Assembly: GCF_003207795.1 (NCBI RefSeq)
Contig: NZ_NIRT01000016.1
Coordinates: 1 to 64,000, forward strand
Reading direction: 5' to 3'
DNA: 64,000 bases
Source of the DNA: Komagataeibacter nataicola
GTDB taxonomy: Bacteria > Pseudomonadota > Alphaproteobacteria > Acetobacterales > Acetobacteraceae
The notes under the pieces: model-generated
Told to the model about the DNA's origin: nothing
Seen by the model: the letters and a program-made list of their open reading frames with translations, nothing else
The model's database searches: none
Shown here: piece by piece, positions 1-64,000 of the stretch
How the letters are laid out: every line of letters begins with the position of its first letter
Numbering within the stretch: the stretch's first letter is position 1
Program-made: the position numbers and the translations under genes

Positions 1-43
1 CTGAAAGGCCACATCAACAGGCCTTACAGAAGACCGCACACGA

Positions 44-787
44 TCACACGTCAATATGGGTCAGAAAACTCTTGCATAACGGACGGTAACCACAGAAGAA
101 ATCCTGCCCGATATCAAGCTGCAGGTCGCCGCCGCGCAGGGAGATGACAAACGCCCCTTCAATGGCGGGCGCCCAGATCAGCTTGCCTTCAATCAGGCTT
201 TCGATGTGCTTGCGCACCGGGTAGCCTTCATCATCACCGCCGCTGACAGCCTCATACGCCCTGGCGCCGAGCACGATGGCATAGGGGCCGTTGACGCCCG
301 CAAGGCGCAACTCACTCAGGGCATCGGCAATGGCATGCGGATAATCCTTGACCGCTGCGGGCAGCTTGACATGCGCGTTGGATGTGGCCTGCGCGATCCC
401 GGCCATGCCGGCTGCGGCGTAGCCTGTGAAAATGGCGCGATCCTCGGCAAAGGCGATTTTCTTTGCCGCATCCTTCACCGGCTGCCAGTCGGCATCAAGC
501 GCGCCGCGTTCCACCGCATCGATTTCCGCGCGTGACAGGGTAAAGGGCACGCGCAGTTCCACCACCGGCAGCACGTCGCGCATTACGGCCTGCACGCCAT
601 CGTTCGGGGCATCGATGCGCCTGTCGCGCCCCGTGCCCACGGCGGCAAAGGCCGTGCCCTTGGGTTCGGAAACATCAACCACGCGCCGTCCGGCAAGGTG
701 ACGGCGCAGGGTGCGGGTGGCTTCTTCCTCGATTTCGGTCCAGGCGGCGGATGAAACGGGGGCGAGGTGTCTGTGCAGGTTGTTCAT
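44..787 (-). CDS. Type 1 encapsulin shell protein with altered C-terminus
   Basis: Shell protein of a family 1 encapsulin nanocompartment (HK97 fold), expected to self-assemble in the cytosol and enclose the peroxidase encoded just upstream. The N-terminus MNNLHRHLAP, the region around WQPVKDAAKKIAFAEDRAIF and the segments GPYAIVLG and IWAPAIEGAFV match my recollection of the family. At 247 residues it is short: family members are about 265. After LDIGQDFFCGY the usual long tail (loop, final strand, acidic/aromatic ESFTF-like motif) is replaced by 13 residues ending KSFLTHIDV. A strong AAGGA ribosome site sits before the ATG, 12 bp after the peroxidase stop, so the two are one operon. Identity is confident; whether the altered end still assembles is unknown. 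Confidence 0.9.
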   Translation of the reverse strand: MNNLHRHLAPVSSAAWTEIEEEATRTLRRHLAGRRVVDVSEPKGTAFAAVGTGRDRRIDAPNDGVQAVMRDVLPVVELRVPFTLSRAEIDAVERGALDADWQPVKDAAKKIAFAEDRAIFTGYAAAGMAGIAQATSNAHVKLPAAVKDYPHAIADALSELRLAGVNGPYAIVLGARAYEAVSGGDDEGYPVRKHIESLIEGKLIWAPAIEGAFVISLRGGDLQLDIGQDFFCGYRPLCKSFLTHIDV

Positions 788-799
788 GTCTGGTGTCCT

Positions 800-1819
800 T
801 TACTTCAATGATCCGATGCCCAGCGAACCGGTGGGTACAGCTACGGGTTGCGGTGCCGCGGGCGGGGGAGGCGCCACGGCGGCCTGTGGCGCAGGCAGGT
901 CGGGTGCTGCATCAAGAAAATCAGAGGTGGGAATGAAGAACAGGTTGCCCGTCACCGCCGTGCTGACATCAAGCAGCCGGTCGTAATTGCCTGGCGGCAG
1001 GCCCACGAACATGTTGTCGAGCATCCGTTCGATGCGCGCGGGCGAGCGGGCATAACCGATGAAATAGGTGCCGAACTCGCCCGTACCCACCGTGCCAAAG
1101 GGCATGTTGTCGCGCACGATCTGAAGCTGCTGGCCGTTTTCTTCAATATTGGTCAGCACATTGTGGGCATAGCTGGGCTTGGCGGCCTCGGGCAGTTCAA
1201 TATCCGAGACCTTCCTGCGGCCAATGATGTGCTCCTGTACCTCGGTGGGTATGGCATCCCATTTCTTCAGGTCATGCAGGTATTTCTGGATGATGACATA
1301 ACTGCCGCCCTGAAAGGCCGGGTCTTCATCACCGATCAGCGTTGCGTCACGGGCGGGCTGGTCCACCGGGTTTTCGGTGCCATCGACAAAACCGAGCAGG
1401 TCGCGGGCATCGAAATACTTGAACCCGTGTACTTCATCCACCACCGTGGCCACACCTTCAAGCCGCGAGACGATGGCGGTGGCGAGTTCAAAGCACAGGT
1501 CCATCCGGGTTGCGCGGATATGGAACAGGAGGTCGCCCGGCGTGGAGGGGGCGTGGTGCACGCCATTGATTTCGGCAAACGGGTGCAGGTCCATCGGGCG
1601 CGGCGCGCCGAACAGGCGGTCCCATGCCTGCGATCCTATACCGGTGATGCAGCTCAGCCGACCATCATCAATACGGAATCCGACACCGCGCACAAGCGAG
1701 GACAGGTCTCCCATCAGGTCGCGCACCTGGGGGCCGACCTCGGTGTCGGGGCTGAGGGTCAGGACAAGGAAAACCGCAGCCTGGGTCAGCTTTGTGTCAA
1801 TGGGTTGGGGTGTGGGCAA
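800..1819 (-). CDS. DyP-type heme peroxidase, encapsulin cargo
   Basis: Dye-decolourising peroxidase that uses H2O2 on a broad range of reductants and is packed inside the encapsulin shell encoded downstream. The DyP signature GFVDGTEN is at residues 143-150 (catalytic Asp146), the proximal heme His is in SYAHN (His219) and the distal Arg in IVRDNMPFG (Arg236). After the catalytic domain (to about residue 302) comes a Pro/Ala-rich flexible linker (303-330), then GSLGIGSLK, the textbook encapsulin targeting peptide, at the very C-terminus. The start appears to be TTG at 1819, preceded by AGGGAG. The next gene starts 12 bp after the stop. Length 339 is normal for a cargo DyP with linker. Confidence 0.95.
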   Translation of the reverse strand: MPTPQPIDTKLTQAAVFLVLTLSPDTEVGPQVRDLMGDLSSLVRGVGFRIDDGRLSCITGIGSQAWDRLFGAPRPMDLHPFAEINGVHHAPSTPGDLLFHIRATRMDLCFELATAIVSRLEGVATVVDEVHGFKYFDARDLLGFVDGTENPVDQPARDATLIGDEDPAFQGGSYVIIQKYLHDLKKWDAIPTEVQEHIIGRRKVSDIELPEAAKPSYAHNVLTNIEENGQQLQIVRDNMPFGTVGTGEFGTYFIGYARSPARIERMLDNMFVGLPPGNYDRLLDVSTAVTGNLFFIPTSDFLDAAPDLPAPQAAVAPPPPAAPQPVAVPTGSLGIGSLK

Positions 1820-1966
1820 TGCTTTCGAACTCCCTGCAGAAACGCGCGCAACGCTTATGGCGGCCTAGCATAAGGAGGTGGCGGGGCGTGGCAAGATGGG
1901 GCGGCAGGGGGCAGGTAGGCGGATTGAGCACGCGGCCGCCCGGTTATGGGCCTGTCGGGCCGGCTG

Positions 1967-2617
1967 TTAAAATATTTCCATGATTTTATGCCGGTCCAGT
2001 ATGATGCGCTGTGATGAGAGGCGTTTGATCAGCCGCATGTCTTCAAGTTCCTTGAGCATGCGGCTTGTCGTTTCAACGGCGAAGCCGAGGTAGTCGGCAA
2101 TATCCTTGCGGTCCATGGCCAGGGTCAGGATATTGGAGTGTCGATCATAGAAATCGGCCTGTTTGCTGCATTCAAGCAGAAAACCCGCCAGCCGCTTGAG
2201 CACAAGCGGGTAGGTGGCCAGCAGCAGGTGGCGCTGCGCCGCCCTGGTGTAATTGAGCGCCTGCTGCAGGAACAGGGTCTGGATGCGCGGATGGATCTCG
2301 ATCAGGTTGAGCAGCGCGGAATAGGGGATCTGGAACAGGTAGGTATCTACCAGTGCAATGGCGGAGGCGGGATAGACCCCGTCTTCAATGGTGCCGAACA
2401 TGTCGTCGGGCCATATGAAGGCAAAGATATGGTTGCGGCCATCATTCAGCTGATGTTCCAGCCGCACGGCGCCCGAACGGATGCGGTAGACATATCTGCC
2501 TGCTTCGCCCTGAGTATAGATACGGCGCTTCGCGGGTCTGTGTATTTTCGTGGAGATCGCATTTAACGCCTCCCGTTCTTTGTCAGTAAGCGTAAAATCT
2601 CTGAACATCATGAACAT
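1967..2617 (-). CDS. Crp/Fnr family transcription regulator
   Basis: Cyclic-nucleotide-binding-like sensor domain (about residues 15-125), dimer helix, and a C-terminal winged HTH (about 165-205). The recognition helix carries ETTSR (182-186), the E..SR arrangement that reads TTGAT-type half-sites in FNR-like proteins. Only one Cys is present (Cys150) and there is no N-terminal cysteine cluster, so it is not an oxygen-sensing Fe-S FNR; the ligand is unknown. It lies downstream of a TetR gene on the same strand, and a perfect 19-bp palindrome lies 99 bp upstream of its start. The N-terminus MFMMF offers several ATGs; the longest is given. Confidence 0.85.
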   Translation of the reverse strand: MFMMFRDFTLTDKEREALNAISTKIHRPAKRRIYTQGEAGRYVYRIRSGAVRLEHQLNDGRNHIFAFIWPDDMFGTIEDGVYPASAIALVDTYLFQIPYSALLNLIEIHPRIQTLFLQQALNYTRAAQRHLLLATYPLVLKRLAGFLLECSKQADFYDRHSNILTLAMDRKDIADYLGFAVETTSRMLKELEDMRLIKRLSSQRIILDRHKIMEIF

Positions 2618-2715
2618 CTATATGCAGGGACGCGTTGTTTTTTATGTTTTCGTCAAGGCTTCGCCCGCATGGTGGGTGGCCACCTGTAAGGGGGTCTTAC
2701 TTTTAACACCCATAT

Positions 2716-2734
2716 ATACGATACCGTATCGTAT
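2716..2734. promoter_or_regulatory. Perfect 19-bp palindrome, candidate TetR operator
   Basis: ATACGATAC, one central C, then GTATCGTAT: nine-base perfect arms in the 225-bp gap between the TetR gene (2843-3499) and the Crp/Fnr gene (start 2617). Size and symmetry fit a TetR-family dimer site. Placed 99 bp upstream of the Crp/Fnr start, it suggests the TetR protein controls that gene. Binding is inferred. Confidence 0.5.
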
Positions 2735-2760
2735 CGCAACATGGCATATATAAAGCCACT

Positions 2761-2845
2761 ATAAAAAAGTATCTGTCGCAGCATCTGAAAAAGCTTCAGA
2801 GAAATGCCGCCTTCCTGAAAAAAAGACGACATCCGGCAACCCTTA
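2761..2845. repeat. Composite palindromic intergenic repeat, copy 1
   Basis: Carries both modules of the dispersed family, GAAAAAGCTTC and GCCGCCTTC..GAAAAAAAG, with an AT-rich outer edge (ATAAAAAAGT). It begins at the stop codon of the TetR gene. Fairly diverged. Confidence 0.55.
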
Positions 2846-3499
2846 TTCCTCCTTGATGCAGATGCCTGAAGTGAAGATCTGCCAGGCGCGTTCAAAGAAG
2901 CGCGCGCGCATCTGCGGATCATGCAGCCTGTTCAGGCGCAGCATGGTGTTCTGGAGCGGCCATCCCAGGATCAGGCTTATCAGGACCCGGGCCGTCTCTT
3001 CATGGTCGGGAGAGTGGATGCGCCCCGCATCGGCGGCGGCCTTGATAAGGCGGCTCAGCGTGGCCACGAAGGGTTCCACGATGGTGTGCATCATGTCATC
3101 CACGACAGAGGCGATGCGATGCCCATCTGCAATAACGATGCGGTAGGCTTCAAGCGTTTCGGGCCGCAGCATGAAGTCAAGGAAGAACTGGCTGATTTCA
3201 CGCGTGGCGAGCAGCGGGTCGGTGGAGGAAGCCTCGACCGCGCCCGCCGCCTCGAGCAGCAACGTGCCGCGTGCCGCCACCACCGCGCGGAACAGGTCTT
3301 CCTTTGATGCGTAGCGTCGGTACAGGCTGGCCTTGCTGCACTCCGCCACGCGCGCGATCCGTTCAAGCGACGTGGCGGCGTAACCCTGCTTGATGAATAA
3401 TGCCGTTGCAACTTCAAGAACATGCCGGTCAAGTTGTGCCGAGCCTTCAGGCGTCGGGCGTCCGCCCGTATGTGGCGGTCTTGATGATACGTCAGACAT
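2843..3499 (-). CDS. TetR/AcrR family repressor
   Basis: One-component regulator of 218 residues. The N-terminal TetR HTH spans about residues 22-75 (ATALFIKQGYAATSLERIA, then CSKASLYRRYASKEDLF), followed by an all-helical ligand and dimer domain. An N-terminal Pro/Gly-rich tail of about 20 residues precedes the HTH. AAGGGACG lies upstream of the ATG and supports this start. The ligand cannot be read from sequence. Downstream on the same strand lie a 9+1+9 palindrome and the Crp/Fnr gene, a likely target. An AACATA...TATGTT inverted repeat (3549-3566) lies upstream of its own start and may be autoregulatory. Confidence 0.9.
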   Translation of the reverse strand: MSDVSSRPPHTGGRPTPEGSAQLDRHVLEVATALFIKQGYAATSLERIARVAECSKASLYRRYASKEDLFRAVVAARGTLLLEAAGAVEASSTDPLLATREISQFFLDFMLRPETLEAYRIVIADGHRIASVVDDMMHTIVEPFVATLSRLIKAAADAGRIHSPDHEETARVLISLILGWPLQNTMLRLNRLHDPQMRARFFERAWQIFTSGICIKEE

Positions 3500-3548
3500 T
3501 TTTCGTCCCTTACTACTCCAGCCGTCAGTCGTTCATGTCATGCCACGA

Positions 3549-3566
3549 AACATAACATGATATGTT
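3549..3566. promoter_or_regulatory. AACATA-N6-TATGTT inverted repeat upstream of TetR gene
   Basis: Perfect six-base arms with a six-base centre, 50 bp upstream of the TetR start at 3499. Candidate operator or promoter element; its sequence differs from the 2716-2734 palindrome, so both are unlikely to bind the same protein. Confidence 0.3.
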
Positions 3567-3675
3567 GGGCCTGCTGCCATTCAGCCCTACAATCCAGCCT
3601 GTCGCCACGGAGATGCCAGAACGGCGGTTCGTGTTCAAATGGTCATTGCGAATGGGTGGTTCGCCATGTTTCGTA

Positions 3676-4122
3676 CTATCTGCTTCCCTTCAGGCGGAAG
3701 GAAAGCCGTGCGATCTGCCCGGACAGGAAAGCGCCCCGGGTGTGTGCGACGAGATTGATGTCCACGCCCCGGCCATTTTCCATGACAAGGCCCGCCGTGC
3801 CGTGGTGGATGGTGGCCGTGCCGCCCACGCTCCAGTACGTGCCATTGAAGTCCTGCAGGCGGGCGAGATTGCGCACGCAGCCCTGACCCGACAGCGCCAT
3901 GCCGCCCACGCTCAGCATGCCGCCGCCCCGAATGGTGAAGGGATAGGCATGCGTGCCGTCATACAGCGTGCCCCGCCCCCACACATAACCGACCCCGACG
4001 GCGATATGGTGCGCCGAGAGTTCGATCCGGGCATCCGTGGCCGCGCACGTTGCCTGCGCCGTGCCATGAAGGGCCAGAAAGCTGGCGAGGGCCAGAAGGC
4101 CTGTATGCCGGAAGCGGTTCAT
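3676..4122 (-). CDS. Conserved-looking exported protein, function unknown
   Basis: 148 residues if translation starts at ATG 4122, which gives a clean signal peptide (MNRFRHTGLLALASFLALHG then TAQA cleavage) followed by a glycine-rich mature domain. A longer frame to 4299 exists but its N-terminal part is Arg/Cys-rich and lacks a secretion signal. The mature part has the pattern GYVWGRGTLYDGTHAYPFTIRG ... VRNLARLQDFNGTYWSVGG, which reads like a small periplasmic beta-rich protein; it recalls EipA/DUF1134-type sequences, but only weakly. Two Cys in the mature part (ATCAATD and GQGCVRN) could form a disulfide. No operon partner: neighbours are separated by gaps of 176 and 308 bp. Confidence 0.6.
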   Translation of the reverse strand: MNRFRHTGLLALASFLALHGTAQATCAATDARIELSAHHIAVGVGYVWGRGTLYDGTHAYPFTIRGGGMLSVGGMALSGQGCVRNLARLQDFNGTYWSVGGTATIHHGTAGLVMENGRGVDINLVAHTRGAFLSGQIARLSFRLKGSR

Positions 4123-4430
4123 CACGTGATCCAGTGAAAGAAGTGCGGACGCCATTCGCTCCTTGAACAGAACGGTTCGGTTTCGTTTAATTGAGGGCAA
4201 AAGGCCAGTCAATGACAAAACAGGCCGACCGCAGCACTTCCCGCGCCGGGTGTGGGGTGAACAGTTGTCTGGAAACAGTGCAGCGCGATGCCCGTCCACA
4301 ATCGCCGCTTTATTTTAGGGCGGCGATTGAAAAAGCAGGTCCAATAATAGACGAAAATCATAAAAGTTTTCGGTGAAGCTTTTTCAAAAAGCTTCGGAAG
4401 GCATCGCCTGAAGGTATTAAGGCACCGGTT
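4123..4430. other. Non-coding gap with one repeat copy
   Basis: 308 bp between two minus-strand genes. It holds repeat copy 2 (4361-4410) and an AT-rich tract before it. I see no convincing short gene. Confidence 0.6.
4361..4410. repeat. Composite palindromic intergenic repeat, copy 2
   Basis: TAAAAGTTTTCGGTGAAGCT followed by TTTTCAAAAAGCTTCGG: outer AAAGTTTTCGG edge plus one full GAAGCTTTTT/AAAAAGCTTC palindrome. The GCCGCC module is missing or degraded. Confidence 0.75.
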
Positions 4431-5357
4431 TTACCGGCTGTCGCGGCGTAGTTCATAAGCGCGCAGGTTCAGGTCCGTCAGACCGAGAATGGGGGTGGCA
4501 ACGCCATGCATGCGGGCGCGGGTGACAAGATCGCCAATAATCTGCTGCGCTTCCACCGGGGCGCCCTGCGAAAGGTCGCGGAACATGGAGGAGGTCAGCG
4601 TGGAATCCGGCTGCGTCAGTCTTTTGACAATGCCGTTTATGGTGTCGTCTGCCAGCGGGTAGCCGGCGGCTGCGGCAATCGAGGTGCATTCCTTTATCGT
4701 GGCGTGCACGAAATCGGTGCCCCCGGCCAGGCGGGCCACCTCGCCTACATTCGCGCGCATGAGGCAGCATAGCGTGCCCAGCGAGGCCAGAAGCGACCAT
4801 TTGTTCCACATATCCTGCATGATGTGGGGCGAGGGCACGGTATCGAACCCCGGCGCACGCAGGGCTTCGGCCATGGTGCTGGCATCCTGCCCCGCCACCA
4901 GGGGGCCGAATACCAGCCGGGGGGTGACACCAGCCTGATGGATGCGGCCTTCGCCGTCGAGGCTGCTGACAATGAAGCAGGTACCCCCCATGACCGCCTC
5001 ATGGCCAAAGCGGCTGGACAGCACATCAAGGTGCTGCATGCCATTGAGCAGCGGTATGATGCGTGTCTGCGGGCCGATGGCGGGGGCCATGTCTACTATC
5101 GCGGCGGCAAGGGAGTAGGCTTTTACACTCAGGATGACGATGTCATGGGGTTGGGTGAGCTGATCCGCCGTGACCATGCGCGGCGTAAGCGTTGCATCAC
5201 CAAGCGGGCTGACAAGGCACAGCCCTGTTGCGCTAAGCTGCGCCTGCCGCCGCGGGCGCACGAGAAACGTTACATCATGGCCAGAAGCGGCGAGGCGCGC
5301 GCCAAAATAGCCCCCCACGGCACCCGCGCCGACAACAAGAATCTTTGGAGTCATCAT
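4431..5357 (-). CDS. Ketopantoate reductase family (PanE/ApbA-like) oxidoreductase
   Basis: NADPH-dependent 2-dehydropantoate 2-reductase family. From ATG 5357 the protein is 308 residues and opens with a Rossmann motif, KILVVGAGAVGGYFGARLA. The N-terminal half binds NADPH; the C-terminal helical half (from about residue 180, with a Lys/Asn-containing MWNKWSLLASLGTLCC stretch) matches the ApbA C-terminal domain. A longer frame exists, but GGAAA just upstream and the Rossmann start favour 5357. Many bacteria carry paralogues of this family acting on other 2-keto acids, so panE itself is not certain. It is divergent from an IclR regulator across a strong palindrome (5511-5539). Confidence 0.85.
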   Translation of the reverse strand: MMTPKILVVGAGAVGGYFGARLAASGHDVTFLVRPRRQAQLSATGLCLVSPLGDATLTPRMVTADQLTQPHDIVILSVKAYSLAAAIVDMAPAIGPQTRIIPLLNGMQHLDVLSSRFGHEAVMGGTCFIVSSLDGEGRIHQAGVTPRLVFGPLVAGQDASTMAEALRAPGFDTVPSPHIMQDMWNKWSLLASLGTLCCLMRANVGEVARLAGGTDFVHATIKECTSIAAAAGYPLADDTINGIVKRLTQPDSTLTSSMFRDLSQGAPVEAQQIIGDLVTRARMHGVATPILGLTDLNLRAYELRRDSR

Positions 5358-5510
5358 GGTGTTTTCCGCCTGTATCCGGTCCTGCGTTTCAATGTGAATC
5401 TGCTCCCGTCCTGCCGGGGCGGTCAAGCCGGCAGGCGCGTGGGGGCGGCCTGATGGCTCACGCTGCATGGCCATGCGCTCCCTCTTGTAACCGGTTATTT
5501 TTCAGGTAAG

Positions 5511-5539
5511 GGCATGTTCCGGGCCTGCCCGGTCATGCC
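5511..5539. promoter_or_regulatory. Long inverted repeat between PanE-like and IclR genes
   Basis: GGCATGTTCCGGGC, two-base centre, GCCCGGTCATGCC, with a single unpaired base. It sits in the divergent promoter region, 28 bp before the IclR start. Placement suggests an IclR dimer/tetramer site controlling both genes; an RNA hairpin in the iclR leader is also possible. Confidence 0.45.
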
Positions 5540-5566
5540 GCGCCGGGAGGCATGCAGGAGGGTGAC

Positions 5567-6298
5567 ATGGCCAGCACGCCAAAACGGATCCAGTCCATCG
5601 TGCGTTCCGCCGCCATTCTGGAAATTATGGCCCAGGCCGGTGGCAGCGCGCGGCTGGGCGAAATCGCGGCAAGGGCGGGCATGGAAAAAACCACCGCCCA
5701 CAACATTCTCCAGACCCTCGACCACCTGGGCTACGTGCAGCGCAGACCGGGTGACATGCGCTATCATCTGGGCGGGCGCATTCTCAACCTGTCGCGCATC
5801 ATGGGCGATGACCATGGCTTGCGCGCGCGCATGCGCCCTACGCTCGAGGCCATTGCGCGGCAGAGCGGGGCGACCGTGCACCTTGGCGTGCCCAGCGGGG
5901 ATGAAGCCGCCTATCTGGACCGGGTGGACCCCCACGCCCCCGGGGTTCCGGCCCCGGCCGCGCAGCGGCGCGAAACCATCGAGGGCTCGGCGGTGGGGCT
6001 GGTGTTCCTGGCCTTCGTGCCCGGCATGGGCCAGCGCGTGCTCAGCACCCGTGCCCATGCGCTTGATGGCCATGTGCGCGAGCAGATCGAGGCCGTACGA
6101 CTCAAGGGCTATGCCCTTGATCTTGAAAGCTACCGCCCCGGCCAGAACGCGGTGGCCGTGCCGTGGCGGGAGCAGGGCGAGGTGCGGGCCGCCATTGCCA
6201 TAACCGGCTCCTGCGCCGACCTGCCGCGCCCGCGTCTGGTGCGGCTGGCGTGGATGATGATGCAGCACGTGGCGCGCGCCACGGTTCAGCAATGTTGA
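5567..6298 (+). CDS. IclR family transcription regulator
   Basis: 243 residues: N-terminal winged HTH (about residues 10-70; LGEIAARAGMEKTTAHNIL is the recognition region) and a C-terminal GAF-like effector domain (from about 80: GATVHLGVPSGDEAAYLDRV). The start at 5567 is chosen because AGGAGGG lies six bases before it; a frame with ATG at 5552 would put that ribosome site inside the gene. Divergent from the PanE-like gene and followed by a GlcG-like gene and an MFS pump, so it probably controls one or both sides. Effector unknown. Confidence 0.9.
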   Translation: MASTPKRIQSIVRSAAILEIMAQAGGSARLGEIAARAGMEKTTAHNILQTLDHLGYVQRRPGDMRYHLGGRILNLSRIMGDDHGLRARMRPTLEAIARQSGATVHLGVPSGDEAAYLDRVDPHAPGVPAPAAQRRETIEGSAVGLVFLAFVPGMGQRVLSTRAHALDGHVREQIEAVRLKGYALDLESYRPGQNAVAVPWREQGEVRAAIAITGSCADLPRPRLVRLAWMMMQHVARATVQQC

Positions 6299-6385
6299 AC
6301 AAATCGGGATTTTGGTAATTGGTGTGTTACGCCCGCGCAGGCGAGGGGCTAGGCTGCGCTTTTTGTGCAAGCCATGGAAACCGAC

Positions 6386-6784
6386 ATGAAACTGACCGAT
6401 GCGATGACCATGATGGAGGCCGCCCTGGCCGAGGCGCGCAAGCGCGGGTTTGGCGTGTGCATTTCCATCGTGGATGCCGGGGCGTGGCCCGTGGCCTTTA
6501 CCCGCATGGATGGCGTGCCGCTGGGCCTGATCGATGTTGCGACCAAGAAGGCGCGCACGGCGGCCCTGTTTCATATGGACAGCGCCGACCTGGCCACGAT
6601 CGCCCGCCCCGAGGGCGCGGCTTACACGCTGGAGAACACCAATGGCGGCCTGACCAGCTTTGGCGGTGGCCTCGTGCTTAGGGGCGCGCATGGCAGCGTG
6701 GTCGGCGCGATCGGTGTGTCTGGCGCGCCCACGGAAGATGACATCGCCATTGCCCGCATCGCCGCGAATATGCTCGGGGCCTGA
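6386..6784 (+). CDS. GlcG/HbpS family small protein
   Basis: About 132 residues, starting MKLTDAMTMMEAALAEA, with the family-typical core (VCISIVDAGAWPVAFTRMDG, TKKARTAALF, GGLVLRG, GAIGVSG). Members include GlcG of glycolate loci and heme-binding HbpS; many sit beside dehydrogenases or transporters without a proven reaction. ATG 6386 has GGAAA upstream; ATG 6374 and GTG 6365 are alternatives. It lies 87 bp after the IclR gene and 31 bp before an MFS pump, so GlcG and the pump are probably cotranscribed. Confidence 0.85.
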   Translation: MKLTDAMTMMEAALAEARKRGFGVCISIVDAGAWPVAFTRMDGVPLGLIDVATKKARTAALFHMDSADLATIARPEGAAYTLENTNGGLTSFGGGLVLRGAHGSVVGAIGVSGAPTEDDIAIARIAANMLGA

Positions 6785-6815
6785 GCGCCCCCTTTACCTG
6801 ACCGGATCCGCCCAT

Positions 6816-8048
6816 ATGACCCAGACCGCACCCCCCGCAGGCGGGGTAGCCCCCATCACGGCGCCCCATGGGGCAAAGGCTGCTTTCTTCGTCCTCACCT
6901 TTGGCACGTTCGTGGTTGGCACGGGTGAGTTCGCCATCATGGGCATGCTGCCCGAATTTGCATCCTCGCTGGGGCTGTCCGCCTCCGATGCGGGGCATGC
7001 CATTACGGCCTATGCGCTGGGCGTGGTGGTGGGGGCGCCGCTCATCACCATTCTGGGCGCGCGCCTGTCGCGGCGTGAACTGCTGCTGATCCTGTTTGCC
7101 CTGTTCTGCTGCGCCAACCTGCTCAGCGTGGCCATGCCCACGCCGGAGCTGGTGGAGGTGGCCCGCTTCATCACCGGCCTGCCGCATGGCGCGCTGATCG
7201 GCATCTCGGCGCTTGTCGGCGCCTCGATGGTGGAGCGCGCGCGGCGTGGCTGGGCCGTGGGGCGCATCCTGTCGGGCATTGCCATTTCCACCCTGGTGGG
7301 GGCGCCGTTCTCCACATTCGCCGCCGATCATTTTGGCTGGCGCATCGCCTATCTCATCATCGCGGCGCTGGGGCTGCTGACGGTGGCGGGAATCTGGCGC
7401 TATATCCCTACAGACCCGCCCAATCGCAAGAACTCCCCGCTGAAGGAGATCCGCGCGCTGGCCAGCACGCAGGTACTGCTCACGCTGGTGACGGCGTCGA
7501 TCGGCTTTGGCGGCATGTTCGCCATCTATACCTACCTGACCAGCGTGCTGCAGAACGTGACGCATGTGCCTGAATGGCGCATCATGATCTACATGATCGT
7601 GTGCGGCGCGGGCATGCTGATCGGCGCGAATGTGGGCGCGTGGATCGTGGACCGCAACCTCGACCGTGCCGCCCTGCTGGCGCTGGGGGGCAGTGCGGTG
7701 GTCATGCTGGCCTTTCCGTTTGTGCTGCATAACGAGCCGGCCCTCATGCTCGATGTGCTGCTCGTGCCTGCCTTCGTCAACGCGCTTGGTCCGGCATTGC
7801 AGACCCGGCTGATGGACTTTGCAGGCGATGCGCAGACACTTGCAGCCTCGCTCAACCATTCGGCGTTCAACATCGCCAACGCGCTTGGCGCATCATTGGG
7901 CAGCGCCCTGCTGGCGCGGCAGTTCGGGTATGGCGCGTTGGGCGTGGGCGGCGCGGTGCTGTCGGCCGGGGGGCTTGTAGTCTACCTGCTGGCCATTGCC
8001 CTGCTCCGGCGCAGCGGGCAGGTGGAGGTGCGTGGCGATATTGAGTGA
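6816..8048 (+). CDS. MFS transporter, DHA1 drug/sugar efflux type
   Basis: 410 residues from ATG 6816 with twelve predicted membrane helices. The first opens AAFFVLTFGTFVVGTGEFAI, typical of the AraJ/YdhP-like branch of DHA1 pumps; the loop 2-3 motif appears as GARLSRRELLLI. Likely proton-driven export of small molecules or sugars. A paralogue with the same helix-1 signature and a similar mid-protein segment (IGFGGMFAIYTYL here, VGFGGIFCVYTYL there) is at 57640-58866. The frame extends upstream into the GlcG gene, but the ATG at 6816 is the credible start. Substrate unknown. Confidence 0.9.
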   Translation: MTQTAPPAGGVAPITAPHGAKAAFFVLTFGTFVVGTGEFAIMGMLPEFASSLGLSASDAGHAITAYALGVVVGAPLITILGARLSRRELLLILFALFCCANLLSVAMPTPELVEVARFITGLPHGALIGISALVGASMVERARRGWAVGRILSGIAISTLVGAPFSTFAADHFGWRIAYLIIAALGLLTVAGIWRYIPTDPPNRKNSPLKEIRALASTQVLLTLVTASIGFGGMFAIYTYLTSVLQNVTHVPEWRIMIYMIVCGAGMLIGANVGAWIVDRNLDRAALLALGGSAVVMLAFPFVLHNEPALMLDVLLVPAFVNALGPALQTRLMDFAGDAQTLAASLNHSAFNIANALGASLGSALLARQFGYGALGVGGAVLSAGGLVVYLLAIALLRRSGQVEVRGDIE

Positions 8049-8058
8049 GTGGGAGCGC

Positions 8059-9009
8059 CTAGCGCACGCCTAGCGCCTTCATCTTGCGGTAGAGCGTGGC
8101 CCGGCTGATGCCAAGATGGCGGGCCGTGGCTGTAACATTGCCATGCGCCAGGGCCAGCGCCGAGCGGATGACATTTTCCTCCGCCTTGCGAAAGCTCACC
8201 CGATCCTCCGCCTCAAGCCGGTCCAGCAGGTTGGGGTGGGTGCGGATCATGTCATCCGTCCAGCCGGTCAGGGCGCGGGCGGCATGGGTGGCGCCCGTCA
8301 CCTCGCCCTCGGCATTGATGGCGACAAGCGGGGCCGAGCACCCTTCGGCCACGCCCAGCGTCAGCACCCGTGCCCCCTCGTGATATTCACGAAAGAGCTG
8401 CTCCTCGACCCGGCGGCCTGATTGCAAAAGGGTGTCGAGCACGAGCGGGGCGAGCCTGCGCGAGGTATCGCCATTGAAGGCGGCAAGGTTGATCGCGCCC
8501 GCAACCTGACCGTGTGCGTTGAAGATTGGCACGGCATAGCTGGCCAGCAGCGAGAAGCAGAAGCGCCAGTGCTCGCCTTCACCGAGGAAGATGGGGCAGC
8601 CATCCTGCACCGCCGTGCCAATGCCGTTGGTGCCCGCCATGCGTTCGCTCCACACAGCACCTTCGCGAAGGGCGAGCCTGCGGCACAGGCCCATATGGGC
8701 ATCGTCTATGTTGCGGGCGAGGATCGTGGCGTCGGGGTCGGCAAGCAGCACCATGAAGTCGAGCCCCTGCACAAGGCTGAACAGGCGCTGCATTTCCGGC
8801 ATGGCGATACGCAGCAGGCTGGCGGAACGGGTGCTGACATGCCGCAGCTCCGCGCCCGAAAGCACATCGGCCTGCCACCCCTGCGAGGGATCGAGATTGT
8901 AGGATGAAACACAGCGCTGCCACGACTTGGCCACCTCGGTTGCACCGGCGGGGCGCAGGGTCTGGCCCATGGGGGGCGGCTGGGTGGGGTTATGGCAATG
9001 CGGTTTCAT
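8059..9009 (-). CDS. GAF-Fis regulator lacking a sigma-54 ATPase domain
   Basis: About 316 residues from ATG 9009. The layout is that of the AcoR-type activator N-terminus (GAF-like region, about 50-200, with GAVWSERMAGTNGIGTAV and SYAVPIF) joined through a PAS-like stretch to a C-terminal Fis-type HTH (GNVTATARHLGISRATLYRK). The central AAA+ ATPase (GESGTGKE, GAFTGA) that contacts sigma-54 is absent, so it cannot work as a normal enhancer-binding protein; it may repress or activate sigma-70 promoters. It follows the gcd and channel genes on the same strand with a 117-bp gap, so a role in sugar oxidation is possible but unproven. Confidence 0.8.
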   Translation of the reverse strand: MKPHCHNPTQPPPMGQTLRPAGATEVAKSWQRCVSSYNLDPSQGWQADVLSGAELRHVSTRSASLLRIAMPEMQRLFSLVQGLDFMVLLADPDATILARNIDDAHMGLCRRLALREGAVWSERMAGTNGIGTAVQDGCPIFLGEGEHWRFCFSLLASYAVPIFNAHGQVAGAINLAAFNGDTSRRLAPLVLDTLLQSGRRVEEQLFREYHEGARVLTLGVAEGCSAPLVAINAEGEVTGATHAARALTGWTDDMIRTHPNLLDRLEAEDRVSFRKAEENVIRSALALAHGNVTATARHLGISRATLYRKMKALGVR

Positions 9010-9156
9010 TTCTCCCTGCCCCTGGCTGTCAGGCTGCATGCAGCATGGCGGCCGTAATGGCCTGTCTGGCTATGATTGTATATATCTATTATCCGCCATG
9101 CCATATTACATTAAATGAATGCATGGAACCGGGCAGGCCTGTGGCGATGCCAGGCG

Positions 9157-10047
9157 CTACCACAGATAGACGACTTTCACGTAATAGGCATTACTTTCGG
9201 GTATGTTCCGCCCATCAACAGAGTGCGAGTAGCGCGATGTAAAGGAAAAGTGTTTTGAAATATTGAGCATCGCGCCCGCACCCAGTGTTATTTCACGGCT
9301 GTCCGAATTATCCATGTACTGGCTTGCGGTCCGGTCGTAGGTGCCTTTCACGTTCTGCCAGTCCAGCGCGAAAAACGGCTCGAACAGTCTGGTCGCCTTC
9401 CAGCTGAAGCGCAGGTTGGTGTAGAACACCACGCCGGGCGAATAGGTATGCCCGCCCTTGACGTGCTTGGCCGCCCCCGCCACGGTGCCGGCATCGCCAT
9501 CAAAGCTGAAATGCTTCCATTCATAATCGAAAATGAAGCTCGAGATGTTCGACCAGTAATTGGGTGAGGTGGCATCACGCGTGCCAACAGCCGTCTGCAT
9601 GAAGGTCTGGATGCCAAACGTGCTGTGTTTGTTGGGCTTGAACCACGCGGCAGGCCCCACAATGGTGGGGCCAAGGCCGCCGTAATTCGTGCCATCGGCC
9701 AGAGTGTAGCTTTCGCTCTGGATCAGCTCGAAGGCGAAGCCCACATGGGGAATGGCGTCAAAACTGCGGAAATGGACATATTTGGTCATGCCCGCCCAGG
9801 TATGGCTGCCGCCATTTGGCTTGCGCTGCCCCAGGCTGTTGTAGGAGTGGCCCGCCGCATTGCCATCGCCATACTGCACCAGCACGTTGAAAGGCTTGAA
9901 GTCGACGGGCAGGTCATATTCGTGGGGGCCGATGATCCCGAGGGTTACGTCTGCGCCATGGGCCTTTGGCGTAAGGAACAGTATGGCCGAAGGAAGGGTA
10001 AGGCGCAGCATGGCATGGAGCCATGCCGATCTTTCTGTCAGACGCAT
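9157..10047 (-). CDS. Outer-membrane channel-like protein (phenol MetA-pathway/SphA type)
   Basis: 296 residues from ATG 10047, with a signal peptide (LRLTLPSAILFLTPKAHG, cleavage before ADVTLG) and a mature part made of alternating beta-strand-like segments ending in the aromatic YYVKVVYLW, as expected for an outer-membrane barrel. It resembles the MetA_deg/SphA transporter group. It begins 66 bp after gcd on the same strand, with a strong stem-loop between them. A role letting sugar or product cross the outer membrane for Gcd is inference from position only. Confidence 0.65.
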   Translation of the reverse strand: MRLTERSAWLHAMLRLTLPSAILFLTPKAHGADVTLGIIGPHEYDLPVDFKPFNVLVQYGDGNAAGHSYNSLGQRKPNGGSHTWAGMTKYVHFRSFDAIPHVGFAFELIQSESYTLADGTNYGGLGPTIVGPAAWFKPNKHSTFGIQTFMQTAVGTRDATSPNYWSNISSFIFDYEWKHFSFDGDAGTVAGAAKHVKGGHTYSPGVVFYTNLRFSWKATRLFEPFFALDWQNVKGTYDRTASQYMDNSDSREITLGAGAMLNISKHFSFTSRYSHSVDGRNIPESNAYYVKVVYLW

Positions 10048-10066
10048 GGGAGGGGCTTCCCTGATG

Positions 10067-10099
10067 AAAAGCAGGTATCCGGGTGAACCGGATACCTGC
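10067..10099 (-). terminator. Stem-loop between gcd and the channel gene
   Basis: Perfect 12-bp arms, GCAGGTATCCGG and CCGGATACCTGC, with a five-base loop; on the minus strand TTTT follows. It lies after the gcd stop and about 20 bp before the channel ATG, so it can act as terminator, attenuator or mRNA-stabilising stem. Confidence 0.7.
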
Positions 10100-10113
10100 A
10101 CGGTTATTGTTTT

Positions 10114-12573
10114 TTATTGGGCTGCATTGCCAGCCTGTGCACCATCGAGCGTGTAGGCGATGATGTAATCGCCACTCCGGGTGCCCAGGCCACCATGGCC
10201 GCCAGCCGCAATCAGGACATACTGCTTGCCGCCAACCTCATACGACATGGGCGTTGCCTGGCCGCCTGCGGGCAGGCGGTCGGTCCACAGCACGTTGCCG
10301 GTCGCAAGGTCGAAGGCGCGCAGGTAATCATCCGCCGTGGCCCCCATGAAGACAACGCCACCCCTGGTCACAATATTGCCACCGACGTTATACATGCCGG
10401 TCGGCAGGGGGATGTTGTTGTGGGTTCGGAACGGACCCGTATCGCGCGTGGTCCCCACCGGGTGCTGCCACACGATTTTCTTGGTCACGAGGTCGATCGC
10501 GCTCAGCGTGCCCCAGACCGGGCCCTTGCACGGAATCTGCAGCGGGTTCAGCCACGGGTTGGTCAGCGCGATGTAAGGCGTGCCGTAATCAGGCGAGACG
10601 GAAAGCGCATCACCCTTGGCGGCAGGCTCTTCGCCCTGGCCGTTCCACTTGGGCAGCGTGCCATTGCCTTCGAGCTTCTGGCGGTGGTCGAGCTTGATGC
10701 GGAAGGGCAGGTAGCTCGCATTGGCCAGCATGATCTTGCGCTGCGGGTCGATGGTGATGCCCTGCCAGTCAACCACGCCATAGAAGGCGGGATAGACCAC
10801 GGTGGTCTGGCCCACATGCGGCGGCGTGAACTGCCCCTCATAGGCGGACTGGCGGTACTCGATGCGGCACAGCATCTGGTCGAGCAGGGTTGCGCCCCAC
10901 ATGTCGCTTTCCTTCAGGTTCGGTGGCGTAAGGCTGGGCATGGCCGCCGGGAAGGGCTGCGTGGGGGAGGCATGGTCATCAGGCGCAACACCCGCGGTCG
11001 GCACGGGGCGTTCTTCTACCGGGTAGCCGGGCACGGTCTCGCCGGTGCGGCGGTCAAGCACGAAGAACTCGCCGCGCTTGGTGCTCTGCACCAGGGCGGG
11101 GATGGTCTCGCCATTGGGGCCGGGCAGGTCGACCATGGACGGGCCGGAGGGGATGTCCATGTCCCACAGGTCATGGTGCACGGTCTGGTAGGTCCAGCGG
11201 CGCTCGCCGGTTACGATATCAAGCGCGATGGTGGCCGAGGAGGTCGCATCATCAAACGGGCGGCGCGTGCCACCCCAGTTATCGGGCGGCGAGTTGCCGG
11301 TGGGGATATAGACCATGCCAAGGTTGAGGTCGGCGGTGTACACGCCCCAGGCATTGGGGGTGTCGCGGGTCAGGACTTCATCGGGGTTGGGTTTCCAGGT
11401 TTCGGGGGTGTGGCCCGCATCCCATGCCCAGGCCAGTGCGCCGGTTGTCGCGTCAAAGCCGCGGATCGCGCCTGAGGGCTCGAAATTGGCCTGGTTGTCA
11501 AACACCCAGCCACCCGTAATCAGGCGGTTCTTGGCCACCAGCGGCGGCGAGGTGACGAAGTGGAAGCCATGTGGCACGTGGCCGAGATATTCACGCAGGG
11601 AAATGAAACCGTGATCGCCAAAATCATCGCACGGCTTGCCGGTTTCGGCATCAAGCGCCACCATGCGCACATCCGCCACGGGGGAGTAGATGCGGGTGCG
11701 GCAGCTTGTCTGGATCTCGTCGGGAATGCGGTAATACGATACGCCACGGCAGGCGAGATAGACGTTCTTGGCCAGGTCGGCGGTATCGGGGTGGGGATCG
11801 AACTTCCACTTCACCTTGCCGGTGGCGGCATCCATCGCAATCACCCAGCTATGGGGCGTGCACATGTACAGCGTGTTGTCGATCTTGATGGGTGTGACCT
11901 CGAGGTTGAACTCATGGCCCTGATCGGGGCCGGCCACGGTGCCTTCGCCCGCCTGCTGCACGTCACCCGTGCGGGTCAGCCACGCGCGTTTGAGCTTGCC
12001 CACGTTGGCGGGCGTGATCTGGCCCAGCGGGGAATAGCGGTCGCCGCCCGCGGTGCGGCCATAGGCCTGCCAGTCGCCATCGGGCATGTTCTCGGCCGCT
12101 GATTCCGGCTGGCCCTGTGCCGCCATGCGATCGGCAGGGACCGTGCCGTCAATGGAATAGGACGAAAAACAGCTGATGAGCAGCACAAGGCACGACACGC
12201 CAACCGCGCCGAGCAGGGCCTTCTTGTCAGCCAGCCAGCTTTCGTTTGCGCGCCACACCTGCGGCAGCAGCAGCCAGGCGCCAATGCCCACCAGCGTCAT
12301 CAGCCGGACTTCGAGGCCCCAGATGTTGAAGCCGGTCTCGACCAGCGCCCAGATGGTGGCAACCACCAGCAGGGCGGCATACAGGCTGCTTGCCAGCCGG
12401 GGCTGCTTCAGCCCCAGGACTGCAGCGGCGAGCAGGACGCAGCCCGTCAGCGCATAGAACCAGGAGCCGCCCAGCAGGAGCAGTTGGGCGCCGCCAAAGA
12501 ATAGAAAAAGCCCGATCAGGGCCAGCAAGACTGAGGTTATGATAGATAATAACCTCTTGGTGGTTTCTCGCAT
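10114..12573 (-). CDS. gcd: Membrane-bound PQQ-dependent glucose dehydrogenase
   Basis: Periplasmic quinoprotein oxidising D-glucose to gluconolactone and passing electrons to ubiquinone. From ATG 12573 it is 819 residues: five membrane helices in the first 150 or so, then a periplasmic PQQ beta-propeller. Characteristic stretches include DGDWQAYGRTAGGDRYSPLGQI, the WDMDIPSGPSMVDLPG region (an Asp there is the catalytic base in the E. coli enzyme), and the C-terminal GGGIV-like GGNIVTRGGVVFMGAT. Length fits the family (about 800). A longer frame exists but its extra N-terminal residues are Arg-rich and precede the first helix, so 12573 is preferred. Supplies gluconate that the FAD dehydrogenase at 32.3-35.9 kb may oxidise further. 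Confidence 0.95.
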   Translation of the reverse strand: MRETTKRLLSIITSVLLALIGLFLFFGGAQLLLLGGSWFYALTGCVLLAAAVLGLKQPRLASSLYAALLVVATIWALVETGFNIWGLEVRLMTLVGIGAWLLLPQVWRANESWLADKKALLGAVGVSCLVLLISCFSSYSIDGTVPADRMAAQGQPESAAENMPDGDWQAYGRTAGGDRYSPLGQITPANVGKLKRAWLTRTGDVQQAGEGTVAGPDQGHEFNLEVTPIKIDNTLYMCTPHSWVIAMDAATGKVKWKFDPHPDTADLAKNVYLACRGVSYYRIPDEIQTSCRTRIYSPVADVRMVALDAETGKPCDDFGDHGFISLREYLGHVPHGFHFVTSPPLVAKNRLITGGWVFDNQANFEPSGAIRGFDATTGALAWAWDAGHTPETWKPNPDEVLTRDTPNAWGVYTADLNLGMVYIPTGNSPPDNWGGTRRPFDDATSSATIALDIVTGERRWTYQTVHHDLWDMDIPSGPSMVDLPGPNGETIPALVQSTKRGEFFVLDRRTGETVPGYPVEERPVPTAGVAPDDHASPTQPFPAAMPSLTPPNLKESDMWGATLLDQMLCRIEYRQSAYEGQFTPPHVGQTTVVYPAFYGVVDWQGITIDPQRKIMLANASYLPFRIKLDHRQKLEGNGTLPKWNGQGEEPAAKGDALSVSPDYGTPYIALTNPWLNPLQIPCKGPVWGTLSAIDLVTKKIVWQHPVGTTRDTGPFRTHNNIPLPTGMYNVGGNIVTRGGVVFMGATADDYLRAFDLATGNVLWTDRLPAGGQATPMSYEVGGKQYVLIAAGGHGGLGTRSGDYIIAYTLDGAQAGNAAQ

Positions 12574-13048
12574 GCCGCGTTTCTTTCCATAGTTTTCCAA
12601 AGCTGTGCTACGTGTGTAGGTATTGGGTTGCCTATCCCGCCCAGCCAGAACCCGTTGTTCAGCATGAGGGAGGCGCAAAATGCCATGCCCTACCGCGCGG
12701 GCTTCACGCAGCTGTGTCCGGGCATGGCGCAACTGTCTCAAAATCGAGACGGGTTCCGTGCCCTGCTGTCATGATAAGGCCTGAAAGCCGTGCGGGCGTG
12801 CTGTCTGTATGGGCGGGTGTCGCAGGTCTTCCCGCCGTGGCGGGGCCGGGCTGGCGGGTCAGGCCGGGCGGCAGGAGCATGGCCTGTGCGGCGCTTGCCG
12901 GTTCAATAGACGTTATGCACGTTTTTCTATGAACGGGCAGTCTGTACTGCCTTGGCATAATAGACACTTCCACTACAGTGCGGGAAGTGCCAGAAGGCCC
13001 ACAAGTGAAGCGACATGATGTTGTGTCGTTATATTTCTGCAGGCAATC
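12574..13048. other. Divergent promoter region of gcd and an MFS gene
   Basis: 475 bp with no convincing gene. Two inverted repeats lie on the MFS side: GGCAGT-CTGT-ACTGCC (12935-12950) and CACTTCC...GGAAGTG (about 12965-12992). Either could be an operator. Confidence 0.5.
12935..12950. promoter_or_regulatory. GGCAGT-N4-ACTGCC inverted repeat
   Basis: Perfect six-base arms about 100 bp upstream of the MFS start at 13049, followed closely by TTGGCATAAT. A second pair of arms (CACTTCC/GGAAGTG) follows within 20 bp. Candidate operator; regulator unknown. Confidence 0.35.
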
Positions 13049-14245
13049 ATGCTTTTCAAAACCCTCCCGGCTGAAGCCGTTATCGGTCTTTGCGCCCTGT
13101 TTGCATGTACTTTCACGGCGCTGACAACCGAGGTGGCGCCTGTCGGTATCCTGATCGACATGGCCCGCGCCTTTCACATCCCCGAAGGTGAGGCCGGGCT
13201 TGCCGTCAGCGCCTTTGCCCTGATGGTGGCGGTGTGCGCCGTGCCGCTGACCATCATGACCGCGCATATCGACCGCAAGCGGCTCGTGCTGGTGTCACTG
13301 CTGGGCTATGTGGTGTCGAACCTGGTGGTGGCGGCGGCGCCCACTTTCATGGTGCTGTGCGCGGGGCGCCTGATTGGTGGCGTTGCGCATGCGCTGCTCA
13401 TGTCCATCGCTTCCGCCTATGCCGCGCGGCTGGTTCCGGCCAAGATGACCGGGCGGGCCATTTCATTCGTTTATGGCGGCACGTCGCTTGGCGCGGTTCT
13501 GGGCGTGCCGGGGGCGGCGGCCATCGGGCATCTGGCGGGCTGGCGGATGGCGATGTACATGATGACCGGCCTGTCCGTTCTGCTTACGCTGTGCATTGCC
13601 TTCTTCCTGCCGCCGGTCAGCACGCCGGTGCAGGTCAGGAACGGGTTGCCCTCGGCCGGGCCGAGCCGGGCCATGCGGATCTTTCTGGCGGTGATTGCGG
13701 TCAATGCCATCCTCTTCTTCGCCCATAACCTGCTTTATACCTACGTTACCCCGCTGCTGCTCGATCATGGGCTGGCCACGGGCAACCTGAGCATTGCCCT
13801 GCTGCTGACCGGCAGCGTGAGCATCGTGGGCCTGTGGGGGGCGGGGCAGTTTGTCGATACCCGACCGGCAACAGGCCTGCTGGGCGGTGGTGGTGCTATG
13901 CTCATCGGCATGGGGCTGATGTACGGGCACATCCTCTCGGGCTGGGCGGCGGTGGCGCCGGTCGGGCTGTGGTGCATGGGCTATTCGGCGGTCATTCCCT
14001 GCGTCATGTCCGGCGCAATCCGCGCGCGGGCCACGCGGCCTGACGTGGCCGGGGCCGGAATCAATGCCGCGAGCAATGTGGGCATTCTCATGGGCTCGGC
14101 CGTGGGCGGGCAGGTTCTGAACGCGGCGGGCTTTGGCGTGCTCACGCCCATGGCCATCATCACGGTGGTGGTGGGGCTGGTTGTGGCCATGACCAACCCC
14201 CGCGCTTTCCCCCACAGGTTGACCGACACGGATCATGAGGAATAA
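13049..14245 (+). CDS. MFS transporter, DHA1 family
   Basis: 398 residues, twelve helices, opening with TLPAEAVIGLCALFACTFTALTTE. The charged loop between helices 2 and 3 is AHIDRKRLVLVSLLGYVVSN and the motif C-like segment is GGTSLGAVLGVPGAAAIGHLAGW. This resembles sugar-efflux/chloramphenicol-resistance type DHA1 proteins. Its stop is close to the start of a GST gene (about 11 bp), so the two may be cotranscribed, which fits an export/detoxification pair. Substrate not predictable. Confidence 0.85.
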   Translation: MLFKTLPAEAVIGLCALFACTFTALTTEVAPVGILIDMARAFHIPEGEAGLAVSAFALMVAVCAVPLTIMTAHIDRKRLVLVSLLGYVVSNLVVAAAPTFMVLCAGRLIGGVAHALLMSIASAYAARLVPAKMTGRAISFVYGGTSLGAVLGVPGAAAIGHLAGWRMAMYMMTGLSVLLTLCIAFFLPPVSTPVQVRNGLPSAGPSRAMRIFLAVIAVNAILFFAHNLLYTYVTPLLLDHGLATGNLSIALLLTGSVSIVGLWGAGQFVDTRPATGLLGGGGAMLIGMGLMYGHILSGWAAVAPVGLWCMGYSAVIPCVMSGAIRARATRPDVAGAGINAASNVGILMGSAVGGQVLNAAGFGVLTPMAIITVVVGLVVAMTNPRAFPHRLTDTDHEE

Positions 14246-14256
14246 GGGCGAGGGTG

Positions 14257-14883
14257 ATGACATCATGGCCCGTGCTCTACAGCTTCCGCCGCTGCCCGTA
14301 TGCCATGCGGGCGCGGCTGGCGCTGCTGGCGAGTGAAACGCCATGCGCCCTGCGTGAAGTAAAGCTCGCGGCCAAGCCTGCCGCCATGCTGCGGGCCTCA
14401 CCCAAGGGGACGGTGCCGGTGCTGGTCCTGCCCGAGGGCCGCGTGCTGGCCGAAAGCCTGGAGATCATGGACTGGGCGCTGGCCCGCCACGACCCGTGGC
14501 ACTGGTGGCCCGGCACGCGACTTGACCTGATCGCGCGGAATGACGGGCCGTTCAAATATCATCTCGATCGTTACAAATATGCGACCCGCCATCAGTCGGA
14601 TGCGCTGCGCCACCGGGCACAGGCCCTGCAGGTCCTGCATGATCTTGAAGCGGCGCTGCAGGCAGGCCCGTTCCTGCACGGTGCGCAACCGGGCATGACC
14701 GATGCCGCCATTGCCCCGTTCGTGCGCCAGTTTGCGGCAACCGATCCTGACTGGTTCGGCGCCTGTGCCCTGCCGCGCGTGCAGGGCTGGCTGGAGGCTT
14801 TTCTGGCCATGAAGCTGTTCGCGCGGGCCATGGAGCGCCTGGCCCCGTGGCGCGAAGGCGATGCGCCGGTTCTGCTGGGTTGA
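14257..14883 (+). CDS. Glutathione S-transferase family protein
   Basis: 208 residues. N-terminal thioredoxin-fold half with SFRRCPYAMRARLAL, where the Cys-Pro-Tyr corresponds to the active site of omega/lambda-like GSTs, and KGTVPVLVLPEGRVLAESLEIM, the glutathione-contact segment (cis-Pro and Glu-Ser). C-terminal helical half from about residue 90. Cys-type GSTs act as thiol transferases or dehalogenase/reductases rather than conjugating enzymes. GTG at 14254 directly precedes the ATG used here. It is convergent with the PLP-enzyme gene across repeat copy 3. Confidence 0.85.
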   Translation: MTSWPVLYSFRRCPYAMRARLALLASETPCALREVKLAAKPAAMLRASPKGTVPVLVLPEGRVLAESLEIMDWALARHDPWHWWPGTRLDLIARNDGPFKYHLDRYKYATRHQSDALRHRAQALQVLHDLEAALQAGPFLHGAQPGMTDAAIAPFVRQFAATDPDWFGACALPRVQGWLEAFLAMKLFARAMERLAPWREGDAPVLLG

Positions 14884-14930
14884 AGAACGCCGCCTTTTTG
14901 AAAGAAGGCGGCACCCAGAAACTTTTATTC
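14884..14930. repeat. Composite palindromic intergenic repeat, copy 3
   Basis: AACGCCGCCTTTTTGAAAG, AAGGCGGCACCCAGAAACTT: the GCCGCC module with its outer ACCC.GAAACTTTTA edge. It fills the whole 50-bp gap between two convergent genes, starting right at the GST stop and ending at the PLP-enzyme stop, so it is placed to act as a bidirectional terminator. Confidence 0.85.
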
Positions 14931-14933
14931 TGT

Positions 14934-16409
14934 TCAGGTTATGGTTTCGGCCTGTGGCATTGTCTCTGCGCGGAAGCGGGCGGTTTTGGGGTCGCACACA
15001 TAGGCCTGCGCCATGGGGGCGGGGTTGCGGGCGAGTTCATCGACCGAGCGGATAATGAAATCCGCCTTGTCATCATCCATCAGGGCGCAGAAGTTCAGCC
15101 GCGTCCAGCCCGGCTTGCGGATCTCCTCGCCGTTGAGAATGGCGTGGCGCAGGGTGTTGGAGCGGGGTTCATCAATATCAAGCAGGCTGTGCGCATAAGG
15201 CCCCGCGCAGGCACACCCGCCACGGGCCTGGATGCCATACCCGTCAGACAGCATGCGCGTGAACAGCTGCTGGTGCACCATCTCGCCCGCTTCGGCCTCA
15301 TGCACGCGCAAGGAAAAGATGGGCAGGGCATGCCGCGCATGTGCGTTGCCTATGATCTCGATATGCGGGTTGCGCCGCCAGACCTGCCCGGCGCGGGTGC
15401 GCAGGGTATTGTGGCGGGCATCGAGCCAGTCCTGGCCCATGGCGTCCTTGACCATAAAGGCAAGGGCCGCGCGGATGTCGCCAATGATGTTGGGCGTGCC
15501 TGCTTCCTCGCGGCTTTCGAGACTGGTTGAATAATCATGCCCCCACGGCGAGACGAACCGCACCGTGCCCCCGCCGGTCAGGACCGGGCGCGTGCGTGAC
15601 ACGGCGGCATTGCGCACGATCATGATGCCTGATGCTGCAGGCCCGCCCACGAATTTATGCGCCGAGAGCACAATGGCATCCTTTTCATACGGCGTGTCCG
15701 CACGCATGCTGATGGGCAGGTACGGCCCGCCACCGGCATAATCCCACACGGCCAGCGCGCCATGTGCTTTCAGCACCTTTGTCACGGCATCTACATCGGT
15801 CATGATGCCCGTGACGTTTGAGGCGGCCGAGAATGCGCCAATGCGCAGGCGTGTGGGGTCGGTTGCGGCAAGGGCGCGCTCAAGCTGTGCAAGGTCCGGG
15901 CCGCCTTCCGGGGCTTCATCAATGGTGATGACCTCCGCCCCGCTCTCGCGCCAGGGCAGGATGTTGGAATGATGCTCGTACGGCCCGATGAACAGCACGG
16001 GCCGCTCTCCTGCTTCCGCAGCCTCCGGCACGCCAAGCAGATGCACCAGCCGGTTGAGCCCCGCCGTGGCGCCTGCGCCGCAGAATATGGTGGAGAACCC
16101 TTCGCCCGCCCCGCACAGATGGGCAATCCGCGCGCGCGCGGCGTGGCGCATGCGGGTCATGTACCCACCACAGAACGAGGCCTCGGTATGGGAGTTGGCG
16201 TAATAGGGCAGTACGCGCGTGAGCACGAATTCTTCAACCTGCTTCAGCGCCCGGCCGGAGGCGACATAATCGGCATAGACCAGCGGCTTGACGCCAAACG
16301 GGCCGGGAACGGGCGCGCCTTCCCCGATCAGGCCTGCGCGCAGGCCCTCGTGGCCGCCTGCGCGCAGGCTGGCTGCAAACTCTGAAAAAGACGTGTCATC
16401 CATCTGCAT
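14934..16409 (-). CDS. Class V aminotransferase, cysteine-desulfurase-like
   Basis: 491-residue PLP enzyme of the NifS/SufS/isopenicillin-epimerase fold. The PLP lysine is in LSAHKFVGG, and a catalytic-loop-like RGGCACAGPYAHSLL near residue 415 resembles the reactive Cys loop of SufS/Csd-type desulfurases. It is longer than SufS (about 410), with an N-terminal extension and insertions, as in a less-studied desulfurase-like branch. Divergent from an Lrp/AsnC regulator over 108 bp, which suggests control by amino-acid level. No suf or isc partner genes lie nearby, so the sulfur acceptor (if it is a desulfurase) is unknown. Confidence 0.75.
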   Translation of the reverse strand: MQMDDTSFSEFAASLRAGGHEGLRAGLIGEGAPVPGPFGVKPLVYADYVASGRALKQVEEFVLTRVLPYYANSHTEASFCGGYMTRMRHAARARIAHLCGAGEGFSTIFCGAGATAGLNRLVHLLGVPEAAEAGERPVLFIGPYEHHSNILPWRESGAEVITIDEAPEGGPDLAQLERALAATDPTRLRIGAFSAASNVTGIMTDVDAVTKVLKAHGALAVWDYAGGGPYLPISMRADTPYEKDAIVLSAHKFVGGPAASGIMIVRNAAVSRTRPVLTGGGTVRFVSPWGHDYSTSLESREEAGTPNIIGDIRAALAFMVKDAMGQDWLDARHNTLRTRAGQVWRRNPHIEIIGNAHARHALPIFSLRVHEAEAGEMVHQQLFTRMLSDGYGIQARGGCACAGPYAHSLLDIDEPRSNTLRHAILNGEEIRKPGWTRLNFCALMDDDKADFIIRSVDELARNPAPMAQAYVCDPKTARFRAETMPQAETIT

Positions 16410-16464
16410 GGCCTGTTCCCCAAAAGCGCGTTGCAGGGAGATGTTAATCGGCTTTTTGGCAATA

Positions 16465-16499
16465 TTTTTCCCTATTTCATGCTATCCATGCGGGAAAAT
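16465..16499. promoter_or_regulatory. TTTTCCC/GGGAAAA inverted repeat in divergent promoter
   Basis: Arms TTTTTCCC (16465-16472) and GGGAAAAT (16492-16499), separated by 19 bp, in the short gap between the PLP-enzyme gene and the Lrp/AsnC gene. Spacing and AT-edge composition suit an Lrp-family site. Confidence 0.4.
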
Positions 16500-16517
16500 G
16501 GTGTCATATGATCGGCT

Positions 16518-16979
16518 ATGAGCGAAAAACTGGATCATTTCGATCGTGCCATATTGCGCGCCCTGCAAAAGGATGCCGGCCTGTCGCAGCGCGAACTCGC
16601 CGAGCAGGTCGGCCTGTCACAGAATGCCTGCTGGCGGCGGCTCAATGCCCTGCGCGCGCAGGGGCTGGCAGGCGAGCGCACCCTGCGGCTTGATCCGGCA
16701 AAGCTGGGGCTGGGGCTTACGGTTTTTGTCATGATCCGCACGCGCAGCCATTCGCGTGAATGGCTGGAGCGCTTTCACAAGGCTGTCAATGACATCCCCG
16801 ATGTCATCGATTTCTACCGTATCGCGGGCGATTACGATTACATGCTCAAGATCATAACCCGGGACATGGCCTCGTTTGACAACATATACCGCACCCTGAT
16901 CAACCGGGTCGATCTCGATACGGTCACATCCTATATCGCCATGGAGGCGATCGCGGCCAACCGTGATCTGCCAATCTGA
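16518..16979 (+). CDS. Lrp/AsnC family regulator
   Basis: 153 residues: N-terminal HTH (LDHFDRAILRALQKDAGLSQ then RELAEQVGLSQNACWRRLNAL, about residues 5-55) and a C-terminal RAM domain (from about 70), including GDYDYMLKIITRDMASF, where the Gly-Asp-Tyr-Asp motif binds small effectors such as amino acids. Usual family length. Divergent from the cysteine-desulfurase-like gene, its likely target, with an inverted repeat between them. Confidence 0.9.
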   Translation: MSEKLDHFDRAILRALQKDAGLSQRELAEQVGLSQNACWRRLNALRAQGLAGERTLRLDPAKLGLGLTVFVMIRTRSHSREWLERFHKAVNDIPDVIDFYRIAGDYDYMLKIITRDMASFDNIYRTLINRVDLDTVTSYIAMEAIAANRDLPI

Positions 16980-17034
16980 AGCCGGGCAGGGTAAAAGGTT
17001 TCGGGCACTCCCTTCCGGCGGCATTCACGCCGGT

Positions 17035-17868
17035 TCAGAACCAGCTCCGCACGCCAAAGGTCAGGCGCAGCGCCCCGGTCTCGCCCTGCTGGTCATGCAC
17101 GATGCGGCGGGCCTGTGTCAGATACCCCGCATAGGACACGGCTACATAAGGCGCGAATTTGCGCCATATCTCATAGCGCAGGCGCAGACCCGCATCGACA
17201 TCCGAAAGCCCCGCGCCAACCTGCCGTTCCGGGTCGGACCTGGTATAGAGATTGAACTCCGCCTGCGGCTGCAGGATCAGCCGGTTGGTGAGCAGGAAAT
17301 CGTATGATCCCTCAATACGGCCAGCAAATCGCCCCCGGTCGCTGGCATAGGCGGTGGCCTGGAATTCGAACTGGTACAGCGCCAGCCCCTGCACGCCCAG
17401 CGCGCCCCATGTGCGGGTAGGGCCATCATCAATATCGGCACGGATACCGGCCTGCACGTTCCAGTAAGGCGAGACCGCGCGGCTGTACAGCAGTTCGTGG
17501 TCGCCATCATGCAGGCGGCCATGCTCGAGCGTGCCTTCCGATTTGAGCCACAGCCTGTTGTAGTCGCCACCGTACCACGCCTCGCCATCCCAGCGGAAAT
17601 CCGTGCCGCCGGGCGCGTAACGCCCCTCAAGCTGATCGAGAATGCCATGGAAGTAGTGGCCCTGATCCATGACCGGCTTCATGCCGCCCACATAGGCCAC
17701 CGGCGTATTCGTGGGGGCGTCGGCCGCGTGATAAAGCGGCTTGGGCGGAGGCTTGCGTGCGGTTGCCGTTGTGGTTTTCCGTGCCGTGGCTGTGGCCTGG
17801 CTCTGGGCCTGTGCGGGCACGGTGGCGGCAGGCAGCAGCAGGGCTGCAAGAAGGAGCGCGCGCCTCAT
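17035..17868 (-). CDS. pcoB: Copper resistance outer-membrane protein CopB/PcoB
   Basis: 277 residues from ATG 17868: signal peptide (RRALLLAALLLPAATVPAQA), a Thr/Lys/Ala-rich linker, then the CopB barrel domain with MDQGHYFHGILDQLEGRYA, GTDFRWDGEAWYGGDYNRLW and a terminal aromatic VRSWF. In known systems it works with the periplasmic multicopper oxidase PcoA/CopA to sequester or export copper. The start ATG overlaps the oxidase stop (ATGA, 17865-17868), so translation is coupled. The longer upstream frame lies inside the oxidase gene and has no signal sequence. Confidence 0.93.
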   Translation of the reverse strand: MRRALLLAALLLPAATVPAQAQSQATATARKTTTATARKPPPKPLYHAADAPTNTPVAYVGGMKPVMDQGHYFHGILDQLEGRYAPGGTDFRWDGEAWYGGDYNRLWLKSEGTLEHGRLHDGDHELLYSRAVSPYWNVQAGIRADIDDGPTRTWGALGVQGLALYQFEFQATAYASDRGRFAGRIEGSYDFLLTNRLILQPQAEFNLYTRSDPERQVGAGLSDVDAGLRLRYEIWRKFAPYVAVSYAGYLTQARRIVHDQQGETGALRLTFGVRSWF

Positions 17869-19880
17869 TCCACGATGACCGTGCGGAACATGCCCGTTTC
17901 CATATGCAGCATGAGGTGGCAGTGATAGGCCCACAGCCCCGGCGCATCCGCCGTGACAAGATAGCTCAGCTTCGAGCCGGGCTGCGAGATGAGGGTGTGC
18001 TTGTAGGGGCGGTAGGCGCCCTGTCCGTTTTCGAGTTCGCTCCACATGCCATGCAGGTGAATGGGGTGCTCCATCATCGTGTCATTGATGAGGGTGAAGC
18101 GCACGCGTTCGTTGTGTCTGAGCCGGATTGGCCCTGATTCGGAAAACTTGCGCCCGTTGAAGCCCCAGATATAGCGCTCCATGTTGCCCGTCAGGTGCAT
18201 GATGATCTCGCGCGTGGGTGGCCTTGGGTCGCTTCCGGGCCGGGTGGCGCGCAGTTGGCTGTAGTTCAGCACGCGGCGGCCATTATGCTCGAGCCCATCG
18301 CCGGGGCTGCCCAGGCGGTCTGTGGGCATGCGGGCGATATTCTGGTTTTCCACGTTCAGGGGCGGGGGGCCGGGGTCGTCCACTTCCACCAGCACGGGCG
18401 CGTCATGGTCCATGGCTTCGGGTGTGTGCATGTGGGCGGCAGGCTTGTGGTGCATGGGTTCATCCATGCGGTGTTCAGGCATGGACATGCCGTGTCCGTG
18501 CCCGGCTGGCGCCGGGGGCGATGGCCGCATGTCCTCCATGTCCATGTCATCCATCGTGCCATCTCCGTGGGGTGTCGGTTCCGGGGTGGATGCCTGCATG
18601 CCGCTCATGGGGTGCTGCGGTGCATGATCCATCATGCCGCTTTCATGGCGCGGCATGGGGTGGTTGTGCGTGTGCGATGTCTGCATGTCGGATGCAGGCT
18701 CCGGCATTGCCATGCCGTTCATGCTTTCGCCGGGTTTCATGTCGCCCATGCCCATATCGACCATGGTGCGCACCGGGCGCGGGTCCATGGGCGGGAGGGG
18801 GCCGTGCATGCCCGGTTGTGGCGCCAGTGTGCCCCGGGCATAGCCGGTGCGGTCCTCGCTCTGGGCAAAGATGGTGTAGGCGCGCGCCTCCCTGGGTTGC
18901 ACGATCACGTCATAGGTCTCGGCCACGCCAATGCGGAACTCATCCACCGGCACGGGTTCGACCGCATTGCCATCGGCGGCGACCACCAGCATTTCCAGCC
19001 CCGGTATGCGGATATCGAAAAAGGTCATTGATGCGCCATTGATGAAGCGCAGCCGCACCCGCTCGCCGGGTTTGAAAATGGCGTTCCAGTTCATGTCAGG
19101 CGCGTGGCCGTTGAGCAGGTAGGTATAGATCACGCCCGTTACGTCAGCGATGTCTGTTGCCGCCATGCGCATGCGCGACCAGGCCAGCCGGTCCTTCAGC
19201 GCGGCAAGAGGGCCGCCTGCCGCTCTGGCCTCGCGCGGGAAGGAGGCCAGCGTGCGCTGGCGGAAGACGTAATAGTCATCCTGCATCTTGAGGTTGGAGA
19301 GCATGTCCATGGGCGAGACATCCGTCCATTCCGAGAGCACGATGACGTAGTCACGCGCGCAGGGCTGCGGGTCGGGAACAGGCGGATCAATGACGATCGC
19401 GCCATACAGTCCCTGCGCCTCCTGCATGCCGGAATGGCTGTGGTACCAGTACGTGCCGCTCTGGGTAACGGGAAAGCGGTAGGTAAAGGTCTGGCCGGGC
19501 GCGATGCCGGCAAAGCTCAGCCCCGGCACGCCATCCATGGTGGCGGGCAGGCGCAGGCCGTGCCAGTGGATGGAGGTGTCTTCATCCGCCAGCGTGTTGG
19601 TGACGTTGATGCACACCGTATCACCCTGCCGCCAGCGCAGGATGGGGCCGGGCACGCTCCCGCCAATACAGGGCGCGTGCAGCACCTTGCGGTCGATTTC
19701 AATACGGGTGCGGCCCACGCGCAGGTCCCAGCGCGCACTGGCGGCGGGGGGCACCTGGCCGGAGGTAGGAGTATGGGCATGCAGCGGGCGGGGCAGAGCG
19801 GCCATGGCCGCTCCTGCGCCCAGCCCCGTTACAAAACGGCGACGGCTCAGGCCGCCCCGGTTGCGAGACGGAATCAACAT
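17865..19880 (-). CDS. pcoA: Periplasmic multicopper oxidase, CopA/PcoA family
   Basis: 671-residue laccase-like oxidase that converts Cu(I) to less toxic Cu(II). A Tat signal (LSRRRFVTGLGAGAAMAALP) leads to three cupredoxin domains. Copper ligands are visible: HWHG (105-108), HSH (147-149), HPIHLHG, and HCH...HMETGM near 653-664. Between about residues 370 and 500 lies a long His/Met/Asp-rich insertion (repeated MDHA, MSGM, MEDM, HGHGM), typical of copper-scavenging CopA proteins. It overlaps pcoB by 4 bp and follows a His/Met/Cys-rich secreted protein. The promoter upstream carries a CsoR-like box. Not the P-type ATPase also called copA. Confidence 0.95.
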   Translation of the reverse strand: MLIPSRNRGGLSRRRFVTGLGAGAAMAALPRPLHAHTPTSGQVPPAASARWDLRVGRTRIEIDRKVLHAPCIGGSVPGPILRWRQGDTVCINVTNTLADEDTSIHWHGLRLPATMDGVPGLSFAGIAPGQTFTYRFPVTQSGTYWYHSHSGMQEAQGLYGAIVIDPPVPDPQPCARDYVIVLSEWTDVSPMDMLSNLKMQDDYYVFRQRTLASFPREARAAGGPLAALKDRLAWSRMRMAATDIADVTGVIYTYLLNGHAPDMNWNAIFKPGERVRLRFINGASMTFFDIRIPGLEMLVVAADGNAVEPVPVDEFRIGVAETYDVIVQPREARAYTIFAQSEDRTGYARGTLAPQPGMHGPLPPMDPRPVRTMVDMGMGDMKPGESMNGMAMPEPASDMQTSHTHNHPMPRHESGMMDHAPQHPMSGMQASTPEPTPHGDGTMDDMDMEDMRPSPPAPAGHGHGMSMPEHRMDEPMHHKPAAHMHTPEAMDHDAPVLVEVDDPGPPPLNVENQNIARMPTDRLGSPGDGLEHNGRRVLNYSQLRATRPGSDPRPPTREIIMHLTGNMERYIWGFNGRKFSESGPIRLRHNERVRFTLINDTMMEHPIHLHGMWSELENGQGAYRPYKHTLISQPGSKLSYLVTADAPGLWAYHCHLMLHMETGMFRTVIVE

Positions 19881-19914
19881 GAAAAAAATCCGGAAAGAAA
19901 CAGGTCAGTCAGAT

Positions 19915-19939
19915 CCCGCCCTGCACAGGACAGGGCGGG
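19915..19939 (-). other. Perfect stem-loop in the copper operon mRNA
   Basis: CCCGCCCTG, seven-base loop, CAGGGCGGG, between the His-rich protein gene and the multicopper oxidase gene. No T-run follows, so it is more likely an mRNA processing or stability element than a terminator. Confidence 0.5.
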
Positions 19940-19960
19940 AGCCAGAACGGGGTGACGTGT

Positions 19961-20347
19961 TCAGATGTTCCGGATTTTTGGGGGGCGCAGGGGCGGCAGC
20001 CAGTCGCCTCCCGGCGCGGGCGCCTGCCGGGATGCGAGGAAAGCACGTGTTCCCTCGGCGGACAGGCCGGTCAGGCGCTCGGCCACTGGCGGCGCGGGCA
20101 TGTCCGACAGGCCCGCATGCACATGACAGCACGGGTCCTGGCGGGGGGATGGATCATGGTGGGCATGATGCATGCGCGTCATGTGCAGGGCATGGGCGGG
20201 GGTCATGCACTCAGGCGTCATGGTGCAGGGGGGGGGCAGCGTATGGGCGTGGGCAGTCGGCGCGGGAACGGCGCCAAGAAGCAGCCCCGCCTGCATCAGC
20301 AGCCAGACCAGCAGGCCAACCCATGTCCGGCCCCGTGCCCTGAACAT
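19961..20347 (-). CDS. His/Met/Cys-rich secreted protein of the copper operon
   Basis: 128 residues with a signal peptide (VGLLVWLLMQAGLLLGAVPA, cleavage near AHA) and a short mature part rich in metal ligands: HTLPPPCTMTPECMTPAHAL, HMTRMHHAHHDPS, CCHVHAGLSDM. The C-terminal third is Pro/Arg-rich with no ligands. I do not recognise a named family. Composition and position (first gene before pcoA-pcoB, just after a CsoR-like box) point to a periplasmic copper-binding or copper-delivery protein. Spacing to pcoA is 80 bp with a stem-loop. Could also be a small sensor-like periplasmic chelator; function is inference. Confidence 0.7.
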   Translation of the reverse strand: MFRARGRTWVGLLVWLLMQAGLLLGAVPAPTAHAHTLPPPCTMTPECMTPAHALHMTRMHHAHHDPSPRQDPCCHVHAGLSDMPAPPVAERLTGLSAEGTRAFLASRQAPAPGGDWLPPLRPPKIRNI

Positions 20348-20391
20348 TCCGCACTCCCATCCGCACGAAGCGTTGCAAACTGTTGCCCATC

Positions 20392-20408
20392 ATACCCATG
20401 GGGGGCAT
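20392..20408 (-). promoter_or_regulatory. CsoR-like operator of the pco operon
   Basis: ATACCCATGGGGGGCAT on the plus strand, 45-61 bp upstream of the His-rich protein start at 20347. It matches 14 of 17 positions of the site before the copper ATPase (24425-24441), including the G6 run and both edges. On the minus strand TATGAT next to it could be a -10 box, so bound CsoR would block the promoter. Confidence 0.7.
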
Positions 20409-20448
20409 AAAGGGAAGCTTTTTATGCCAGTCCGCCTGCGGCTTTATC

Positions 20449-20505
20449 AGATGAAAGTTTCAGGTGAAGCTTTTTTCAAAAAGGCGGCACCCGAAAACTT
20501 TTATC
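20449..20505. repeat. Composite palindromic intergenic repeat, copy 4
   Basis: ATGAAAGTTTCAGGTGAAGC, TTTTTTCAAAAAGGCGGCAC, CCGAAAACTTTTATCC. It joins half of the AAGCTT module to half of the GGCGGC module, as if recombined between modules. It contains the stop codon of the FTR1 gene. Confidence 0.85.
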
Positions 20506-21319
20506 CTTTCTTAACAGGCTGCCTGCGCACCAGGCGGGTCGCGATCAGCATCACCGCCAGCGTAACGCCCCATGCCACGAGCTGGATGCCCATGGGCCGG
20601 TCGGAATAGCCCACCAGTGCCTTGGCGGCCCGCCCCACCATGCTGCCATCAGACAGCAGCCACGACGTATCCCACACCTCGTAGCCCAGGGCGGGCACGA
20701 TATCATCGCCCGCCAGCAGGGCCGCGGCCTGGCTGGCCATGCCTGCGGCCAGCAGGGCGATGAGCAGGCCGGTTACAGCAAACAGCCGGTGCAGCGGAAT
20801 GACGATCAGCCCGCGATACAGCAGCCACGATATGCCGCCGCCCGCCACAATGCCCAGCAGGCCGCCCACCAGCATGGGCACCGGGCCGGAATGGGTGGAG
20901 ACCGCGATGCCATACAGGAATAGCACCACCTCCACCCCCTCGCGCAGCACCGCCACGGCCACCACCACGGCCATGGCCGCAAGCGAGCGCTGGCCGGTTG
21001 CCACCTCGGCGCCCAGCGCCTTCATGTCGCCCGCCATCTCGCGCCCGTGGCGGGTCATCCAGATATTGTGCCAGCCCAGCATGACCACCGCGATGCACAG
21101 GATGGTGGCCGAGAACACATCCTGCCCGTTGCCCGACAGCGCCGCCGAGAGGCTGCCGGCAAACACAGCCACCACGGCGGCCCCTGCCACGCCCGCGGCA
21201 ATGCCGCCCGCCACCCAGCGCCCCCGGCCCGCTATGCCCTGCGTTGCCGCCAGCACGATGCCAATGATCAGGCCCGCTTCCATGACCTCGCGAAAAACGA
21301 TCAGCAGACTTCCCAGCAT
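20501..21319 (-). CDS. FTR1-family iron permease
   Basis: 272-residue polytopic inner-membrane protein with the two signature iron-binding motifs: REVME (residues 10-14) in helix 1 and REGVE (126-130) in helix 4, as in Ftr1/EfeU. These carry Fe(III) through the membrane, usually with an oxidase or cupredoxin partner. Here the partner is the secreted cupredoxin encoded 2 bp upstream. Downstream on the same strand lies the copper operon with a multicopper oxidase. The stop codon falls inside a repeat copy. Confidence 0.9.
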   Translation of the reverse strand: MLGSLLIVFREVMEAGLIIGIVLAATQGIAGRGRWVAGGIAAGVAGAAVVAVFAGSLSAALSGNGQDVFSATILCIAVVMLGWHNIWMTRHGREMAGDMKALGAEVATGQRSLAAMAVVVAVAVLREGVEVVLFLYGIAVSTHSGPVPMLVGGLLGIVAGGGISWLLYRGLIVIPLHRLFAVTGLLIALLAAGMASQAAALLAGDDIVPALGYEVWDTSWLLSDGSMVGRAAKALVGYSDRPMGIQLVAWGVTLAVMLIATRLVRRQPVKKG

Positions 21320-21321
21320 GT

Positions 21322-21663
21322 TCAGGGCTCCTGCGTTACGGTAACGGTGCCCGTTGCCTGGTCTGGGTGGTAGTCATCGAAGAATTTGTAGGTGCCCGGA
21401 TGCAGCGGCCCGGCATGGACCGTAATGGTGCTGCCCGGTACCACGATCTTCTCGAATTTCAGGTCATAGCTTTCAAATTCGTCCGTCGTGTCATCCTGAT
21501 TGTCCAGCATGATGAGGAAACGCGTGCCCGCGGGCACCGTAAAATGGTCCGGGCTGAAATGATGGTCCTTGACCACCAGGTGCACGGGGTCCTGCGCCCA
21601 TGCCGGTGGGGCGGACAGGAGGGCCGCAAGCCCGAGGCAGGACAGGATGGTCGCGTAACGCAT
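21322..21663 (-). CDS. Secreted cupredoxin-like protein, FTR1 partner
   Basis: 113 residues: signal peptide (LSCLGLAALLSAPPAWA) and a compact cupredoxin domain (VHLVVKDHHFSPDHFTVPAG ... LHPGTYKFFDDYHPDQATG). The usual type 1 copper Cys is missing (the loop reads GTYKFFDDYHP), so it may bind metal by His/Asp/Met or serve as a structural iron-delivery domain like the cupredoxin domain of EfeO. Stop and FTR1 start are separated by 2 bp, so they form one translational unit. Confidence 0.8.
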   Translation of the reverse strand: MRYATILSCLGLAALLSAPPAWAQDPVHLVVKDHHFSPDHFTVPAGTRFLIMLDNQDDTTDEFESYDLKFEKIVVPGSTITVHAGPLHPGTYKFFDDYHPDQATGTVTVTQEP

Positions 21664-22012
21664 GAACAGACTCTCCGTGGAATGACGGCAAAATATTGCG
21701 ACTTATTATCACTGTCAATTTTGGCCTTACGATCACGACTTCTGCGGCCCGGCAGTTGATCCGGCACTATGAGCGCCAAAGGCGTGATAAAATAAGAAGT
21801 TTTTGGCGAAGCTTTTTCCCAAAAAGCTTCACAGGATACGGTCTTTTCGAAAAAAAAAGGGCACCCGGAAACCTTTACTTTTTTCGTGGCGATCAGACAC
21901 GCTGCGGGCAGATCAGGCGGAACCAAACAGACGGCCATTCCCTTAACCGCCTGTATCCGCAGCGCGTGTGCCGCCAGGCGGGTCCATGTTCTGCCCCGGA
22001 AGGTCAGCCGCC
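21664..22012. other. Divergent promoter region with repeat copy 5
   Basis: 349 bp between the cupredoxin gene and a GST gene, both read outward. It holds one of the most complete repeat copies (21788-21882); otherwise no gene is seen. Confidence 0.5.
21788..21882. repeat. Composite palindromic intergenic repeat, copy 5
   Basis: Starts AATAAGAAGTTTTTGGCG, includes the perfect GAAGCTTTTT-CCC-AAAAAGCTTC palindrome (21808-21830), a degraded second module, and ends GGGCACCCGGAAACCTTTAC. It lies between divergent genes, so it is not restricted to 3' ends. Confidence 0.85.
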
Positions 22013-22705
22013 ATGATTACCGTGCATCATCTCGACAATTCGCGTTCCCAGCGCATCCTGTGGCTGCTTGAGGAACTTGAGCTGCCCTACGAGATCCGTT
22101 TCTACAAACGCGACCCCAAAACCATGCTGGCCCCAAAAAGCCTGCGCAAGGTCCACCCGCTGGGCAAGGCCCCGATCATTACGGATACCGAGAGCGACGT
22201 GACGCTTGCGGAAAGCGGGGCCATTATCGAATACCTTGTCGAACGCTACGGCAACGGGCGGCTGCAGCCCGAACGCGGCACGCCCGAGCACGTGCAGTTT
22301 CTGTACTGGCTGCACTATGCCGAAGGCTCGGCCATGCCGCCGCTGCTGCTCAAGCTGGTATTCGGCCTGCTGCCCACGCGCGTGCCCTTTATCATCCGCC
22401 CCGTGGCCAGCCTGATCGCGGGCGGGGTGCAGTCACGCATCATCAACCCGCAGCTTAAACTGCACATGGATTTCTGGGAGCACGCACTCAGCCAGCGTGA
22501 ATGGTTCACGGGCAAGGACTTCACCGCGGCCGATATCCAGATGAGCTTTCCGCTTGAAGCCGCAGCCTCCCGCGCCGGAGCGCTGGGCGGCAGGCCGCAT
22601 GTGGGTGCCTTTTTGCGGCGCATCCATGCACGGCCTGCCTATCAGCGCGCGCTGATCAAAGGGGGCGCCTATGCCTTTGCCTCGGCGGGTGATGCGGCTG
22701 GCTGA
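22013..22705 (+). CDS. Glutathione S-transferase family protein
   Basis: 230 residues from ATG 22013, which has GGAAGG upstream. N-terminal thioredoxin fold (HHLDNSRSQRILWLLEELEL, then VHPLGKAPIITDTE and ESGAIIEYLVERYG), matching Ure2p/beta-like GSTs in which Ser in NSRSQR is the likely glutathione-activating residue. The C-terminal all-helical domain carries DFTAADIQMSFPLE, the conserved N-capping region. Probably detoxification or thiol transfer. Followed by an ABC-F gene 74 bp downstream, unrelated in function. Confidence 0.88.
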   Translation: MITVHHLDNSRSQRILWLLEELELPYEIRFYKRDPKTMLAPKSLRKVHPLGKAPIITDTESDVTLAESGAIIEYLVERYGNGRLQPERGTPEHVQFLYWLHYAEGSAMPPLLLKLVFGLLPTRVPFIIRPVASLIAGGVQSRIINPQLKLHMDFWEHALSQREWFTGKDFTAADIQMSFPLEAAASRAGALGGRPHVGAFLRRIHARPAYQRALIKGGAYAFASAGDAAG

Positions 22706-22779
22706 CCGCACGGCTGCGGTTTACGCCCTACCTCGGTTCGTATTAAGTGCGCGCATTCCTTCCGCGCCTCCGAGGTTCC

Positions 22780-24402
22780 ATGATTCGTCTCGACAGTATC
22801 AGCAAGCATAACGGCCAGCGTCTGGTCTTCATCGAAGCTTCGGCTGCCTTGCAGAAGGGCGAGAAGATCGGCCTCGTGGGGCCAAACGGGGCGGGCAAGA
22901 CCACGCTGTTCCGCATGATTACCGGGCAGGACGAACCTGATGAAGGCCAGATCCTGACCGATCGCGGCATCACCATTGGCTTCTTCAGCCAGGATGTGGG
23001 CGAGATGACCGGCCGCAGCGCCGTGGCCGAGGTGATGGAAGGGGCCGGTGCGGTATCGGAGGTCGCCTCCGAACTGGCCATGCTGGAAACGGCACTTGCC
23101 GACCCCGAGCAGGCCGATCAGCTTGAAACCATCCTTGAGCGCTTTGGCGAGGTGCAGGCCCGCTTTGAGGAACTCGGCGGTTATGCGCTCGACAGCAGGG
23201 CGCGTGAGGTGCTGCACGGGCTTGGCTTCAGCCAGGAGATGATGGATGGCGATGTCAGCCGCCTCTCGGGCGGGTGGAAGATGCGCGTGGCCCTTGGCCG
23301 CATCCTGCTCATGCGCCCCGATGTGATGCTGCTTGATGAGCCAAGCAACCATCTTGACCTTGAAAGCCTGATCTGGCTCGAGCAGTTCCTGGCCGGTTAC
23401 GATGGCGCGCTGCTCATGACATCGCATGACCGGGCGTTCATGAACCGGGTCATCAACAAGGTGATCGAGATTGATGGCGGCAGCCTGACCAGTTTTTCGG
23501 GCGATTACGAGTTCTATGAACAGCAGCGCGCCCAGAACGAGAAGCAGCAGCAGGCCCAGTTCGAGCGCCAGCAGGCAGCCCTTGCCAAGGAAATCAGCTT
23601 CATCGAGCGCTTCAAGGCCCGCGCCTCGCACGCAGCCCAGGTGCAGAGCCGGGTCAAGAAACTGGAAAAGATCGACCGCGTCGATCCGCCCAAGCGCAGG
23701 CAGGCGCTGAGCTTCGACTTTCCGCCCCCGCCGCGCTCGGGGGAGGATGTGGTCAAGCTGCGTGGCGTGGATAAAAGCTATGGCAGCCGCGTGATCTATC
23801 ACAACCTCGATCTGCTGATCCGCCGGCGTGAGCGCTGCTGCGTGCTGGGCGTGAACGGTGCGGGCAAGTCCACGCTGCTCAAGCTGGTCACTGGTGCGAC
23901 CCAGCCCGATGCGGGCACGGTCACGCTGGGCGGCAGCGTGAAGCTGGGCTATTTCGCCCAGCATGCCATGGACCTGCTTGATGGCAGCCGCACGGTGTTC
24001 GAAACGCTGGATGACGCCTTTCCGCTGGCCAGTCAGGGCTCGCTGCGGGCGCTGGCAGGCAGCTTTGGCTTCTCTGGCGATGAGGTGGAGAAAAGCTGCC
24101 GCGTGCTGTCAGGCGGCGAGAAGGCGCGGCTGGTCATGGCGCTGATGCTGTATGATCCGCCCAACTTTCTGGTGCTCGATGAGCCGACCAACCACCTCGA
24201 CATCGCGACGAAGGAAATGCTGATCGCATCGCTTGCGCAGTACGAGGGCACCATGCTGTTCGTATCGCATGACCGGCACTTCCTTGCCGCCCTGTCGAAC
24301 CGGGTGCTGGAAGTCACCCCCGGTGGCATCCATCAGTATGATGGTGGCTATACGGAATATGTCGCCCGCACCGGGCAGGAAGCCCCCGGCCTGCACGCCT
24401 GA
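22780..24402 (+). CDS. ABC-F family ribosome-associated ATPase
   Basis: 540 residues from ATG 22780 (GAGG upstream). Two ABC ATPase cassettes with no membrane segments: Walker A GPNGAGKTT and GVNGAGKST, signatures LSGGWKMR and LSGGEKAR, Walker B MLLDEPSNHLDL and LVLDEPTNHLDI. A charged coiled linker (EQQRAQNEKQQQAQFERQQA) separates them, as in EttA/Uup/YbiT-type translation factors that act on the ribosomal E site. Closest in length to YbiT/Uup; not obviously an antibiotic-resistance member. Stands alone between a GST gene and the copper ATPase. Confidence 0.93.
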   Translation: MIRLDSISKHNGQRLVFIEASAALQKGEKIGLVGPNGAGKTTLFRMITGQDEPDEGQILTDRGITIGFFSQDVGEMTGRSAVAEVMEGAGAVSEVASELAMLETALADPEQADQLETILERFGEVQARFEELGGYALDSRAREVLHGLGFSQEMMDGDVSRLSGGWKMRVALGRILLMRPDVMLLDEPSNHLDLESLIWLEQFLAGYDGALLMTSHDRAFMNRVINKVIEIDGGSLTSFSGDYEFYEQQRAQNEKQQQAQFERQQAALAKEISFIERFKARASHAAQVQSRVKKLEKIDRVDPPKRRQALSFDFPPPPRSGEDVVKLRGVDKSYGSRVIYHNLDLLIRRRERCCVLGVNGAGKSTLLKLVTGATQPDAGTVTLGGSVKLGYFAQHAMDLLDGSRTVFETLDDAFPLASQGSLRALAGSFGFSGDEVEKSCRVLSGGEKARLVMALMLYDPPNFLVLDEPTNHLDIATKEMLIASLAQYEGTMLFVSHDRHFLAALSNRVLEVTPGGIHQYDGGYTEYVARTGQEAPGLHA

Positions 24403-24424
24403 CCCGGCGGGCCTGCCCTTGAAA

Positions 24425-24441
24425 ATACCATTGGGGGGTAT
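24425..24441 (+). promoter_or_regulatory. CsoR-like operator of the copper ATPase gene
   Basis: ATACCATTGGGGGGTAT: inverted ATACC/GGTAT edges around a G-run, 18 bp before the ATG of the copper P-type ATPase, with the TATAAA overlapping its edge. G-tract pseudo-palindromes of this kind are typical of CsoR/RcnR-family sites, and a CsoR gene follows the ATPase. The same box occurs before the pco operon. Confidence 0.75.
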
Positions 24442-24459
24442 AAAGTCAGTTCGGTGAGC

Positions 24460-26847
24460 ATGAGGAGCGCCACCGTGGCCCAGACTGTCAGTTTCCCCGT
24501 AGGCGGCATGAGCTGTGCGGCCTGCGCCACGCGGCTTGAAAAGGTGCTTAACCGGCAGCCGGGCGTGCAGGCCACGGTCAACTTCGCCACCGCTCGGGTG
24601 CAGGCCGAGGTCGATGATCCGGCAACGGCGCTGCCCGCCATGGCCACGGCGATTGACAGGGCCGGATTCACGACCACCCGGGAGAGCGTGGACCTGTCGG
24701 TTACCGGCATGAGCTGTGCCGCCTGTGCGGCGCGGGTCGAGAAAATTCTCAACCGCCTGCCGCTGACACAGGCCAGCGTGAATTTTGCTACCGGGCGGGC
24801 GCATGTCACGTTTGTGCCTGGCGTGAGCGGGCCGGAAACCTTTATCACCCGCATTGAAAAAGCCGGTTTCGGCGCGGCTCCGGTGGATGACGCGGCACCT
24901 CGCCCAAACCCGCACACCCTGCGCATGCAGGCCTGGCGGGAGGAGCGTAACCAGTTTGTCCTGACCCTGTTGCTGGCGCTGCCGTTCGGGGCGCAGATGC
25001 TGGCCATGCTGGGGGGCATGGGGTTCATGCTGCCTGGCTGGGTGCAGGCCGCGCTGGCTACGGTGGTGCAGTTCTACTGCGCGCGCCACCTTTATCCGCG
25101 TGCGTGGAAAGCCGTGCGCGGGGGGGCTGCCAACATGGATGTGCTGGTGGTGCTGGGAACAGGCATCGCCTATTTTTTCAGTCTGGCCGTTCTGGTCCTG
25201 CGCCTGCCCCAGCCGCTGTATTTCGAGAGCAGCGTTGCCATCATCACGCTCATCTCACTGGGCCGCCTCATGGAGAGCCGCGCGCGCGATAAAACCGCGG
25301 CGGGGCTGGAAAGCCTGCTGAAGCTCCAGCCCCCGCTGGCCCATGTGGAGCGCGCTGGCGTGGTACATGACTGCCCGGTGGAACAGGTGCGCGTGGGTGA
25401 TGTGTTTGTCGTGCGCCCCGGCGAGAGCCTGCCAGTGGATGGCACGGTGCTTGATGGCGCATCGGACGTGAATGAAGCCATGCTGACCGGCGAGAGCCTG
25501 CCCGTGGCCAAACAGGTGCATGACACGGTTTTCGCGGGCACGCTCAACACCACCGGCAGCCTGCGGGTAAAGGCCACCGGGGTAGGGGCGGATACCGCGC
25601 TGGCCCATATCGTGAAAATGGTGGAGCAGGCCCAGGGCAGCAAGGCGCATGTGCAACGTCTGGCCGACCGGGTGGCGGGCGTGTTCGTGCCGGTGGTGCT
25701 GGTGCTGGCGGCTCTCACCTTTGGCGTGTGGTGGGGGGTGAGTGGGCAGGTTTCGCCCAGCCTTATCGCCGCCGTGTCGGTGCTGGTCATTGCCTGCCCG
25801 TGTTCGCTGGGGCTGGCAACGCCCACCGCCATCATGGTGGGTACCGGGCTTGGAGCCCGCGCGGGCATCCTGTTTCGGAACGCCGATGCACTGGAACAGG
25901 CCCAGAAGCTGGACACGCTCATGCTCGACAAGACCGGCACCCTGACCCAAGGCACGCCCATGGTGCAGGATGTGCAGCCCCGGCCCGGCGTGGACCCGGT
26001 CCGCCTGCTGGGGGTGGCCTGCACGCTGGAGCAGGATTCCGAGCACCCGCTGGCCCGCGCCATCATGGCGCATGCTGCAAACCTTGGCGTGCAGCACGGC
26101 ATGCTGGCCGCCTTTCAGGCCACGCCGGGCATGGGGGTGGCAGGCACGGTGGATGGCGTGCCCGCCTGCCTCGGCGCGCCGCGCTTTCTGGCCGAACAAG
26201 GCATTGCGCTGGAGCCGCAGGCGGCAGGCGGGCAGGCGGACGTGGGCCGCACTGTGATCGGCGTGGCGCAGGCGGGGCGCCTGCTCGGCCATATCACCCT
26301 GTCCGACACGTTGCGGCCTGATGCGGTGGCCAGTGTGGCCGCATTCCGGGCGGCGGGCATCCGGGTAGTCATGCTCACGGGTGACAGTCCGCAGGCAGCA
26401 GGCCCCATCGCGGCGGAAGTGGGGGTGGATGACTGCCACGCGGGCGTGCTGCCCGGTGACAAGGCGCGGATCATCGAACAGTATCGCGCGCAGGGTCATG
26501 TGGTGGGCATGGTGGGGGACGGCATCAATGATGCCCCGGCGCTGGCGGCAGCCGATGTGGGGTTTGCCATCGGGGCCGGTACGGCCATTGCGCGCGAGAT
26601 GGCGGATATCGTGCTGATGAAAAATGAACTGGCCAGCGTGGGCGATGCCATCTCGCTCTCACGCGCAACACTGGCCAAGATCCGGCAGAACCTGTTTTTT
26701 GCGTTCATTTATAACATTCTGGGCCTGCCGCTGGCAGCGTTTGGCCTGCTCAACCCCATTGTGGCGGCAGGAGCCATGGCCATGAGTTCGGTCTCGGTCG
26801 TCAGCAACGCGCTGCTGCTCAATCGCTGGAAACCGCGCGCGCGATAG
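24460..26847 (+). CDS. copA: Copper-exporting P1B-type ATPase
   Basis: 795 residues from ATG 24460 (GTG 24454 is an alternative). Two N-terminal heavy-metal domains, each with GMSCAAC, then eight membrane helices. The transport motif CPC is in IACPCSLGLATPTAIM, the phosphorylation site is DKTGTLTQG, and the hinge is GDGINDAPAL. The actuator loop has TGES. The CPC plus two GMxCxxC domains define a Cu(I) exporter (P1B-1). A CsoR-like box lies in the promoter and csoR lies 80 bp downstream, a standard copper-responsive cassette. Confidence 0.96.
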   Translation: MRSATVAQTVSFPVGGMSCAACATRLEKVLNRQPGVQATVNFATARVQAEVDDPATALPAMATAIDRAGFTTTRESVDLSVTGMSCAACAARVEKILNRLPLTQASVNFATGRAHVTFVPGVSGPETFITRIEKAGFGAAPVDDAAPRPNPHTLRMQAWREERNQFVLTLLLALPFGAQMLAMLGGMGFMLPGWVQAALATVVQFYCARHLYPRAWKAVRGGAANMDVLVVLGTGIAYFFSLAVLVLRLPQPLYFESSVAIITLISLGRLMESRARDKTAAGLESLLKLQPPLAHVERAGVVHDCPVEQVRVGDVFVVRPGESLPVDGTVLDGASDVNEAMLTGESLPVAKQVHDTVFAGTLNTTGSLRVKATGVGADTALAHIVKMVEQAQGSKAHVQRLADRVAGVFVPVVLVLAALTFGVWWGVSGQVSPSLIAAVSVLVIACPCSLGLATPTAIMVGTGLGARAGILFRNADALEQAQKLDTLMLDKTGTLTQGTPMVQDVQPRPGVDPVRLLGVACTLEQDSEHPLARAIMAHAANLGVQHGMLAAFQATPGMGVAGTVDGVPACLGAPRFLAEQGIALEPQAAGGQADVGRTVIGVAQAGRLLGHITLSDTLRPDAVASVAAFRAAGIRVVMLTGDSPQAAGPIAAEVGVDDCHAGVLPGDKARIIEQYRAQGHVVGMVGDGINDAPALAAADVGFAIGAGTAIAREMADIVLMKNELASVGDAISLSRATLAKIRQNLFFAFIYNILGLPLAAFGLLNPIVAAGAMAMSSVSVVSNALLLNRWKPRAR

Positions 26848-26927
26848 CTGAATGGTGCGTACGCCCTGTTACGGTCTGTTCCGCGTGCGTGCGCTCGCCT
26901 ATGCTATTGCCAGTTGCATGACCCAGT

Positions 26928-27290
26928 ATGATTCAAGGGATAGAACGACGCGTGACCAGACATAAACAGCAGGCGACAGACCCTGCCTCGTGCACGCAGT
27001 GCGCCCCGCCGCAGGACAGGGTCGTGGAACAGCCCCATAAAAAAGCCCTGACCAACCGCGTGCGCCGCATTGAAGGGCAGGTGGGCGGCGTGCTGAACAT
27101 GATTGAGAACGACCGCTACTGCGTGGATATCCTGACCCAGATCTCGGCGGTAAAATCGGCGCTCGATGGCGTTGCGATCCAGATCCTGTCCTCCCACGCC
27201 AAGGGCTGCGTGCGCAAGGCGGTGCAGGAAGATGGCGGCGAGGAAACCATGGAAGAATTGCTCGGCATCATCCGCAAGCTGATCCGCTAG
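26928..27290 (+). CDS. csoR: CsoR-type copper-sensing repressor
   Basis: About 120 residues of the DUF156 all-helical family, which represses copper export genes and releases DNA on binding Cu(I). The sensing triad is Cys65 (RYCVDIL), His90 and Cys94 (SSHAKGCV). Spacings of 25 and 4 residues equal the Cys36-His61-Cys65 layout of the M. tuberculosis protein, so copper rather than nickel or formaldehyde is likely. The N-terminus before the core (residues 1-38) is longer than usual and holds CTQC; a GTG at 26952 would shorten it. Expected targets are the boxes at 24425 and 20392. Confidence 0.92.
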   Translation: MIQGIERRVTRHKQQATDPASCTQCAPPQDRVVEQPHKKALTNRVRRIEGQVGGVLNMIENDRYCVDILTQISAVKSALDGVAIQILSSHAKGCVRKAVQEDGGEETMEELLGIIRKLIR

Positions 27291-27635
27291 GTGTGATCCT
27301 GATGAAGTGAAAGATGCGGCCTTTGCTGAAAATGTTCGTTTCATAGTCGTCAGGCACAAAACAGATAGCCTTGGCGCTGAATATTACTATCGCAATGCAT
27401 CTTTTACTATAGGGTAATGAAAATGATCGTACCGCCTGATTATGCAAAATCGCGCGAGGTATGCCCTGAATATAAGTATTAAATCATCAAAAATGAGAAA
27501 TTATTATTATAATTGAGATTTTCTATAAAGTATAGAACTATAAATAAATAAAATATATAAATATGTAATAAATAAATTATCAAAGAACTGGTAATATATC
27601 ACGGCACCCCTCTGCTTCCGGGGTGCCTCCCGGCT
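27291..27635. other. AT-rich island between convergent genes
   Basis: 345 bp, of which about 27430-27600 is almost pure A/T, in sharp contrast to the GC-rich genes around it. No coding frame, tRNA or repeat copy is seen. A GlpQ terminator closes the right side. Confidence 0.6.
27603..27628 (-). terminator. Stem-loop after glpQ
   Basis: GGCACCCC and GGGGTGCC arms with a nine-base loop, directly downstream of the glpQ stop on the minus strand. The following bases are AT-rich rather than a clean T-run. Confidence 0.55.
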
Positions 27636-28742
27636 TTACAGTCCCAGCGCCATGCGCCCTATGGCTGGGTCATCGGTAAAGAAGCCATCAAGCCCCAGAT
27701 CCAGATGGCGCCGTATTTCGGCAATCGAGCCGGGCACGTTACGCGCGCTGTCGCCCTCGCCATTGCGCAGCTGCGCGGGCAGGAAAAAGTTCTCGGGGCG
27801 GAAGGTGTAGGAATGCACCAGCAGTCCTGCGGCGTGGGCATCATCGATCAGGCTGGTGGGGGCAAGCCACGCGCCGGAGGCATCACGCGGAATGATGTCA
27901 TCGTTCGAGGGGCCAATGACATCGGCATAGGCCCGCACGCCGCGCAGGCCATCGGGGGTCATGAAGTCGCCAAACGTGACTGTCCTGGCTGTGCCCAGCG
28001 TGTCGGGCACCGTTTCCGTGCGCCCGCCCATCAGGAACATGAGCCGGGCCTGTGGGTTGATGGCCTGCACCCGGCCATGGAGCGCGCGCAGGTTCGCCGT
28101 CTCGAAGGACTGCACCTCAAGCGGGCAGTAACGGGTGTAGTCGTGGGCGGCGATGACGTGCAGGAACGTTTCTTCCGGCGTATGGCCCAACTGATGGAAA
28201 TGCGTTGAATTCTTTATTTCGGGTATCAGCCCGATCACGCGCCCGCGGGTTGCCGCCTCGGCTGCGACAAAGTCGATCACTTCCTCAAATGTCGGAATAT
28301 CGAAATGCCCGTCATAGCGGGTATTGTGGGCACGGATGGCGGGCAGGCGTTCCCTGGCGCGCAGGGTCTTGAGTTCGGCTAAGGTAAAGTCGGTCGTGAA
28401 CCAGCCGGTTTCCGCCTTGCCATCAATGGTCATGGTGCGGCGGCGGCTGGCAAATTCGGGGTGGCTGGCCACATCGGACGTGCCCGCGATATTGCTTTCA
28501 TGGCGGGCGACAAGCACGCCATCGCGCGTGGGCACGAGGTCAGGCTCGATATAATCCGCCCCATCGGCAATGGCGCGGGCATAGGCGGCGAGCGTGTGCT
28601 CGGGCCGCAGGGCCGATGCCCCCCGATGCGCCATGACGGAGGGCACCGGTGCCAGGGAAGGGTTTGCAAAAGCCTGCCGGGCTGCTGTCAGCGCGGCCAT
28701 GCCCATTAATGTGCCTGTCATGGCCTGTCTGCGTGTCAGCAT
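27636..28742 (-). CDS. glpQ: Periplasmic glycerophosphodiester phosphodiesterase
   Basis: Hydrolyses glycerophosphodiesters to glycerol-3-phosphate plus alcohol. 368 residues with a Tat-like N-terminus (LTRRQAMTGTLMGMAALTAA) and a GDPD TIM barrel. Catalytic and metal residues are visible: His39-Arg40 in AHRGAS, Glu65 and Asp67 in YIEPDLV, and His81 in ARHES. Length fits the secreted GlpQ type (about 360), longer than the cytosolic UgpQ type. Divergent from a large TonB receptor; the two could form a phosphate/organophosphate acquisition unit, but no Pho box was recognised. Confidence 0.93.
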   Translation of the reverse strand: MLTRRQAMTGTLMGMAALTAARQAFANPSLAPVPSVMAHRGASALRPEHTLAAYARAIADGADYIEPDLVPTRDGVLVARHESNIAGTSDVASHPEFASRRRTMTIDGKAETGWFTTDFTLAELKTLRARERLPAIRAHNTRYDGHFDIPTFEEVIDFVAAEAATRGRVIGLIPEIKNSTHFHQLGHTPEETFLHVIAAHDYTRYCPLEVQSFETANLRALHGRVQAINPQARLMFLMGGRTETVPDTLGTARTVTFGDFMTPDGLRGVRAYADVIGPSNDDIIPRDASGAWLAPTSLIDDAHAAGLLVHSYTFRPENFFLPAQLRNGEGDSARNVPGSIAEIRRHLDLGLDGFFTDDPAIGRMALGL

Positions 28743-28945
28743 GCCTCTGTCCTTTAAAAGCGTGCGCCAATTTTAAACAAGAATACGCACGGAGCAATGG
28801 AGGGCGACTGGCCAGAACGGCGCTTAACCGGGAAATACAATATGACAGTTTAATGAAAGTTTTTCCGCAAAAGGAGAAAACCGCTTTTTCGATTGTCTCT
28901 CCTGTCATGACGGCTTTTGGCGCCCGCTAACAGGAACCATGATAC

Positions 28946-31852
28946 ATGACAGTCCGCTTCCGGTGTGATTTCCGTGCTTTTTTACTTGTTACGGCTGGCA
29001 CGGCCAGTCTGGTCATGCCATGGGCGCGCGCCGAGGCCCGGACCATTCATATTGCCGCCCAGCCCATGGCGCAGGCGCTTGAGGCGCTGGGGCGCCAGAC
29101 GGGCCAGAACATCGTTTTCACGCCGCAGCAGGTGGCCCATATCAGGGCGGATGCGGTCAATGGCAACATGACGGCGGCACAGGCGGTGCGACGCGCGCTC
29201 GCCCATAGCGGGCTTACGGCCGAGAGCGTGAATGACGGCGGTTTCATCATCCATTCAGGCGCGGCAGACCGGAAGGCGGGTAAAACAGGCACGTTGCCGA
29301 ACGGAAGCGAACAGAAGGGCGACGTGAACGACATTGAAAAGATGTTTGTCGTAGCCCACAAGAAAAGCCAGAACGAGAAACGCACCTCCAACATCATCAT
29401 GGATACGGTGGCGTATGACCCGTTTGAAAACCTTGGCGGCGTATCTTCGGTGGCGCAGTCCCTGATCCAGTTGCCTGGCGTGACCGGCATTACCGATGGC
29501 GATGAGCCGCGCTACATCAGCGTGCGCGGCATCAGCCCCGACCTGAACCATACGACAATGGACGGCATTACCCTCTCCTCCATTGGCGAGAGCGGAAGTG
29601 CGGGCACGCGGCGCGTCAACCTGCAGGACATTCCATCGGAAATGACCTCGCGGATGAACGTGTACAAAAGCTTCACCGCCGAGCAGGATGGCGATGCGAT
29701 TGGCGGCGTGATCGATCTCATTCCCATGAGTGCCTTTGACCATAAAGGCATGTACAAATACCTCGATGCCTATGGCATCTGGTCCAGCAAGCGCGGGGGC
29801 GTGGGGGCCAATGGGCTCAAGGGTTATGCGCCGCATATGGGCGAGGGGGCCAAGGGCACGTTTTCCGATACGTTCGGCAGGCACCATGAGTTCGGCATCG
29901 TGCTGTCCATGCGCTACCAGGAGCGCGCGCGTAACACGACCAAGAACTGGCAGGCCTATGATTATGACAATGCCGATGGCACGAGCAGCACCACGCCCGG
30001 CAACTCATGGACCGGGCATGTCAGGCCCAGCCAGTATTCAACAGGTGAGTACGCCAATGACGTGACCAATATTGGCGGCTCGGGCAAGCTGGAATGGAAA
30101 CCCACCGACAGGAACCTGTACATGTCGGTCATGGGGTGGTCCTACGCGCGGTGGGAACATTCGGTCATGGACAAGGAAGACTATAACCTGAAGAACACGG
30201 TTACGAGCGAGGACGGGATGGATATTCCCGTCAACAGCATCTACGCGCGCCGCAGGCAGAACGAATGGCACCGACAGAACAGTGGCATTATCGGGCATCT
30301 TGACTGGCACAAGGACAAGCACAGCCTGATCCTGCGCGCGGGCTATACGATGGAGGACTATAACGATTACCAGCCCTATATTGCCGCACGTGCCTACCCG
30401 AAAAAACTGACCGCCAGTTACAGCGGCTACCCCTCGGGCGATGGCATGTGGCAGCAGGGGCCGCTGTCAAACCCCACCGCCGCACAGACCGCGACATGGA
30501 ACCTGTATAATGATGGCTCCTACCAGACATGGGAGCGCGCATCGGAGCGCGTGCCATCCGTAAGGCTGGATTACAGCTGGAATGCCGACAGGAACGCCAG
30601 GGGGTTTGGCATCGTGAGCGGCTTTCAGTGGCGTGAACTGACGCTCGACCATAATGAGCAGCAGACCTATTACGACAGCACGGAAAATTTCACCGGCCAG
30701 ATGCTCCAGAGCAGCCATGTGCCCTGGAACAATACCTATCCCGAGACCTTCATCGGCCCCAATGGCTATACTTTCAACTGGTCCAGCCTGACGGTGGACC
30801 AGAAAAAATCTCTCTATAATAGCGGCATTTCAAACTACAGATATCGTGAGAACATATTCGACGGCTATGTCTCGCTGCACTACATCTGGAAACATACCGC
30901 CTTTATTGCCGGTGTGCGGGCTGACGCCACCAATTATGCGGGCTGGGCTCCCCAGATCAACGGCACGACGCAGACGGTTTCACCCGGTTTTACAAAGCAG
31001 GGCGGGTCTTACATCAACCCGCTACCCTCGTTTGATGTCGTGCATCACTTCCCGCATGAGGTTACGGTGCATACATCCTACAGCCAGTCCATCGGTCGCC
31101 CCGCGCCGGGGCAGATCGCCATGGCGGCATCCGAGAGCTGTGGTGATGATGACTCGGGAGGTACAGACTGCACCATTTCCAAGGGCAATACCCACCTCAG
31201 GCCCCGTCGGTCCCAGAACTTTGATATTTCGGTTGATAAATGGTTCAACCGTGGCAATGGCATGGTCAGCCTTGCGTTCTTCAGTAAATGGATCAAGGAC
31301 GATATTGTTACCAGCCGCTCGCTTTATACAGATAATACAGGCACGCTTTATCAGGTGACAATGCCGGTGAACGCGCAGTCCGCCGGGGTCAAGGGCATTG
31401 AATTCAATGTCATGAACCGTAACCTGCACGCCTTTGGCCAGATTATTGACCTGCAGGCGAACGTGACATGGCTCAAGGGCCATGAAAGTTATTCAAACGG
31501 TACGTCGGTGGTCAATTACAATGCCATGATCTACCAGCCCAGCTTTATCGCCAATGGTATGATGACATGGCACATTCCGCAGATAAAAGGCGCGCTGCGC
31601 ACCACCGTCAATTATTCAGGAAAGTATTTCACCTCTTTTGGTGCAACGCCGGGCGCATCTGACGGGTTTGGCAACTTCCTCACCTTCAACCTTGGCTTCT
31701 GGCATCAGGTCTATCCGGGCATTACACTGAAATACGAAGTCATGAACCTCGCCAACTGGCAGCCGCGCTATGTAACCGGCAATCATCTGCAATATGTTGA
31801 TGAGATGGATAATTATGGCCGTGCCGTTTATTTCCATGTTGTTTTCAACTGA
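28946..31852 (+). CDS. TonB-dependent receptor with N-terminal STN domain
   Basis: 968 residues: signal peptide (FLLVTAGTASLVMPWARA), an STN domain (about 33-105; IAAQPMAQALEALGRQTGQN), then the plug (LIQLPGVTGITDGDEPRYIS, VRGISPDLNHTTMDGI) and a 22-strand barrel ending in YFHVVFN. The plug is of the Caulobacter-like subtype (EPRYISVRG). STN domains usually signal to an anti-sigma factor, but no FecI/FecR pair lies nearby, so the partner is elsewhere or absent. AGGAACC supports the start. Divergent from glpQ. Ligand unknown. Confidence 0.92.
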   Translation: MTVRFRCDFRAFLLVTAGTASLVMPWARAEARTIHIAAQPMAQALEALGRQTGQNIVFTPQQVAHIRADAVNGNMTAAQAVRRALAHSGLTAESVNDGGFIIHSGAADRKAGKTGTLPNGSEQKGDVNDIEKMFVVAHKKSQNEKRTSNIIMDTVAYDPFENLGGVSSVAQSLIQLPGVTGITDGDEPRYISVRGISPDLNHTTMDGITLSSIGESGSAGTRRVNLQDIPSEMTSRMNVYKSFTAEQDGDAIGGVIDLIPMSAFDHKGMYKYLDAYGIWSSKRGGVGANGLKGYAPHMGEGAKGTFSDTFGRHHEFGIVLSMRYQERARNTTKNWQAYDYDNADGTSSTTPGNSWTGHVRPSQYSTGEYANDVTNIGGSGKLEWKPTDRNLYMSVMGWSYARWEHSVMDKEDYNLKNTVTSEDGMDIPVNSIYARRRQNEWHRQNSGIIGHLDWHKDKHSLILRAGYTMEDYNDYQPYIAARAYPKKLTASYSGYPSGDGMWQQGPLSNPTAAQTATWNLYNDGSYQTWERASERVPSVRLDYSWNADRNARGFGIVSGFQWRELTLDHNEQQTYYDSTENFTGQMLQSSHVPWNNTYPETFIGPNGYTFNWSSLTVDQKKSLYNSGISNYRYRENIFDGYVSLHYIWKHTAFIAGVRADATNYAGWAPQINGTTQTVSPGFTKQGGSYINPLPSFDVVHHFPHEVTVHTSYSQSIGRPAPGQIAMAASESCGDDDSGGTDCTISKGNTHLRPRRSQNFDISVDKWFNRGNGMVSLAFFSKWIKDDIVTSRSLYTDNTGTLYQVTMPVNAQSAGVKGIEFNVMNRNLHAFGQIIDLQANVTWLKGHESYSNGTSVVNYNAMIYQPSFIANGMMTWHIPQIKGALRTTVNYSGKYFTSFGATPGASDGFGNFLTFNLGFWHQVYPGITLKYEVMNLANWQPRYVTGNHLQYVDEMDNYGRAVYFHVVFN

Positions 31853-32313
31853 CGGATTACATGCCTGGCGGAGTTATTTTCAAACGCTGCCCGCCCGGGC
31901 ATGGTAGTGTAGCGGGCGATGATTGAAATGAACAGGAACGGGATCATTATGTTCATGGAAAACTGAAATATTAATGATTCTTTTCAAATACATATTAAAA
32001 CGTATTTCATAATCAGAACGCCTCATGGCATCATAATGGCCTTCATGCATGGTTCTGTCTTCTGTGCGGGGGCATGCGGTTATGGTGGCGGGTGGTCTGG
32101 CCATGTCACTATATTTTTACAAAACATGTCCTGCCCGCATCACCGCTGCTTTTACTCATGGGACGTGAAGCTGCTATACGCGGAGATGGGGGTATAAAAG
32201 GTTGCGGGACTGCAGTAAGGAGCGGTATCGATATAAACACTATTGCATCCCGCATGGTCATGCCTGTCTTCCGGCATTCCTGCTGGACCAACGTGCATGA
32301 GAGGCGACCCTAG
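31853..32313. other. Leader region of the dehydrogenase operon
   Basis: 461 bp, AT-rich on the left and GC-rich on the right. No convincing gene. GAGAGGCGA just before 32314 is the ribosome site of the first subunit. Confidence 0.45.
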
Positions 32314-32931
32314 ATGGCTGCAGACCGGCCCTGTTTTCCTACCAGTATTCATCGTTCCACCCCCAATGCCATCAGACTGAACCGGGCGCTGCGCATGTCG
32401 CGCCGCGATGCGCTGCTTGGCGCGCTCGGGGCCGCCGCTGTCGTTACGGGCAGCAGGCAGGGCATGGCCGCCACGGCAGGGCAGGACGACACGGGCGTGC
32501 CGCTGTTCATGGCCTTGTCGCAGCGCCTGACGGACCGTGACACGCTCGACCCGCGCATTGGCAATGCCCTGTATGCGGGCATCATCAACGCGGTGCCCGA
32601 GCGGCGCGACCAGATCCAGAAGCTGCATGACTTCATGACTGGCGGCAGCTTCGCCTCCGCCCGCGCGCTCGCCTCCGCCGCCGAGCATCAGGATCCCGTG
32701 TTCAAGGATGTCATTCAGGATATCATGACCGGCTGGTATCGCGGCCTGGCCGATCACAAGGTCGTGGTCTACCGCTCCGCGCTGATGTTCGACATCACCA
32801 AGGATGCGATCTACCCCAAGACCTATGCAACCGGGGGCCCGTTCTACTGGACCCAGACCCCGCCGGAAGTGGCTGTTCCTACTGGTGAACCTGCCCTTTC
32901 GCCTTCGAAACTCGTGATCGAACCTACCTGA
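32314..32931 (+). CDS. FAD sugar-acid dehydrogenase small (gamma) subunit
   Basis: 205 residues of the gluconate 2-dehydrogenase subunit 3 family. A Tat signal (LRMSRRDALLGALGAAAVVT) lets the folded FAD subunit cross the membrane with it, since the large subunit has no signal of its own. Mature segments PLFMALSQRLTDRDTLDPRI and PKTYATGGPFYWTQTPP match the family. First gene of an S-L-C operon; 17 bp to the large-subunit gene. The same architecture serves gluconate, 2-ketogluconate, sorbitol and fructose dehydrogenases, so the substrate is not fixed by this subunit. Confidence 0.9.
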   Translation: MAADRPCFPTSIHRSTPNAIRLNRALRMSRRDALLGALGAAAVVTGSRQGMAATAGQDDTGVPLFMALSQRLTDRDTLDPRIGNALYAGIINAVPERRDQIQKLHDFMTGGSFASARALASAAEHQDPVFKDVIQDIMTGWYRGLADHKVVVYRSALMFDITKDAIYPKTYATGGPFYWTQTPPEVAVPTGEPALSPSKLVIEPT

Positions 32932-32948
32932 TATCCGGAGCCTTTTTT

Positions 32949-34586
32949 ATGCCGTCCGAACAAGACCTATCTGCTGACGTCGTGATCGTCGGCTCCGGCG
33001 TCGCTGGCAGCTCCATTGCCAACGAACTGGCGCGCGCGGGTATTTCCGTCATCGTGCTTGAAGCGGGGCCTCGGGTTGACCGCCAGCATTTTGTCGAGAA
33101 TTTCCGCAACCTCGAGAACAAGCCCTCCTATCAGGGGCCGTTCCCGGCGGTGCCGTGGGCGCGTCATCCGCCCAACCAGATCACCCCCAACGAGTACCTG
33201 CACACCACCGGCCCCGATGCCGAGGCCTACCAGCAGGTTTATCTGCGCATGATGGGTGGCACCACATGGCACTGGGCGGGCTGCGCGTGGCGTTACCTGC
33301 CATCGGATTTCGAGCTCAAGACCCGCTATGGCCAGGGTCGTGACTGGGCGCTGAAATATGATGATCTCGAGCCGTTCTACTACCAGGCCGAGGTGATGAT
33401 GGGCGTGTGTGGCCCCGATCCGTCGGTGGAAGACCTCGGTTCGCCGCGCAAGCAGCCTTACCCGATGGATGCGCTGCCCATTTCCTACGCAGCCCAGCAG
33501 TTTCGCAAGCTGATTGGCGAGAAGACACCGTATCGCGTGGTGCATGAGCCGCAGGCCCGCAACACCCGCCCGTATGACAGCCGCCCGACCTGCGAGGGGC
33601 ATAACAACTGCATGCCCATCTGCCCGATCGGGGCCATGTATAACGGCAGCTACTCCGTCTATCATGCCGAGGCGGCCGGGGCGAAGTTCGTGCCCAACGC
33701 CGTGGTGTACCGAATCGAGCGTGACAGCGCCAACAAGCGCGTGACCGCCGTGCATTATTACGATCCCGACAAGGGATCGCACCGCGTGACCGGCAAGTAT
33801 TTCGTGATTGCGGCGCACTGCATCGAGACCGCGAAGCTCATGCTGTTCTCTGCCGATGAGCAGAGCCCTGACGGCATTGCCAACAGTTCGGGCCATGTGG
33901 GCCGCAACATGATGGACCACACCGGCGTGCAGGTGAGCTTCATCAGTGGCGACAAGGCCCTGTGGCCGGGTCGTGGCCCGCTGGAAACCAACGTGATTGA
34001 CAATTTCCGCGATGGTGACTGGCGCAACGAGCGTGGTGCGTATCTTGTGCACATGGTCGATGACAACCAGGTCGACCTTGCCACGCAGCTTGCCATTGCC
34101 AAGGGGTATGTCGGGCGCGAGCTTGAGGAGCAGATCCGCTATCTCGCCTCGCACACGGTGCGCCTGTTCAGCCATAACGAAGGCCTTGCCGACCCGGACA
34201 ACCGCCTGACGCTGAGCAAGACCAACAAGGACATGCTCGGCATTCCGCACCCCGAGGTCTATTACAAGCTGCCCGAATATACGGTGAAGAGCTGTGAGCA
34301 CACGCGCGGCCTGTTCCGCGATCTGATCGGTCTCATGCATGGCACGGACGAGGAATGGACGCCGGGCTACTTCCCGCAGGACCATCCCGCAGGCAGCACC
34401 ATCATGGGCACCGACCCGAAGGATTCCGTGGTGGACGGCTTCTGCCGCACGCATGACCACGAGAACCTGTTCATCGCGAGTTCGTCCGTTTTCTCTTCGG
34501 TCGGAACCGGCAACATCACCCTGACAGTCGCCGCACTTGCCCTGCGCGTGGCTGATACGCTTAAAAAAGAACTCGCCCATGCCTGA
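32949..34586 (+). CDS. FAD-dependent GMC dehydrogenase large subunit
   Basis: 545-residue catalytic subunit of the membrane-bound periplasmic dehydrogenase. FAD Rossmann motif VVIVGSGVAGSSIANELA at residues 10-27; the GMC C-terminal domain includes STIMGTDPKDSVVDGFCRTH with the catalytic His pair region. A cysteine group CEGHNNCMPIC (C-x5-C-x3-C) matches the 3Fe-4S ligands of FAD glucose and fructose dehydrogenases. Overall it resembles both the fructose-dehydrogenase and gluconate-2-dehydrogenase large subunits; in this Gcd-bearing background gluconate oxidation to 2-ketogluconate is the most sensible guess. Overlaps the cytochrome gene by 8 bp. Confidence 0.92.
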   Translation: MPSEQDLSADVVIVGSGVAGSSIANELARAGISVIVLEAGPRVDRQHFVENFRNLENKPSYQGPFPAVPWARHPPNQITPNEYLHTTGPDAEAYQQVYLRMMGGTTWHWAGCAWRYLPSDFELKTRYGQGRDWALKYDDLEPFYYQAEVMMGVCGPDPSVEDLGSPRKQPYPMDALPISYAAQQFRKLIGEKTPYRVVHEPQARNTRPYDSRPTCEGHNNCMPICPIGAMYNGSYSVYHAEAAGAKFVPNAVVYRIERDSANKRVTAVHYYDPDKGSHRVTGKYFVIAAHCIETAKLMLFSADEQSPDGIANSSGHVGRNMMDHTGVQVSFISGDKALWPGRGPLETNVIDNFRDGDWRNERGAYLVHMVDDNQVDLATQLAIAKGYVGRELEEQIRYLASHTVRLFSHNEGLADPDNRLTLSKTNKDMLGIPHPEVYYKLPEYTVKSCEHTRGLFRDLIGLMHGTDEEWTPGYFPQDHPAGSTIMGTDPKDSVVDGFCRTHDHENLFIASSSVFSSVGTGNITLTVAALALRVADTLKKELAHA

Positions 34587-35901
34587 CGTGACGCGCAAGA
34601 TCCTGTGGTCGGTCCTGACCGCAGGCACTGCTCTTGCAACATTTTCTGCCGTTCCCGCCCGGGCGGATGATCCTTCTGCCGACCTTATGGCCCGTGGCGA
34701 ATATATCGCCACGGCAGGCGACTGCGTTGCCTGTCATACCGCCCCTGGCGGCAAGCCGTTTGCAGGTGGCCTGAAGATCACCACACCCATGGGCGATGTG
34801 GTGACGACCAACATCACGCCTGATCCCGATCATGGCATTGGCAAATACACGGAAGAGGATTTCGAGAAGAGCCTGCGCCATGGCATCCGCCGTGATGGTA
34901 GCCGGCTTTATCCCGCCATGCCCTACGTGTCCTATGCCGGCATGACGGATGGTGACGTGAAGGCGCTGTATACATGGTTCATGCACGGGGTGAAGCCGGT
35001 GGCCGAGACGCCGCCGGTCACATCGCTCAACTTTCCGGCTAACCTGCGCATCACCATGGGGCTGTGGAACATGGTGGCCACCAGCGAAACCCCGGAGACC
35101 GGTGATTCCGCTACCTTTGACAAGCTGCGCCGGGGTAAGTACCTGGCCCGTGCCCTTGAGCATTGCGGCACCTGTCATACCCCGCGCAACATCATGCTCA
35201 GCGAGAAAGAGGACAGCTACCTGTCTGGCGCGAGCCTGCTCGGGTGGTATGCCCCTAACATCACCTCCAGCAAGACCGGCGGCATCGGCAACTGGAGCGA
35301 GGACAATCTCGTTGAGTACCTCAAGACCGGCCATGTGGCAGGCCTGAGCCAGGCAGCCGGCCCGATGGGCGAGGCGGTGGAGCATAGCACCAGTCATCTG
35401 ACCGATGATGACCTGCATGCGCTTGCAGCCTACATCCTGCAGGTGCCCGCCAAGGATGACGAGGCCGAGCACAGCCCGCGTGAGCAGTATGGCAAGCCAC
35501 TTGAAGAGGCGGATGTCCGCTCGGGCGACCTCACCCGCATCGACAAGCTTGACCAGATGGATGGCGCGCAGATCTATGATGCGAACTGTGCGGCCTGCCA
35601 TGGTGGCAATGGCGCGGGCACGGCCGATCATTATGCACCCTCGCTGTTCCATAACTCGGTTGTTGGCTCGGCACGGCCCGATGACCTGATTATGGCCGTG
35701 CTCAATGGCGTGGACCGTAATGCGGGTGGAGTGCATGTGTATATGCCCGCCTTCAACCAGAGCTCCGACGTGGAGCGCCTGAGCAATGCCGAGATCGCCA
35801 GTGTGGTCAACTACGTCACGGCCACATTTGGCAGCGGCGACCACGGTGTAACCGCCGAACAGGTGGAAAAAATGGGCAAGGAACTGCCCAAGACTCCCTA
35901 A
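34579..35901 (+). CDS. Triheme cytochrome c subunit of the FAD dehydrogenase
   Basis: About 440 residues from ATG 34579, which overlaps the large-subunit stop. Signal peptide (ILWSVLTAGTALATFSAVPA), then three CxxCH heme sites: CVACH, CGTCH and CAACH, each in its own cytochrome c domain. It accepts electrons from the FAD/3Fe-4S subunit and reduces ubiquinone in the inner membrane. A single C-terminal anchor is expected in this family, though the last residues here (EKMGKELPKTP) are hydrophilic, so the membrane contact may be amphipathic. Terminator-like hairpin follows. Confidence 0.93.
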   Translation: MPDVTRKILWSVLTAGTALATFSAVPARADDPSADLMARGEYIATAGDCVACHTAPGGKPFAGGLKITTPMGDVVTTNITPDPDHGIGKYTEEDFEKSLRHGIRRDGSRLYPAMPYVSYAGMTDGDVKALYTWFMHGVKPVAETPPVTSLNFPANLRITMGLWNMVATSETPETGDSATFDKLRRGKYLARALEHCGTCHTPRNIMLSEKEDSYLSGASLLGWYAPNITSSKTGGIGNWSEDNLVEYLKTGHVAGLSQAAGPMGEAVEHSTSHLTDDDLHALAAYILQVPAKDDEAEHSPREQYGKPLEEADVRSGDLTRIDKLDQMDGAQIYDANCAACHGGNGAGTADHYAPSLFHNSVVGSARPDDLIMAVLNGVDRNAGGVHVYMPAFNQSSDVERLSNAEIASVVNYVTATFGSGDHGVTAEQVEKMGKELPKTP

Positions 35902-35910
35902 AGGCTTCAC

Positions 35911-35965
35911 GCCCCGGCAGTGCCTGCATCCCCATTTAGGGGTGCAGGGCCGCCGGGGCGGGTCT
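35911..35965 (+). terminator. Terminator-like hairpin after the dehydrogenase operon
   Basis: GCCCCGGC ... GCCGGGGC outer arms with an inner TGCATCCCC/GGGGTGCA stem, followed by GGGTCTTTGC. Strong stem, modest T-run. Confidence 0.55.
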
Positions 35966-36033
35966 TTGCAATACTGTCAGCGTGGGAAAGCTTTGTTCTG
36001 CCGTTGCAGTAAAAAAATAGATCTCTGTATTAT

Positions 36034-36312
36034 TTACTTTTTGCGCCGGGGTGGAAAATGCACTGGCGTTTTTGCTGTATCAAAGCCGTGTTCTTCTACC
36101 CGCAGCGGAACGATCGTATCAGGCGCATGGTTTCTGCCTGGCCCATGGCCCCAGATGACTTTTGCTGCGAATGTGCGGCCACGTCATTCAACATTCACCA
36201 TATCACCCACTACGGGAACCGGACCGTTGAAGAGGTTCTGATCAGCGCGGAGTTCGCGTTCGGTCACGACTTCCCCTGATTGCAGCAAGATCCGTTTGAT
36301 CCAGTAGCGCAT
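36034..36312 (-). pseudogene. Small conserved-type gene interrupted by in-frame TGA
   Basis: Reading from ATG 36312, the first 42 codons give MRYWIKRILLQSGEVVTERE, LRADQNLFNGPVPVVGDMVN, VE, then TGA (36184-36186), then 49 more codons (RGRTFAAKVIWGHGPGRNHA, PDTIVPLRVEEHGF...) to TAA at 36034-36036. The frame stays protein-like on both sides of the stop, and the segment after it reads like the natural continuation of a 75-90-residue acetic-acid-bacterial hypothetical protein as I recall it, with Cys where TGA stands. Most likely a recent nonsense mutation; read-through is less likely. Recall of homologues is unverified. Confidence 0.55.
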
Positions 36313-36475
36313 GCCTCAAGCATAGCAGACGGCTTCTGTCCCTCAAGCACGAAATATCGAGCCCTGTGGCCGATTGGCGCCGAATACGGCAAGCCGCTGC
36401 CGGGGGCGGTGTTTGCTAGCGAGCGGTGAGTGTCTGTGATAGGCACGACAGGTGTAAACGGGGCACAAGATCATA

Positions 36476-37039
36476 ATGTTGCATTTCATCACCGATTTTG
36501 CCGATCAGGCCGTGATGCTGCCGGTGATGGTAACGGTGGCCCTTATCATGGCTGTGAACGGATGGTGGCGTGGCGCTGTGGTCTGGGCGGTTACCGCCGT
36601 CATGTTGCTGGCGGTCATGCTGCTGCTTAAAATAGCTGGTCTTTATTATGCCGCGGTTGAACAGACCGCCATCATTAGCCCCAGCGGGCATGTCGCGGCA
36701 GCGTGCATGGTGTATGGCGGCCTTTTTGTGCTGCTGGGGCGCCGCTATTTCATGCGTTTTCCGGCTCTCATGCTGGTGCCGTTATCAGGCATTGGCATTG
36801 TCGTGGCATGCACCCGCATGGCGTTGCATACCCATACCCTGTTCGAGGTTGTGACAGGGGGAGTAGTTGGCTGTGCTGCAGGCCTGGTGCTGGGGCGTGC
36901 ATGTGGGCCTGTGCCGCAGCGGTTATGGCTCTATCTGCTGCCGGGGGTGGCATGCGTGGCCGTGCTGTTTCATGGGGCGCATCTGGGCATTGAAGGCGCG
37001 ATACGCTCAATGTTCTTGCCCAGAAAAATTATTACGTAA
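36476..37039 (+). CDS. PAP2-superfamily membrane phosphatase-like protein
   Basis: 187 residues, about six helices. The PAP2 second motif is PSGH (69-72), and the third is R114-x5-H120-x3-E124 (TRMALHTHTLFEV), where the final acidic residue is Glu instead of the usual Asp. The first motif (K-x6-RP) is not visible, so substrate phosphate binding may differ or activity may be lost. Family members dephosphorylate lipid or undecaprenyl diphosphates in the membrane. A clean terminator follows. No operon partner. Confidence 0.75.
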   Translation: MLHFITDFADQAVMLPVMVTVALIMAVNGWWRGAVVWAVTAVMLLAVMLLLKIAGLYYAAVEQTAIISPSGHVAAACMVYGGLFVLLGRRYFMRFPALMLVPLSGIGIVVACTRMALHTHTLFEVVTGGVVGCAAGLVLGRACGPVPQRLWLYLLPGVACVAVLFHGAHLGIEGAIRSMFLPRKIIT

Positions 37040-37091
37040 TCTGACTGGATAATAATAATTTCAGAATGGTCTGCGGCCAGAGACCAGAACA

Positions 37092-37135
37092 GGCACTGGC
37101 CAAGACGGGATGTCTCAGCCAGTGCCCGGTTTTTT
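37092..37135 (+). terminator. Intrinsic terminator after the PAP2 gene
   Basis: GGCACTGGC and GCCAGTGCC, perfect nine-base arms with a 17-base loop, then CGG and TTTTTT. Because the aldehyde dehydrogenase gene converges on it from the right, it may serve both strands. Confidence 0.85.
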
Positions 37136-37151
37136 ACCTGATCTGTCCGGA

Positions 37152-38543
37152 TCAGAACGGGGCGTCAATGTCCACCACGTCAATCAGCTTGTGATTGACG
37201 AATTCCTTGATGCCAAGACCGATCAGTTCACGGCCATAGCCCGAGCGGGCCACGCCGCCAAACGGCAGGTCGGCCTTCACCATGGTCGGGTGGTTGACGT
37301 AAACCATGCCGGTATAGATCTGCTCGGCAACCTTGACGCCGCGTTTGGTGTCCTTCGTAAAGACGGCGCCGCCCAGCCCGTAGGGGGAGTCATTGGCGAT
37401 GCGGATGGCATCGGCCTCGTCCTTGGCGCGGTAAAGCTGCGTTACGGGGCCAAAGAACTCCCAGTGGCGGGCTTCGTTGTTCTCGTGCAGGTTGGTCATG
37501 AGCAGCGGCTGGAAGAAGGCACCCTTTTCCGGCACGGGCGCACCAATCACTTCCACAACAGCGCCATGCTTCTTGGCTTCTTCAACCTGCGCGCGCAGGT
37601 CGTCGGCCGCCTTCTGCGAGGAGAGGGGCGCCAGCTGCGTTGCCGGGTCCATCGGGTCGCCTGCCTTCAGGCTTGCGACGCCCTTCTTGTACAGCTCTAC
37701 AAAGCGGTCATAGATCGCGTCAGCCACGATCAGACGCTTGGCCGAGACGCAGACCTGGCCCGCGTTCCAGTGGCGTCCGTACACGGCCCACTTCACGGTC
37801 TTTTCCAGGTCGGCATCTTCCAGCACCACGAACGCGTCGGAACCACCAAGTTCCATCGTGGATTTCTTGAGCGCCTTGGCCGCAACGCCAGCCACAATGG
37901 CGCCCGCGCCTTCGGAGCCGGTCAGCGCAACGCCGCAGACGCGCGAATCGCTCAGGATCACCTCGGTGTGGTGGCGGGCGGCATACAGGTTGCGGAAGCC
38001 GCCCTTGGGCAGGCCTGCTTCCTGCATCAGCGTATCGAAAGCGGCGGCGCATTGCGGCACGTTGGAGGCATGCTTGAGCAGCACCGTGTTACCGGCGGAA
38101 AGCTGCGGCGCGATGATGCGGGCCACCTGATAGTAAGGGAAGTTCCACGGCTCGATGGCAAAAACGATGCCCTGCGGCTGGTGGATGATCATGGCCTCGC
38201 CCTCATCGGGGCTGGCGACCGGCAGCTTCTCGGCTTTCAGCAGGCGCTCGGCATGTTCGGCGTAGTATTCGAAGATCTCTGCCGACAGGATGGTCTCGGC
38301 CTTGGATTCCGCATATGTCTTGCCCATCTCCAGCGTGATCAGGCGGGCATATTTGTCAATGTCGCGACGCAGGATGGCAGCCGCGGCCTTCATCACTTCC
38401 GCACGTTTGGCAAACGAGGTGTGGCGCCAGGCCTTGAAGGCGTCATAAGCCTCGGTCAGCGCGGTCTGGACTTCCTGATCCGTAGCATCGGGGAAAGTCT
38501 TCAGCTTTTCACCAGTATAAGGGTTGGTCGTAGCATAAGCCAT
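37152..38543 (-). CDS. NAD(P)-dependent aldehyde dehydrogenase (succinate-semialdehyde type)
   Basis: 463 residues from ATG 38543. Cofactor and catalytic segments: AIEPWNFPYYQVARIIAPQL, GSEGAGAIVAG, ELGGSDAFVVLEDADLEK (general-base Glu) and HWNAGQVCVSAKRLIV, whose Cys near residue 266 is the nucleophile. The C-terminal PFGGVARSGYGRELIGLGIK is typical of the Sad/YneI and GabD1 branch that oxidises succinate semialdehyde, though short aliphatic aldehydes are common substrates in acetic acid bacteria. A longer frame exists upstream but lacks a better start. Convergent with the PAP2 gene. Confidence 0.88.
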   Translation of the reverse strand: MAYATTNPYTGEKLKTFPDATDQEVQTALTEAYDAFKAWRHTSFAKRAEVMKAAAAILRRDIDKYARLITLEMGKTYAESKAETILSAEIFEYYAEHAERLLKAEKLPVASPDEGEAMIIHQPQGIVFAIEPWNFPYYQVARIIAPQLSAGNTVLLKHASNVPQCAAAFDTLMQEAGLPKGGFRNLYAARHHTEVILSDSRVCGVALTGSEGAGAIVAGVAAKALKKSTMELGGSDAFVVLEDADLEKTVKWAVYGRHWNAGQVCVSAKRLIVADAIYDRFVELYKKGVASLKAGDPMDPATQLAPLSSQKAADDLRAQVEEAKKHGAVVEVIGAPVPEKGAFFQPLLMTNLHENNEARHWEFFGPVTQLYRAKDEADAIRIANDSPYGLGGAVFTKDTKRGVKVAEQIYTGMVYVNHPTMVKADLPFGGVARSGYGRELIGLGIKEFVNHKLIDVVDIDAPF

Positions 38544-38784
38544 GGACAATCTGTTCCTTAGAGTTTCGTCAAGTATATATTCCACGTGCAGGCGTGCAAG
38601 AATCGTTTCAGCTATCACTAACGCCCCGAACGTGCAAAAGCTGATTTTCCGTCAAAGCGGAGAGAACGTGAAGATTTTTTGCGGAAAACCGGACTTTTCT
38701 GCTGCCTGACCTGCTCTGCGCCAAGGGCGGAGGAGCATGGTAAAATGGAATTTACCGTCCGCGCGCCTCAGGCTTCAGGCGCGC

Positions 38785-39243
38785 TCAGGCAGGAAGCGGT
38801 CTGTCGAGCAGTTTGCGTTCCCGGTCGGTTATGACATCCGCCAGCGTATAACGGTCCAGCACCGAGATGAATAACTCCAGCGCTTCATTCAGCACGCCGC
38901 GCAGGCGGCACACATCGCTCAGAATGCAGCCCCCCCTGCGTGTCAGGCTTTCAGGCTGAGGTGGCTGCATGCAGGCCACCAGCCCCATATCTTCTTCCGT
39001 ATAGCGCACGACATCACCGATCAGGATTTTCGCGGCGGGCCGCCCCAGCCGCAGGCCGCCATTACGGCCACGGATGGTTTCCACAAAGCCGCCCTGTCCC
39101 AGCCTGTGGATGATCTTGATCAGATGATTTTCCGAAATGCCATAAGCCTGTGCGACCTCCCTGATCGATGTCAGGCGGTCGGTATGGATGCCCAGATAGA
39201 TCAGGGTTCTCAGGGCGTAATCGGTATGCAGGGTCAGGCGCAT
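38785..39243 (-). CDS. Rrf2-family regulator, NsrR-like
   Basis: 152 residues from ATG 39243 (MRLTLHTDYALRTLIYLGIH). Winged HTH about residues 2-60 and three cysteines at 91, 106 and 112, likely Fe-S ligands. The CILSDVCRLRGVLNEAL segment resembles NsrR, the nitric-oxide-sensing [4Fe-4S] repressor; the gap between Cys91 and Cys106 is about ten residues longer than in E. coli NsrR. A longer frame upstream gives an unrelated Cys/Pro-rich start. Targets are unknown: no NO reductase or hmp gene lies in the window. Confidence 0.85.
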   Translation of the reverse strand: MRLTLHTDYALRTLIYLGIHTDRLTSIREVAQAYGISENHLIKIIHRLGQGGFVETIRGRNGGLRLGRPAAKILIGDVVRYTEEDMGLVACMQPPQPESLTRRGGCILSDVCRLRGVLNEALELFISVLDRYTLADVITDRERKLLDRPLPA

Positions 39244-39561
39244 GAAAGGAGATATATAGATTTCCCCTCTTAATTCCAGTGGATAATGCCATTCCCCGTT
39301 CCGGCTGCGTCCGATGAAGGCGCAGGGCGGACAGGCTGATCTGGGGAAAAGGTCAGCATCTTCAGGCGGGTTGCACGCGGGCGGCATGGCAGTGGGGGAA
39401 GGGACGGCTTACGGGCGCAGTCAGGGCATGCACTGCGCACGACCGTGGCAATGAGGAGGTGGGACAGTGTGCCACCCGCGCATGAGCTGAAGCCCGGCAG
39501 GGAAACAGAAAATGCCCATGGCTTTCACCATGGGCATTGTCGTCAGGAAAGGCGGAGAAGA
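39244..39561. other. Gap with TonB-receptor terminator
   Basis: 318 bp. The left part is the promoter side of the Rrf2 gene (AT-rich GAAATCTATATATCTCC); the right part holds a terminator (39511-39538). No gene seen. Confidence 0.5.
39511..39538 (-). terminator. Intrinsic terminator after the second TonB receptor
   Basis: AATGCCCATGG and CCATGGGCATT, perfect eleven-base arms with a six-base loop; TTCTGTTTCC follows on the minus strand. Confidence 0.85.
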
Positions 39562-42153
39562 TCAGAAGTTGGCGTTGATGCGGCCGTAGTAGTAGCCACC
39601 CGTGATGGGGATCTGCGCCGAGTTCTCATCATACGGCATGGCGCCAAGGGCATTGAGTTCCTGTGACATCATGCGGGGACGGACGTTGAACACGTTGTTC
39701 GCGCCGACGGCAAAGTGCCAGTTCTTCTGGAACCGCACGCCAATTTCGATATCGGTCATCCAGTGCGGGGTGTTGATGAACTGCTGAAGGTGATCGTTGG
39801 AATAGCGGAGACCCTTGGGCATCCAGTCCTGGTACTGCACCATGTCGCTGGTCTGGCCATAACGGGTCTGGCGGATGTTGAAATCCCAGTTTTTGTAGGT
39901 GTAATAGGCGTTCAGGATGATCTTGCTGCGCGGGTTGTCAGACGTGATCGAGGCAATATCGGCCAGGTTCAGGTTCGCGCCGTTATGGTGCAGACGCGTG
40001 CGGTTGAGGTCAATCGACATGGACAGCGCGAGGTTGCCATACTTGTGGAAGCGGAAGAGGTAATCCGCCTTGATGTCTACGCCCTGCGTGCGGGTGCTGG
40101 CGCCGTTGGTGAAGTAATCGGCATAGATGTCGCTGTGATCGGTCAGGCCCGCGGGAATGGCGCTCATGGTGTTGATCACCTGGGCGGCCCGGTCACCCTG
40201 GGTCATGCCGTTGCCATAAGGCGTATCGCCACCAAAATTGGTGTCCTGCACGATGCGGTCACGCAGGTTGATCTGGTAGACATCCGCTTCGACATGAAAA
40301 TTATTAACGGGTTCCAGCACGATGCCGCCGCTGACGCTGGTCGAGCGCTCGGGCTTCAGTTTTGTGGCACCCACCGCCTGGCCCGCAGCCGAGTCCGCTG
40401 CCAGCAGGCCGCTAGCACCGGTGGGCGAGACGTTGACGGCGCTGAAGTGCGATTCAGCCAGCGTGGGCGCACGGAAGCCCGTGCTGATGGTGCCACGGAT
40501 GGCAACGCGCTTGTTGAAGTTATAGCGTGTTGAAATCTTGCCGTTCTCGGTATTGCCGACGTCGGTGTAATGCTCCAGTCGACCCGCGAAATCGAGTTCC
40601 CATTTTTTGGTCAGGTGGAAGTCACCATCCAGGTACCACGACCAGATATCACGGTACCACGTGCCGGCCGATGCGGGTGAAATGCCGGCATAACCCTGCG
40701 TGCCGCCGTTTTCATAAGAGGCGGGAATACCTGCGGTAATGTTGTAGGATTCCATCCGTTCTTCAGCGCCGAAGGCCAGCGTCATCGGAACAGTATTCCC
40801 GATATTGAAATGACGGCGGAAATCAAGGTTATTGGTCCACTGCACCATGCTGTAGCTCTCGGCGCGCGCCTTGCGCGGGCTGGTGCCGTAATTGTTAACG
40901 TAATAGCTGTTGAGGGTATTCTTGTTGCCGATCTTGTCGATATCTTCGCCGTAGGTGGTGCTGAGATCCCAGTTGAAGCCCATGAAGTTGTCACCCTTCA
41001 GGCCCAGCGTGGCGGCAAAATCGTTTTCTTCCATGGTTTCCAGCGGGGAGAAGCCATAGGGCGCCATGGCGACACAGCCACTGCAGGAGGCTCCGACATC
41101 GGGCGTGCGGTAGTTTTCGTAAGCTTCCGCGTGACGATGGGCATAGGTGATCAGCCCATAGAAATTGATGCCGGGCGTAAACTGCTTGCCCCATTCGATC
41201 GAAAGATTTTCGCGCGTTTCTTCCGGCGTGCTCATGATCTTGTTGGAGTTCGTGGCGATCTTGCCGGCATTGGGGCCGGTATAGGTCGGGCTGGCGGCAT
41301 AGGAGGGCTGTGAGCCGAGCAGGCGATGATCACGCGCGTTGTTGGCCACGAAATGGTCGGTGTGGTACATCTGCCCGCTGATGTGCAGGAAGCCGTCCTG
41401 ACCGAGCTTCATGCCGCCATCGGCATTGAGCTGGTAGTTCCAGCCATCGCCGTTATAGGCGTTTGCACCGGTCTGGCCGCTTAGATTGAGGCCGTGATCC
41501 TGCTTCTTGGTAATGATGTTGACCACGCCGGCGATTGCGTCCGAGCCATACATGGCGGCCGCGCCATCCTCGAGCACTTCGATATGGTCGATGGCGTTGG
41601 CGGGGATCATGTTCAGGTCAACAGGGGTGGAACCTGATTCCGGGCCTGAATCCGCATACAGGTTGGCCGTGGTGTGGCGGCGCTTGCCATCAACGAGCAC
41701 GAGCACTTCGTTCGGGTTCAGGCCGCGCATGCGGATGGAGGATGTAAGCGCGCCCGCATCGGCGCCCATGGCGCTGACATTGATCGAGGCATTGGTGCGG
41801 GTCAGCGCATCGGCCAGGTTCATCTGGCCCGAGCGGCGCAGTGCCGCCCCGCTGATGACCGAGACCGGGCTCATGCTGTCACGCGCCTTGCGGTTGGTGG
41901 AGTGCGTGCCGGTGGAGACGCTGATCTGTTCGACGCCGGAACTGTTCACGCCCCCATTATCTGCCTTGTTAGCCCTGAGGGTGGTGGCGGCACGGCTGTG
42001 CGCCTGTGTCTGCGCGGTTGCGGTGTGGTGCGCACGCACGGTGCTTCCCTTCTGATCCGCTGTTGTCGCGCCACCAGATGGCGTGGCGGCCATCGCTCCA
42101 CAGGAAACAAAAGAGCAGATAGTCGTAATCAAAAGAGAAGTGCGTCTGTTCAT
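39562..42153 (-). CDS. TonB-dependent receptor
   Basis: 863 residues: signal peptide (LLITTICSFVSCGAMA), a 50-residue Thr/Ala/His-rich spacer, TonB-box-like VEQISVSTG, plug domain (about 85-220: PVSVISGAALRRSGQMNLAD, RMRGLNPNEVLVLVDGKRRH, IEVLEDGAAAMYGSDAIAGV) and a barrel ending GGYYYGRINANF. Without an STN domain it is a transport-only receptor. The plug type is common among receptors for siderophores and other large ligands. No transporter or biosynthesis gene lies next to it, so the ligand is open. The AT-rich 550-bp region upstream is its promoter. Confidence 0.93.
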   Translation of the reverse strand: MNRRTSLLITTICSFVSCGAMAATPSGGATTADQKGSTVRAHHTATAQTQAHSRAATTLRANKADNGGVNSSGVEQISVSTGTHSTNRKARDSMSPVSVISGAALRRSGQMNLADALTRTNASINVSAMGADAGALTSSIRMRGLNPNEVLVLVDGKRRHTTANLYADSGPESGSTPVDLNMIPANAIDHIEVLEDGAAAMYGSDAIAGVVNIITKKQDHGLNLSGQTGANAYNGDGWNYQLNADGGMKLGQDGFLHISGQMYHTDHFVANNARDHRLLGSQPSYAASPTYTGPNAGKIATNSNKIMSTPEETRENLSIEWGKQFTPGINFYGLITYAHRHAEAYENYRTPDVGASCSGCVAMAPYGFSPLETMEENDFAATLGLKGDNFMGFNWDLSTTYGEDIDKIGNKNTLNSYYVNNYGTSPRKARAESYSMVQWTNNLDFRRHFNIGNTVPMTLAFGAEERMESYNITAGIPASYENGGTQGYAGISPASAGTWYRDIWSWYLDGDFHLTKKWELDFAGRLEHYTDVGNTENGKISTRYNFNKRVAIRGTISTGFRAPTLAESHFSAVNVSPTGASGLLAADSAAGQAVGATKLKPERSTSVSGGIVLEPVNNFHVEADVYQINLRDRIVQDTNFGGDTPYGNGMTQGDRAAQVINTMSAIPAGLTDHSDIYADYFTNGASTRTQGVDIKADYLFRFHKYGNLALSMSIDLNRTRLHHNGANLNLADIASITSDNPRSKIILNAYYTYKNWDFNIRQTRYGQTSDMVQYQDWMPKGLRYSNDHLQQFINTPHWMTDIEIGVRFQKNWHFAVGANNVFNVRPRMMSQELNALGAMPYDENSAQIPITGGYYYGRINANF

Positions 42154-42704
42154 TGAGGGCCCCGCAATCCATAGCTCGTCATCTTATTTATTAGCGGCTC
42201 GTAACAATTTGCGAGAGGGAAAAACGCCTTCCGATCATTGCACTAGAGATATGTTGCGGGGATGCAACACAATGTTAGATGTTACTTTAAGTTAACTTTG
42301 CGCGAAACGAAACTGATGGCGGCTTGGAAATTTTCTATCATTTTTACAGAATATCTTTTGTTTTCAATATATTGATAATTTTCTGCCCGCCCGGCTTTTT
42401 TGGCGTTCTTTCGTGGTTGACAGCGCATAAAAGTTATTTGGTTCTTTGTAATAACAATCTAAAATCAACGCATTGCATATTTCCATATGTTCCAGAAAAG
42501 CGTGATATAAAAGATACGGTCACCTGTGTGCCAACTGCATTTCCAGCGCATGCCGATGCCGCGAACCGTAAGGCTGCCGCAGTTGCGGATGTGGAGGGCG
42601 CCTTTCACCCTGACGGCGGGTGAAAGAGCTGGAATCGGCGCTGCTGCGACAGGGGCGGGAGAGTCGGGCCATGTAGTGCGGCCGGGTTCAGAGGGGGAGT
42701 GCGT
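42154..42704. other. Long non-coding stretch upstream of the TonB receptor
   Basis: 551 bp between two minus-strand genes. The part nearest the receptor (42154-42500) is AT-rich and presumably regulatory; I do not see a clean Fur box. No convincing gene or repeat copy. Confidence 0.4.
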
Positions 42705-43628
42705 TCATCCTCCTTGCTGGCGGGCAACCCGGCAGGCGGCCAGATCCCATGCTGCGCACCCGACGGATTTGAAAAACACAGGCTGGTCCGGGGCCGGAAT
42801 GCTGCCCTGCAGCGCCAGAGAGAGAGGGCGGACGGTCTGCCAGTCCACCTTGGCCTGATGCAGATCGCCGGCTTCTGTCGGGGCGCCGATGGGGTCATCA
42901 ACATAAAGGGCGCTGCCCGCAATGGTGGTGGGGCCAATTTCCACCATGTCGGTCCGGTAGGCGCCGACACCTATGACAAGGCAGGATGCGCGGGCGGGCT
43001 CATTATAGATGACCGATGTGCTGGCGGTGAGTGTGAGCACTACATCAAAGGGATCTTCATCCGCCTGCTCGGGGCGCACGCTCAGGCCGGGCATGGCGTG
43101 CGCCGCGCAAAAGGTTCGTGCCCGCTCGGGCGTGCGCCCGCGTATGACGACGGTGATGCCGGGATAAACGGCATCAAGTGCCTGCAAATGGGCGATGGCC
43201 TGCGTGCCGGTGCCGATAAGGAGCACGCGCCGCACGGGGCCGCGCGCCAGCGTGCGGATGCCGAGCAGGCTGATGGCGGCGGTGCGGCGCATGGTGACGG
43301 TGGGGCCATCAAGCGTGAACAGGAAGCGCCCGGCCTGCGCTTCGGCGCAGATGACCTGCCCCTGTATGGTGGGCAACCCGAGGGCCGGATTGCTGGCAAA
43401 CAGTGTCAGCAGTTTGGTGACCATGATGTCATCAGCCACGCAGGGCATGTTCATGAGCGCGCCGTGTTGGTCGTGGGTGCGGATGGTGGTGCGCTCGGGG
43501 CACTGGATCAGGCCGCGCGCCGTATCGCGCGCCGCCTGTGCCAGGGCATCGATCAGAGCGGGGAAGGGGAGGAGAGCGCGCGTTTCAGGCGCGGAATACT
43601 GCTGCATGCGTGTGAACCGTTGCGTCAT
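42705..43628 (-). CDS. Ornithine cyclodeaminase/mu-crystallin family protein
   Basis: 307 residues, NAD(P)-binding Rossmann core VRRVLLIGTGTQAIAHLQAL (about residues 130-150) in the OCD/LhpI fold. Family members include ornithine cyclodeaminase and 1-pyrroline-2-carboxylate reductases that use delta1-pyrroline- or piperideine-carboxylate. GHxxxG-like catalytic segments of true OCD are not obvious, so a ketimine reductase acting in proline/hydroxyproline or lysine breakdown is the better guess. Start may be ATG 43628 or ATG 43607; neither has a strong ribosome site. Stands alone, with no obvious operon. Confidence 0.82.
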   Translation of the reverse strand: MTQRFTRMQQYSAPETRALLPFPALIDALAQAARDTARGLIQCPERTTIRTHDQHGALMNMPCVADDIMVTKLLTLFASNPALGLPTIQGQVICAEAQAGRFLFTLDGPTVTMRRTAAISLLGIRTLARGPVRRVLLIGTGTQAIAHLQALDAVYPGITVVIRGRTPERARTFCAAHAMPGLSVRPEQADEDPFDVVLTLTASTSVIYNEPARASCLVIGVGAYRTDMVEIGPTTIAGSALYVDDPIGAPTEAGDLHQAKVDWQTVRPLSLALQGSIPAPDQPVFFKSVGCAAWDLAACRVARQQGG

Positions 43629-43787
43629 GGGGTGGGAATGTATGGGTATGGGATTTCGCGGCGACCGTCATCGTGAATGGTGCATCTGTCAAATATATAA
43701 ATGTTATCGCCCATAATAAAAATGAAATGGGCATGATGCGTCTGGCTGTCTGCCATTCACGCGCGATTTTTTTAGGGTTAATTGTAT

Positions 43788-43812
43788 TGCGATTTGTTCT
43801 CATTCGTGATTA
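43788..43812 (+). promoter_or_regulatory. Possible Fur-like box before bfd
   Basis: GATTTGTTCTCATTCGTGAT, whose complement contains AATGAGAAC, weakly like a Fur box half-site. Located 33-57 bp before the Bfd start, where an iron-responsive site would be expected. Weak match. Confidence 0.25.
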
Positions 43813-43844
43813 TGGTGCTCCCACATCATGAATGGGATGGATAA

Positions 43845-44063
43845 ATGTTTGTCTGCTCCTGCAATATGCTGACTGACACGGACGTGGAGACCGCAGCCCG
43901 CAATGGCGCGGTCAGGCCTAAAGAAGTCTATGAATCAAAAGGTTGTCGGGCCCAGTGCGGTAACTGCGTGCCCGGTGTGGTGTGCATCCTGCGCCAGCTC
44001 GCCCGTCAGGGCCGCATGGTCATGCCCGAGGTGGCTGTGCATCCTGATATGCAGGCCATCTGA
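43845..44063 (+). CDS. bfd: Bacterioferritin-associated [2Fe-2S] ferredoxin
   Basis: 72 residues. Starts MFVCSCNMLTD and carries the Bfd cluster ligands Cys4, Cys6 and Cys38-x2-Cys41 (QCGNC). In E. coli this protein donates electrons to bacterioferritin to release stored iron under iron limitation. Here no bacterioferritin gene is adjacent. GGGATGG lies eight bases before the ATG. Residues 45-72 extend slightly beyond the cluster fold. An iron-responsive promoter is likely but only weakly visible. Confidence 0.9.
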   Translation: MFVCSCNMLTDTDVETAARNGAVRPKEVYESKGCRAQCGNCVPGVVCILRQLARQGRMVMPEVAVHPDMQAI

Positions 44064-44233
44064 CCGGCTTGCTGGCCTGCCCGAGCATGGATGCGCCTGC
44101 CATCGTGCGGCAGGAGACTTCATCAGGATTTAAAAGCGTGTGATACGCCAGATAACCGGCGGCACGCCATGCCTGATCGGCTATCGGGGTGCTGCGGCGC
44201 TGGCGTGGCGACCTGCGTTGAAGGCATAAAAAA

Positions 44234-44257
44234 CGGCACGCCTTGCAGGGCGTGCCG
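44234..44257 (-). terminator. Intrinsic terminator of the symporter operon
   Basis: CGGCACGCC and GGCGTGCCG arms with a six-base loop; on the minus strand TTTTTTATGCC follows. It lies about 100 bp beyond the symporter stop, after repeat copy 6. Confidence 0.8.
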
Positions 44258-44283
44258 CTATGATCCGATAACGGGAAGTAACA

Positions 44284-44356
44284 GAATTTTCCGGTGAAGC
44301 TTTTTTCAGGAAGCTTCAGGAAACACCGTTTTCCTTCAAATATAAAGGTAGCACCC
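44284..44356. repeat. Composite palindromic intergenic repeat, copy 6
   Basis: TTTTCCGGTGAAGCTTTTTT, CAGGAAGCTTCAGGAAACAC, then a degraded second module ending ATATAAAGGTAGCACC. It ends at the symporter stop codon. Confidence 0.75.
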
Positions 44357-44358
44357 TG

Positions 44359-45873
44359 TCAGCCCTGCCGCCGCATGCTCTGGCGTGGCTGGAGGGTGGA
44401 GGGTGAAGCCCCCAGCGCCAGCCGGATCACGCTGCCCAGTACCATCGTCACCACGATATTGACGCCCAGCGCCAGCAATCCGGTTGAAACGGAAGCCGAA
44501 AAGCCACCAAACGCAATGGGGTGCACGGGTTTGAGCCCATCCATCCAGCACAGCCCCAGCCCGAACAGCGAGCCACTGGCCCAGCCGCCAATCAGCGCAG
44601 GAGCCGAAAGCCGCAGCGGCAGCAGCCCCATGATCAGCGCGGGGAAGGTCTGCAGGATGATGACGCCACCGAGCAATTGCAGGTCGATGGCGAACTTGGC
44701 GTTGAGGAATACGACACAGCCCAGCGCGCCCACTTTCACGCCCAGCCCGGCCAGGCGCGAGCCGGTAACCGATTCGCTGTGGCGCGGCAGGATGTTGTGC
44801 ATGATCAGGTTGGCCGCGCCAATCGCCATGACCGAGGCCGGCACAAGCGCCCCCACCGCGATGGCGGCAAAGCAGAAGCCCGCGAACCATGAGGGGAAGA
44901 TGGCCAGGAACAGCTGCGGCACCACCTGCGAGGACGAGGTTGTGACGATTCCCGCCGCATGCGCCATCAGCCCCAGCAGCGCGATCAGCCCGAGGACGAT
45001 GGTGTAGATGGGCAGGAACACGGCATTCTGCCGGATGGTATCGGCGGATTTCGCTGCCAGGATGCCGGTCAGCGTATGCGGGTAGAGGAAGGCGGCAAAA
45101 GCCGATGAGAGCGCAAGCGTGGCGTAAGGCACCGTCTGGTCCTGCGACACGACGCGACCGCCGGGAATGGCAGGCAGGTGCTCGGACGCCGCATGGAACA
45201 TGGCGCCATAGCCGCCGAGGTGGATCGGCACGATAATGACCGCCGCCAGCACGGCGATATAGATCATCACATCCTTGATGAATGCGGTCAGCGCAGGCGC
45301 ATGCAGCCCGCCCAGCCACGTATAGGCGGCCAGCGACACGAACGCGAACAGCAGCGGCAGCATGCCGGTATAGCCCAGCGCCTCGACAACCGTGCGGATG
45401 CCGATCAGTTGCAGCGCGATATAGGGCAGCACCGCCACAAGCCCGCTTATGGCCACCGCCAGTTCAAGCGTGCGGCTGCCAAAGCGGGCACGCACGATGT
45501 CGGCCGCCGTGGCGTGGCCCCCATCGCGCGCGATGGTCCACAGCTTTGGCATTACGGCGAAGATGAACGGATAGACGATGATGGTGTAAGGCAGCGCGAA
45601 AAAGCCGAACCCTCCGGTGGAATAGACAAGCGCCGGCACCGCGATGACCGTGTAGGCGGTATAGAAATCTCCCCCCACCAGGAACCATGTGACCCAGGCG
45701 CCGAATTCACGCCCGCCCAGCCCCCATTCCTCGCCCTGGCTGTGGTTGGTCGCGGCCTTGCGGCGATTGAGCAGCGGGCGCCAGAACCGCACCGTGCTGC
45801 CCAGCAAGATGGTCGCGACAAAAAAGAGGATAAACACGCCAATGGCGGCGTTATCAGGCAGGGAGGTGCTCAT
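44359..45873 (-). CDS. Sodium:solute symporter, monocarboxylate-type (MctP-like)
   Basis: 504 residues from ATG 45873, about thirteen membrane helices, SSS family. The signature-like region GGREFGAWVTWFLVGGDFYT and the later GFCFAAIAVGALVPASVMAIGA match the branch that imports short monocarboxylates such as acetate, lactate, pyruvate or alanine. It is preceded by a 58-residue DUF3311 protein whose stop overlaps its start by 4 bp, a pair often seen with this transporter branch. Uptake of lactate or pyruvate would fit PPDK-based gluconeogenesis encoded just upstream on the other strand. Confidence 0.88.
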   Translation of the reverse strand: MSTSLPDNAAIGVFILFFVATILLGSTVRFWRPLLNRRKAATNHSQGEEWGLGGREFGAWVTWFLVGGDFYTAYTVIAVPALVYSTGGFGFFALPYTIIVYPFIFAVMPKLWTIARDGGHATAADIVRARFGSRTLELAVAISGLVAVLPYIALQLIGIRTVVEALGYTGMLPLLFAFVSLAAYTWLGGLHAPALTAFIKDVMIYIAVLAAVIIVPIHLGGYGAMFHAASEHLPAIPGGRVVSQDQTVPYATLALSSAFAAFLYPHTLTGILAAKSADTIRQNAVFLPIYTIVLGLIALLGLMAHAAGIVTTSSSQVVPQLFLAIFPSWFAGFCFAAIAVGALVPASVMAIGAANLIMHNILPRHSESVTGSRLAGLGVKVGALGCVVFLNAKFAIDLQLLGGVIILQTFPALIMGLLPLRLSAPALIGGWASGSLFGLGLCWMDGLKPVHPIAFGGFSASVSTGLLALGVNIVVTMVLGSVIRLALGASPSTLQPRQSMRRQG

Positions 45874-46046
45874 GACTGTTTGTCCGCCTTCCATGCCATC
45901 CAGATCAGGACGGATGTGACGGGCACCCAGGCAAGCTGGTACCAGTAAAAGAACGGGAAGCCGAGCAGCACCGGATCGTGCCGGTTATACAGCGGCACCC
46001 AGAGCAGCCCGGCGAAGGGCAGCAGGAGGAGTATGGTTTTTTTCAT
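45870..46046 (-). CDS. DUF3311-type small membrane protein
   Basis: 58 residues, found by reading the minus strand from ATG 46046 to TGA at 45870. The sequence begins MKKTILLLLPFAGLLWVPLY, continues NRHDPVLLGFPFFYWYQLAW, and ends in a second hydrophobic stretch before KADKQS. Two membrane helices with the N-R-x-P-LGFPFFYWYQ pattern of DUF3311 proteins, which accompany MctP-like sodium:solute symporters and may be an accessory subunit. Its TGA overlaps the symporter ATG (ATGA), so translation is coupled. Confidence 0.9.
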   Translation of the reverse strand: MKKTILLLLPFAGLLWVPLYNRHDPVLLGFPFFYWYQLAWVPVTSVLIWMAWKADKQS

Positions 46047-46604
46047 GTTGACCGAACTTCTTGTTTTTGTGTGGCCGTCAGCAATTTTTCTGGAAAGCGC
46101 GACAGGGTGTCAACATAATTGAGGGCGTTTTTAAAGTATTTTCTGAAGAATTGAACGAATTATTTTGTAATTACATTTCATTATTGTGCGCCGCGCAATG
46201 TTTTTGCTGCAATGCACAATGCAATGCAGCAAAAACAGGAGCTTCGCGGGGCAGGAAAATCATTCATAAATTAAATAACTAAAATCATTAAAAATAATAT
46301 AATGCATATCCCGCCTTTTGGGCGCCCGCGTTTGTTATGACAGTTTATAAAAATACGTCATTGTAATTAAACAATATTATTTTAATTTTTTATATTATGC
46401 CCCGCCTCCCACACCTGAGGCGGCGCCACATGGCACGCTGGGGCAGGTGAAATTAGTGATTGCCCGCCCTTGCCCGTGCCGGTTAAATTCATCGCCCGGA
46501 CCTGCCAACAACAAACAATATTAAAAAGCACGGTCGTCTGTTTTTACCCTGTGCCGGAGCAGGTGTTACCCTGAACAGACGGACGCGCGTAGGAACGAAC
46601 AGAC
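46047..46604. other. Divergent regulatory region, symporter versus ppdK
   Basis: 558 bp, AT-rich in the middle. It contains a 13+13+13 inverted repeat rich in TGCA (46199-46237) and a near-palindrome ATTGTGCGCC/GCGCAAT just to its left. No gene seen. Confidence 0.55.
46199..46237. promoter_or_regulatory. TGC-rich long inverted repeat, PhaR-like
   Basis: Perfect arms TGTTTTTGCTGCA and TGCAGCAAAAACA with a 13-base centre that itself repeats AATGCA. The CTGCA...TGCAG core recalls sites of PhaR/AniA-type carbon-flow regulators in alphaproteobacteria. It lies between the symporter operon and ppdK. Could also be a bidirectional terminator. Confidence 0.45.
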
Positions 46605-49280
46605 ATGACCAAATGGGTTTATAGCTTCGGAGATGGCCTGAACGAAGGGCGCGCGGAGATGCGCAACCTTCTGGGCGGCAAAGGCGCCAACCTGGCGGAA
46701 ATGGCGGCAAACGGCCTGCCCGTGCCGCCTGGCTTCACCATTACAACGGAAGTCTGTTCGGCCTTTTATGAAAATGGTCGCAAATACCCCGCCGAACTCG
46801 AGGCGCAGGTGAACGAGGCGCTGCGCCGGGTCGAGCAGTCGATGGGCCTGCGCTTTGGCGATGCCACGGCCCCGCTGCTGGTTTCTGTGCGCTCGGGCGC
46901 GCGCGTGTCCATGCCGGGCATGATGGATACCGTGCTCAACCTCGGCCTCAATGACGAGACGGTGGAAGGCCTGGCCCGCTCCTCCGGCGATGCCCGCTTC
47001 GCATGGGACAGCTACCGCCGCTTCATCCAGATGTACGGCTCGGTGGTGATGGGCGTGCCGCACCATCACTTCGAGGACGTGCTCGAGCAGTTCAAGCGCG
47101 CGAGCAGGGTGGAAGACGACACCGCCATCACGGCGGAGCAGTGGCGCGCCATCGTGGCCGATTACCGCCACCTCATCAGCACCCATGCCGGCACCGAATT
47201 CCCCACCAGCCCGCAGGACCAGCTCTGGGGCGCGATCGGGGCGGTGTTCGGCTCGTGGATGAACCCGCGCGCCAACACCTACCGCAAGCTGCACGAGATC
47301 CCCGCCTCATGGGGCACGGCGGTCAACGTGCAGTCCATGGTGTTCGGCAACATGGGCGATGACTGCGCCACGGGCGTGTGCTTCACGCGTGATCCGTCCA
47401 CGGGCGAGAATATCTTCTACGGCGAATACCTCATCAACGCGCAGGGCGAGGACGTGGTGGCGGGCATCCGCACCCCGCAGCCCATGGCGTGCGCGCGCGC
47501 CGAGGCAGGCCAGCACCCGATGGAAACCACCCTGCCGCAGGCCTACGCCGAGCTGCTGCGCGTGCGCTCGGTGCTCGAAACCCATTACAAGGACATGCAG
47601 GACATCGAGTTCACCGTCCAGCGCAATGTCCTCTACATTCTCCAGACCCGCAGCGGCAAGCGCACCGCTGCCGCGGCACTCAAGATCGCCATCGACATGG
47701 CGCGTGAAGGCCTGATTACGCAGGAGGACGCGATCCGCCGCGTGCCGGCCTCCTCGCTCGACCAGCTTCTCCACCCCACGCTTGACCCGAAGGCCGAGCG
47801 CGTGCAGCTCACCCGCGGCCTGCCCGCATCGCCGGGTGCGGCTGCCGGTGCCGTCGTGTTCTCGGCCGAGGAATGCGAGGCGCGGGCCGCGAAGGGCGAG
47901 GATGTGATCCTTGTCCGTATCGAGACCTCGCCGGAAGACGTGCACGGCATGCACGCCGCCCGTGGCGTGCTCACCACCCGTGGCGGCATGACCTCGCACG
48001 CCGCCGTGGTGGCGCGTGGCATGGGCCGGGTGTGCGTGGCGGGTGCGGGCAGCATCCATGTCGATTATGCCGCAGGCACCATGACCATCGGCGCGCACAC
48101 CATTGCGCAGGGCGAGTGGATCACGCTCGATGGCGGTACGGGGGCTGTCTATCTCGGCCGCGTGCCCACCATTGCGCCTGCGCTGTCCGATGATTTCAAC
48201 ACGCTTATGGGCTGGGCCGACAGCGTGCGCCGCCTTGGCGTGCGCGCCAATGCCGAAACGCCTGATGACGCCGCCACAGCCCGCCGCTTCGGCGCGGAGG
48301 GCATTGGCCTTGCCCGCACGGAGCACATGTTCTTCGGGCCTGACCGCATCGGGCTGGTGCGGCAGATGATCATCGCCGATGACGAACTGGTGCGCCAGAA
48401 GGCCATTGCAGGGCTGCTGCCCTTCCAGCGTGATGACTTCGCCAGCCTGTTTCGCATCATGGCCGGGCTGCCGGTGACCGTGCGCCTGCTCGACCCGCCG
48501 CTGCACGAGTTCCTGCCGCATGAGGAAGCCGAGATGGCCGAAGTGGCGCAGGCGCTGGGCAAGAGCGTGGAAGAAGTTCGCGCCCGGTGTGCGGCGCTGG
48601 CCGAGACCAACCCGATGCTGGGCCACCGTGGCTGCCGCCTTGGCCTGACCAGCCCGGAAATCTATGCCATGCAGGTGCGCGCGCTGATCCAGGCCGCCGT
48701 GATTGTGGAGAAGGAACTCGGCAAGCCCATCCGCCCCGAGATCATGATCCCGCTCGTGGCGACGCAGGCCGAGCTGGCCACCACCCGCCGGGCAGCGGAA
48801 GACGAGATCGCCCGCGTTCTGAAGGAAGAGGGCACCAACCTCAACTACTATATCGGCACCATGATCGAACTGCCGCGTGCCGCCATCCAGGCGGACAAAA
48901 TTGCGGAATATGCTGATTTCTTCTCGTTCGGCACCAACGATCTGACCCAGACCACCTTTGGCCTGTCGCGTGATGATGCGGGTTCGTTCCTGCCTTATTA
49001 TGTCGATAACGGCCTGCTGCCGCGCGACCCGTTCGTGTCCATCGACCGCGATGGCGTGGGCGCGCTCGTGCGCCTTGGCGTGGAGCGGGGGCGGCAGACC
49101 TGCCCGGACCTCAAGCTGGGCATCTGCGGCGAGCATGGGGGCGACCCGGATTCCATCGCCTTCTTTGAGGAAGTCGGGCTGGATTATGTATCGTGCTCGC
49201 CCTTCCGCGTGCCGGTAGCCCGTCTTGCCGCGGCACAGGCGGCTCTTGCCACCCGCAACAGGGTAGGCAACCCCGCCTGA
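46605..49280 (+). CDS. ppdK: Pyruvate, phosphate dikinase
   Basis: 891 residues, normal PPDK length. Converts pyruvate, ATP and Pi to PEP, AMP and PPi, giving a gluconeogenic entry from C3 acids. The N-terminal ATP-grasp domain opens LLGGKGANLAEMAANGLPVP, with VSVRSGARVSMPGMMDT in the nucleotide site; the phosphohistidine domain has TTRGGMTSHAAVVARGMGR (His near residue 465); the C-terminal TIM barrel has GCRLGLTSPEIYAMQ and GICGEHGGDP with the active Cys. AGGA precedes the ATG. Followed by its dedicated regulator (79 bp). Confidence 0.97.
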   Translation: MTKWVYSFGDGLNEGRAEMRNLLGGKGANLAEMAANGLPVPPGFTITTEVCSAFYENGRKYPAELEAQVNEALRRVEQSMGLRFGDATAPLLVSVRSGARVSMPGMMDTVLNLGLNDETVEGLARSSGDARFAWDSYRRFIQMYGSVVMGVPHHHFEDVLEQFKRASRVEDDTAITAEQWRAIVADYRHLISTHAGTEFPTSPQDQLWGAIGAVFGSWMNPRANTYRKLHEIPASWGTAVNVQSMVFGNMGDDCATGVCFTRDPSTGENIFYGEYLINAQGEDVVAGIRTPQPMACARAEAGQHPMETTLPQAYAELLRVRSVLETHYKDMQDIEFTVQRNVLYILQTRSGKRTAAAALKIAIDMAREGLITQEDAIRRVPASSLDQLLHPTLDPKAERVQLTRGLPASPGAAAGAVVFSAEECEARAAKGEDVILVRIETSPEDVHGMHAARGVLTTRGGMTSHAAVVARGMGRVCVAGAGSIHVDYAAGTMTIGAHTIAQGEWITLDGGTGAVYLGRVPTIAPALSDDFNTLMGWADSVRRLGVRANAETPDDAATARRFGAEGIGLARTEHMFFGPDRIGLVRQMIIADDELVRQKAIAGLLPFQRDDFASLFRIMAGLPVTVRLLDPPLHEFLPHEEAEMAEVAQALGKSVEEVRARCAALAETNPMLGHRGCRLGLTSPEIYAMQVRALIQAAVIVEKELGKPIRPEIMIPLVATQAELATTRRAAEDEIARVLKEEGTNLNYYIGTMIELPRAAIQADKIAEYADFFSFGTNDLTQTTFGLSRDDAGSFLPYYVDNGLLPRDPFVSIDRDGVGALVRLGVERGRQTCPDLKLGICGEHGGDPDSIAFFEEVGLDYVSCSPFRVPVARLAAAQAALATRNRVGNPA

Positions 49281-49312
49281 TACGTCCCACGGGGCACAGG
49301 TACTAAAAAAAT

Positions 49313-49345
49313 GGCGCGTCGCCTGCCTTCGGGCAGCGGCGCGCC
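49313..49345. other. Stem-loop between ppdK and its regulator
   Basis: GGCGCGTCGCCTGCC pairs with GGGCAGCGGCGCGCC with small bulges, 14 bases before the regulator ATG. Could reduce transcription or translation of the second gene and set a low regulator-to-enzyme ratio. Confidence 0.5.
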
Positions 49346-49359
49346 TGTCAGGCAGGACA

Positions 49360-50226
49360 ATGAGCGAACAGCCGATTATCCTGCATCTTGTATCCGAGGC
49401 GACGGGGCAGGCGCTCGAGGCGGTCATGCGCGCCTGCGGGGCCCAGTTCCAGGATGCCAAGTTTTCCCCCCGTAACTGGAACCTCGTGCGCACGCGCGTG
49501 CAGGTTGGCCGCGTGCTCGCCGGAATCAGTCAAGAGCCGGGGCCGGTCCTGTCCTCGCTCACATCGCCCGAATTGCAGACCATGCTGCGGGTGGGGTGCG
49601 CGCGCCTTGGGGTGCAGGTCAAGAACATCCTTGATGGCACGATCCATTTCCTTGAACAGCAGACCGGCATCCCCGCCGAACGCCACCCCGGTGGCCAGTA
49701 CGTGATGGATGACAGCTACCGCCGCCGCATCGATGCGATGCAGTATGTCATCGCCCATGATGACGGGCAGAAGACAACCGACCTGACCCGCGCGGAGGTG
49801 GTGCTTGTGGGGGTGTCGCGCACATCCAAGACACCCACCTGTTTCTATCTGGCCAACAGGGGCATCAGGGCTGCCAATATTCCACTCGTGCCGCATGCGC
49901 CGCTGCCTGCGGGGCTGGAACATTTTCCCGGCCTTGTGGTCGGCCTGACCATTGATGCGCATACCCTGCTCGAAATCCGCCGCTCGCGCGTGGGCATGAT
50001 GCTGCCTGGCCGCTCCATGGCGGCGCCCGGCATGTCGGAAACATCGGTCAAGCCCTATATCGACCCGGTCAACGTGCAGGAGGAGCTGCAATGGGCGCGG
50101 CGGTTGTGCACGCGGCATAAATGGCCGGTCATCAACGTCACCCACCGCTCGGTGGAGGAAACGGCAGCCGCCATCATCGACATGCTCGAGCATGATGGTG
50201 CCGCCAGGACGCTGCCTGCCGTGTAA
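49360..50226 (+). CDS. PPDK regulatory kinase/phosphatase (DUF299)
   Basis: 288 residues of the bifunctional ADP-dependent kinase / Pi-dependent phosphatase family. It inactivates PPDK by phosphorylating a Thr beside its catalytic His and reverses it. Family landmarks are the P-loop GVSRTSKTPTCFYLA (about residue 149) and YVDPVNVQEEL-like YIDPVNVQEEL near residue 230. The close PPDK gene upstream identifies PPDK, not PEP synthase, as the substrate. A stem-loop precedes the start. Confidence 0.95.
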   Translation: MSEQPIILHLVSEATGQALEAVMRACGAQFQDAKFSPRNWNLVRTRVQVGRVLAGISQEPGPVLSSLTSPELQTMLRVGCARLGVQVKNILDGTIHFLEQQTGIPAERHPGGQYVMDDSYRRRIDAMQYVIAHDDGQKTTDLTRAEVVLVGVSRTSKTPTCFYLANRGIRAANIPLVPHAPLPAGLEHFPGLVVGLTIDAHTLLEIRRSRVGMMLPGRSMAAPGMSETSVKPYIDPVNVQEELQWARRLCTRHKWPVINVTHRSVEETAAAIIDMLEHDGAARTLPAV

Positions 50227-50363
50227 GGCGCGGAATGAAAGTTTTTGAAATCCGCTCAGGGCGCAGGCCGTATCCAGACGGGGCGACGTGACAGATACGC
50301 CGCCATATCCTATTGCTGCGGTAGCGCGTGCGCCTGCCTTTTTTCTGTCCCGATGGATCATGG

Positions 50364-51809
50364 ATGATTGATACACTCACACCCGGCCGGATTGTTGTCG
50401 TGGGTGATCTTCTGCTGGACCGTTATATTACCGGCTCGGTCAACCGGATCTCGCCCGAGGCCCCGGTGCCCGTGCTGCTGCATGCGCGCGAGCACGCTAC
50501 CCCCGGCGGGGGCGCCAACGTGGCGGCGAACGCGGCGGCCCTTGGCGCGCAGGTCAGCCTGATCGGGGTCGTGGGTGCGGACGGCGCGGCCCGCACCCTG
50601 CGTGAAAAACTGGCCGCATGGCCCGGCATCGACACAAGCGGATGGGTGATCGACCCCGCATGGACCACCATCACCAAGACCCGCATTCTGGGCGGCCAGC
50701 AGCAGATCATCCGCATTGATGAAGAAATTCTCACCCCCTTCAGTGATGAAACCAATGCGCGCCTGCTTGCTGCCGTTGATGCGTCCCTGCCGGGCGCGCG
50801 GGTGCTGGTCTGCTCGGATTACGCCAAGGGCGTGCTGTCGGATGATGTGATACGGGGCATTATGGCGCGGGCGGCGGCGGCCAGCGTGCCCGTGATCGTG
50901 GACCCCAAGCGCGAGACATTCGGCATTTACGCAGGGGCCGCGCTGATTACGCCCAACCGCGCCGAGATCAGCCGCGCCACCGGCCTGCCCACCGGCACGG
51001 ATGCGCAGGTGGAGGCGGCGGCGCGCGCGGCGGGCGGCCAGTTTGGCGGTGATGTGCTGGTCACGCGCTCGGAGCAGGGCATGTCGCTGTGGCAGCAGGC
51101 GGGCAATGTGCGGCATGTCTCGGCTCAGCGCTCGGAAGTGTTTGATGTGTGCGGCGCGGGCGATACGGTGGTGGCCACCATCGCCACCATGCTCTCCGCC
51201 GGGCTGCCGCTCGAGACAGCCGTGGTCATCGCCACCACGGCGGCGGCGATCTCGGTCAGCAAGCATGGCACGGCCACCGTCTCGCGCCACGAACTGCAAC
51301 ATGCCCTTAATGGGGAAACCACGGGCCACGGCAACCTTGTCAGTCTGGTCGAGGCCACGCGCATCGTAGCGGACTGGCGGCGGCATGGCGCGCGCATCGT
51401 GTTCACCAATGGCTGTTTCGACCTGCTGCACCCCGGCCATATCGCCCTGCTGCGCGGTGCCGCGCGGCAGGGTGACAGGCTGGTGGTCGCACTCAATACC
51501 GACCGCTCGGTGGCGGCACTCAAGGGGCCTTCGCGCCCGGTGCAGGATGAGCAGGCGCGGGCCACCGTGCTCGGCGCACTGCGTGATGTGGACCTTGTGG
51601 TGCTGTTTGATGAGGAGACGCCCATCGAAGCCATAAAGGCCCTGCGCCCCGATGTGCTGGTCAAGGGATCGGACTATACGGAAGAGCAGGTGGTGGGCGC
51701 GCCCTTCGTGCGTGGTTATGGTGGCCGCGTGGCCCTGATCGACCTGATTGACGGCCGTTCGACCACATCGCTGGTCCGGCGCGCAGGCGCGGGGCAGGCC
51801 AATGGGTGA
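50364..51809 (+). CDS. hldE: Bifunctional heptose kinase/adenylyltransferase HldE
   Basis: 481 residues from ATG 50364. Makes ADP-heptose for the LPS inner core: the N-terminal ribokinase-like domain (about 1-320: VVVGDLLLDRYITGSVNRIS, FDVCGAGDTVVATIATML) phosphorylates D-glycero-beta-D-manno-heptose 7-phosphate, and the C-terminal nucleotidyltransferase domain (from about 345: FTNGCFDLLHPGHIALLRGA, with HPGH) adds AMP. Both active sites look intact. Overlaps the next gene by 8 bp. Confidence 0.96.
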   Translation: MIDTLTPGRIVVVGDLLLDRYITGSVNRISPEAPVPVLLHAREHATPGGGANVAANAAALGAQVSLIGVVGADGAARTLREKLAAWPGIDTSGWVIDPAWTTITKTRILGGQQQIIRIDEEILTPFSDETNARLLAAVDASLPGARVLVCSDYAKGVLSDDVIRGIMARAAAASVPVIVDPKRETFGIYAGAALITPNRAEISRATGLPTGTDAQVEAAARAAGGQFGGDVLVTRSEQGMSLWQQAGNVRHVSAQRSEVFDVCGAGDTVVATIATMLSAGLPLETAVVIATTAAAISVSKHGTATVSRHELQHALNGETTGHGNLVSLVEATRIVADWRRHGARIVFTNGCFDLLHPGHIALLRGAARQGDRLVVALNTDRSVAALKGPSRPVQDEQARATVLGALRDVDLVVLFDEETPIEAIKALRPDVLVKGSDYTEEQVVGAPFVRGYGGRVALIDLIDGRSTTSLVRRAGAGQANG

Positions 51810-52983
51810 GCCGCCCGTGGGCGCACAACCGGGTGTGGGGCTGCGGGACTGGCTGGCGCAGGCCGCCCTGCCGTTATGGATCGGGGCGGGCTTCGACCCC
51901 GTGCGGCGCCTGTTTCATGAGCGGCTGGGCTTTGACGGCGTGCCGTGCAACCCGCCCGCCCTGCGGCTGATGGTGCAGGCCCGCCAGATCGCGACCTATG
52001 TACGGGCCGCCGATGATGGCCATGGTGCGGCTGGCGCTACGGCGCTGGCCTGCATGGCGCAGGTGCGAAAGCGTTACTGGCGGGCGGATGGCGCGCCGGG
52101 CTGGGTCTTTTCACTCGCCCCCGATGGCACCCCGGCGGATACACGACGCGACCTCTATGCCCATGCCTTTGTTCTTTATGCCTGCGCGTGGTCATACAGG
52201 CTCTCGGGCGAGCGGACATGGCTCGAGACGGCACGGCAGACGGTGGATGAAATAACCACCCTGTTCGGCACCGCCCAGGTCGGCGGTTACCTTGATACCG
52301 TGCCGGGGCAGGATGGTTTTCGTCGCCAGAACCCCCATATGCACCTGCTTGAAGCCTTCCTTGCGCTGGTCGAGGTTGGGGGGGGCGAGGTGTATCTCGA
52401 TCACGCCCGCGCCCTTGCGGTGCTGGGCATGCGGCATTTCATGCTGCCCGGCGGTGCAGTGGGCGAACTGTTCACGCCCTTGTGGCAGCCGGCGGCCCCC
52501 CCGGGCCAGAACCGGACCGAGCCGGGCCATGTGTTTGAATGGGCCTGGTTGCTGGCGGAATATGCACGGCTGGCGGGGGAGGGAGCAGGTTCGCCCTTCA
52601 TGCGTGCATCGGAGCAGTTGCATGCGTTTGGCATGCGCCATGGCGTCTGCCCCGACACGCTGGCCGTGTGCGATGCGGTGACCGAGCAGGGCTTTCCGCT
52701 CGAGGCCACGACACGCATCTGGCAGCAGACCGAATTCATCCGCCAGCTTGCCCGCCGCGCCGCAGGGGGCGATGATGCCGCCGCCAGGCTGGTGGCGCCA
52801 GCCTGCGCCCGTTTTGCGCGCGCCTATGTGCCGCCCGCCCTGCGCGGTGGCTGGTTTGACCGGCTGGGGGTGGATGACACACCGCTTGATGGCTACATGC
52901 CCGCGAGTTCGCTGTACCATATCTATGGCGCCGTGCGTGAAATCGGCTCAGGCAGCAGCCTGTCAGCAGAAGTAGCTGTCTGA
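51802..52983 (+). CDS. AGE-family sugar epimerase/isomerase
   Basis: 393 residues from ATG 51802, whose frame overlaps the hldE stop. (alpha/alpha)6-barrel of the N-acylglucosamine 2-epimerase / mannose-6-phosphate isomerase-like family, with conserved HLLEAFLAL (NPHMHLLEAFLALVE), EPGHVFEWAWLLAEYARLAG and TRIWQQTEFIRQLARRA. Catalytic His residues of AGE/YihS enzymes are expected in the first and last of these. Substrate is uncertain; coupling to hldE suggests a role in LPS or heptose precursor supply, but this is inference. Confidence 0.82.
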   Translation: MGEPPVGAQPGVGLRDWLAQAALPLWIGAGFDPVRRLFHERLGFDGVPCNPPALRLMVQARQIATYVRAADDGHGAAGATALACMAQVRKRYWRADGAPGWVFSLAPDGTPADTRRDLYAHAFVLYACAWSYRLSGERTWLETARQTVDEITTLFGTAQVGGYLDTVPGQDGFRRQNPHMHLLEAFLALVEVGGGEVYLDHARALAVLGMRHFMLPGGAVGELFTPLWQPAAPPGQNRTEPGHVFEWAWLLAEYARLAGEGAGSPFMRASEQLHAFGMRHGVCPDTLAVCDAVTEQGFPLEATTRIWQQTEFIRQLARRAAGGDDAAARLVAPACARFARAYVPPALRGGWFDRLGVDDTPLDGYMPASSLYHIYGAVREIGSGSSLSAEVAV

Positions 52984-53008
52984 ACAGGCAGGCTCGATAC
53001 CATCCTGA

Positions 53009-53075
53009 AATTATAAAAGCTTCTGAAGATGTCATCGTCTTGAAAAAAGGTGACACCCGAAAGCTTTTATTTTTC
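53009..53075. repeat. Composite palindromic intergenic repeat, copy 7
   Basis: AATTATAAAAGCTTCTGAAG then CTTGAAAAAAGGTGACACCC, GAAAGCTTTTATTTTTC. Both outer edges are recognisable; the inner modules are degraded. Confidence 0.65.
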
Positions 53076-53089
53076 ATCAGTGAACTGTT

Positions 53090-53255
53090 CCTGAACGCTC
53101 CTTATGGAAAGGTGCGCGCTGGTCATCCCCATATCTGGGGCTGGCTCCCGGCTGGCGTTTTCTGATTACCGAAGGTTAGGAGGGTGTGTGGCTCAACGCG
53201 CAGCCTGACGCGAGGGGAGGGGACAGGACCCGTGCCGCAAGGACCGGGTCTTTTT
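53090..53255 (+). ncRNA. Candidate small RNA with intrinsic terminator
   Basis: GC-rich tract with local stems (CCCC-ATATCT-GGGG at 53127-53140) and a long-range TGCGCG/CGCGCA pairing, closed by GACCCG-N12-CGGGTC and TTTTT (53227-53255). No protein frame fits. Start is a guess. It does not match 4.5S, tmRNA or a cobalamin riboswitch as I know them; 6S-like RNA is possible. Confidence 0.35.
53227..53255 (+). terminator. Intrinsic terminator of the candidate small RNA
   Basis: Six-base stem GACCCG/CGGGTC, 12-base loop, then TTTTT. No upstream gene ends nearby on this strand. Confidence 0.65.
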
Positions 53256-53555
53256 GCATATAGGGGCCACAGACATGCAGCAGGCTTAAACCTGATATGT
53301 GGGCTGTTTTAAGTTGCGGCGGGATGTTTTGTAGCAAGAAAAACAAATTAAATAATAAATAAGTAATAAAAAATCTGTTCAATAAATAATCATGCAAATT
53401 TTTGATATATGAAATATGCATACTCTATATGGATGCTCCTGAATATAATCGTGTTTACTGCATGCGGTGGACATGCGGGACAAAAACCGTACGATATGCC
53501 CGACAGTTATTTATCCAGCATATTTCCTTCACATCCCGGTCCATGGAGTTGAAGC

Positions 53556-54896
53556 ATGTCCAAGGCAGATCTCAAGCTGCTGATTATCCAGCCATCGCAT
53601 TACCGTTCCAAGACCGACCGGACCATTTTCAAGACCAGGCGGCGGCAGATGGTGCCGCTGGCGCTGCCTTACCTTGCGGCCCTTACCCCACGCGAATGGA
53701 CCGTCACCCTGCTCGATGAACAGCTGGAGGACATCAATTTCGAGGTGCCGGTCGATGTGGTCGCACTCAGCGCCTGGACACTGCATTCCCCCCGCGCATA
53801 CGACATCGCCGCCGAGTTCCGCAGGCGCGGGGTCAAGGTCATCATGGGTGGTCCGCATGTGTTCTTCTATGCCGAGGAGGCGGCTGAACATTGCGATGCA
53901 GTAGGCGTGGGCGAGGCCGAACCCATCTGGCGCACCATGCTCGAGGATGCGGCAGCCGACCGGCTGCAAAAGATCTACCGCGCCACCCCGCTCAAGGAAC
54001 TCAATGACCTGCCGCCTCCGCGCTATGACCTGCTGGACCTGAAGAAGTTCGGCCCCTTCCGCACCTTTGCCGTGCAGTCCTCGCGCGGGTGCCCGTTCGT
54101 GTGCGATTTCTGCTCGGAGCGGTTCTACCTTGGCGGGCGTTTCCGCTGGCGGCCGGTCGACCAGATGGTGGCCGAACTTGAGCGCATCAAGGACAAGGGC
54201 AGTCACTTCTTTTTTGGCGAGAGCAATTTCGGCGGCAAGAAAAGCCGCGCCATGGAACTGATGGAAGGGCTGGTGCCGCTGAAGATCCGGTGGTCCACGC
54301 TGTGGTCATCCAACCTGTGCCTTGATACGGACTTCCTCGACCTTGCCCGGCGCAGCGGGGTCATGCACGTCAATATCGGCATCGAAAGCATTGATGAGGA
54401 GATGCTCCAGGGCATGAAGAAAGGCTGGAACAAGGCCAGCCGCTATGGCGAGATGTTCGACAACCTGCGCAGGCGCGACATCAGCTACTCGCTCAACTTC
54501 ATTTTTGGCTACGACAACGAACACCCCGATGTGTACGAGGCGACCCTCTCCTTTCTCGAGGCGCACAAGGTGCCTGCCGCCTATTTCAATATTCTCACCC
54601 CCACCAAGGGCACGGCCCTGTTCGAGCGGATGAAGAAGGCGGGCCGCATCATCGACCCCGAAGATATCGACCGCTGGCCCGGACAGGTCTGCCATATCTG
54701 GCCCAAGAACTGCACGCCGGGGCAGATGGAGCAGCGCATCCAGAGCATGTACCGCAAATTCTACAGCATGCGCTCGATGGTGCACCGCCTGCCGTTTCCG
54801 CGTACGCGCTCGGACATGTCATCATGGATCCTGAACATGACGGAACGCCGTATGGCCTTTTCATCCACCGGAAACAATGATTTTGATATCTATTGA
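53556..54896 (+). CDS. B12-binding-type radical SAM enzyme, function unknown
   Basis: 446 residues. N-terminal cobalamin-binding-like Rossmann half (about 1-140: LLIIQPSHY, VDVVALSAWTLHSP, VIMGGPHVFFYAEEA, VGVGEAEPIWRTM) and a radical SAM barrel with Cys179-x3-Cys183-x2-Cys186 (SSRGCPFVCDFCS). Later GIESIDEEMLQGMKKG and ILTPTKGTALFERM match the class B/BchE-like architecture that methylates or cyclises unreactive carbons. It does not look like the hopanoid enzymes HpnJ, HpnP or HpnR from memory. GGAG precedes the ATG. Operon with the 2-keto-acid decarboxylase 52 bp downstream; substrate unknown. Confidence 0.9.
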   Translation: MSKADLKLLIIQPSHYRSKTDRTIFKTRRRQMVPLALPYLAALTPREWTVTLLDEQLEDINFEVPVDVVALSAWTLHSPRAYDIAAEFRRRGVKVIMGGPHVFFYAEEAAEHCDAVGVGEAEPIWRTMLEDAAADRLQKIYRATPLKELNDLPPPRYDLLDLKKFGPFRTFAVQSSRGCPFVCDFCSERFYLGGRFRWRPVDQMVAELERIKDKGSHFFFGESNFGGKKSRAMELMEGLVPLKIRWSTLWSSNLCLDTDFLDLARRSGVMHVNIGIESIDEEMLQGMKKGWNKASRYGEMFDNLRRRDISYSLNFIFGYDNEHPDVYEATLSFLEAHKVPAAYFNILTPTKGTALFERMKKAGRIIDPEDIDRWPGQVCHIWPKNCTPGQMEQRIQSMYRKFYSMRSMVHRLPFPRTRSDMSSWILNMTERRMAFSSTGNNDFDIY

Positions 54897-54948
54897 CCTT
54901 GCCCCCGCCAATTTCGGCGGGGGTGGCAACAGATAGGGGAAAGACGGC

Positions 54949-56622
54949 ATGCGCGGATCAATCGGTAGTATGCTGCTGGACCGGCTCCGGCATCTTGGTG
55001 TTTCGCGTATTTATGGCGTCCCCGGTGATTACAATCTTGAATTCCTCGAGCTTATCGAGCGCACGCCGGGCATTGAGTTCATTGGCACCTGCAATGAACT
55101 CAATGCGGCCTACGCGGCGGATGGCGATGCGCGGCTGGCGGGCATCGGGGCGGTGCTGGTCACCTACGGGGTGGGCGACCTGTCATGCCTTTCCGCCGTG
55201 GCGGGGGCGAGTGCCGAGGGCGTGCCGCTGGTCGTGATTTCGGGCATGCCGCCATGGCACGCCATCCAGTCACGCGCGCTGGTGCACCACACCCTGGCCG
55301 ATGGCAATTATGATAACGTGCTGAACTGCTACCGGCAGTTCACGGTGGCCTGTGCGCGGCTCAACCCCGCCAGCGCCGTGGCCGAAACCGACCGCGTGCT
55401 GCAGGCCGTGCAGACACTGCGCCGCCCGGTCTATATCCAGTTCCCCTCCGATATCTGCTATGTCGTGGTTGACGTGCCGCCGCCGCCCACGGTTACTGCG
55501 GTGTCCGATCCCGGCCTGCTTGCCCGTGCGGCGGAGCAGGTGGTCCGGCGTCTCAGCCAGGCCCGCAAGTCCGTGGTGCTGGTTGATGCGATGGTGCGCC
55601 AGTATGGCCTGCACGAGCGCGTGCAGGCGTTGTGCACCACCTTTGGTATTCCCTATGCTGCCCTGTCCACCGCGCGCACGCTGCTGCCTGAATCCGGACC
55701 AGAATGGCTGGGGGCGTATGGGGGAGCGGCCTCCGCCCCGACGGTTGCGGATTACGTGCAGACCGCCGATTGCGTGCTTGCGCTGGGGGTCCGGTTCGTT
55801 GATTCCACGTCGGGCTATTTCTCGCAGCAGATCGCGCCGGGGGCCATGGTGGATGTGCAGCCCTTCAGCCTGACCTGCAATGGCGAGAACATTCAGGGCA
55901 TTACCGCAGCCGACCTGCTTGATAGCGTGCATCAGCGCCTGGCCAGCGTGCGCATGGCGCGCCCCGAGCGGATTGCCGCCCCCGCAGCCCCCGTAGCACC
56001 CGCGCCTGAGGGCGAAGGCTGGGCGCAGGCCCCGTTCTGGCGCCGGGTCGAATCCTTCCTGCAGCCGGGTGACGTGGTGGTGGCGGATAACGGCTCATCC
56101 ATGACGGCCATGCTGCATGCGCAACTGCCGGCTGGGTGCAGCCTGGTGGTGCAGCCGGTCTGGGCGGCGATCGGGTATTCGCTGCCTGCCAGTCTTGGCG
56201 CATGCCTTGCCCGCCCCGAGCGGCGGCATGTGCTGTTTATTGGCGATGGCTCCTTTCAGATGACCGTGCAGGAACTCTCCACCCTGCTGCGCCATGAGGC
56301 CAATATCACCATCTTCCTCATCAATAATGGTGGCTACACCATCGAGCGCATGATCCTTGGCCCGCAATCGGCTTATAACGACATTGCCAACTGGCGTTAT
56401 GCCGACCTGCCGCAGGCCTTTGGCCCTGACAGGGCGCCGCGTGCGTGGAAGGTGAGCGGCATGGATGCGCTTGAAACCGCGCTGGAGCAGGCGGCGGCCC
56501 ATAAAGGCGTGAATTTTATCGAGGTGCTGTTCACCCCCATGGATGCTCCGGCGGGCATGCCTAAAATGGGGGCGGCGGTGCGGCGCTATGATTATGGAAT
56601 CGATCTGCCCGACCAGCCCTGA
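54949..56622 (+). CDS. TPP-dependent 2-keto-acid decarboxylase, KivD/IpdC-like
   Basis: 557 residues with the PDC-family catalytic set: Asp27 (GVPGDYNLEFL), Glu50 (CNELNAAY), His113-His114 (LVHHTLADG), TPP site GDGSFQMT near 432 and NN-GGYTIE with Glu466. Segments VHHTLADG, GPQSAYNDI and PKMG match branched-chain and indole-pyruvate decarboxylases (KivD, KdcA, IpdC) far better than the pyruvate decarboxylase known from Acetobacter or Zymomonas. Odd: the near-invariant YAADGYAR motif reads YAADGDARL, and the loop after GVPLVVISGMPPW is unusual. GGGGAAAG before the ATG. Second gene of the radical SAM operon, ended by a terminator. Confidence 0.88.
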   Translation: MRGSIGSMLLDRLRHLGVSRIYGVPGDYNLEFLELIERTPGIEFIGTCNELNAAYAADGDARLAGIGAVLVTYGVGDLSCLSAVAGASAEGVPLVVISGMPPWHAIQSRALVHHTLADGNYDNVLNCYRQFTVACARLNPASAVAETDRVLQAVQTLRRPVYIQFPSDICYVVVDVPPPPTVTAVSDPGLLARAAEQVVRRLSQARKSVVLVDAMVRQYGLHERVQALCTTFGIPYAALSTARTLLPESGPEWLGAYGGAASAPTVADYVQTADCVLALGVRFVDSTSGYFSQQIAPGAMVDVQPFSLTCNGENIQGITAADLLDSVHQRLASVRMARPERIAAPAAPVAPAPEGEGWAQAPFWRRVESFLQPGDVVVADNGSSMTAMLHAQLPAGCSLVVQPVWAAIGYSLPASLGACLARPERRHVLFIGDGSFQMTVQELSTLLRHEANITIFLINNGGYTIERMILGPQSAYNDIANWRYADLPQAFGPDRAPRAWKVSGMDALETALEQAAAHKGVNFIEVLFTPMDAPAGMPKMGAAVRRYDYGIDLPDQP

Positions 56623-57103
56623 CCGGAGCGGTCAGGCGCAGCAGGTCACTTTTTTGCCTTTGGGGGAAAATGACCTGTTTTTATGCTGGACGGGTGCTTC
56701 AGCGCAGGCTATTGAAAATAAGACAGTTTTTTCGGGCCTGCGCCTGAAGTCGCCTGAAACGGGCTGGCATGGCCTGAAAATAGGCCCATTAGACAGTCAG
56801 ATAGATCACGAAATCGTGATAATAGAAGATTAAATATTGTGCATTTGCATAGATTTTAATCTGGCCTTGCAGCCCTCAGGCGGGGTGCGAGGCCATTATG
56901 CTGTTTTGTTCAGCATAGTTTCCTGACTATCAGAAAAAGGATCAGGACGGCCTTGCGGGTATGCGTATTTATTGAACAATAATAATATGCCGATACTGTA
57001 ATGGTCTGTTAGTTATTGCCAACTGTTCCAGAATTTTTATTGCCAGTATTTCGGTTCTGGTGTTCCTTCCGTCTCACCAACACGACACCAAAGGAACTGA
57101 AAC
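56623..57103. other. Gap after the decarboxylase operon
   Basis: 481 bp: terminator of the decarboxylase at the left, then an AT-rich promoter-like stretch before the 43-residue gene. No other gene seen. Confidence 0.5.
56642..56682 (+). terminator. Intrinsic terminator of the radical SAM-decarboxylase operon
   Basis: CAGGTCA-C-TTTT ... AAAA-TGACCTG stem, then TTTTT, 20 bp after the decarboxylase stop. Confidence 0.85.
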
Positions 57104-57235
57104 ATGTTTATTGAAAACATCAGCACCATGATTGCCCACTCCGTTGACGCCATGTCCTCCCTGACCATGGTTGCTTTCCTGCCCATGATCGCTGCCCTGA
57201 TGATCGCTACCATCGTGTCCGATCGCGCTGCCTGA
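57104..57235 (+). CDS. 43-residue hydrophobic membrane peptide
   Basis: ATG 57104 to TGA 57235, with AAAGGAAC seven bases before the start. The peptide starts MFIENISTMIAHSVDAMSS and continues LTMVAFLPMIAALMIATIVS, DRAA: a short soluble head, one membrane helix (about 20-39) and a short charged tail. Met-rich (seven). Two RNA hairpins and a clean terminator follow, so this is an independent transcript of about 300 nt. I recognise no family; single-helix regulators, stress peptides and toxins of type I systems all look like this. Confidence 0.7.
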   Translation: MFIENISTMIAHSVDAMSSLTMVAFLPMIAALMIATIVSDRAA

Positions 57236-57263
57236 GCTTTGGGGTTTCTGTCCTGATACCCCT

Positions 57264-57301
57264 GCCGCCGGAATTCCCACGTTAATGTGGGAATGGCCGG
57301 C
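57264..57301 (+). other. Long stem-loop downstream of the 43-residue gene
   Basis: TGCCG..GGAATTCCCAC, loop GTTAAT, GTGGGAAT..CCGGCA, with small internal mismatches. No T-run directly after. It lies inside the same transcript as the peptide and could be a regulatory or protective structure. Confidence 0.55.
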
Positions 57302-57333
57302 AGCCAGCAGGCAAAAAAAGAATGACCATGACA

Positions 57334-57354
57334 GGCGCTTCGGCGTCTTTTTTT
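57334..57354 (+). terminator. UUCG-loop intrinsic terminator
   Basis: GGCGC-TTCG-GCGTC followed by seven T. The C(UUCG)G tetraloop and T-run make a strong terminator about 100 bp after the peptide stop. Confidence 0.9.
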
Positions 57355-57639
57355 GTGCCCGGTGTCCTGCCCTGAGCAGTCCTGAAGGGTCCGCGCTGCA
57401 TACAGGGCGCATGCCTGTCCGCGCCGTGTCGGCATCAGGACGTTTGTGGCGAAAATTTTTTCACAAAACTTCGTAAAACGCCGCATCAGGCGTTTACCGC
57501 CCCTTTCGCCCGCATGGTTGCAGCGCGGGCTGAAATACATCATCCAGCGGGGCTTGTCGGCATGTCGGCATGGGTGTAACGGCGCGCAACCGCTTGCGTG
57601 CAACACGCGCGCTTTACCCTATTCATCCAGAGCATATGC

Positions 57640-58866
57640 ATGACACAGACAATGATCCATGACCGTGGAGGTGCTCCTGCGCCCATGCGCCACGTTGGCA
57701 GTCCCGGCCTGATCTTCTTTATTCTGGCACTTGGCGGTTTTGCCATCGGCACGGCTGAATTCGCGGCCATGAGCCTCGTGCCCATGATCTCGGCCGGCAT
57801 GCATGTGACCGTGCCGCAGGCGGGCCACGCAATCGAGGCCTATGCCGCGGGCGTGTGCGTGGGCGCGCCGCTCATTGCCATGCTGGGGGCCAGATACAGC
57901 CGCAAATACCTGCTGATCGGCATGATGGTGCTCTATGTTATTGGTAATGGGCTGACCGCGCTCGCCCCCAATTACCTGTGCCTGCTTTTGTGCCGGTTCA
58001 TCAGCGGGCTGCCGCATGGGGCCTATTTTGGCACGGCCGGTATTGTCGCCTCCGCCCTCGTGCCTGAAAACCGCCGCACGCAGGCCGTGGCCCGCGTGGT
58101 GCTGGGCCTGACCATAGCCACTATTGGCGGCGTGCCCATGGCCAACGGACTGGGCATGCTGGTGGGGTGGCGCTGGGCGTTCGTGCTGATTGCGGGTCTG
58201 GCGCTGTGCACCATGCTGCTCATCATGCGCTTCGTGCCCACCGACCCGCCGCGCCCCAACGCCAGCGCCATGACCGAGATCCGCGCCCTGCGCAACCGGC
58301 AGGTGTGGCTCACGCTGGGTATTGGCGTGGTGGGGTTTGGCGGCATCTTCTGTGTCTATACCTATCTTGCCTCCATCCTGCAGGAGGTCACGCATGCGCC
58401 TGCCTACATGACGCCCGTGCTGCTGGCGGTGTTTGGCGTGGGCATGACGGTTGGTACCATGACCTGCGCATGGGCGGCTGACCACAAGATGATGCCCACC
58501 ATCGGCGGCACGCTTTTGGTCAATGCGGCGGCGCTGGCGGGTTTTCCCGGTTCGGTGCATTCCGTGTGGAGCATGATGCCCATCGTGTTCCTGATCGGCT
58601 GTGGCGGGGGGCTGGGCACGGTCATCCAGTCGCGTCTGCTCAGTGTAGCGGTCGATGCCCAGGCGTTGGCGGCGGCGATGAACCAGAGCGCTTTCAACAT
58701 GGCCAACGCCATCGGCCCATGGCTGGGCGGCATGGCGATCAGCGCCGGGCTGGGCTGGGAATCCGTGGGCTGGGTGGGGAGCGGCCTGGCCATGGGGGGC
58801 TTCGTGATCTGGCTGCTGACGCTGAGCGATATCCGCGCCGCCGCCCGCAGGCAGGCCGGTGGCTGA
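57640..58866 (+). CDS. MFS transporter, DHA1 efflux type
   Basis: 408 residues from ATG 57640 (a GTG at 57598 and ATGs further in are alternatives; none has a strong ribosome site). Twelve helices with the same helix-1 signature as the pump at 6816 (FFILALGGFAIGTAEFAAMS here, TFVVGTGEFAIMG there) and similar loop and mid regions (GARYSRKYLLIGMMVLYVIG, VGFGGIFCVYTYLASILQEV). Likely a paralogue of that AraJ-like group. Substrate unknown. Ends just before repeat copy 8. Confidence 0.88.
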   Translation: MTQTMIHDRGGAPAPMRHVGSPGLIFFILALGGFAIGTAEFAAMSLVPMISAGMHVTVPQAGHAIEAYAAGVCVGAPLIAMLGARYSRKYLLIGMMVLYVIGNGLTALAPNYLCLLLCRFISGLPHGAYFGTAGIVASALVPENRRTQAVARVVLGLTIATIGGVPMANGLGMLVGWRWAFVLIAGLALCTMLLIMRFVPTDPPRPNASAMTEIRALRNRQVWLTLGIGVVGFGGIFCVYTYLASILQEVTHAPAYMTPVLLAVFGVGMTVGTMTCAWAADHKMMPTIGGTLLVNAAALAGFPGSVHSVWSMMPIVFLIGCGGGLGTVIQSRLLSVAVDAQALAAAMNQSAFNMANAIGPWLGGMAISAGLGWESVGWVGSGLAMGGFVIWLLTLSDIRAAARRQAGG

Positions 58867-58875
58867 GGGGTGCGG

Positions 58876-58930
58876 GGGGAAAGCTTTTTTCAAAAAAGGT
58901 TTCACCTGCAAACGTCTGTTTTTTAAAATT
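58876..58930. repeat. Composite palindromic intergenic repeat, copy 8
   Basis: GGGGAAAGCTTTTTTCAAAA, AAGGTTTCACCTGCAAAC, then TTTTTTAAAATTC. Degraded copy right after an MFS stop codon. Confidence 0.65.
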
Positions 58931-58983
58931 CTTCCTGACACGGGGATGGTTGATGCGCCGCCCCATCCTTCTTATCGTGCCGC

Positions 58984-60252
58984 ATGAGCACTCAATCCGC
59001 GCCAGACATGCGCCTGCCCCCTTTATTGGGTGACCTGTTTCCTGCCCGCCCCGTGCAGGGGGAAGCAGGCGCCGTGCTGCTGCGCGCGCAGGCGGTGATC
59101 GATACCATCATCGCCCCCACCGCAGCGCAGCGTGACCGCGCGGGCGGCTACCCCCATCAGGCCATGGCGGCCCTCAAGGCGACGGGCGTGCTGGCCCTTG
59201 CGGTGCCACGCGCCTGGGGCGGGCTGGGCGTGACACAGGAACTCTCGCTCGAACTCATGTTGCGCCTTGCGGTGGCGGACCCCGCCATTGCCCAACTCTA
59301 CAAGGTGCATGATGACCTCGTGCGCGAGATATTCGTTTACGCTCCGGCCGTGCTCAGGCCCGTGCTGGCGCGGCGCATCGTGCACGACCATGCCATTCTC
59401 GGCATGGCCGTGGCCGAGAACGGCCGTACGGCGGACAGTTTCATGCAGACACTGGCCCGGCAGGGTGAAGCGGGCACGCATGTCGTCTCGGGCCGCAAGA
59501 TCTATGCCACGGGCGCATCCGGGGCGGATCTGGTTGCCGTGTCCTCCTTTGATCCCGTGCGGGCGCAGCAGGCGGGGGGGAACGTGCGCGCAGGTGTGCG
59601 TATGGACCTCGTGCCGCGCGGGGCGGCGGGGCTGAGCTTTCACCATGACTGGAACCGCATGGGCCAGCGCGCGACCGATTCCGGCACGGTTACGCTGGAT
59701 AATGTAGTGGTCGATGATTTCTGGAACGCCCTGGCCCCTGACACCACCGTGCCGCAGCATGTTGCGCTGCGCTTTCAGGCCGGTTTCAGCGCGATTCTGA
59801 CCGGTATTGGTCTGGGCGCATTGCGGGCTGTCTGTGCCTTTGTGCCGCAGCATGCGCGCCCGTGGGGGGCGGCAGGCGTGGAAAATGCGGACCAGGACCC
59901 CTATGTGCGCCGCCTGCTGGGCGAGATCGGAGCTGATCTGTTTGGCGCCTGGTGCGGCGTGATGCAGGCCGGTCGCCTGCTTGACCAGCATGAGCAGGGC
60001 GAGGCGCCACGCGCCACGGTGGCCATGGCGGCAAGTGCCGCGCGTTCGGTTGCAACGCGTGCGGCCCTGCGTGCGGCAGGCGAGGCACCGGCGGCGGCAG
60101 GCGCGCGGGGCACGGATGCGGCCCTGGGGCTGGACCGTTACTGGCGCGATGCCCGCACCCTGTCGCTGCATGACCCCGTGGACTGGAAGAATGCTGAAAT
60201 CGGCCGCAACCTGCTGACGGGCTGGGTGCCGGAACCGGGGCCGTATCAGTAA
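58984..60252 (+). CDS. Acyl-CoA-dehydrogenase-fold flavoprotein, SfnB/DszC-like
   Basis: 422 residues with the N-terminal helical, middle beta and C-terminal helical domains of this fold. AMAALKATGVLALAVPRAWG and FMQTLARQGEAGTHVVSGRK match the middle region of the SfnB/DszC branch, flavin-dependent monooxygenases used to release sulfur from organosulfur compounds such as sulfones or sulfonates. The Arg/Ser flavin-reductase pattern of true acyl-CoA dehydrogenases (catalytic Glu) is not obvious. No sulfonate transporter or flavin reductase is next to it. Ribosome site is weak, so the start is tentative. Confidence 0.78.
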   Translation: MSTQSAPDMRLPPLLGDLFPARPVQGEAGAVLLRAQAVIDTIIAPTAAQRDRAGGYPHQAMAALKATGVLALAVPRAWGGLGVTQELSLELMLRLAVADPAIAQLYKVHDDLVREIFVYAPAVLRPVLARRIVHDHAILGMAVAENGRTADSFMQTLARQGEAGTHVVSGRKIYATGASGADLVAVSSFDPVRAQQAGGNVRAGVRMDLVPRGAAGLSFHHDWNRMGQRATDSGTVTLDNVVVDDFWNALAPDTTVPQHVALRFQAGFSAILTGIGLGALRAVCAFVPQHARPWGAAGVENADQDPYVRRLLGEIGADLFGAWCGVMQAGRLLDQHEQGEAPRATVAMAASAARSVATRAALRAAGEAPAAAGARGTDAALGLDRYWRDARTLSLHDPVDWKNAEIGRNLLTGWVPEPGPYQ

Positions 60253-60286
60253 AAAACCGATAAGGGTTTGGTGTACCTGGTTCCAG

Positions 60287-60342
60287 AACGCTTCGGGGAA
60301 CGCCGCCTTTTTTTTAAAAAGCGGTGTCCTGAAACTTTAATC
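60287..60342. repeat. Composite palindromic intergenic repeat, copy 9
   Basis: AACGCTTCGGGGAACGCCGC, CTTTTTTTTAAAAAGCGGTG, TCCTGAAACTTTAATC. The GCCGCCTTT/AAAAAGCGG module is well kept; it lies between two same-strand genes. Confidence 0.8.
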
Positions 60343-60464
60343 AGCCGGTTCAGGGCCAGGGCATGACAGGTCCGGTCACGGCTGCCGGCCGGGATAAGTT
60401 TGACAGGCGGCGTGCCTGCGTGATTGATCGCGCCCAGTGTGCCTGAACCAGAAGGTAGAGCGGA

Positions 60465-61466
60465 ATGCAGCGACCCGTCATAGCCATTATATCAACCGGC
60501 GGCACCATTGCCCGCCAGGCGATGGACCCGCGGGATACGGTCGATTATGCCGAGATCGGCACAAGCCTTGGCGGGGCTGACCTGCTTGCGGCGCTGCCCG
60601 AGGCCGTGCGGGCGCGCTTTGCGGTGCGCGGCATTCCCTTTTCCAGTTGCGACAGCGTGGAAATGACCCTGCCCCGGTGGTTTGAACTGGCCAGCGTCAT
60701 CAGCCACACGGTCGCCAGCCAGCCTGATCTGAGCGGTGTTGTCGTAACTCACGGCACTTCATCGCTGGAGGAAGGGGCCTGTTTTCTTGATCTCGTGCTC
60801 GATCTGCCCTGTCCGGTCGTTGTGGTGGGGGCGCAGCGCCCGGCCAGCGCCATCAGCGCCGATGGCCCGGCCAACCTGTATGCCGCCCTGCTGGTGGCAT
60901 CGGCCCCGCAGGCTGCCGGTCGCGGCGTGCTGGTGGTGGCCAATAACGAGATTCACGCCGCCCAGGAAGTGACCAAGGCTTCAACCTATCAGCTCGAGAC
61001 CTTCCGCTCGCCCGATTTTGGCCCGCTGGGCATGATCGAGGCCAACCGGGTGTTCTTCGGGCGCGCAAGTGCCTACCGCCGCCATGTGGGCTGGCCACCC
61101 GCTTATGGCGCGGGCGGCGAGATCCCGCGCGTGGACATAACCTACAGCCATGCAGGCGCCGATGGCGTGGGCATACGCGCCTTTGTGCAGGCGGGCGCGC
61201 GTGGCCTCATTGCTGCGGGCATGCTGCCCGGCATGTGCACGCCTGCCGAGAACGCGGCATTGGATGAAGCCGTGGCGGCGGGTGTCGTGGTGGTGCAGGC
61301 CAGCAGTGGTTATTGCGGCGGCGTGGTGCGCCGCCACGAACTGTGCCAGCGCGGCCTCCTTGCGGCAGGCCACATGCGCCCGCGTCAGGCGCGCATCCTG
61401 CTGGCCCTTGCCCTCATGACCGGCGCGGATGCCGATGCCATCCAGACCCTGTTCGACCAACCCTGA
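60465..61466 (+). CDS. L-asparaginase family protein with altered active-site Asp
   Basis: 333 residues of the bacterial asparaginase I/II fold, hydrolysing L-asparagine to aspartate and ammonia. First catalytic motif STGGTIA at residues 10-16 (Thr11 nucleophile candidate). Second motif reads VVTHGTSSLEEG, where classic enzymes have HGTDTMEE: the substrate-binding Asp is Ser here. The later Lys in VTKAST is kept. So it may have shifted substrate or low activity, or belong to a less-known branch. AAGGTAGAG precedes the ATG. An asparagine permease gene lies 1.5 kb downstream on the other strand, which supports an asparagine role. Confidence 0.85.
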   Translation: MQRPVIAIISTGGTIARQAMDPRDTVDYAEIGTSLGGADLLAALPEAVRARFAVRGIPFSSCDSVEMTLPRWFELASVISHTVASQPDLSGVVVTHGTSSLEEGACFLDLVLDLPCPVVVVGAQRPASAISADGPANLYAALLVASAPQAAGRGVLVVANNEIHAAQEVTKASTYQLETFRSPDFGPLGMIEANRVFFGRASAYRRHVGWPPAYGAGGEIPRVDITYSHAGADGVGIRAFVQAGARGLIAAGMLPGMCTPAENAALDEAVAAGVVVVQASSGYCGGVVRRHELCQRGLLAAGHMRPRQARILLALALMTGADADAIQTLFDQP

Positions 61467-61515
61467 TACAGGGTTGGTCATGAGGGATTGTTTGAAAACA
61501 GATCATTGATAAAAA

Positions 61516-61583
61516 ATAAGAAAAGTTTTTAGGTGCCGCCTTCTGGCGCGTTTTGAAAAAAGCTTCACCCAAAACTTTTATAA
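61516..61583. repeat. Composite palindromic intergenic repeat, copy 10
   Basis: AATAAGAAAAGTTTTTAGGT, GCCGCCTTCTGGCGCG, TTTTGAAAAAAGCTTCACCC, AAAACTTTTATAA: both outer edges and both module halves in the expected order. Confidence 0.85.
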
Positions 61584-61649
61584 TTGCAGGATATTATTGA
61601 GCCTGACTTTTCGGGCAGCCCCTAAGGAAAGCGGCCATACAGACTTCAT

Positions 61650-61688
61650 GGAATGCCGCTTTGTTTTAAAAGGCGGCACCCAACGGTC
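61650..61688. repeat. Composite palindromic intergenic repeat, copy 11
   Basis: GGAATGCCGCTTTGTTTTAA then AAGGCGGCACCCAACGG. Single GCCGC/GGCGGC module, directly after the stop side of the outer-membrane protein gene and only 66 bp from copy 10. Confidence 0.7.
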
Positions 61689-61691
61689 CTG

Positions 61692-62762
61692 TCAGAACAC
61701 GCTGTTGAAAGCAAACTGCGGCGAGATGACCTGCCCCGTGTTATGGCCTGCAAAGATGGCCGTAACACCGGCGATGATGCCAAAGCGTGGCGACCAGTTA
61801 TATTCCACCGCAGGCGCGATCACCCAGTCCCCCGAAGCCTGCCCCAGCACATCCTGATATTTGCCCTGTGCGTTATAGCCGCGCACCCGCGAGCCATTGG
61901 CCCAGTCGCGTGCCAGATCCATGGCGATGACCCATTTCTGGTTCACGCCATATTCCAGCGAGAAGCCGCTCTCGCCATACATGCCCGGATGCGCCAGCCC
62001 GCGAAATCCCGCCGAGGTGCCATAGCTGCTGATATCGGCAATATGCGCCTGTGTCAGCGCACGGCGAAAGGTGCCCCATGTGCGCAGCCGCAGTTCATGG
62101 TGGCCGGGCAGGGTATAGGTTGACTGCTCCGTCAGCGCCACGCGGAAGGTATAGGTGCCTGTGCCCACGCCATCTTCCGCGCGGCCCAGTTTTGTATAAT
62201 CCCCGGCGGGAAAGGCCACGCCCACGAACAGGCTCAGCGCCGGGATGTAGCGCTTGGGGTCGGCATCGAGGTAGCGCCACATCACATCTACCGGCAGGTC
62301 GCCCATCTTGACGCCACTCGTCGTGCCGCCATAGCCGCCATGCCGCCAGCCGTAACTGATGGTGGGCGTCATCTGCAGGCTGATCGAATTGGTGATGGAG
62401 TATTTGTAGAGCGTGAAGCTCGAGACCATGTGCGCCCTGTCTTTTATCGGCGCTGCCCTGCCCACGCTATCAAGATTGCCCACAGGCTGGCTGTAGGCAA
62501 AATACGGCTCCCACGCAAACACGCCCTTTTTGGTCAACGCGCCTGATGGCGAGACGAGCGAGCCGGTGTACCACTGGGTATAATCCTCGTTCACGCCCTG
62601 CGAGCCCGCCGCCGTGCCATTGCCGGTGCCTGCGGCATGCGCCGAGGCAAGGCCTGCGAGAGCAATAAGGAATGGAATCGCAACGAATAATATTGATTCC
62701 GGTATCGGAATGTATGATGCTGTTTCATAGGGGCGACCAGCGTCTTTTTCCCGTGCTGTCAT
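61692..62762 (-). CDS. Outer-membrane protein, MetA-pathway transporter type
   Basis: About 356 residues from ATG 62762. Secretion signal is plausible (SILFVAIPFLIALAGLASAHA, cleavage before AGTG). The mature part alternates strands (YAYSQPVGN-like FAYSQPVGNLDSVG, TYTFRVALTEQSTYTLPGHH, RDWANGSRVRGY) and ends NSVF, as in phenol-MetA/transporter-type barrels. A longer frame to 62858 is open but runs through a perfect inverted repeat and lacks a signal sequence at its own start. Lies between the asparaginase and asparagine-permease genes; role in amino-acid diffusion is only positional inference. Confidence 0.6.
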   Translation of the reverse strand: MTAREKDAGRPYETASYIPIPESILFVAIPFLIALAGLASAHAAGTGNGTAAGSQGVNEDYTQWYTGSLVSPSGALTKKGVFAWEPYFAYSQPVGNLDSVGRAAPIKDRAHMVSSFTLYKYSITNSISLQMTPTISYGWRHGGYGGTTSGVKMGDLPVDVMWRYLDADPKRYIPALSLFVGVAFPAGDYTKLGRAEDGVGTGTYTFRVALTEQSTYTLPGHHELRLRTWGTFRRALTQAHIADISSYGTSAGFRGLAHPGMYGESGFSLEYGVNQKWVIAMDLARDWANGSRVRGYNAQGKYQDVLGQASGDWVIAPAVEYNWSPRFGIIAGVTAIFAGHNTGQVISPQFAFNSVF

Positions 62763-62850
62763 GGCGCGGGTAGCAGATGCGGTGCCCAGCCTTGCGGCGT
62801 GGGCGCGTGTCAGGGAAATCATGGTTGCGGCCATTTCCTGCTCAGGGCGT

Positions 62851-62878
62851 CCCTGCATGCATGGCAGTGCATGCAGGG
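62851..62878. promoter_or_regulatory. Perfect 11-bp-arm inverted repeat
   Basis: CCCTGCATGCA, TGGCAG, TGCATGCAGGG, about 90 bp upstream of the outer-membrane protein start. Its symmetry and position suggest an operator; the TGCATGC core resembles no site I can name. Confidence 0.45.
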
Positions 62879-62985
62879 TCTTATTGGTTCTGGGGTTAAG
62901 TGTGCGGGTGCCTGCTATACGAACTGCAGTCGCAGGGAAGGGATCAGGACATTACGACGGTGCTCCTCAGGCTGACAGGCCAGTG

Positions 62986-63020
62986 AAACGGCGGGAGAAT
63001 GGCAGTTCTTCCGCCGTTTT
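62986..63020. terminator. Terminator downstream of the asparagine permease
   Basis: AAACGGCGG and CCGCCGTTT arms with a 16-base loop, then TTTTCTTTT on the plus strand. The better T-run is on the plus strand, so it may end a plus-strand small transcript as well as the minus-strand permease mRNA. Confidence 0.65.
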
Positions 63021-63023
63021 CTT

Positions 63024-64000
63024 TTACGGTGCGGTCATGCGCGGCGGCTCCTGCCCGTCACGCACGGCAGCGCGCGCGGGGTTGAGGTACTTCCACCCGA
63101 TCACCAGCAGCACGGCCACGATCGACATGCTGGCAATGGTGTAGGTGCCATTGGGGTAATCAAACAGCATCAGCACGAGCACGCCAGCCAGATAGGCCAG
63201 TGTCAGCCACGAGGTGAAAGGCGCGCCCGGCATTTCAAACCCCGATGAAGCCATGCGCCCGCTGCGTACCGCCTGGCGCAGCTTGATCTGGCTGAGCAGG
63301 ATGAACCCCCATGTGCTGATGATGCCGATCGCCGCCATGTTCAGCACGATCTCGAACACCTGCGAGGGCACGATGTAATTGAGCACCACGCCCACCAGGT
63401 ACACCGCAACCGTAAGCAGGATGCCGTTGGCCGGCACGGCGCTTGCGTTCATGCGGGCCAGCGGCTCGGGGGCGGCGCCGCCCAGCGCCATGGCGCGCAG
63501 CACGCGCCCGGTGGAATACAGCCCCGAATTGAGGCTCGACAGGGCGGCCGTCAGCACCACGATGTTCATGATCGTGTCAACGCCGGGCACGCCGAGGGCT
63601 TCAAAAAACGTCACGAACGGGCTGGTGCCCCCGTGATAGGCGGTCCAGGGCAGCAGGTTGACCAGCAGCACCACCGACAGCACGTAAAACAGGCCGATAC
63701 GCCAGATCACACTGTTGATGCTGCGCGGCAGGACGGTGCGCACATCCGCGCATTCGCCCGCTGCGGTGCCGATCAGTTCTATGCCCGAATAGGCGAACAC
63801 CACGCCCTGCACCAGCAGCAGGCTGGCAATCAGCCCGTGTGGAAAGATGCCGCCATTATCGGCAATCAGGTGCAGGCCGGTCTGGTGGCCGCCCACCGGC
63901 ATGCGCACGCCCAGTATGATGCTGCCCACGATAAGGAACAGGCACAGGGCCACGATCTTGATGAGCGAGAACCAGAACTCGATCTCGCCAAACCACTTCA
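63024..64000 (-). CDS. ansP: L-asparagine permease AnsP, partial
   Basis: C-terminal part of an APC-superfamily amino-acid:proton symporter; the N-terminus lies beyond the window. At the cut the frame reads KWFGEIEFWFSLIKIVALCL, a hallmark of the AnsP/CycA/GabP group, and continues GSIILG, TGLHLIADNGGIFPHGL, VFAYSGIELIGTAAGEC, NIVVLTAALSSLNSGLYSTG and PGAPFTSWLTLAYLAGVLVL. These match my recollection of AnsP more closely than CycA or GabP. About eight helices are visible. Pairing with the asparaginase at 60465 supports asparagine uptake and use as nitrogen source. Confidence 0.88.
   Translation of the reverse strand, partial: KWFGEIEFWFSLIKIVALCLFLIVGSIILGVRMPVGGHQTGLHLIADNGGIFPHGLIASLLLVQGVVFAYSGIELIGTAAGECADVRTVLPRSINSVIWRIGLFYVLSVVLLVNLLPWTAYHGGTSPFVTFFEALGVPGVDTIMNIVVLTAALSSLNSGLYSTGRVLRAMALGGAAPEPLARMNASAVPANGILLTVAVYLVGVVLNYIVPSQVFEIVLNMAAIGIISTWGFILLSQIKLRQAVRSGRMASSGFEMPGAPFTSWLTLAYLAGVLVLMLFDYPNGTYTIASMSIVAVLLVIGWKYLNPARAAVRDGQEPPRMTAP

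Follow-up and report, generated by a model that had tools for sequence, protein, structure and literature searches.

The window, a stretch of 64,000 nucleotides from Komagataeibacter nataicola, carries eleven copies of a composite palindromic element, several of them lying at or near the 3' ends of genes that encode, among others, a TetR-family regulator, an FTR1 protein, an SSF transporter and an acyl-CoA dehydrogenase (Table 1). This count comes from a one-sequence nhmmer search with the 84-nt consensus at E values up to 0.05, which placed the matches at 2765-2845, 4361-4423, 14880-14928, 20453-20503, 21796-21877, 44284-44356, 53014-53069, 57440-57486, 60262-60339, 61521-61580 (-) and 61641-61683; a profile search gives 12 matches, since one cross-joined copy (20453-20504) breaks into two. 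The original prediction of eleven dispersed copies is thereby borne out, with their number above chance and their module order kept, as is its claim that at least one copy fills a convergent gap, that at 14881-14930 lying between genes that end at 14883 and 14934. The full, single-module and cross-joined forms that it distinguished are likewise found, with the cross-joined form now read as an internal deletion, but its statement that copies frequently begin right at a stop codon was too strong: a stop is overlapped by 3 of the 11 window copies, and the near edge falls at -3 to 0 in 22 of 383 elements, 284 of which have the stop codon of a called gene within 30 nt. No Rfam family matched the window at its gathering score.

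Table 1. Copies of the element in the window, with search support and neighboring genes.
Form	Position	Strand	Search support	Gene context
Full copy, degenerate	2763-2846	+	nhmmer 18.7 bits, profile 37.6 bits	Overlaps stop of TetR-family gene 2843-3499 (-) (Pfam)
Left half (outer arm and hairpin A)	4361-4423	+	nhmmer	8 nt off 3' end of ApbA-type gene 4431-5474 (-) (Pfam)
Right half (hairpin B and right outer arm)	14881-14930	+	nhmmer, profile	Occupies whole convergent gap; GST gene 14254-14883 (+), class-V aminotransferase gene 14934-16409 (-) (Pfam)
Cross-joined (hairpin A left arm and hairpin B right arm)	20449-20505	+	nhmmer	Overlaps stop of FTR1 gene 20501-21319 (-) (Pfam)
Full copy	21793-21879	+	nhmmer 33.8 bits, profile 59.8 bits	Gap called divergent
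Copy with right outer arm degraded	44281-44358	+	nhmmer	3 nt off 3' end of SSF transporter gene 44359-45894 (-) (Pfam)
Copy without left part	53014-53070	+	nhmmer	31 nt past GlcNAc 2-epimerase gene 51748-52983 (+) (Pfam)
Weak partial copy (left part)	57439-57486	+	nhmmer 18.1 bits, profile 25.1 bits	
Full copy	60258-60341	+	nhmmer	10 nt past acyl-CoA dehydrogenase gene 58984-60252 (+) (Pfam)
Cross-joined copy, reversed	61520-61580	-	nhmmer, profile	
Right half (hairpin B)	61641-61683	+	nhmmer 13.2 bits, profile 21.8 bits	9 nt off 3' end of ORF 61692-62858 (-); no Pfam match for this ORF

The element is Y-shaped, a three-way junction. Its 84-nt consensus, built from 95 copies, consists of an outer inverted repeat, ATAAAAGTTTTTGGGTG/CACCCAAAAACTTTTAT, that forms a 14-bp stem and encloses two hairpins of 9-10 bp each, joined via a free linker; full copies run from outer arm through a GAAGC hairpin (A), the linker and a GCCGCC hairpin (B) to the other outer arm. 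Of the 200 elements that 1.6 Mb contains, 106 span nearly the whole model in this order, the others being partial or shortened. The consensus RNA folds at -38.9 kcal/mol (z -8.0), its reverse strand at z -7.9 and the two DNA strands at z -7.7 and -8.0, values that favor a 3'-end structure. Pairing was assessed on 95 of the 106 full copies, 11 low scorers being omitted. With the structure taken from the single-sequence fold, 87.8% of cells pair (in the outer stem, 79.1% over 11 pairs and 91.6% over 3 pairs), and double changes occupy 49 cells against 29.3 +/- 4.6 after shuffling, a number reached in 0 of 500 shuffles. RNAalifold on alignment A1 recovered hairpin B alone, with 5 pairs, probably because of gap columns. 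In other genera the stems are compensated or rebuilt (TCCGCC/GGCGGA, GCAGC/GCTGC and GTGGGGGC/GCCCCCAC). The element is about 74% identical to its own reverse complement.

Enrichment over shuffled sequence and a fixed module order, on which the original prediction had been staked beforehand, were both observed. The outer end AAGTTTTCGGGTG, with at most 2 mismatches, has 6 matches in the window, 5 of them within copies, against 0.80 expected, and 0 of 100 shuffles reach that number. In 464 kb of source-genome sequence (the 20-kb stretches taken from that genome come from large contigs known to carry copies and are non-random), nhmmer at E values up to 10 gave 119 raw matches, whereas a single order-3 Markov shuffle of that sequence yielded 2, with E above 9. 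Across the 3.67-Mb genome the hairpin-A pattern with at most 3 mismatches had 92 + 89 matches, a perfect palindrome counting on both strands, versus 0 + 0 for the reversed pattern. The element is present in 19/19 Komagataeibacter genomes, with 42-355 first-look candidates per genome, and, when weak matches are counted in, in 11 of 102 sampled genera of Acetobacteraceae. We recognized no earlier description of this repeat in the open literature, subscription papers and preprints lying outside the scope of that search.

Elements sit at gene ends. Among 397 elements with two called neighbors, related copies included and 32 elements at locus edges excluded, 202 are convergent, 181 tandem and 14 divergent, and in the source-genome sample the convergent gaps hold 25 of 58 elements yet only 6,464 of 55,447 intergenic bases. 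Of 152 tandem elements with room to move, 97 have the upstream stop no more than 30 nt away, against 35.4 expected; the maximum in 1000 placements, each already sparing the 60 nt before the start codon, was 57. Genes were called with the author's unpublished codon-usage caller, whose starts are unreliable, the stops being the relevant part here; in the second replication set, for which loci were picked by a perfect left half, 10 duplicates were removed before counting.

These positions are inherited. At the near-consensus sites, 18 of 18 that could be aligned, 3 of the 21 being unalignable, are shared with another species, and the absences that were examined read as deletion products. In the window, orthologous elements lie in relatives G018 and G004 for the copy at 4361-4423 and in G018, G007, G003 and G004 for that at 44281-44358, and 5/5 relatives compared have an element at the place of the copy at 14881-14930. 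Of the copy at 60258-60341, G007 and G015 have a full version and G004 a cross-joined one; it is reduced in G003 and lost in G018. Elements have undergone internal deletions, and the cross-joined copy at 20449-20505 can be explained as one that probably took place between its two TTTTT..AAAAA caps, a form that appears as a species difference at other sites.

The comparison with mobile palindromes is accordingly mixed, and the original view of the element as REP/MITE-like stands for shape, copy number, 3'-end placement and terminal inverted repeats but not for an associated RAYT nor, at the sites and loci sampled, for recent insertion or a parent transposon. REP sequences, as characterized in one paper, are high-copy, palindromic and extragenic, lie mostly in convergent or same-direction gaps and are probably transcribed (PMC3733652). 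Our element resembles REP, BIME and REPIN sequences in copy number, palindromic form and extragenic location between convergent or same-direction genes, but the family definition in that paper is of 20-40-bp units, in contrast to an 84-nt three-way junction, and the consensus of 95 copies lacks the GTAG or CGTC tag given there (PMC3733652). The same account places CGTC repeats outside the Acetobacteraceae (PMC3733652). The original prediction also looked to a RAYT elsewhere in the genome; none was found, with Y1_Tnp (PF01797) in 0/1 source genome and 0/19 Komagataeibacter genomes and the control positive in 5 of 14, so that the element differs from REP/REPIN sequences, which have a RAYT (TnpAREP), in 19/19 genomes. 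Bacterial MITEs are nonautonomous elements bounded by terminal inverted repeats. The element is like them in being short, noncoding, dispersed and bounded by such repeats, and unlike them in that the sampled DNA yielded no parent transposon (no inverted pair of neighboring lone ends 100-4000 nt apart was seen in the sampled loci) and in that neither a recent species-specific insertion nor a clean empty site with a target duplication was seen at the 18 alignable near-consensus sites, 3 of the 21 not aligning.

It is possible, though in our judgment doubtful, that the element is nevertheless a parasite of the REP/MITE type, a nonautonomous repeat whose transposase has been lost or goes unrecognized, which prefers or is tolerated at 3' ends, whose structure is a transposition substrate and which has no host role. 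Hundreds of dispersed, similar candidates, inverted-repeat ends with a TA at each edge of the 84-nt consensus, A/T-rich flanks that are intrinsic to the element and not sense-directed, the patchy spread across genera and an overall rate of change no slower than that of other intergenic DNA would all fit such a repeat. Set against this are the missing RAYT, the failure to find in the sampled DNA any IS-like stretch bounded by these ends, the shared occupancy of all 18 alignable near-consensus sites, a proximity to stops that is strong and exceeds promoter sparing, and stems that stay nearly unchanged over 14 Gluconobacter species despite the few copies seen per genome.

The elements also turn round in place. 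In Komagataeibacter, orientation is discordant between species at 5 of 56 distinct orthologous sites (58 listings, less two window sites listed twice), and the core is turned between the inverted repeats while the flanks are unchanged, as in hairpin-associated minute inversions. Such inversions are described in two studies for conserved chloroplast stem-loops, whose cores are recurrently turned in place, producing homoplasy (PMC3123225, PMC6444266). The likeness is in the recurrent flipping; the published Sorghum chloroplast example has an inverted part of 2-6 bp, as opposed to a two-hairpin core with linker, and the present family is bacterial, with many copies per genome.

One Gluconobacter gap shows the inversion most fully. 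Across the genomes of 14 species its element is "+" in 7 and "-" in 7, with stems nearly unchanged and a variable linker, and in 80 of 91 pairwise comparisons the element is more alike than its flanks, which are mostly coding. Orientation is unclustered on the flank tree, which requires at least 6 orientation changes, 5 of them forced by well-supported branches; trees of single sides or of the nearest 300 nt require 4-5. The linker variants are AAAGAAC (3), AGGTCTC (3) and AAAGATC (1) in "-" and AAAGACC (4), AGGGCTC (2) and GAAGCTC (1) in "+", and none occurs in both orientations. Five to six independent flips were considered and dropped, each linker variant being confined to one orientation, and for the same reason the scatter may reflect exchange of "+" and "-" alleles between species. 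Judged by these linkers, at least 2 inversions are needed, joining like variants, and more would follow only without interspecies allele exchange. A second Gluconobacter site is also mixed, 6:8 by match strands, which alone give its orientation, and 6:3 for the clear ones; the 5 of 14 at an element identity of 78% or less could be miscalled because of the element's likeness to its own reverse complement.

These inversions bear on two further alternatives. If the element were a neutral relic, its palindrome would be kept by mutation alone, with arm-to-arm template switching both repairing and inverting it and 3' gaps tolerating it. The products expected of template switching and slippage (inversions, cross-joins and single-hairpin palindromes) are indeed common. 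The strand-wobble test, which asks whether G.U is kept over A.C in RNA read in the gene's direction, fits a relic as well. In the discovery set of 95 full copies the ratio was 54:21 on the same strand and 49:55 on the opposite strand (p 0.0012; permutation p 0.0005 with 53 tandem elements; corrected OR 2.56, p 0.0003), in the replication sets the OR was 1.75 (p 0.11; permutation 0.086 with 74 tandem elements), and all data combined gave OR 2.20 (p 0.00013). The bias was the same at positions that have lost their pairing partner (42:12 vs 37:26, OR 2.46, p 0.03), so it may be a mutation bias and does not prove selection at the RNA level; unpaired positions, compared for C>T vs G>A, had no bias (27:35 vs 39:50). 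Yet in Gluconobacter the linker varies but the paired parts hardly change, the element there is more conserved than its flanks, and the positional bias goes beyond tolerance, all of which makes a relic improbable. A site-specific switch, in which a recombinase acting at the outer inverted repeats would flip the core and alter expression of a neighbor, would suit the mixed orientations at both Gluconobacter sites and their lack of clustering at the first, but is very improbable, given that a trans-acting recombinase should presumably also join distant copies among the hundreds, that flipping exchanges hairpins that resemble each other without altering the outer stem, and that elements sit at gene 3' ends and not upstream of promoters.

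The original suggestion that the element doubles as a terminator is plausible by position and structure, whereas the hairpin-plus-U-tract form and the flank test speak against it. A scan of positions 10000-29000 for a GC-rich hairpin followed by a T-run called 16 sites, with 13.8 expected, and none at the 3 window copies there. The flanks hold 3.75 T of 8 downstream (n = 138), 4.15 of 8 upstream (n = 106) and 3.89 in divergent gaps (n = 19); T-richness is alike on both sides and no stronger along transcription, which counts against a terminator. Overall identity (76.1% for elements vs 74.5% for other intergenic DNA) corresponds to a roughly equal rate and also argues against a 3'-end function. 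A clear shortage of canonical terminators beside Komagataeibacter elements was not found, such terminators accompanying 9/44 convergent ends with the element and 6/62 without, and 1/23 and 9/93 wide tandem gaps, respectively. A few degenerate copies do qualify as canonical terminators, e.g., those at loci L127 and L135. At the 7:7 Gluconobacter gap, a canonical terminator is present at the gene's 3' end in 1 of the 14 genomes that carry the element vs 6 of the 12 that lack it, 4 of those 12 running directly into the next gene as judged by eye; this swap may be a single event because the carriers are related. Hairpin-cluster terminators, predicted across many genomes, consist of adjacent hairpins near a stop codon and do not need poly A/U trails (PMC8355165). 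The element likewise places adjacent hairpins close past a stop codon, and differs in being one homologous, dispersed and invertible family that is a putative terminator.

The reading that we prefer, with a probability of roughly one half, takes the element for an old structure of 3' ends that is independent of orientation, flips by hairpin-mediated template switching and probably serves either as a bidirectional terminator or as a block at transcript ends. An old family of intergenic Y-shaped palindromes would have been inherited vertically within the acetic acid bacteria, placed just past stop codons and acting alike in either orientation, its hairpin cluster at transcript 3' ends serving as terminator or end block. 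Position and the Gluconobacter terminator swap lend indirect support to the putative role in termination or end protection, and the retention of shape where the element is turned round in some related species points to a signal that stops or tails transcripts from either side. The core would sometimes flip because the inverted repeats at the two ends fold onto each other, probably through template switching in replication, and slippage between the two caps would yield the single-module and cross-joined copies. More tentatively, the family may comprise self-inverting, orientation-independent transcript-end signals that replace classical terminators at hundreds of sites in several genera, with sister species carrying opposite orientations.

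If the preferred reading is true, a single structure that can be removed is common to many gene ends in bacteria used industrially to make cellulose and vinegar. That would matter for mapping operons, for designing constructs and, because the standard scan misses the element, for predicting terminators. The family also offers a way to ask whether function or mobility maintains REP-like elements, as here it persists without a RAYT and without visible mobility. In-place inversions, which can be counted, provide a natural assay of bacterial template switching driven by hairpins, the papers cited above describing chloroplast stem-loops. Among named records, the inversion is seen between G. oxydans NBRC 14819 (L290) and Gluconobacter sp. 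Dm-62 (L311).

The element has an 84-nt consensus, ATAAAAGTTTTTGGTGAAGCTTTTTTCAAAAAGCTTCGAAGAACGCCGCCTTTTTGAAAAAAGGCGGCACCCAAAAACTTTTAT, in which a linker separates two hairpins, first A (GAAGC) and then B (GCCGCC), and the whole is enclosed by left and right outer arms that base-pair with each other. The same Y-shaped fold is predicted from either strand, near -39 kcal/mol with a z near -8. The original prediction of eleven copies in the window was borne out, and the genome-wide count proposed with it returned 293 first-look candidates in the window's own genome (3.67 Mb in 105 contigs). The window and twenty 20-kb stretches of four large contigs, 464 kb in all, hold 61 elements; since these stretches are a non-random sample, a figure of a few hundred elements per genome is a rough extrapolation. 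All 19 Komagataeibacter genomes examined carry the element, with 42 to 355 candidates each; at E 1e-5, a scan of the Acetobacteraceae matched 45 of its 397 genomes, some partially or weakly, and these represent 11 of the 102 genera. Named carriers, among the matches listed, include Komagataeibacter, Novacetimonas, Gluconacetobacter entanii, Acetobacter, and Gluconobacter; matching plasmid records come from Komagataeibacter (five) and Novacetimonas (one). Weak matches in five other Acetobacteraceae genomes of 4.9-5.9 Mb (G022, G062, G205, G247, and G279; genera g5 and g45), which show ~75% identity across the whole element or comprise hairpin A and its arm alone, are possibly distant cousins. 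Searches of the open PMC literature listed no description of the element, and the passages on five terms in a comparative Komagataeibacter paper do not mention it (PMC6528568).

The strongest case of in-place inversion is Gluconobacter site 1, the gap that separates a gene of mannitol-dehydrogenase type from one of the EPSP-synthase family. The element is present there in 14 of 26 genomes and takes up the gap wholly or for the most part. The stop codon that ends the first gene comes from the element's edge and is, by eye, TAA in 12 copies and TGA in the other two. Relative to the flanks, seven copies are in the '+' and seven in the '-' orientation. The flank tree requires at least six orientation changes, five of them forced by strong branches, which is no fewer than with random labels; single-side flank trees require four to five. 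Linker types track the two main clades, and the copies were therefore not replaced from outside. Within the clades, no linker variant is present in both orientations, so '+' and '-' alleles may have moved between species. Linker variant and orientation coincide in every row for the 14 loci (L356-L369), a pattern that would be consistent with an exchange of two allele lineages among species. Even with such exchange, at least two flips remain. The paired parts are nearly identical across all 14 elements, and the element averages 93.2% identity against 90.0% in the neighboring 300 nt on either side, which are mostly coding; the element is the more similar in 80 of 91 pairs.

Inversion is also seen elsewhere. 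Of 56 distinct Komagataeibacter sites, 5 have the element in opposite orientation between the same flanks in different species, and flipping copies tend to score higher (one-sided p 0.052). Orientation is mixed at a second Gluconobacter site (6:8 from hit strands, 6:3 with clear calls only), and at a third the named RefSeq records of G. oxydans NBRC 14819 (L290) and Gluconobacter sp. Dm-62 (L311) are opposed. This behavior matches that of chloroplast stem-loop minute inversions, as passages of PMC3123225 and PMC6444266 describe them.

Many elements lie at the same places in syntenic stretches of relatives (the window was compared with five relatives, other regions with G018 and G004), and the inspected absences and short forms read as deletions. 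Slippage between the hairpin A cap TTTTTTCAAAAA and the hairpin B cap TTTTTGAAAAAA would give the cross-joined form, in which the left arm of A meets the right arm of B and which is a between-species difference at several sites. Overall, elements diverge at about the same rate as other intergenic DNA (76.1% versus 74.5% identity between relatives). Pairing is kept in 87.8% of cells and double changes exceed those in shuffles, both counts being inflated by the kinship of copies. Stems have been rebuilt in other genera; the L153 copy would be such a stem on a conserved cap. The segment beside window copy 21796-21877 seems to have been lost in the window genome, or may have been gained by the relatives.

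The element was originally described as REP/MITE-like. Its number and position do resemble those of REP elements, but the defining REP-associated tyrosine transposase was not found and the GTAG or CGTC tag, part of the definition in the relevant passages of PMC3733652, is missing as well. The resemblance to MITEs holds for the ends and not for recent movement, of which there was no sign: near-consensus copies have the element in another species at 18 of 18 alignable sites (three further sites were unalignable).

Elements are found mostly at the 3' ends of genes. In our sample, 25 of the 58 elements with two called neighbors lie in convergent gaps and 3 in divergent ones, these gaps making up 6,464 and 14,554, respectively, of 55,447 intergenic bases; across all sets (n = 397), 202 are convergent, 181 tandem, and 14 divergent. 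The near edge is ≤30 nt from a stop codon in 284 of 383. Among 152 tandem elements with room, the upstream stop is no more than 30 nt away in 97, versus 35.4 expected when 60 nt are kept free upstream of the next start, and promoter sparing thus does not account for this placement.

We put the reading of the element as a putative terminator or 3'-end signal at about even odds (0.5). Downstream of the EPSP-synthase-family gene, a terminator scan found a canonical intrinsic terminator in one of the 14 genomes that carry the element; of the 12 that lack it, 6 have a strong one and another 4, by eye, run straight into a further gene. The contrast suggests that the element does the work of a terminator, but it might be a single event because the Gluconobacter carriers are related. 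PMC8355165 proposes hairpin clusters as terminators. Three observations count against this role: a canonical U-tract is absent from the three window copies scanned, no sense direction was found in the T-rich flanks, and sites with an element show no clear shortage of canonical terminators. Strand-wobble support for function, good at first, weakened in new data, failed a control, and was dropped.

Individual copies and a neighboring gene, with observations (L, locus; G, compared genome; C, contig)
Location	Feature	Observation
L153 (G180) 1477-1572	Element copy	Longer, different stem GTGGGGGC/GCCCCCAC in place of hairpin A; TTTTTTCAAAAA cap and outer arms retained
Window 21796-21877	Element copy	Flanks ~120 nt apart versus ~1.4 kb in five relatives
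L125 14614-14696 (C18:174614)	Near-consensus copy	In G018 and G004 the same flanks are separated by 1-2 kb more, a local rearrangement
L131 5054-5135	Full element	Directly adjoined by a canonical bidirectional terminator (GGCCGCACCCCGAAGGATGCGGCC with T-run), as at the orthologous G004 site
Window 20525-20697	3' part of FTR1-type iron permease gene (20501-21319)	78-79% identity to genes from two plasmids of Komagataeibacter saccharivorans
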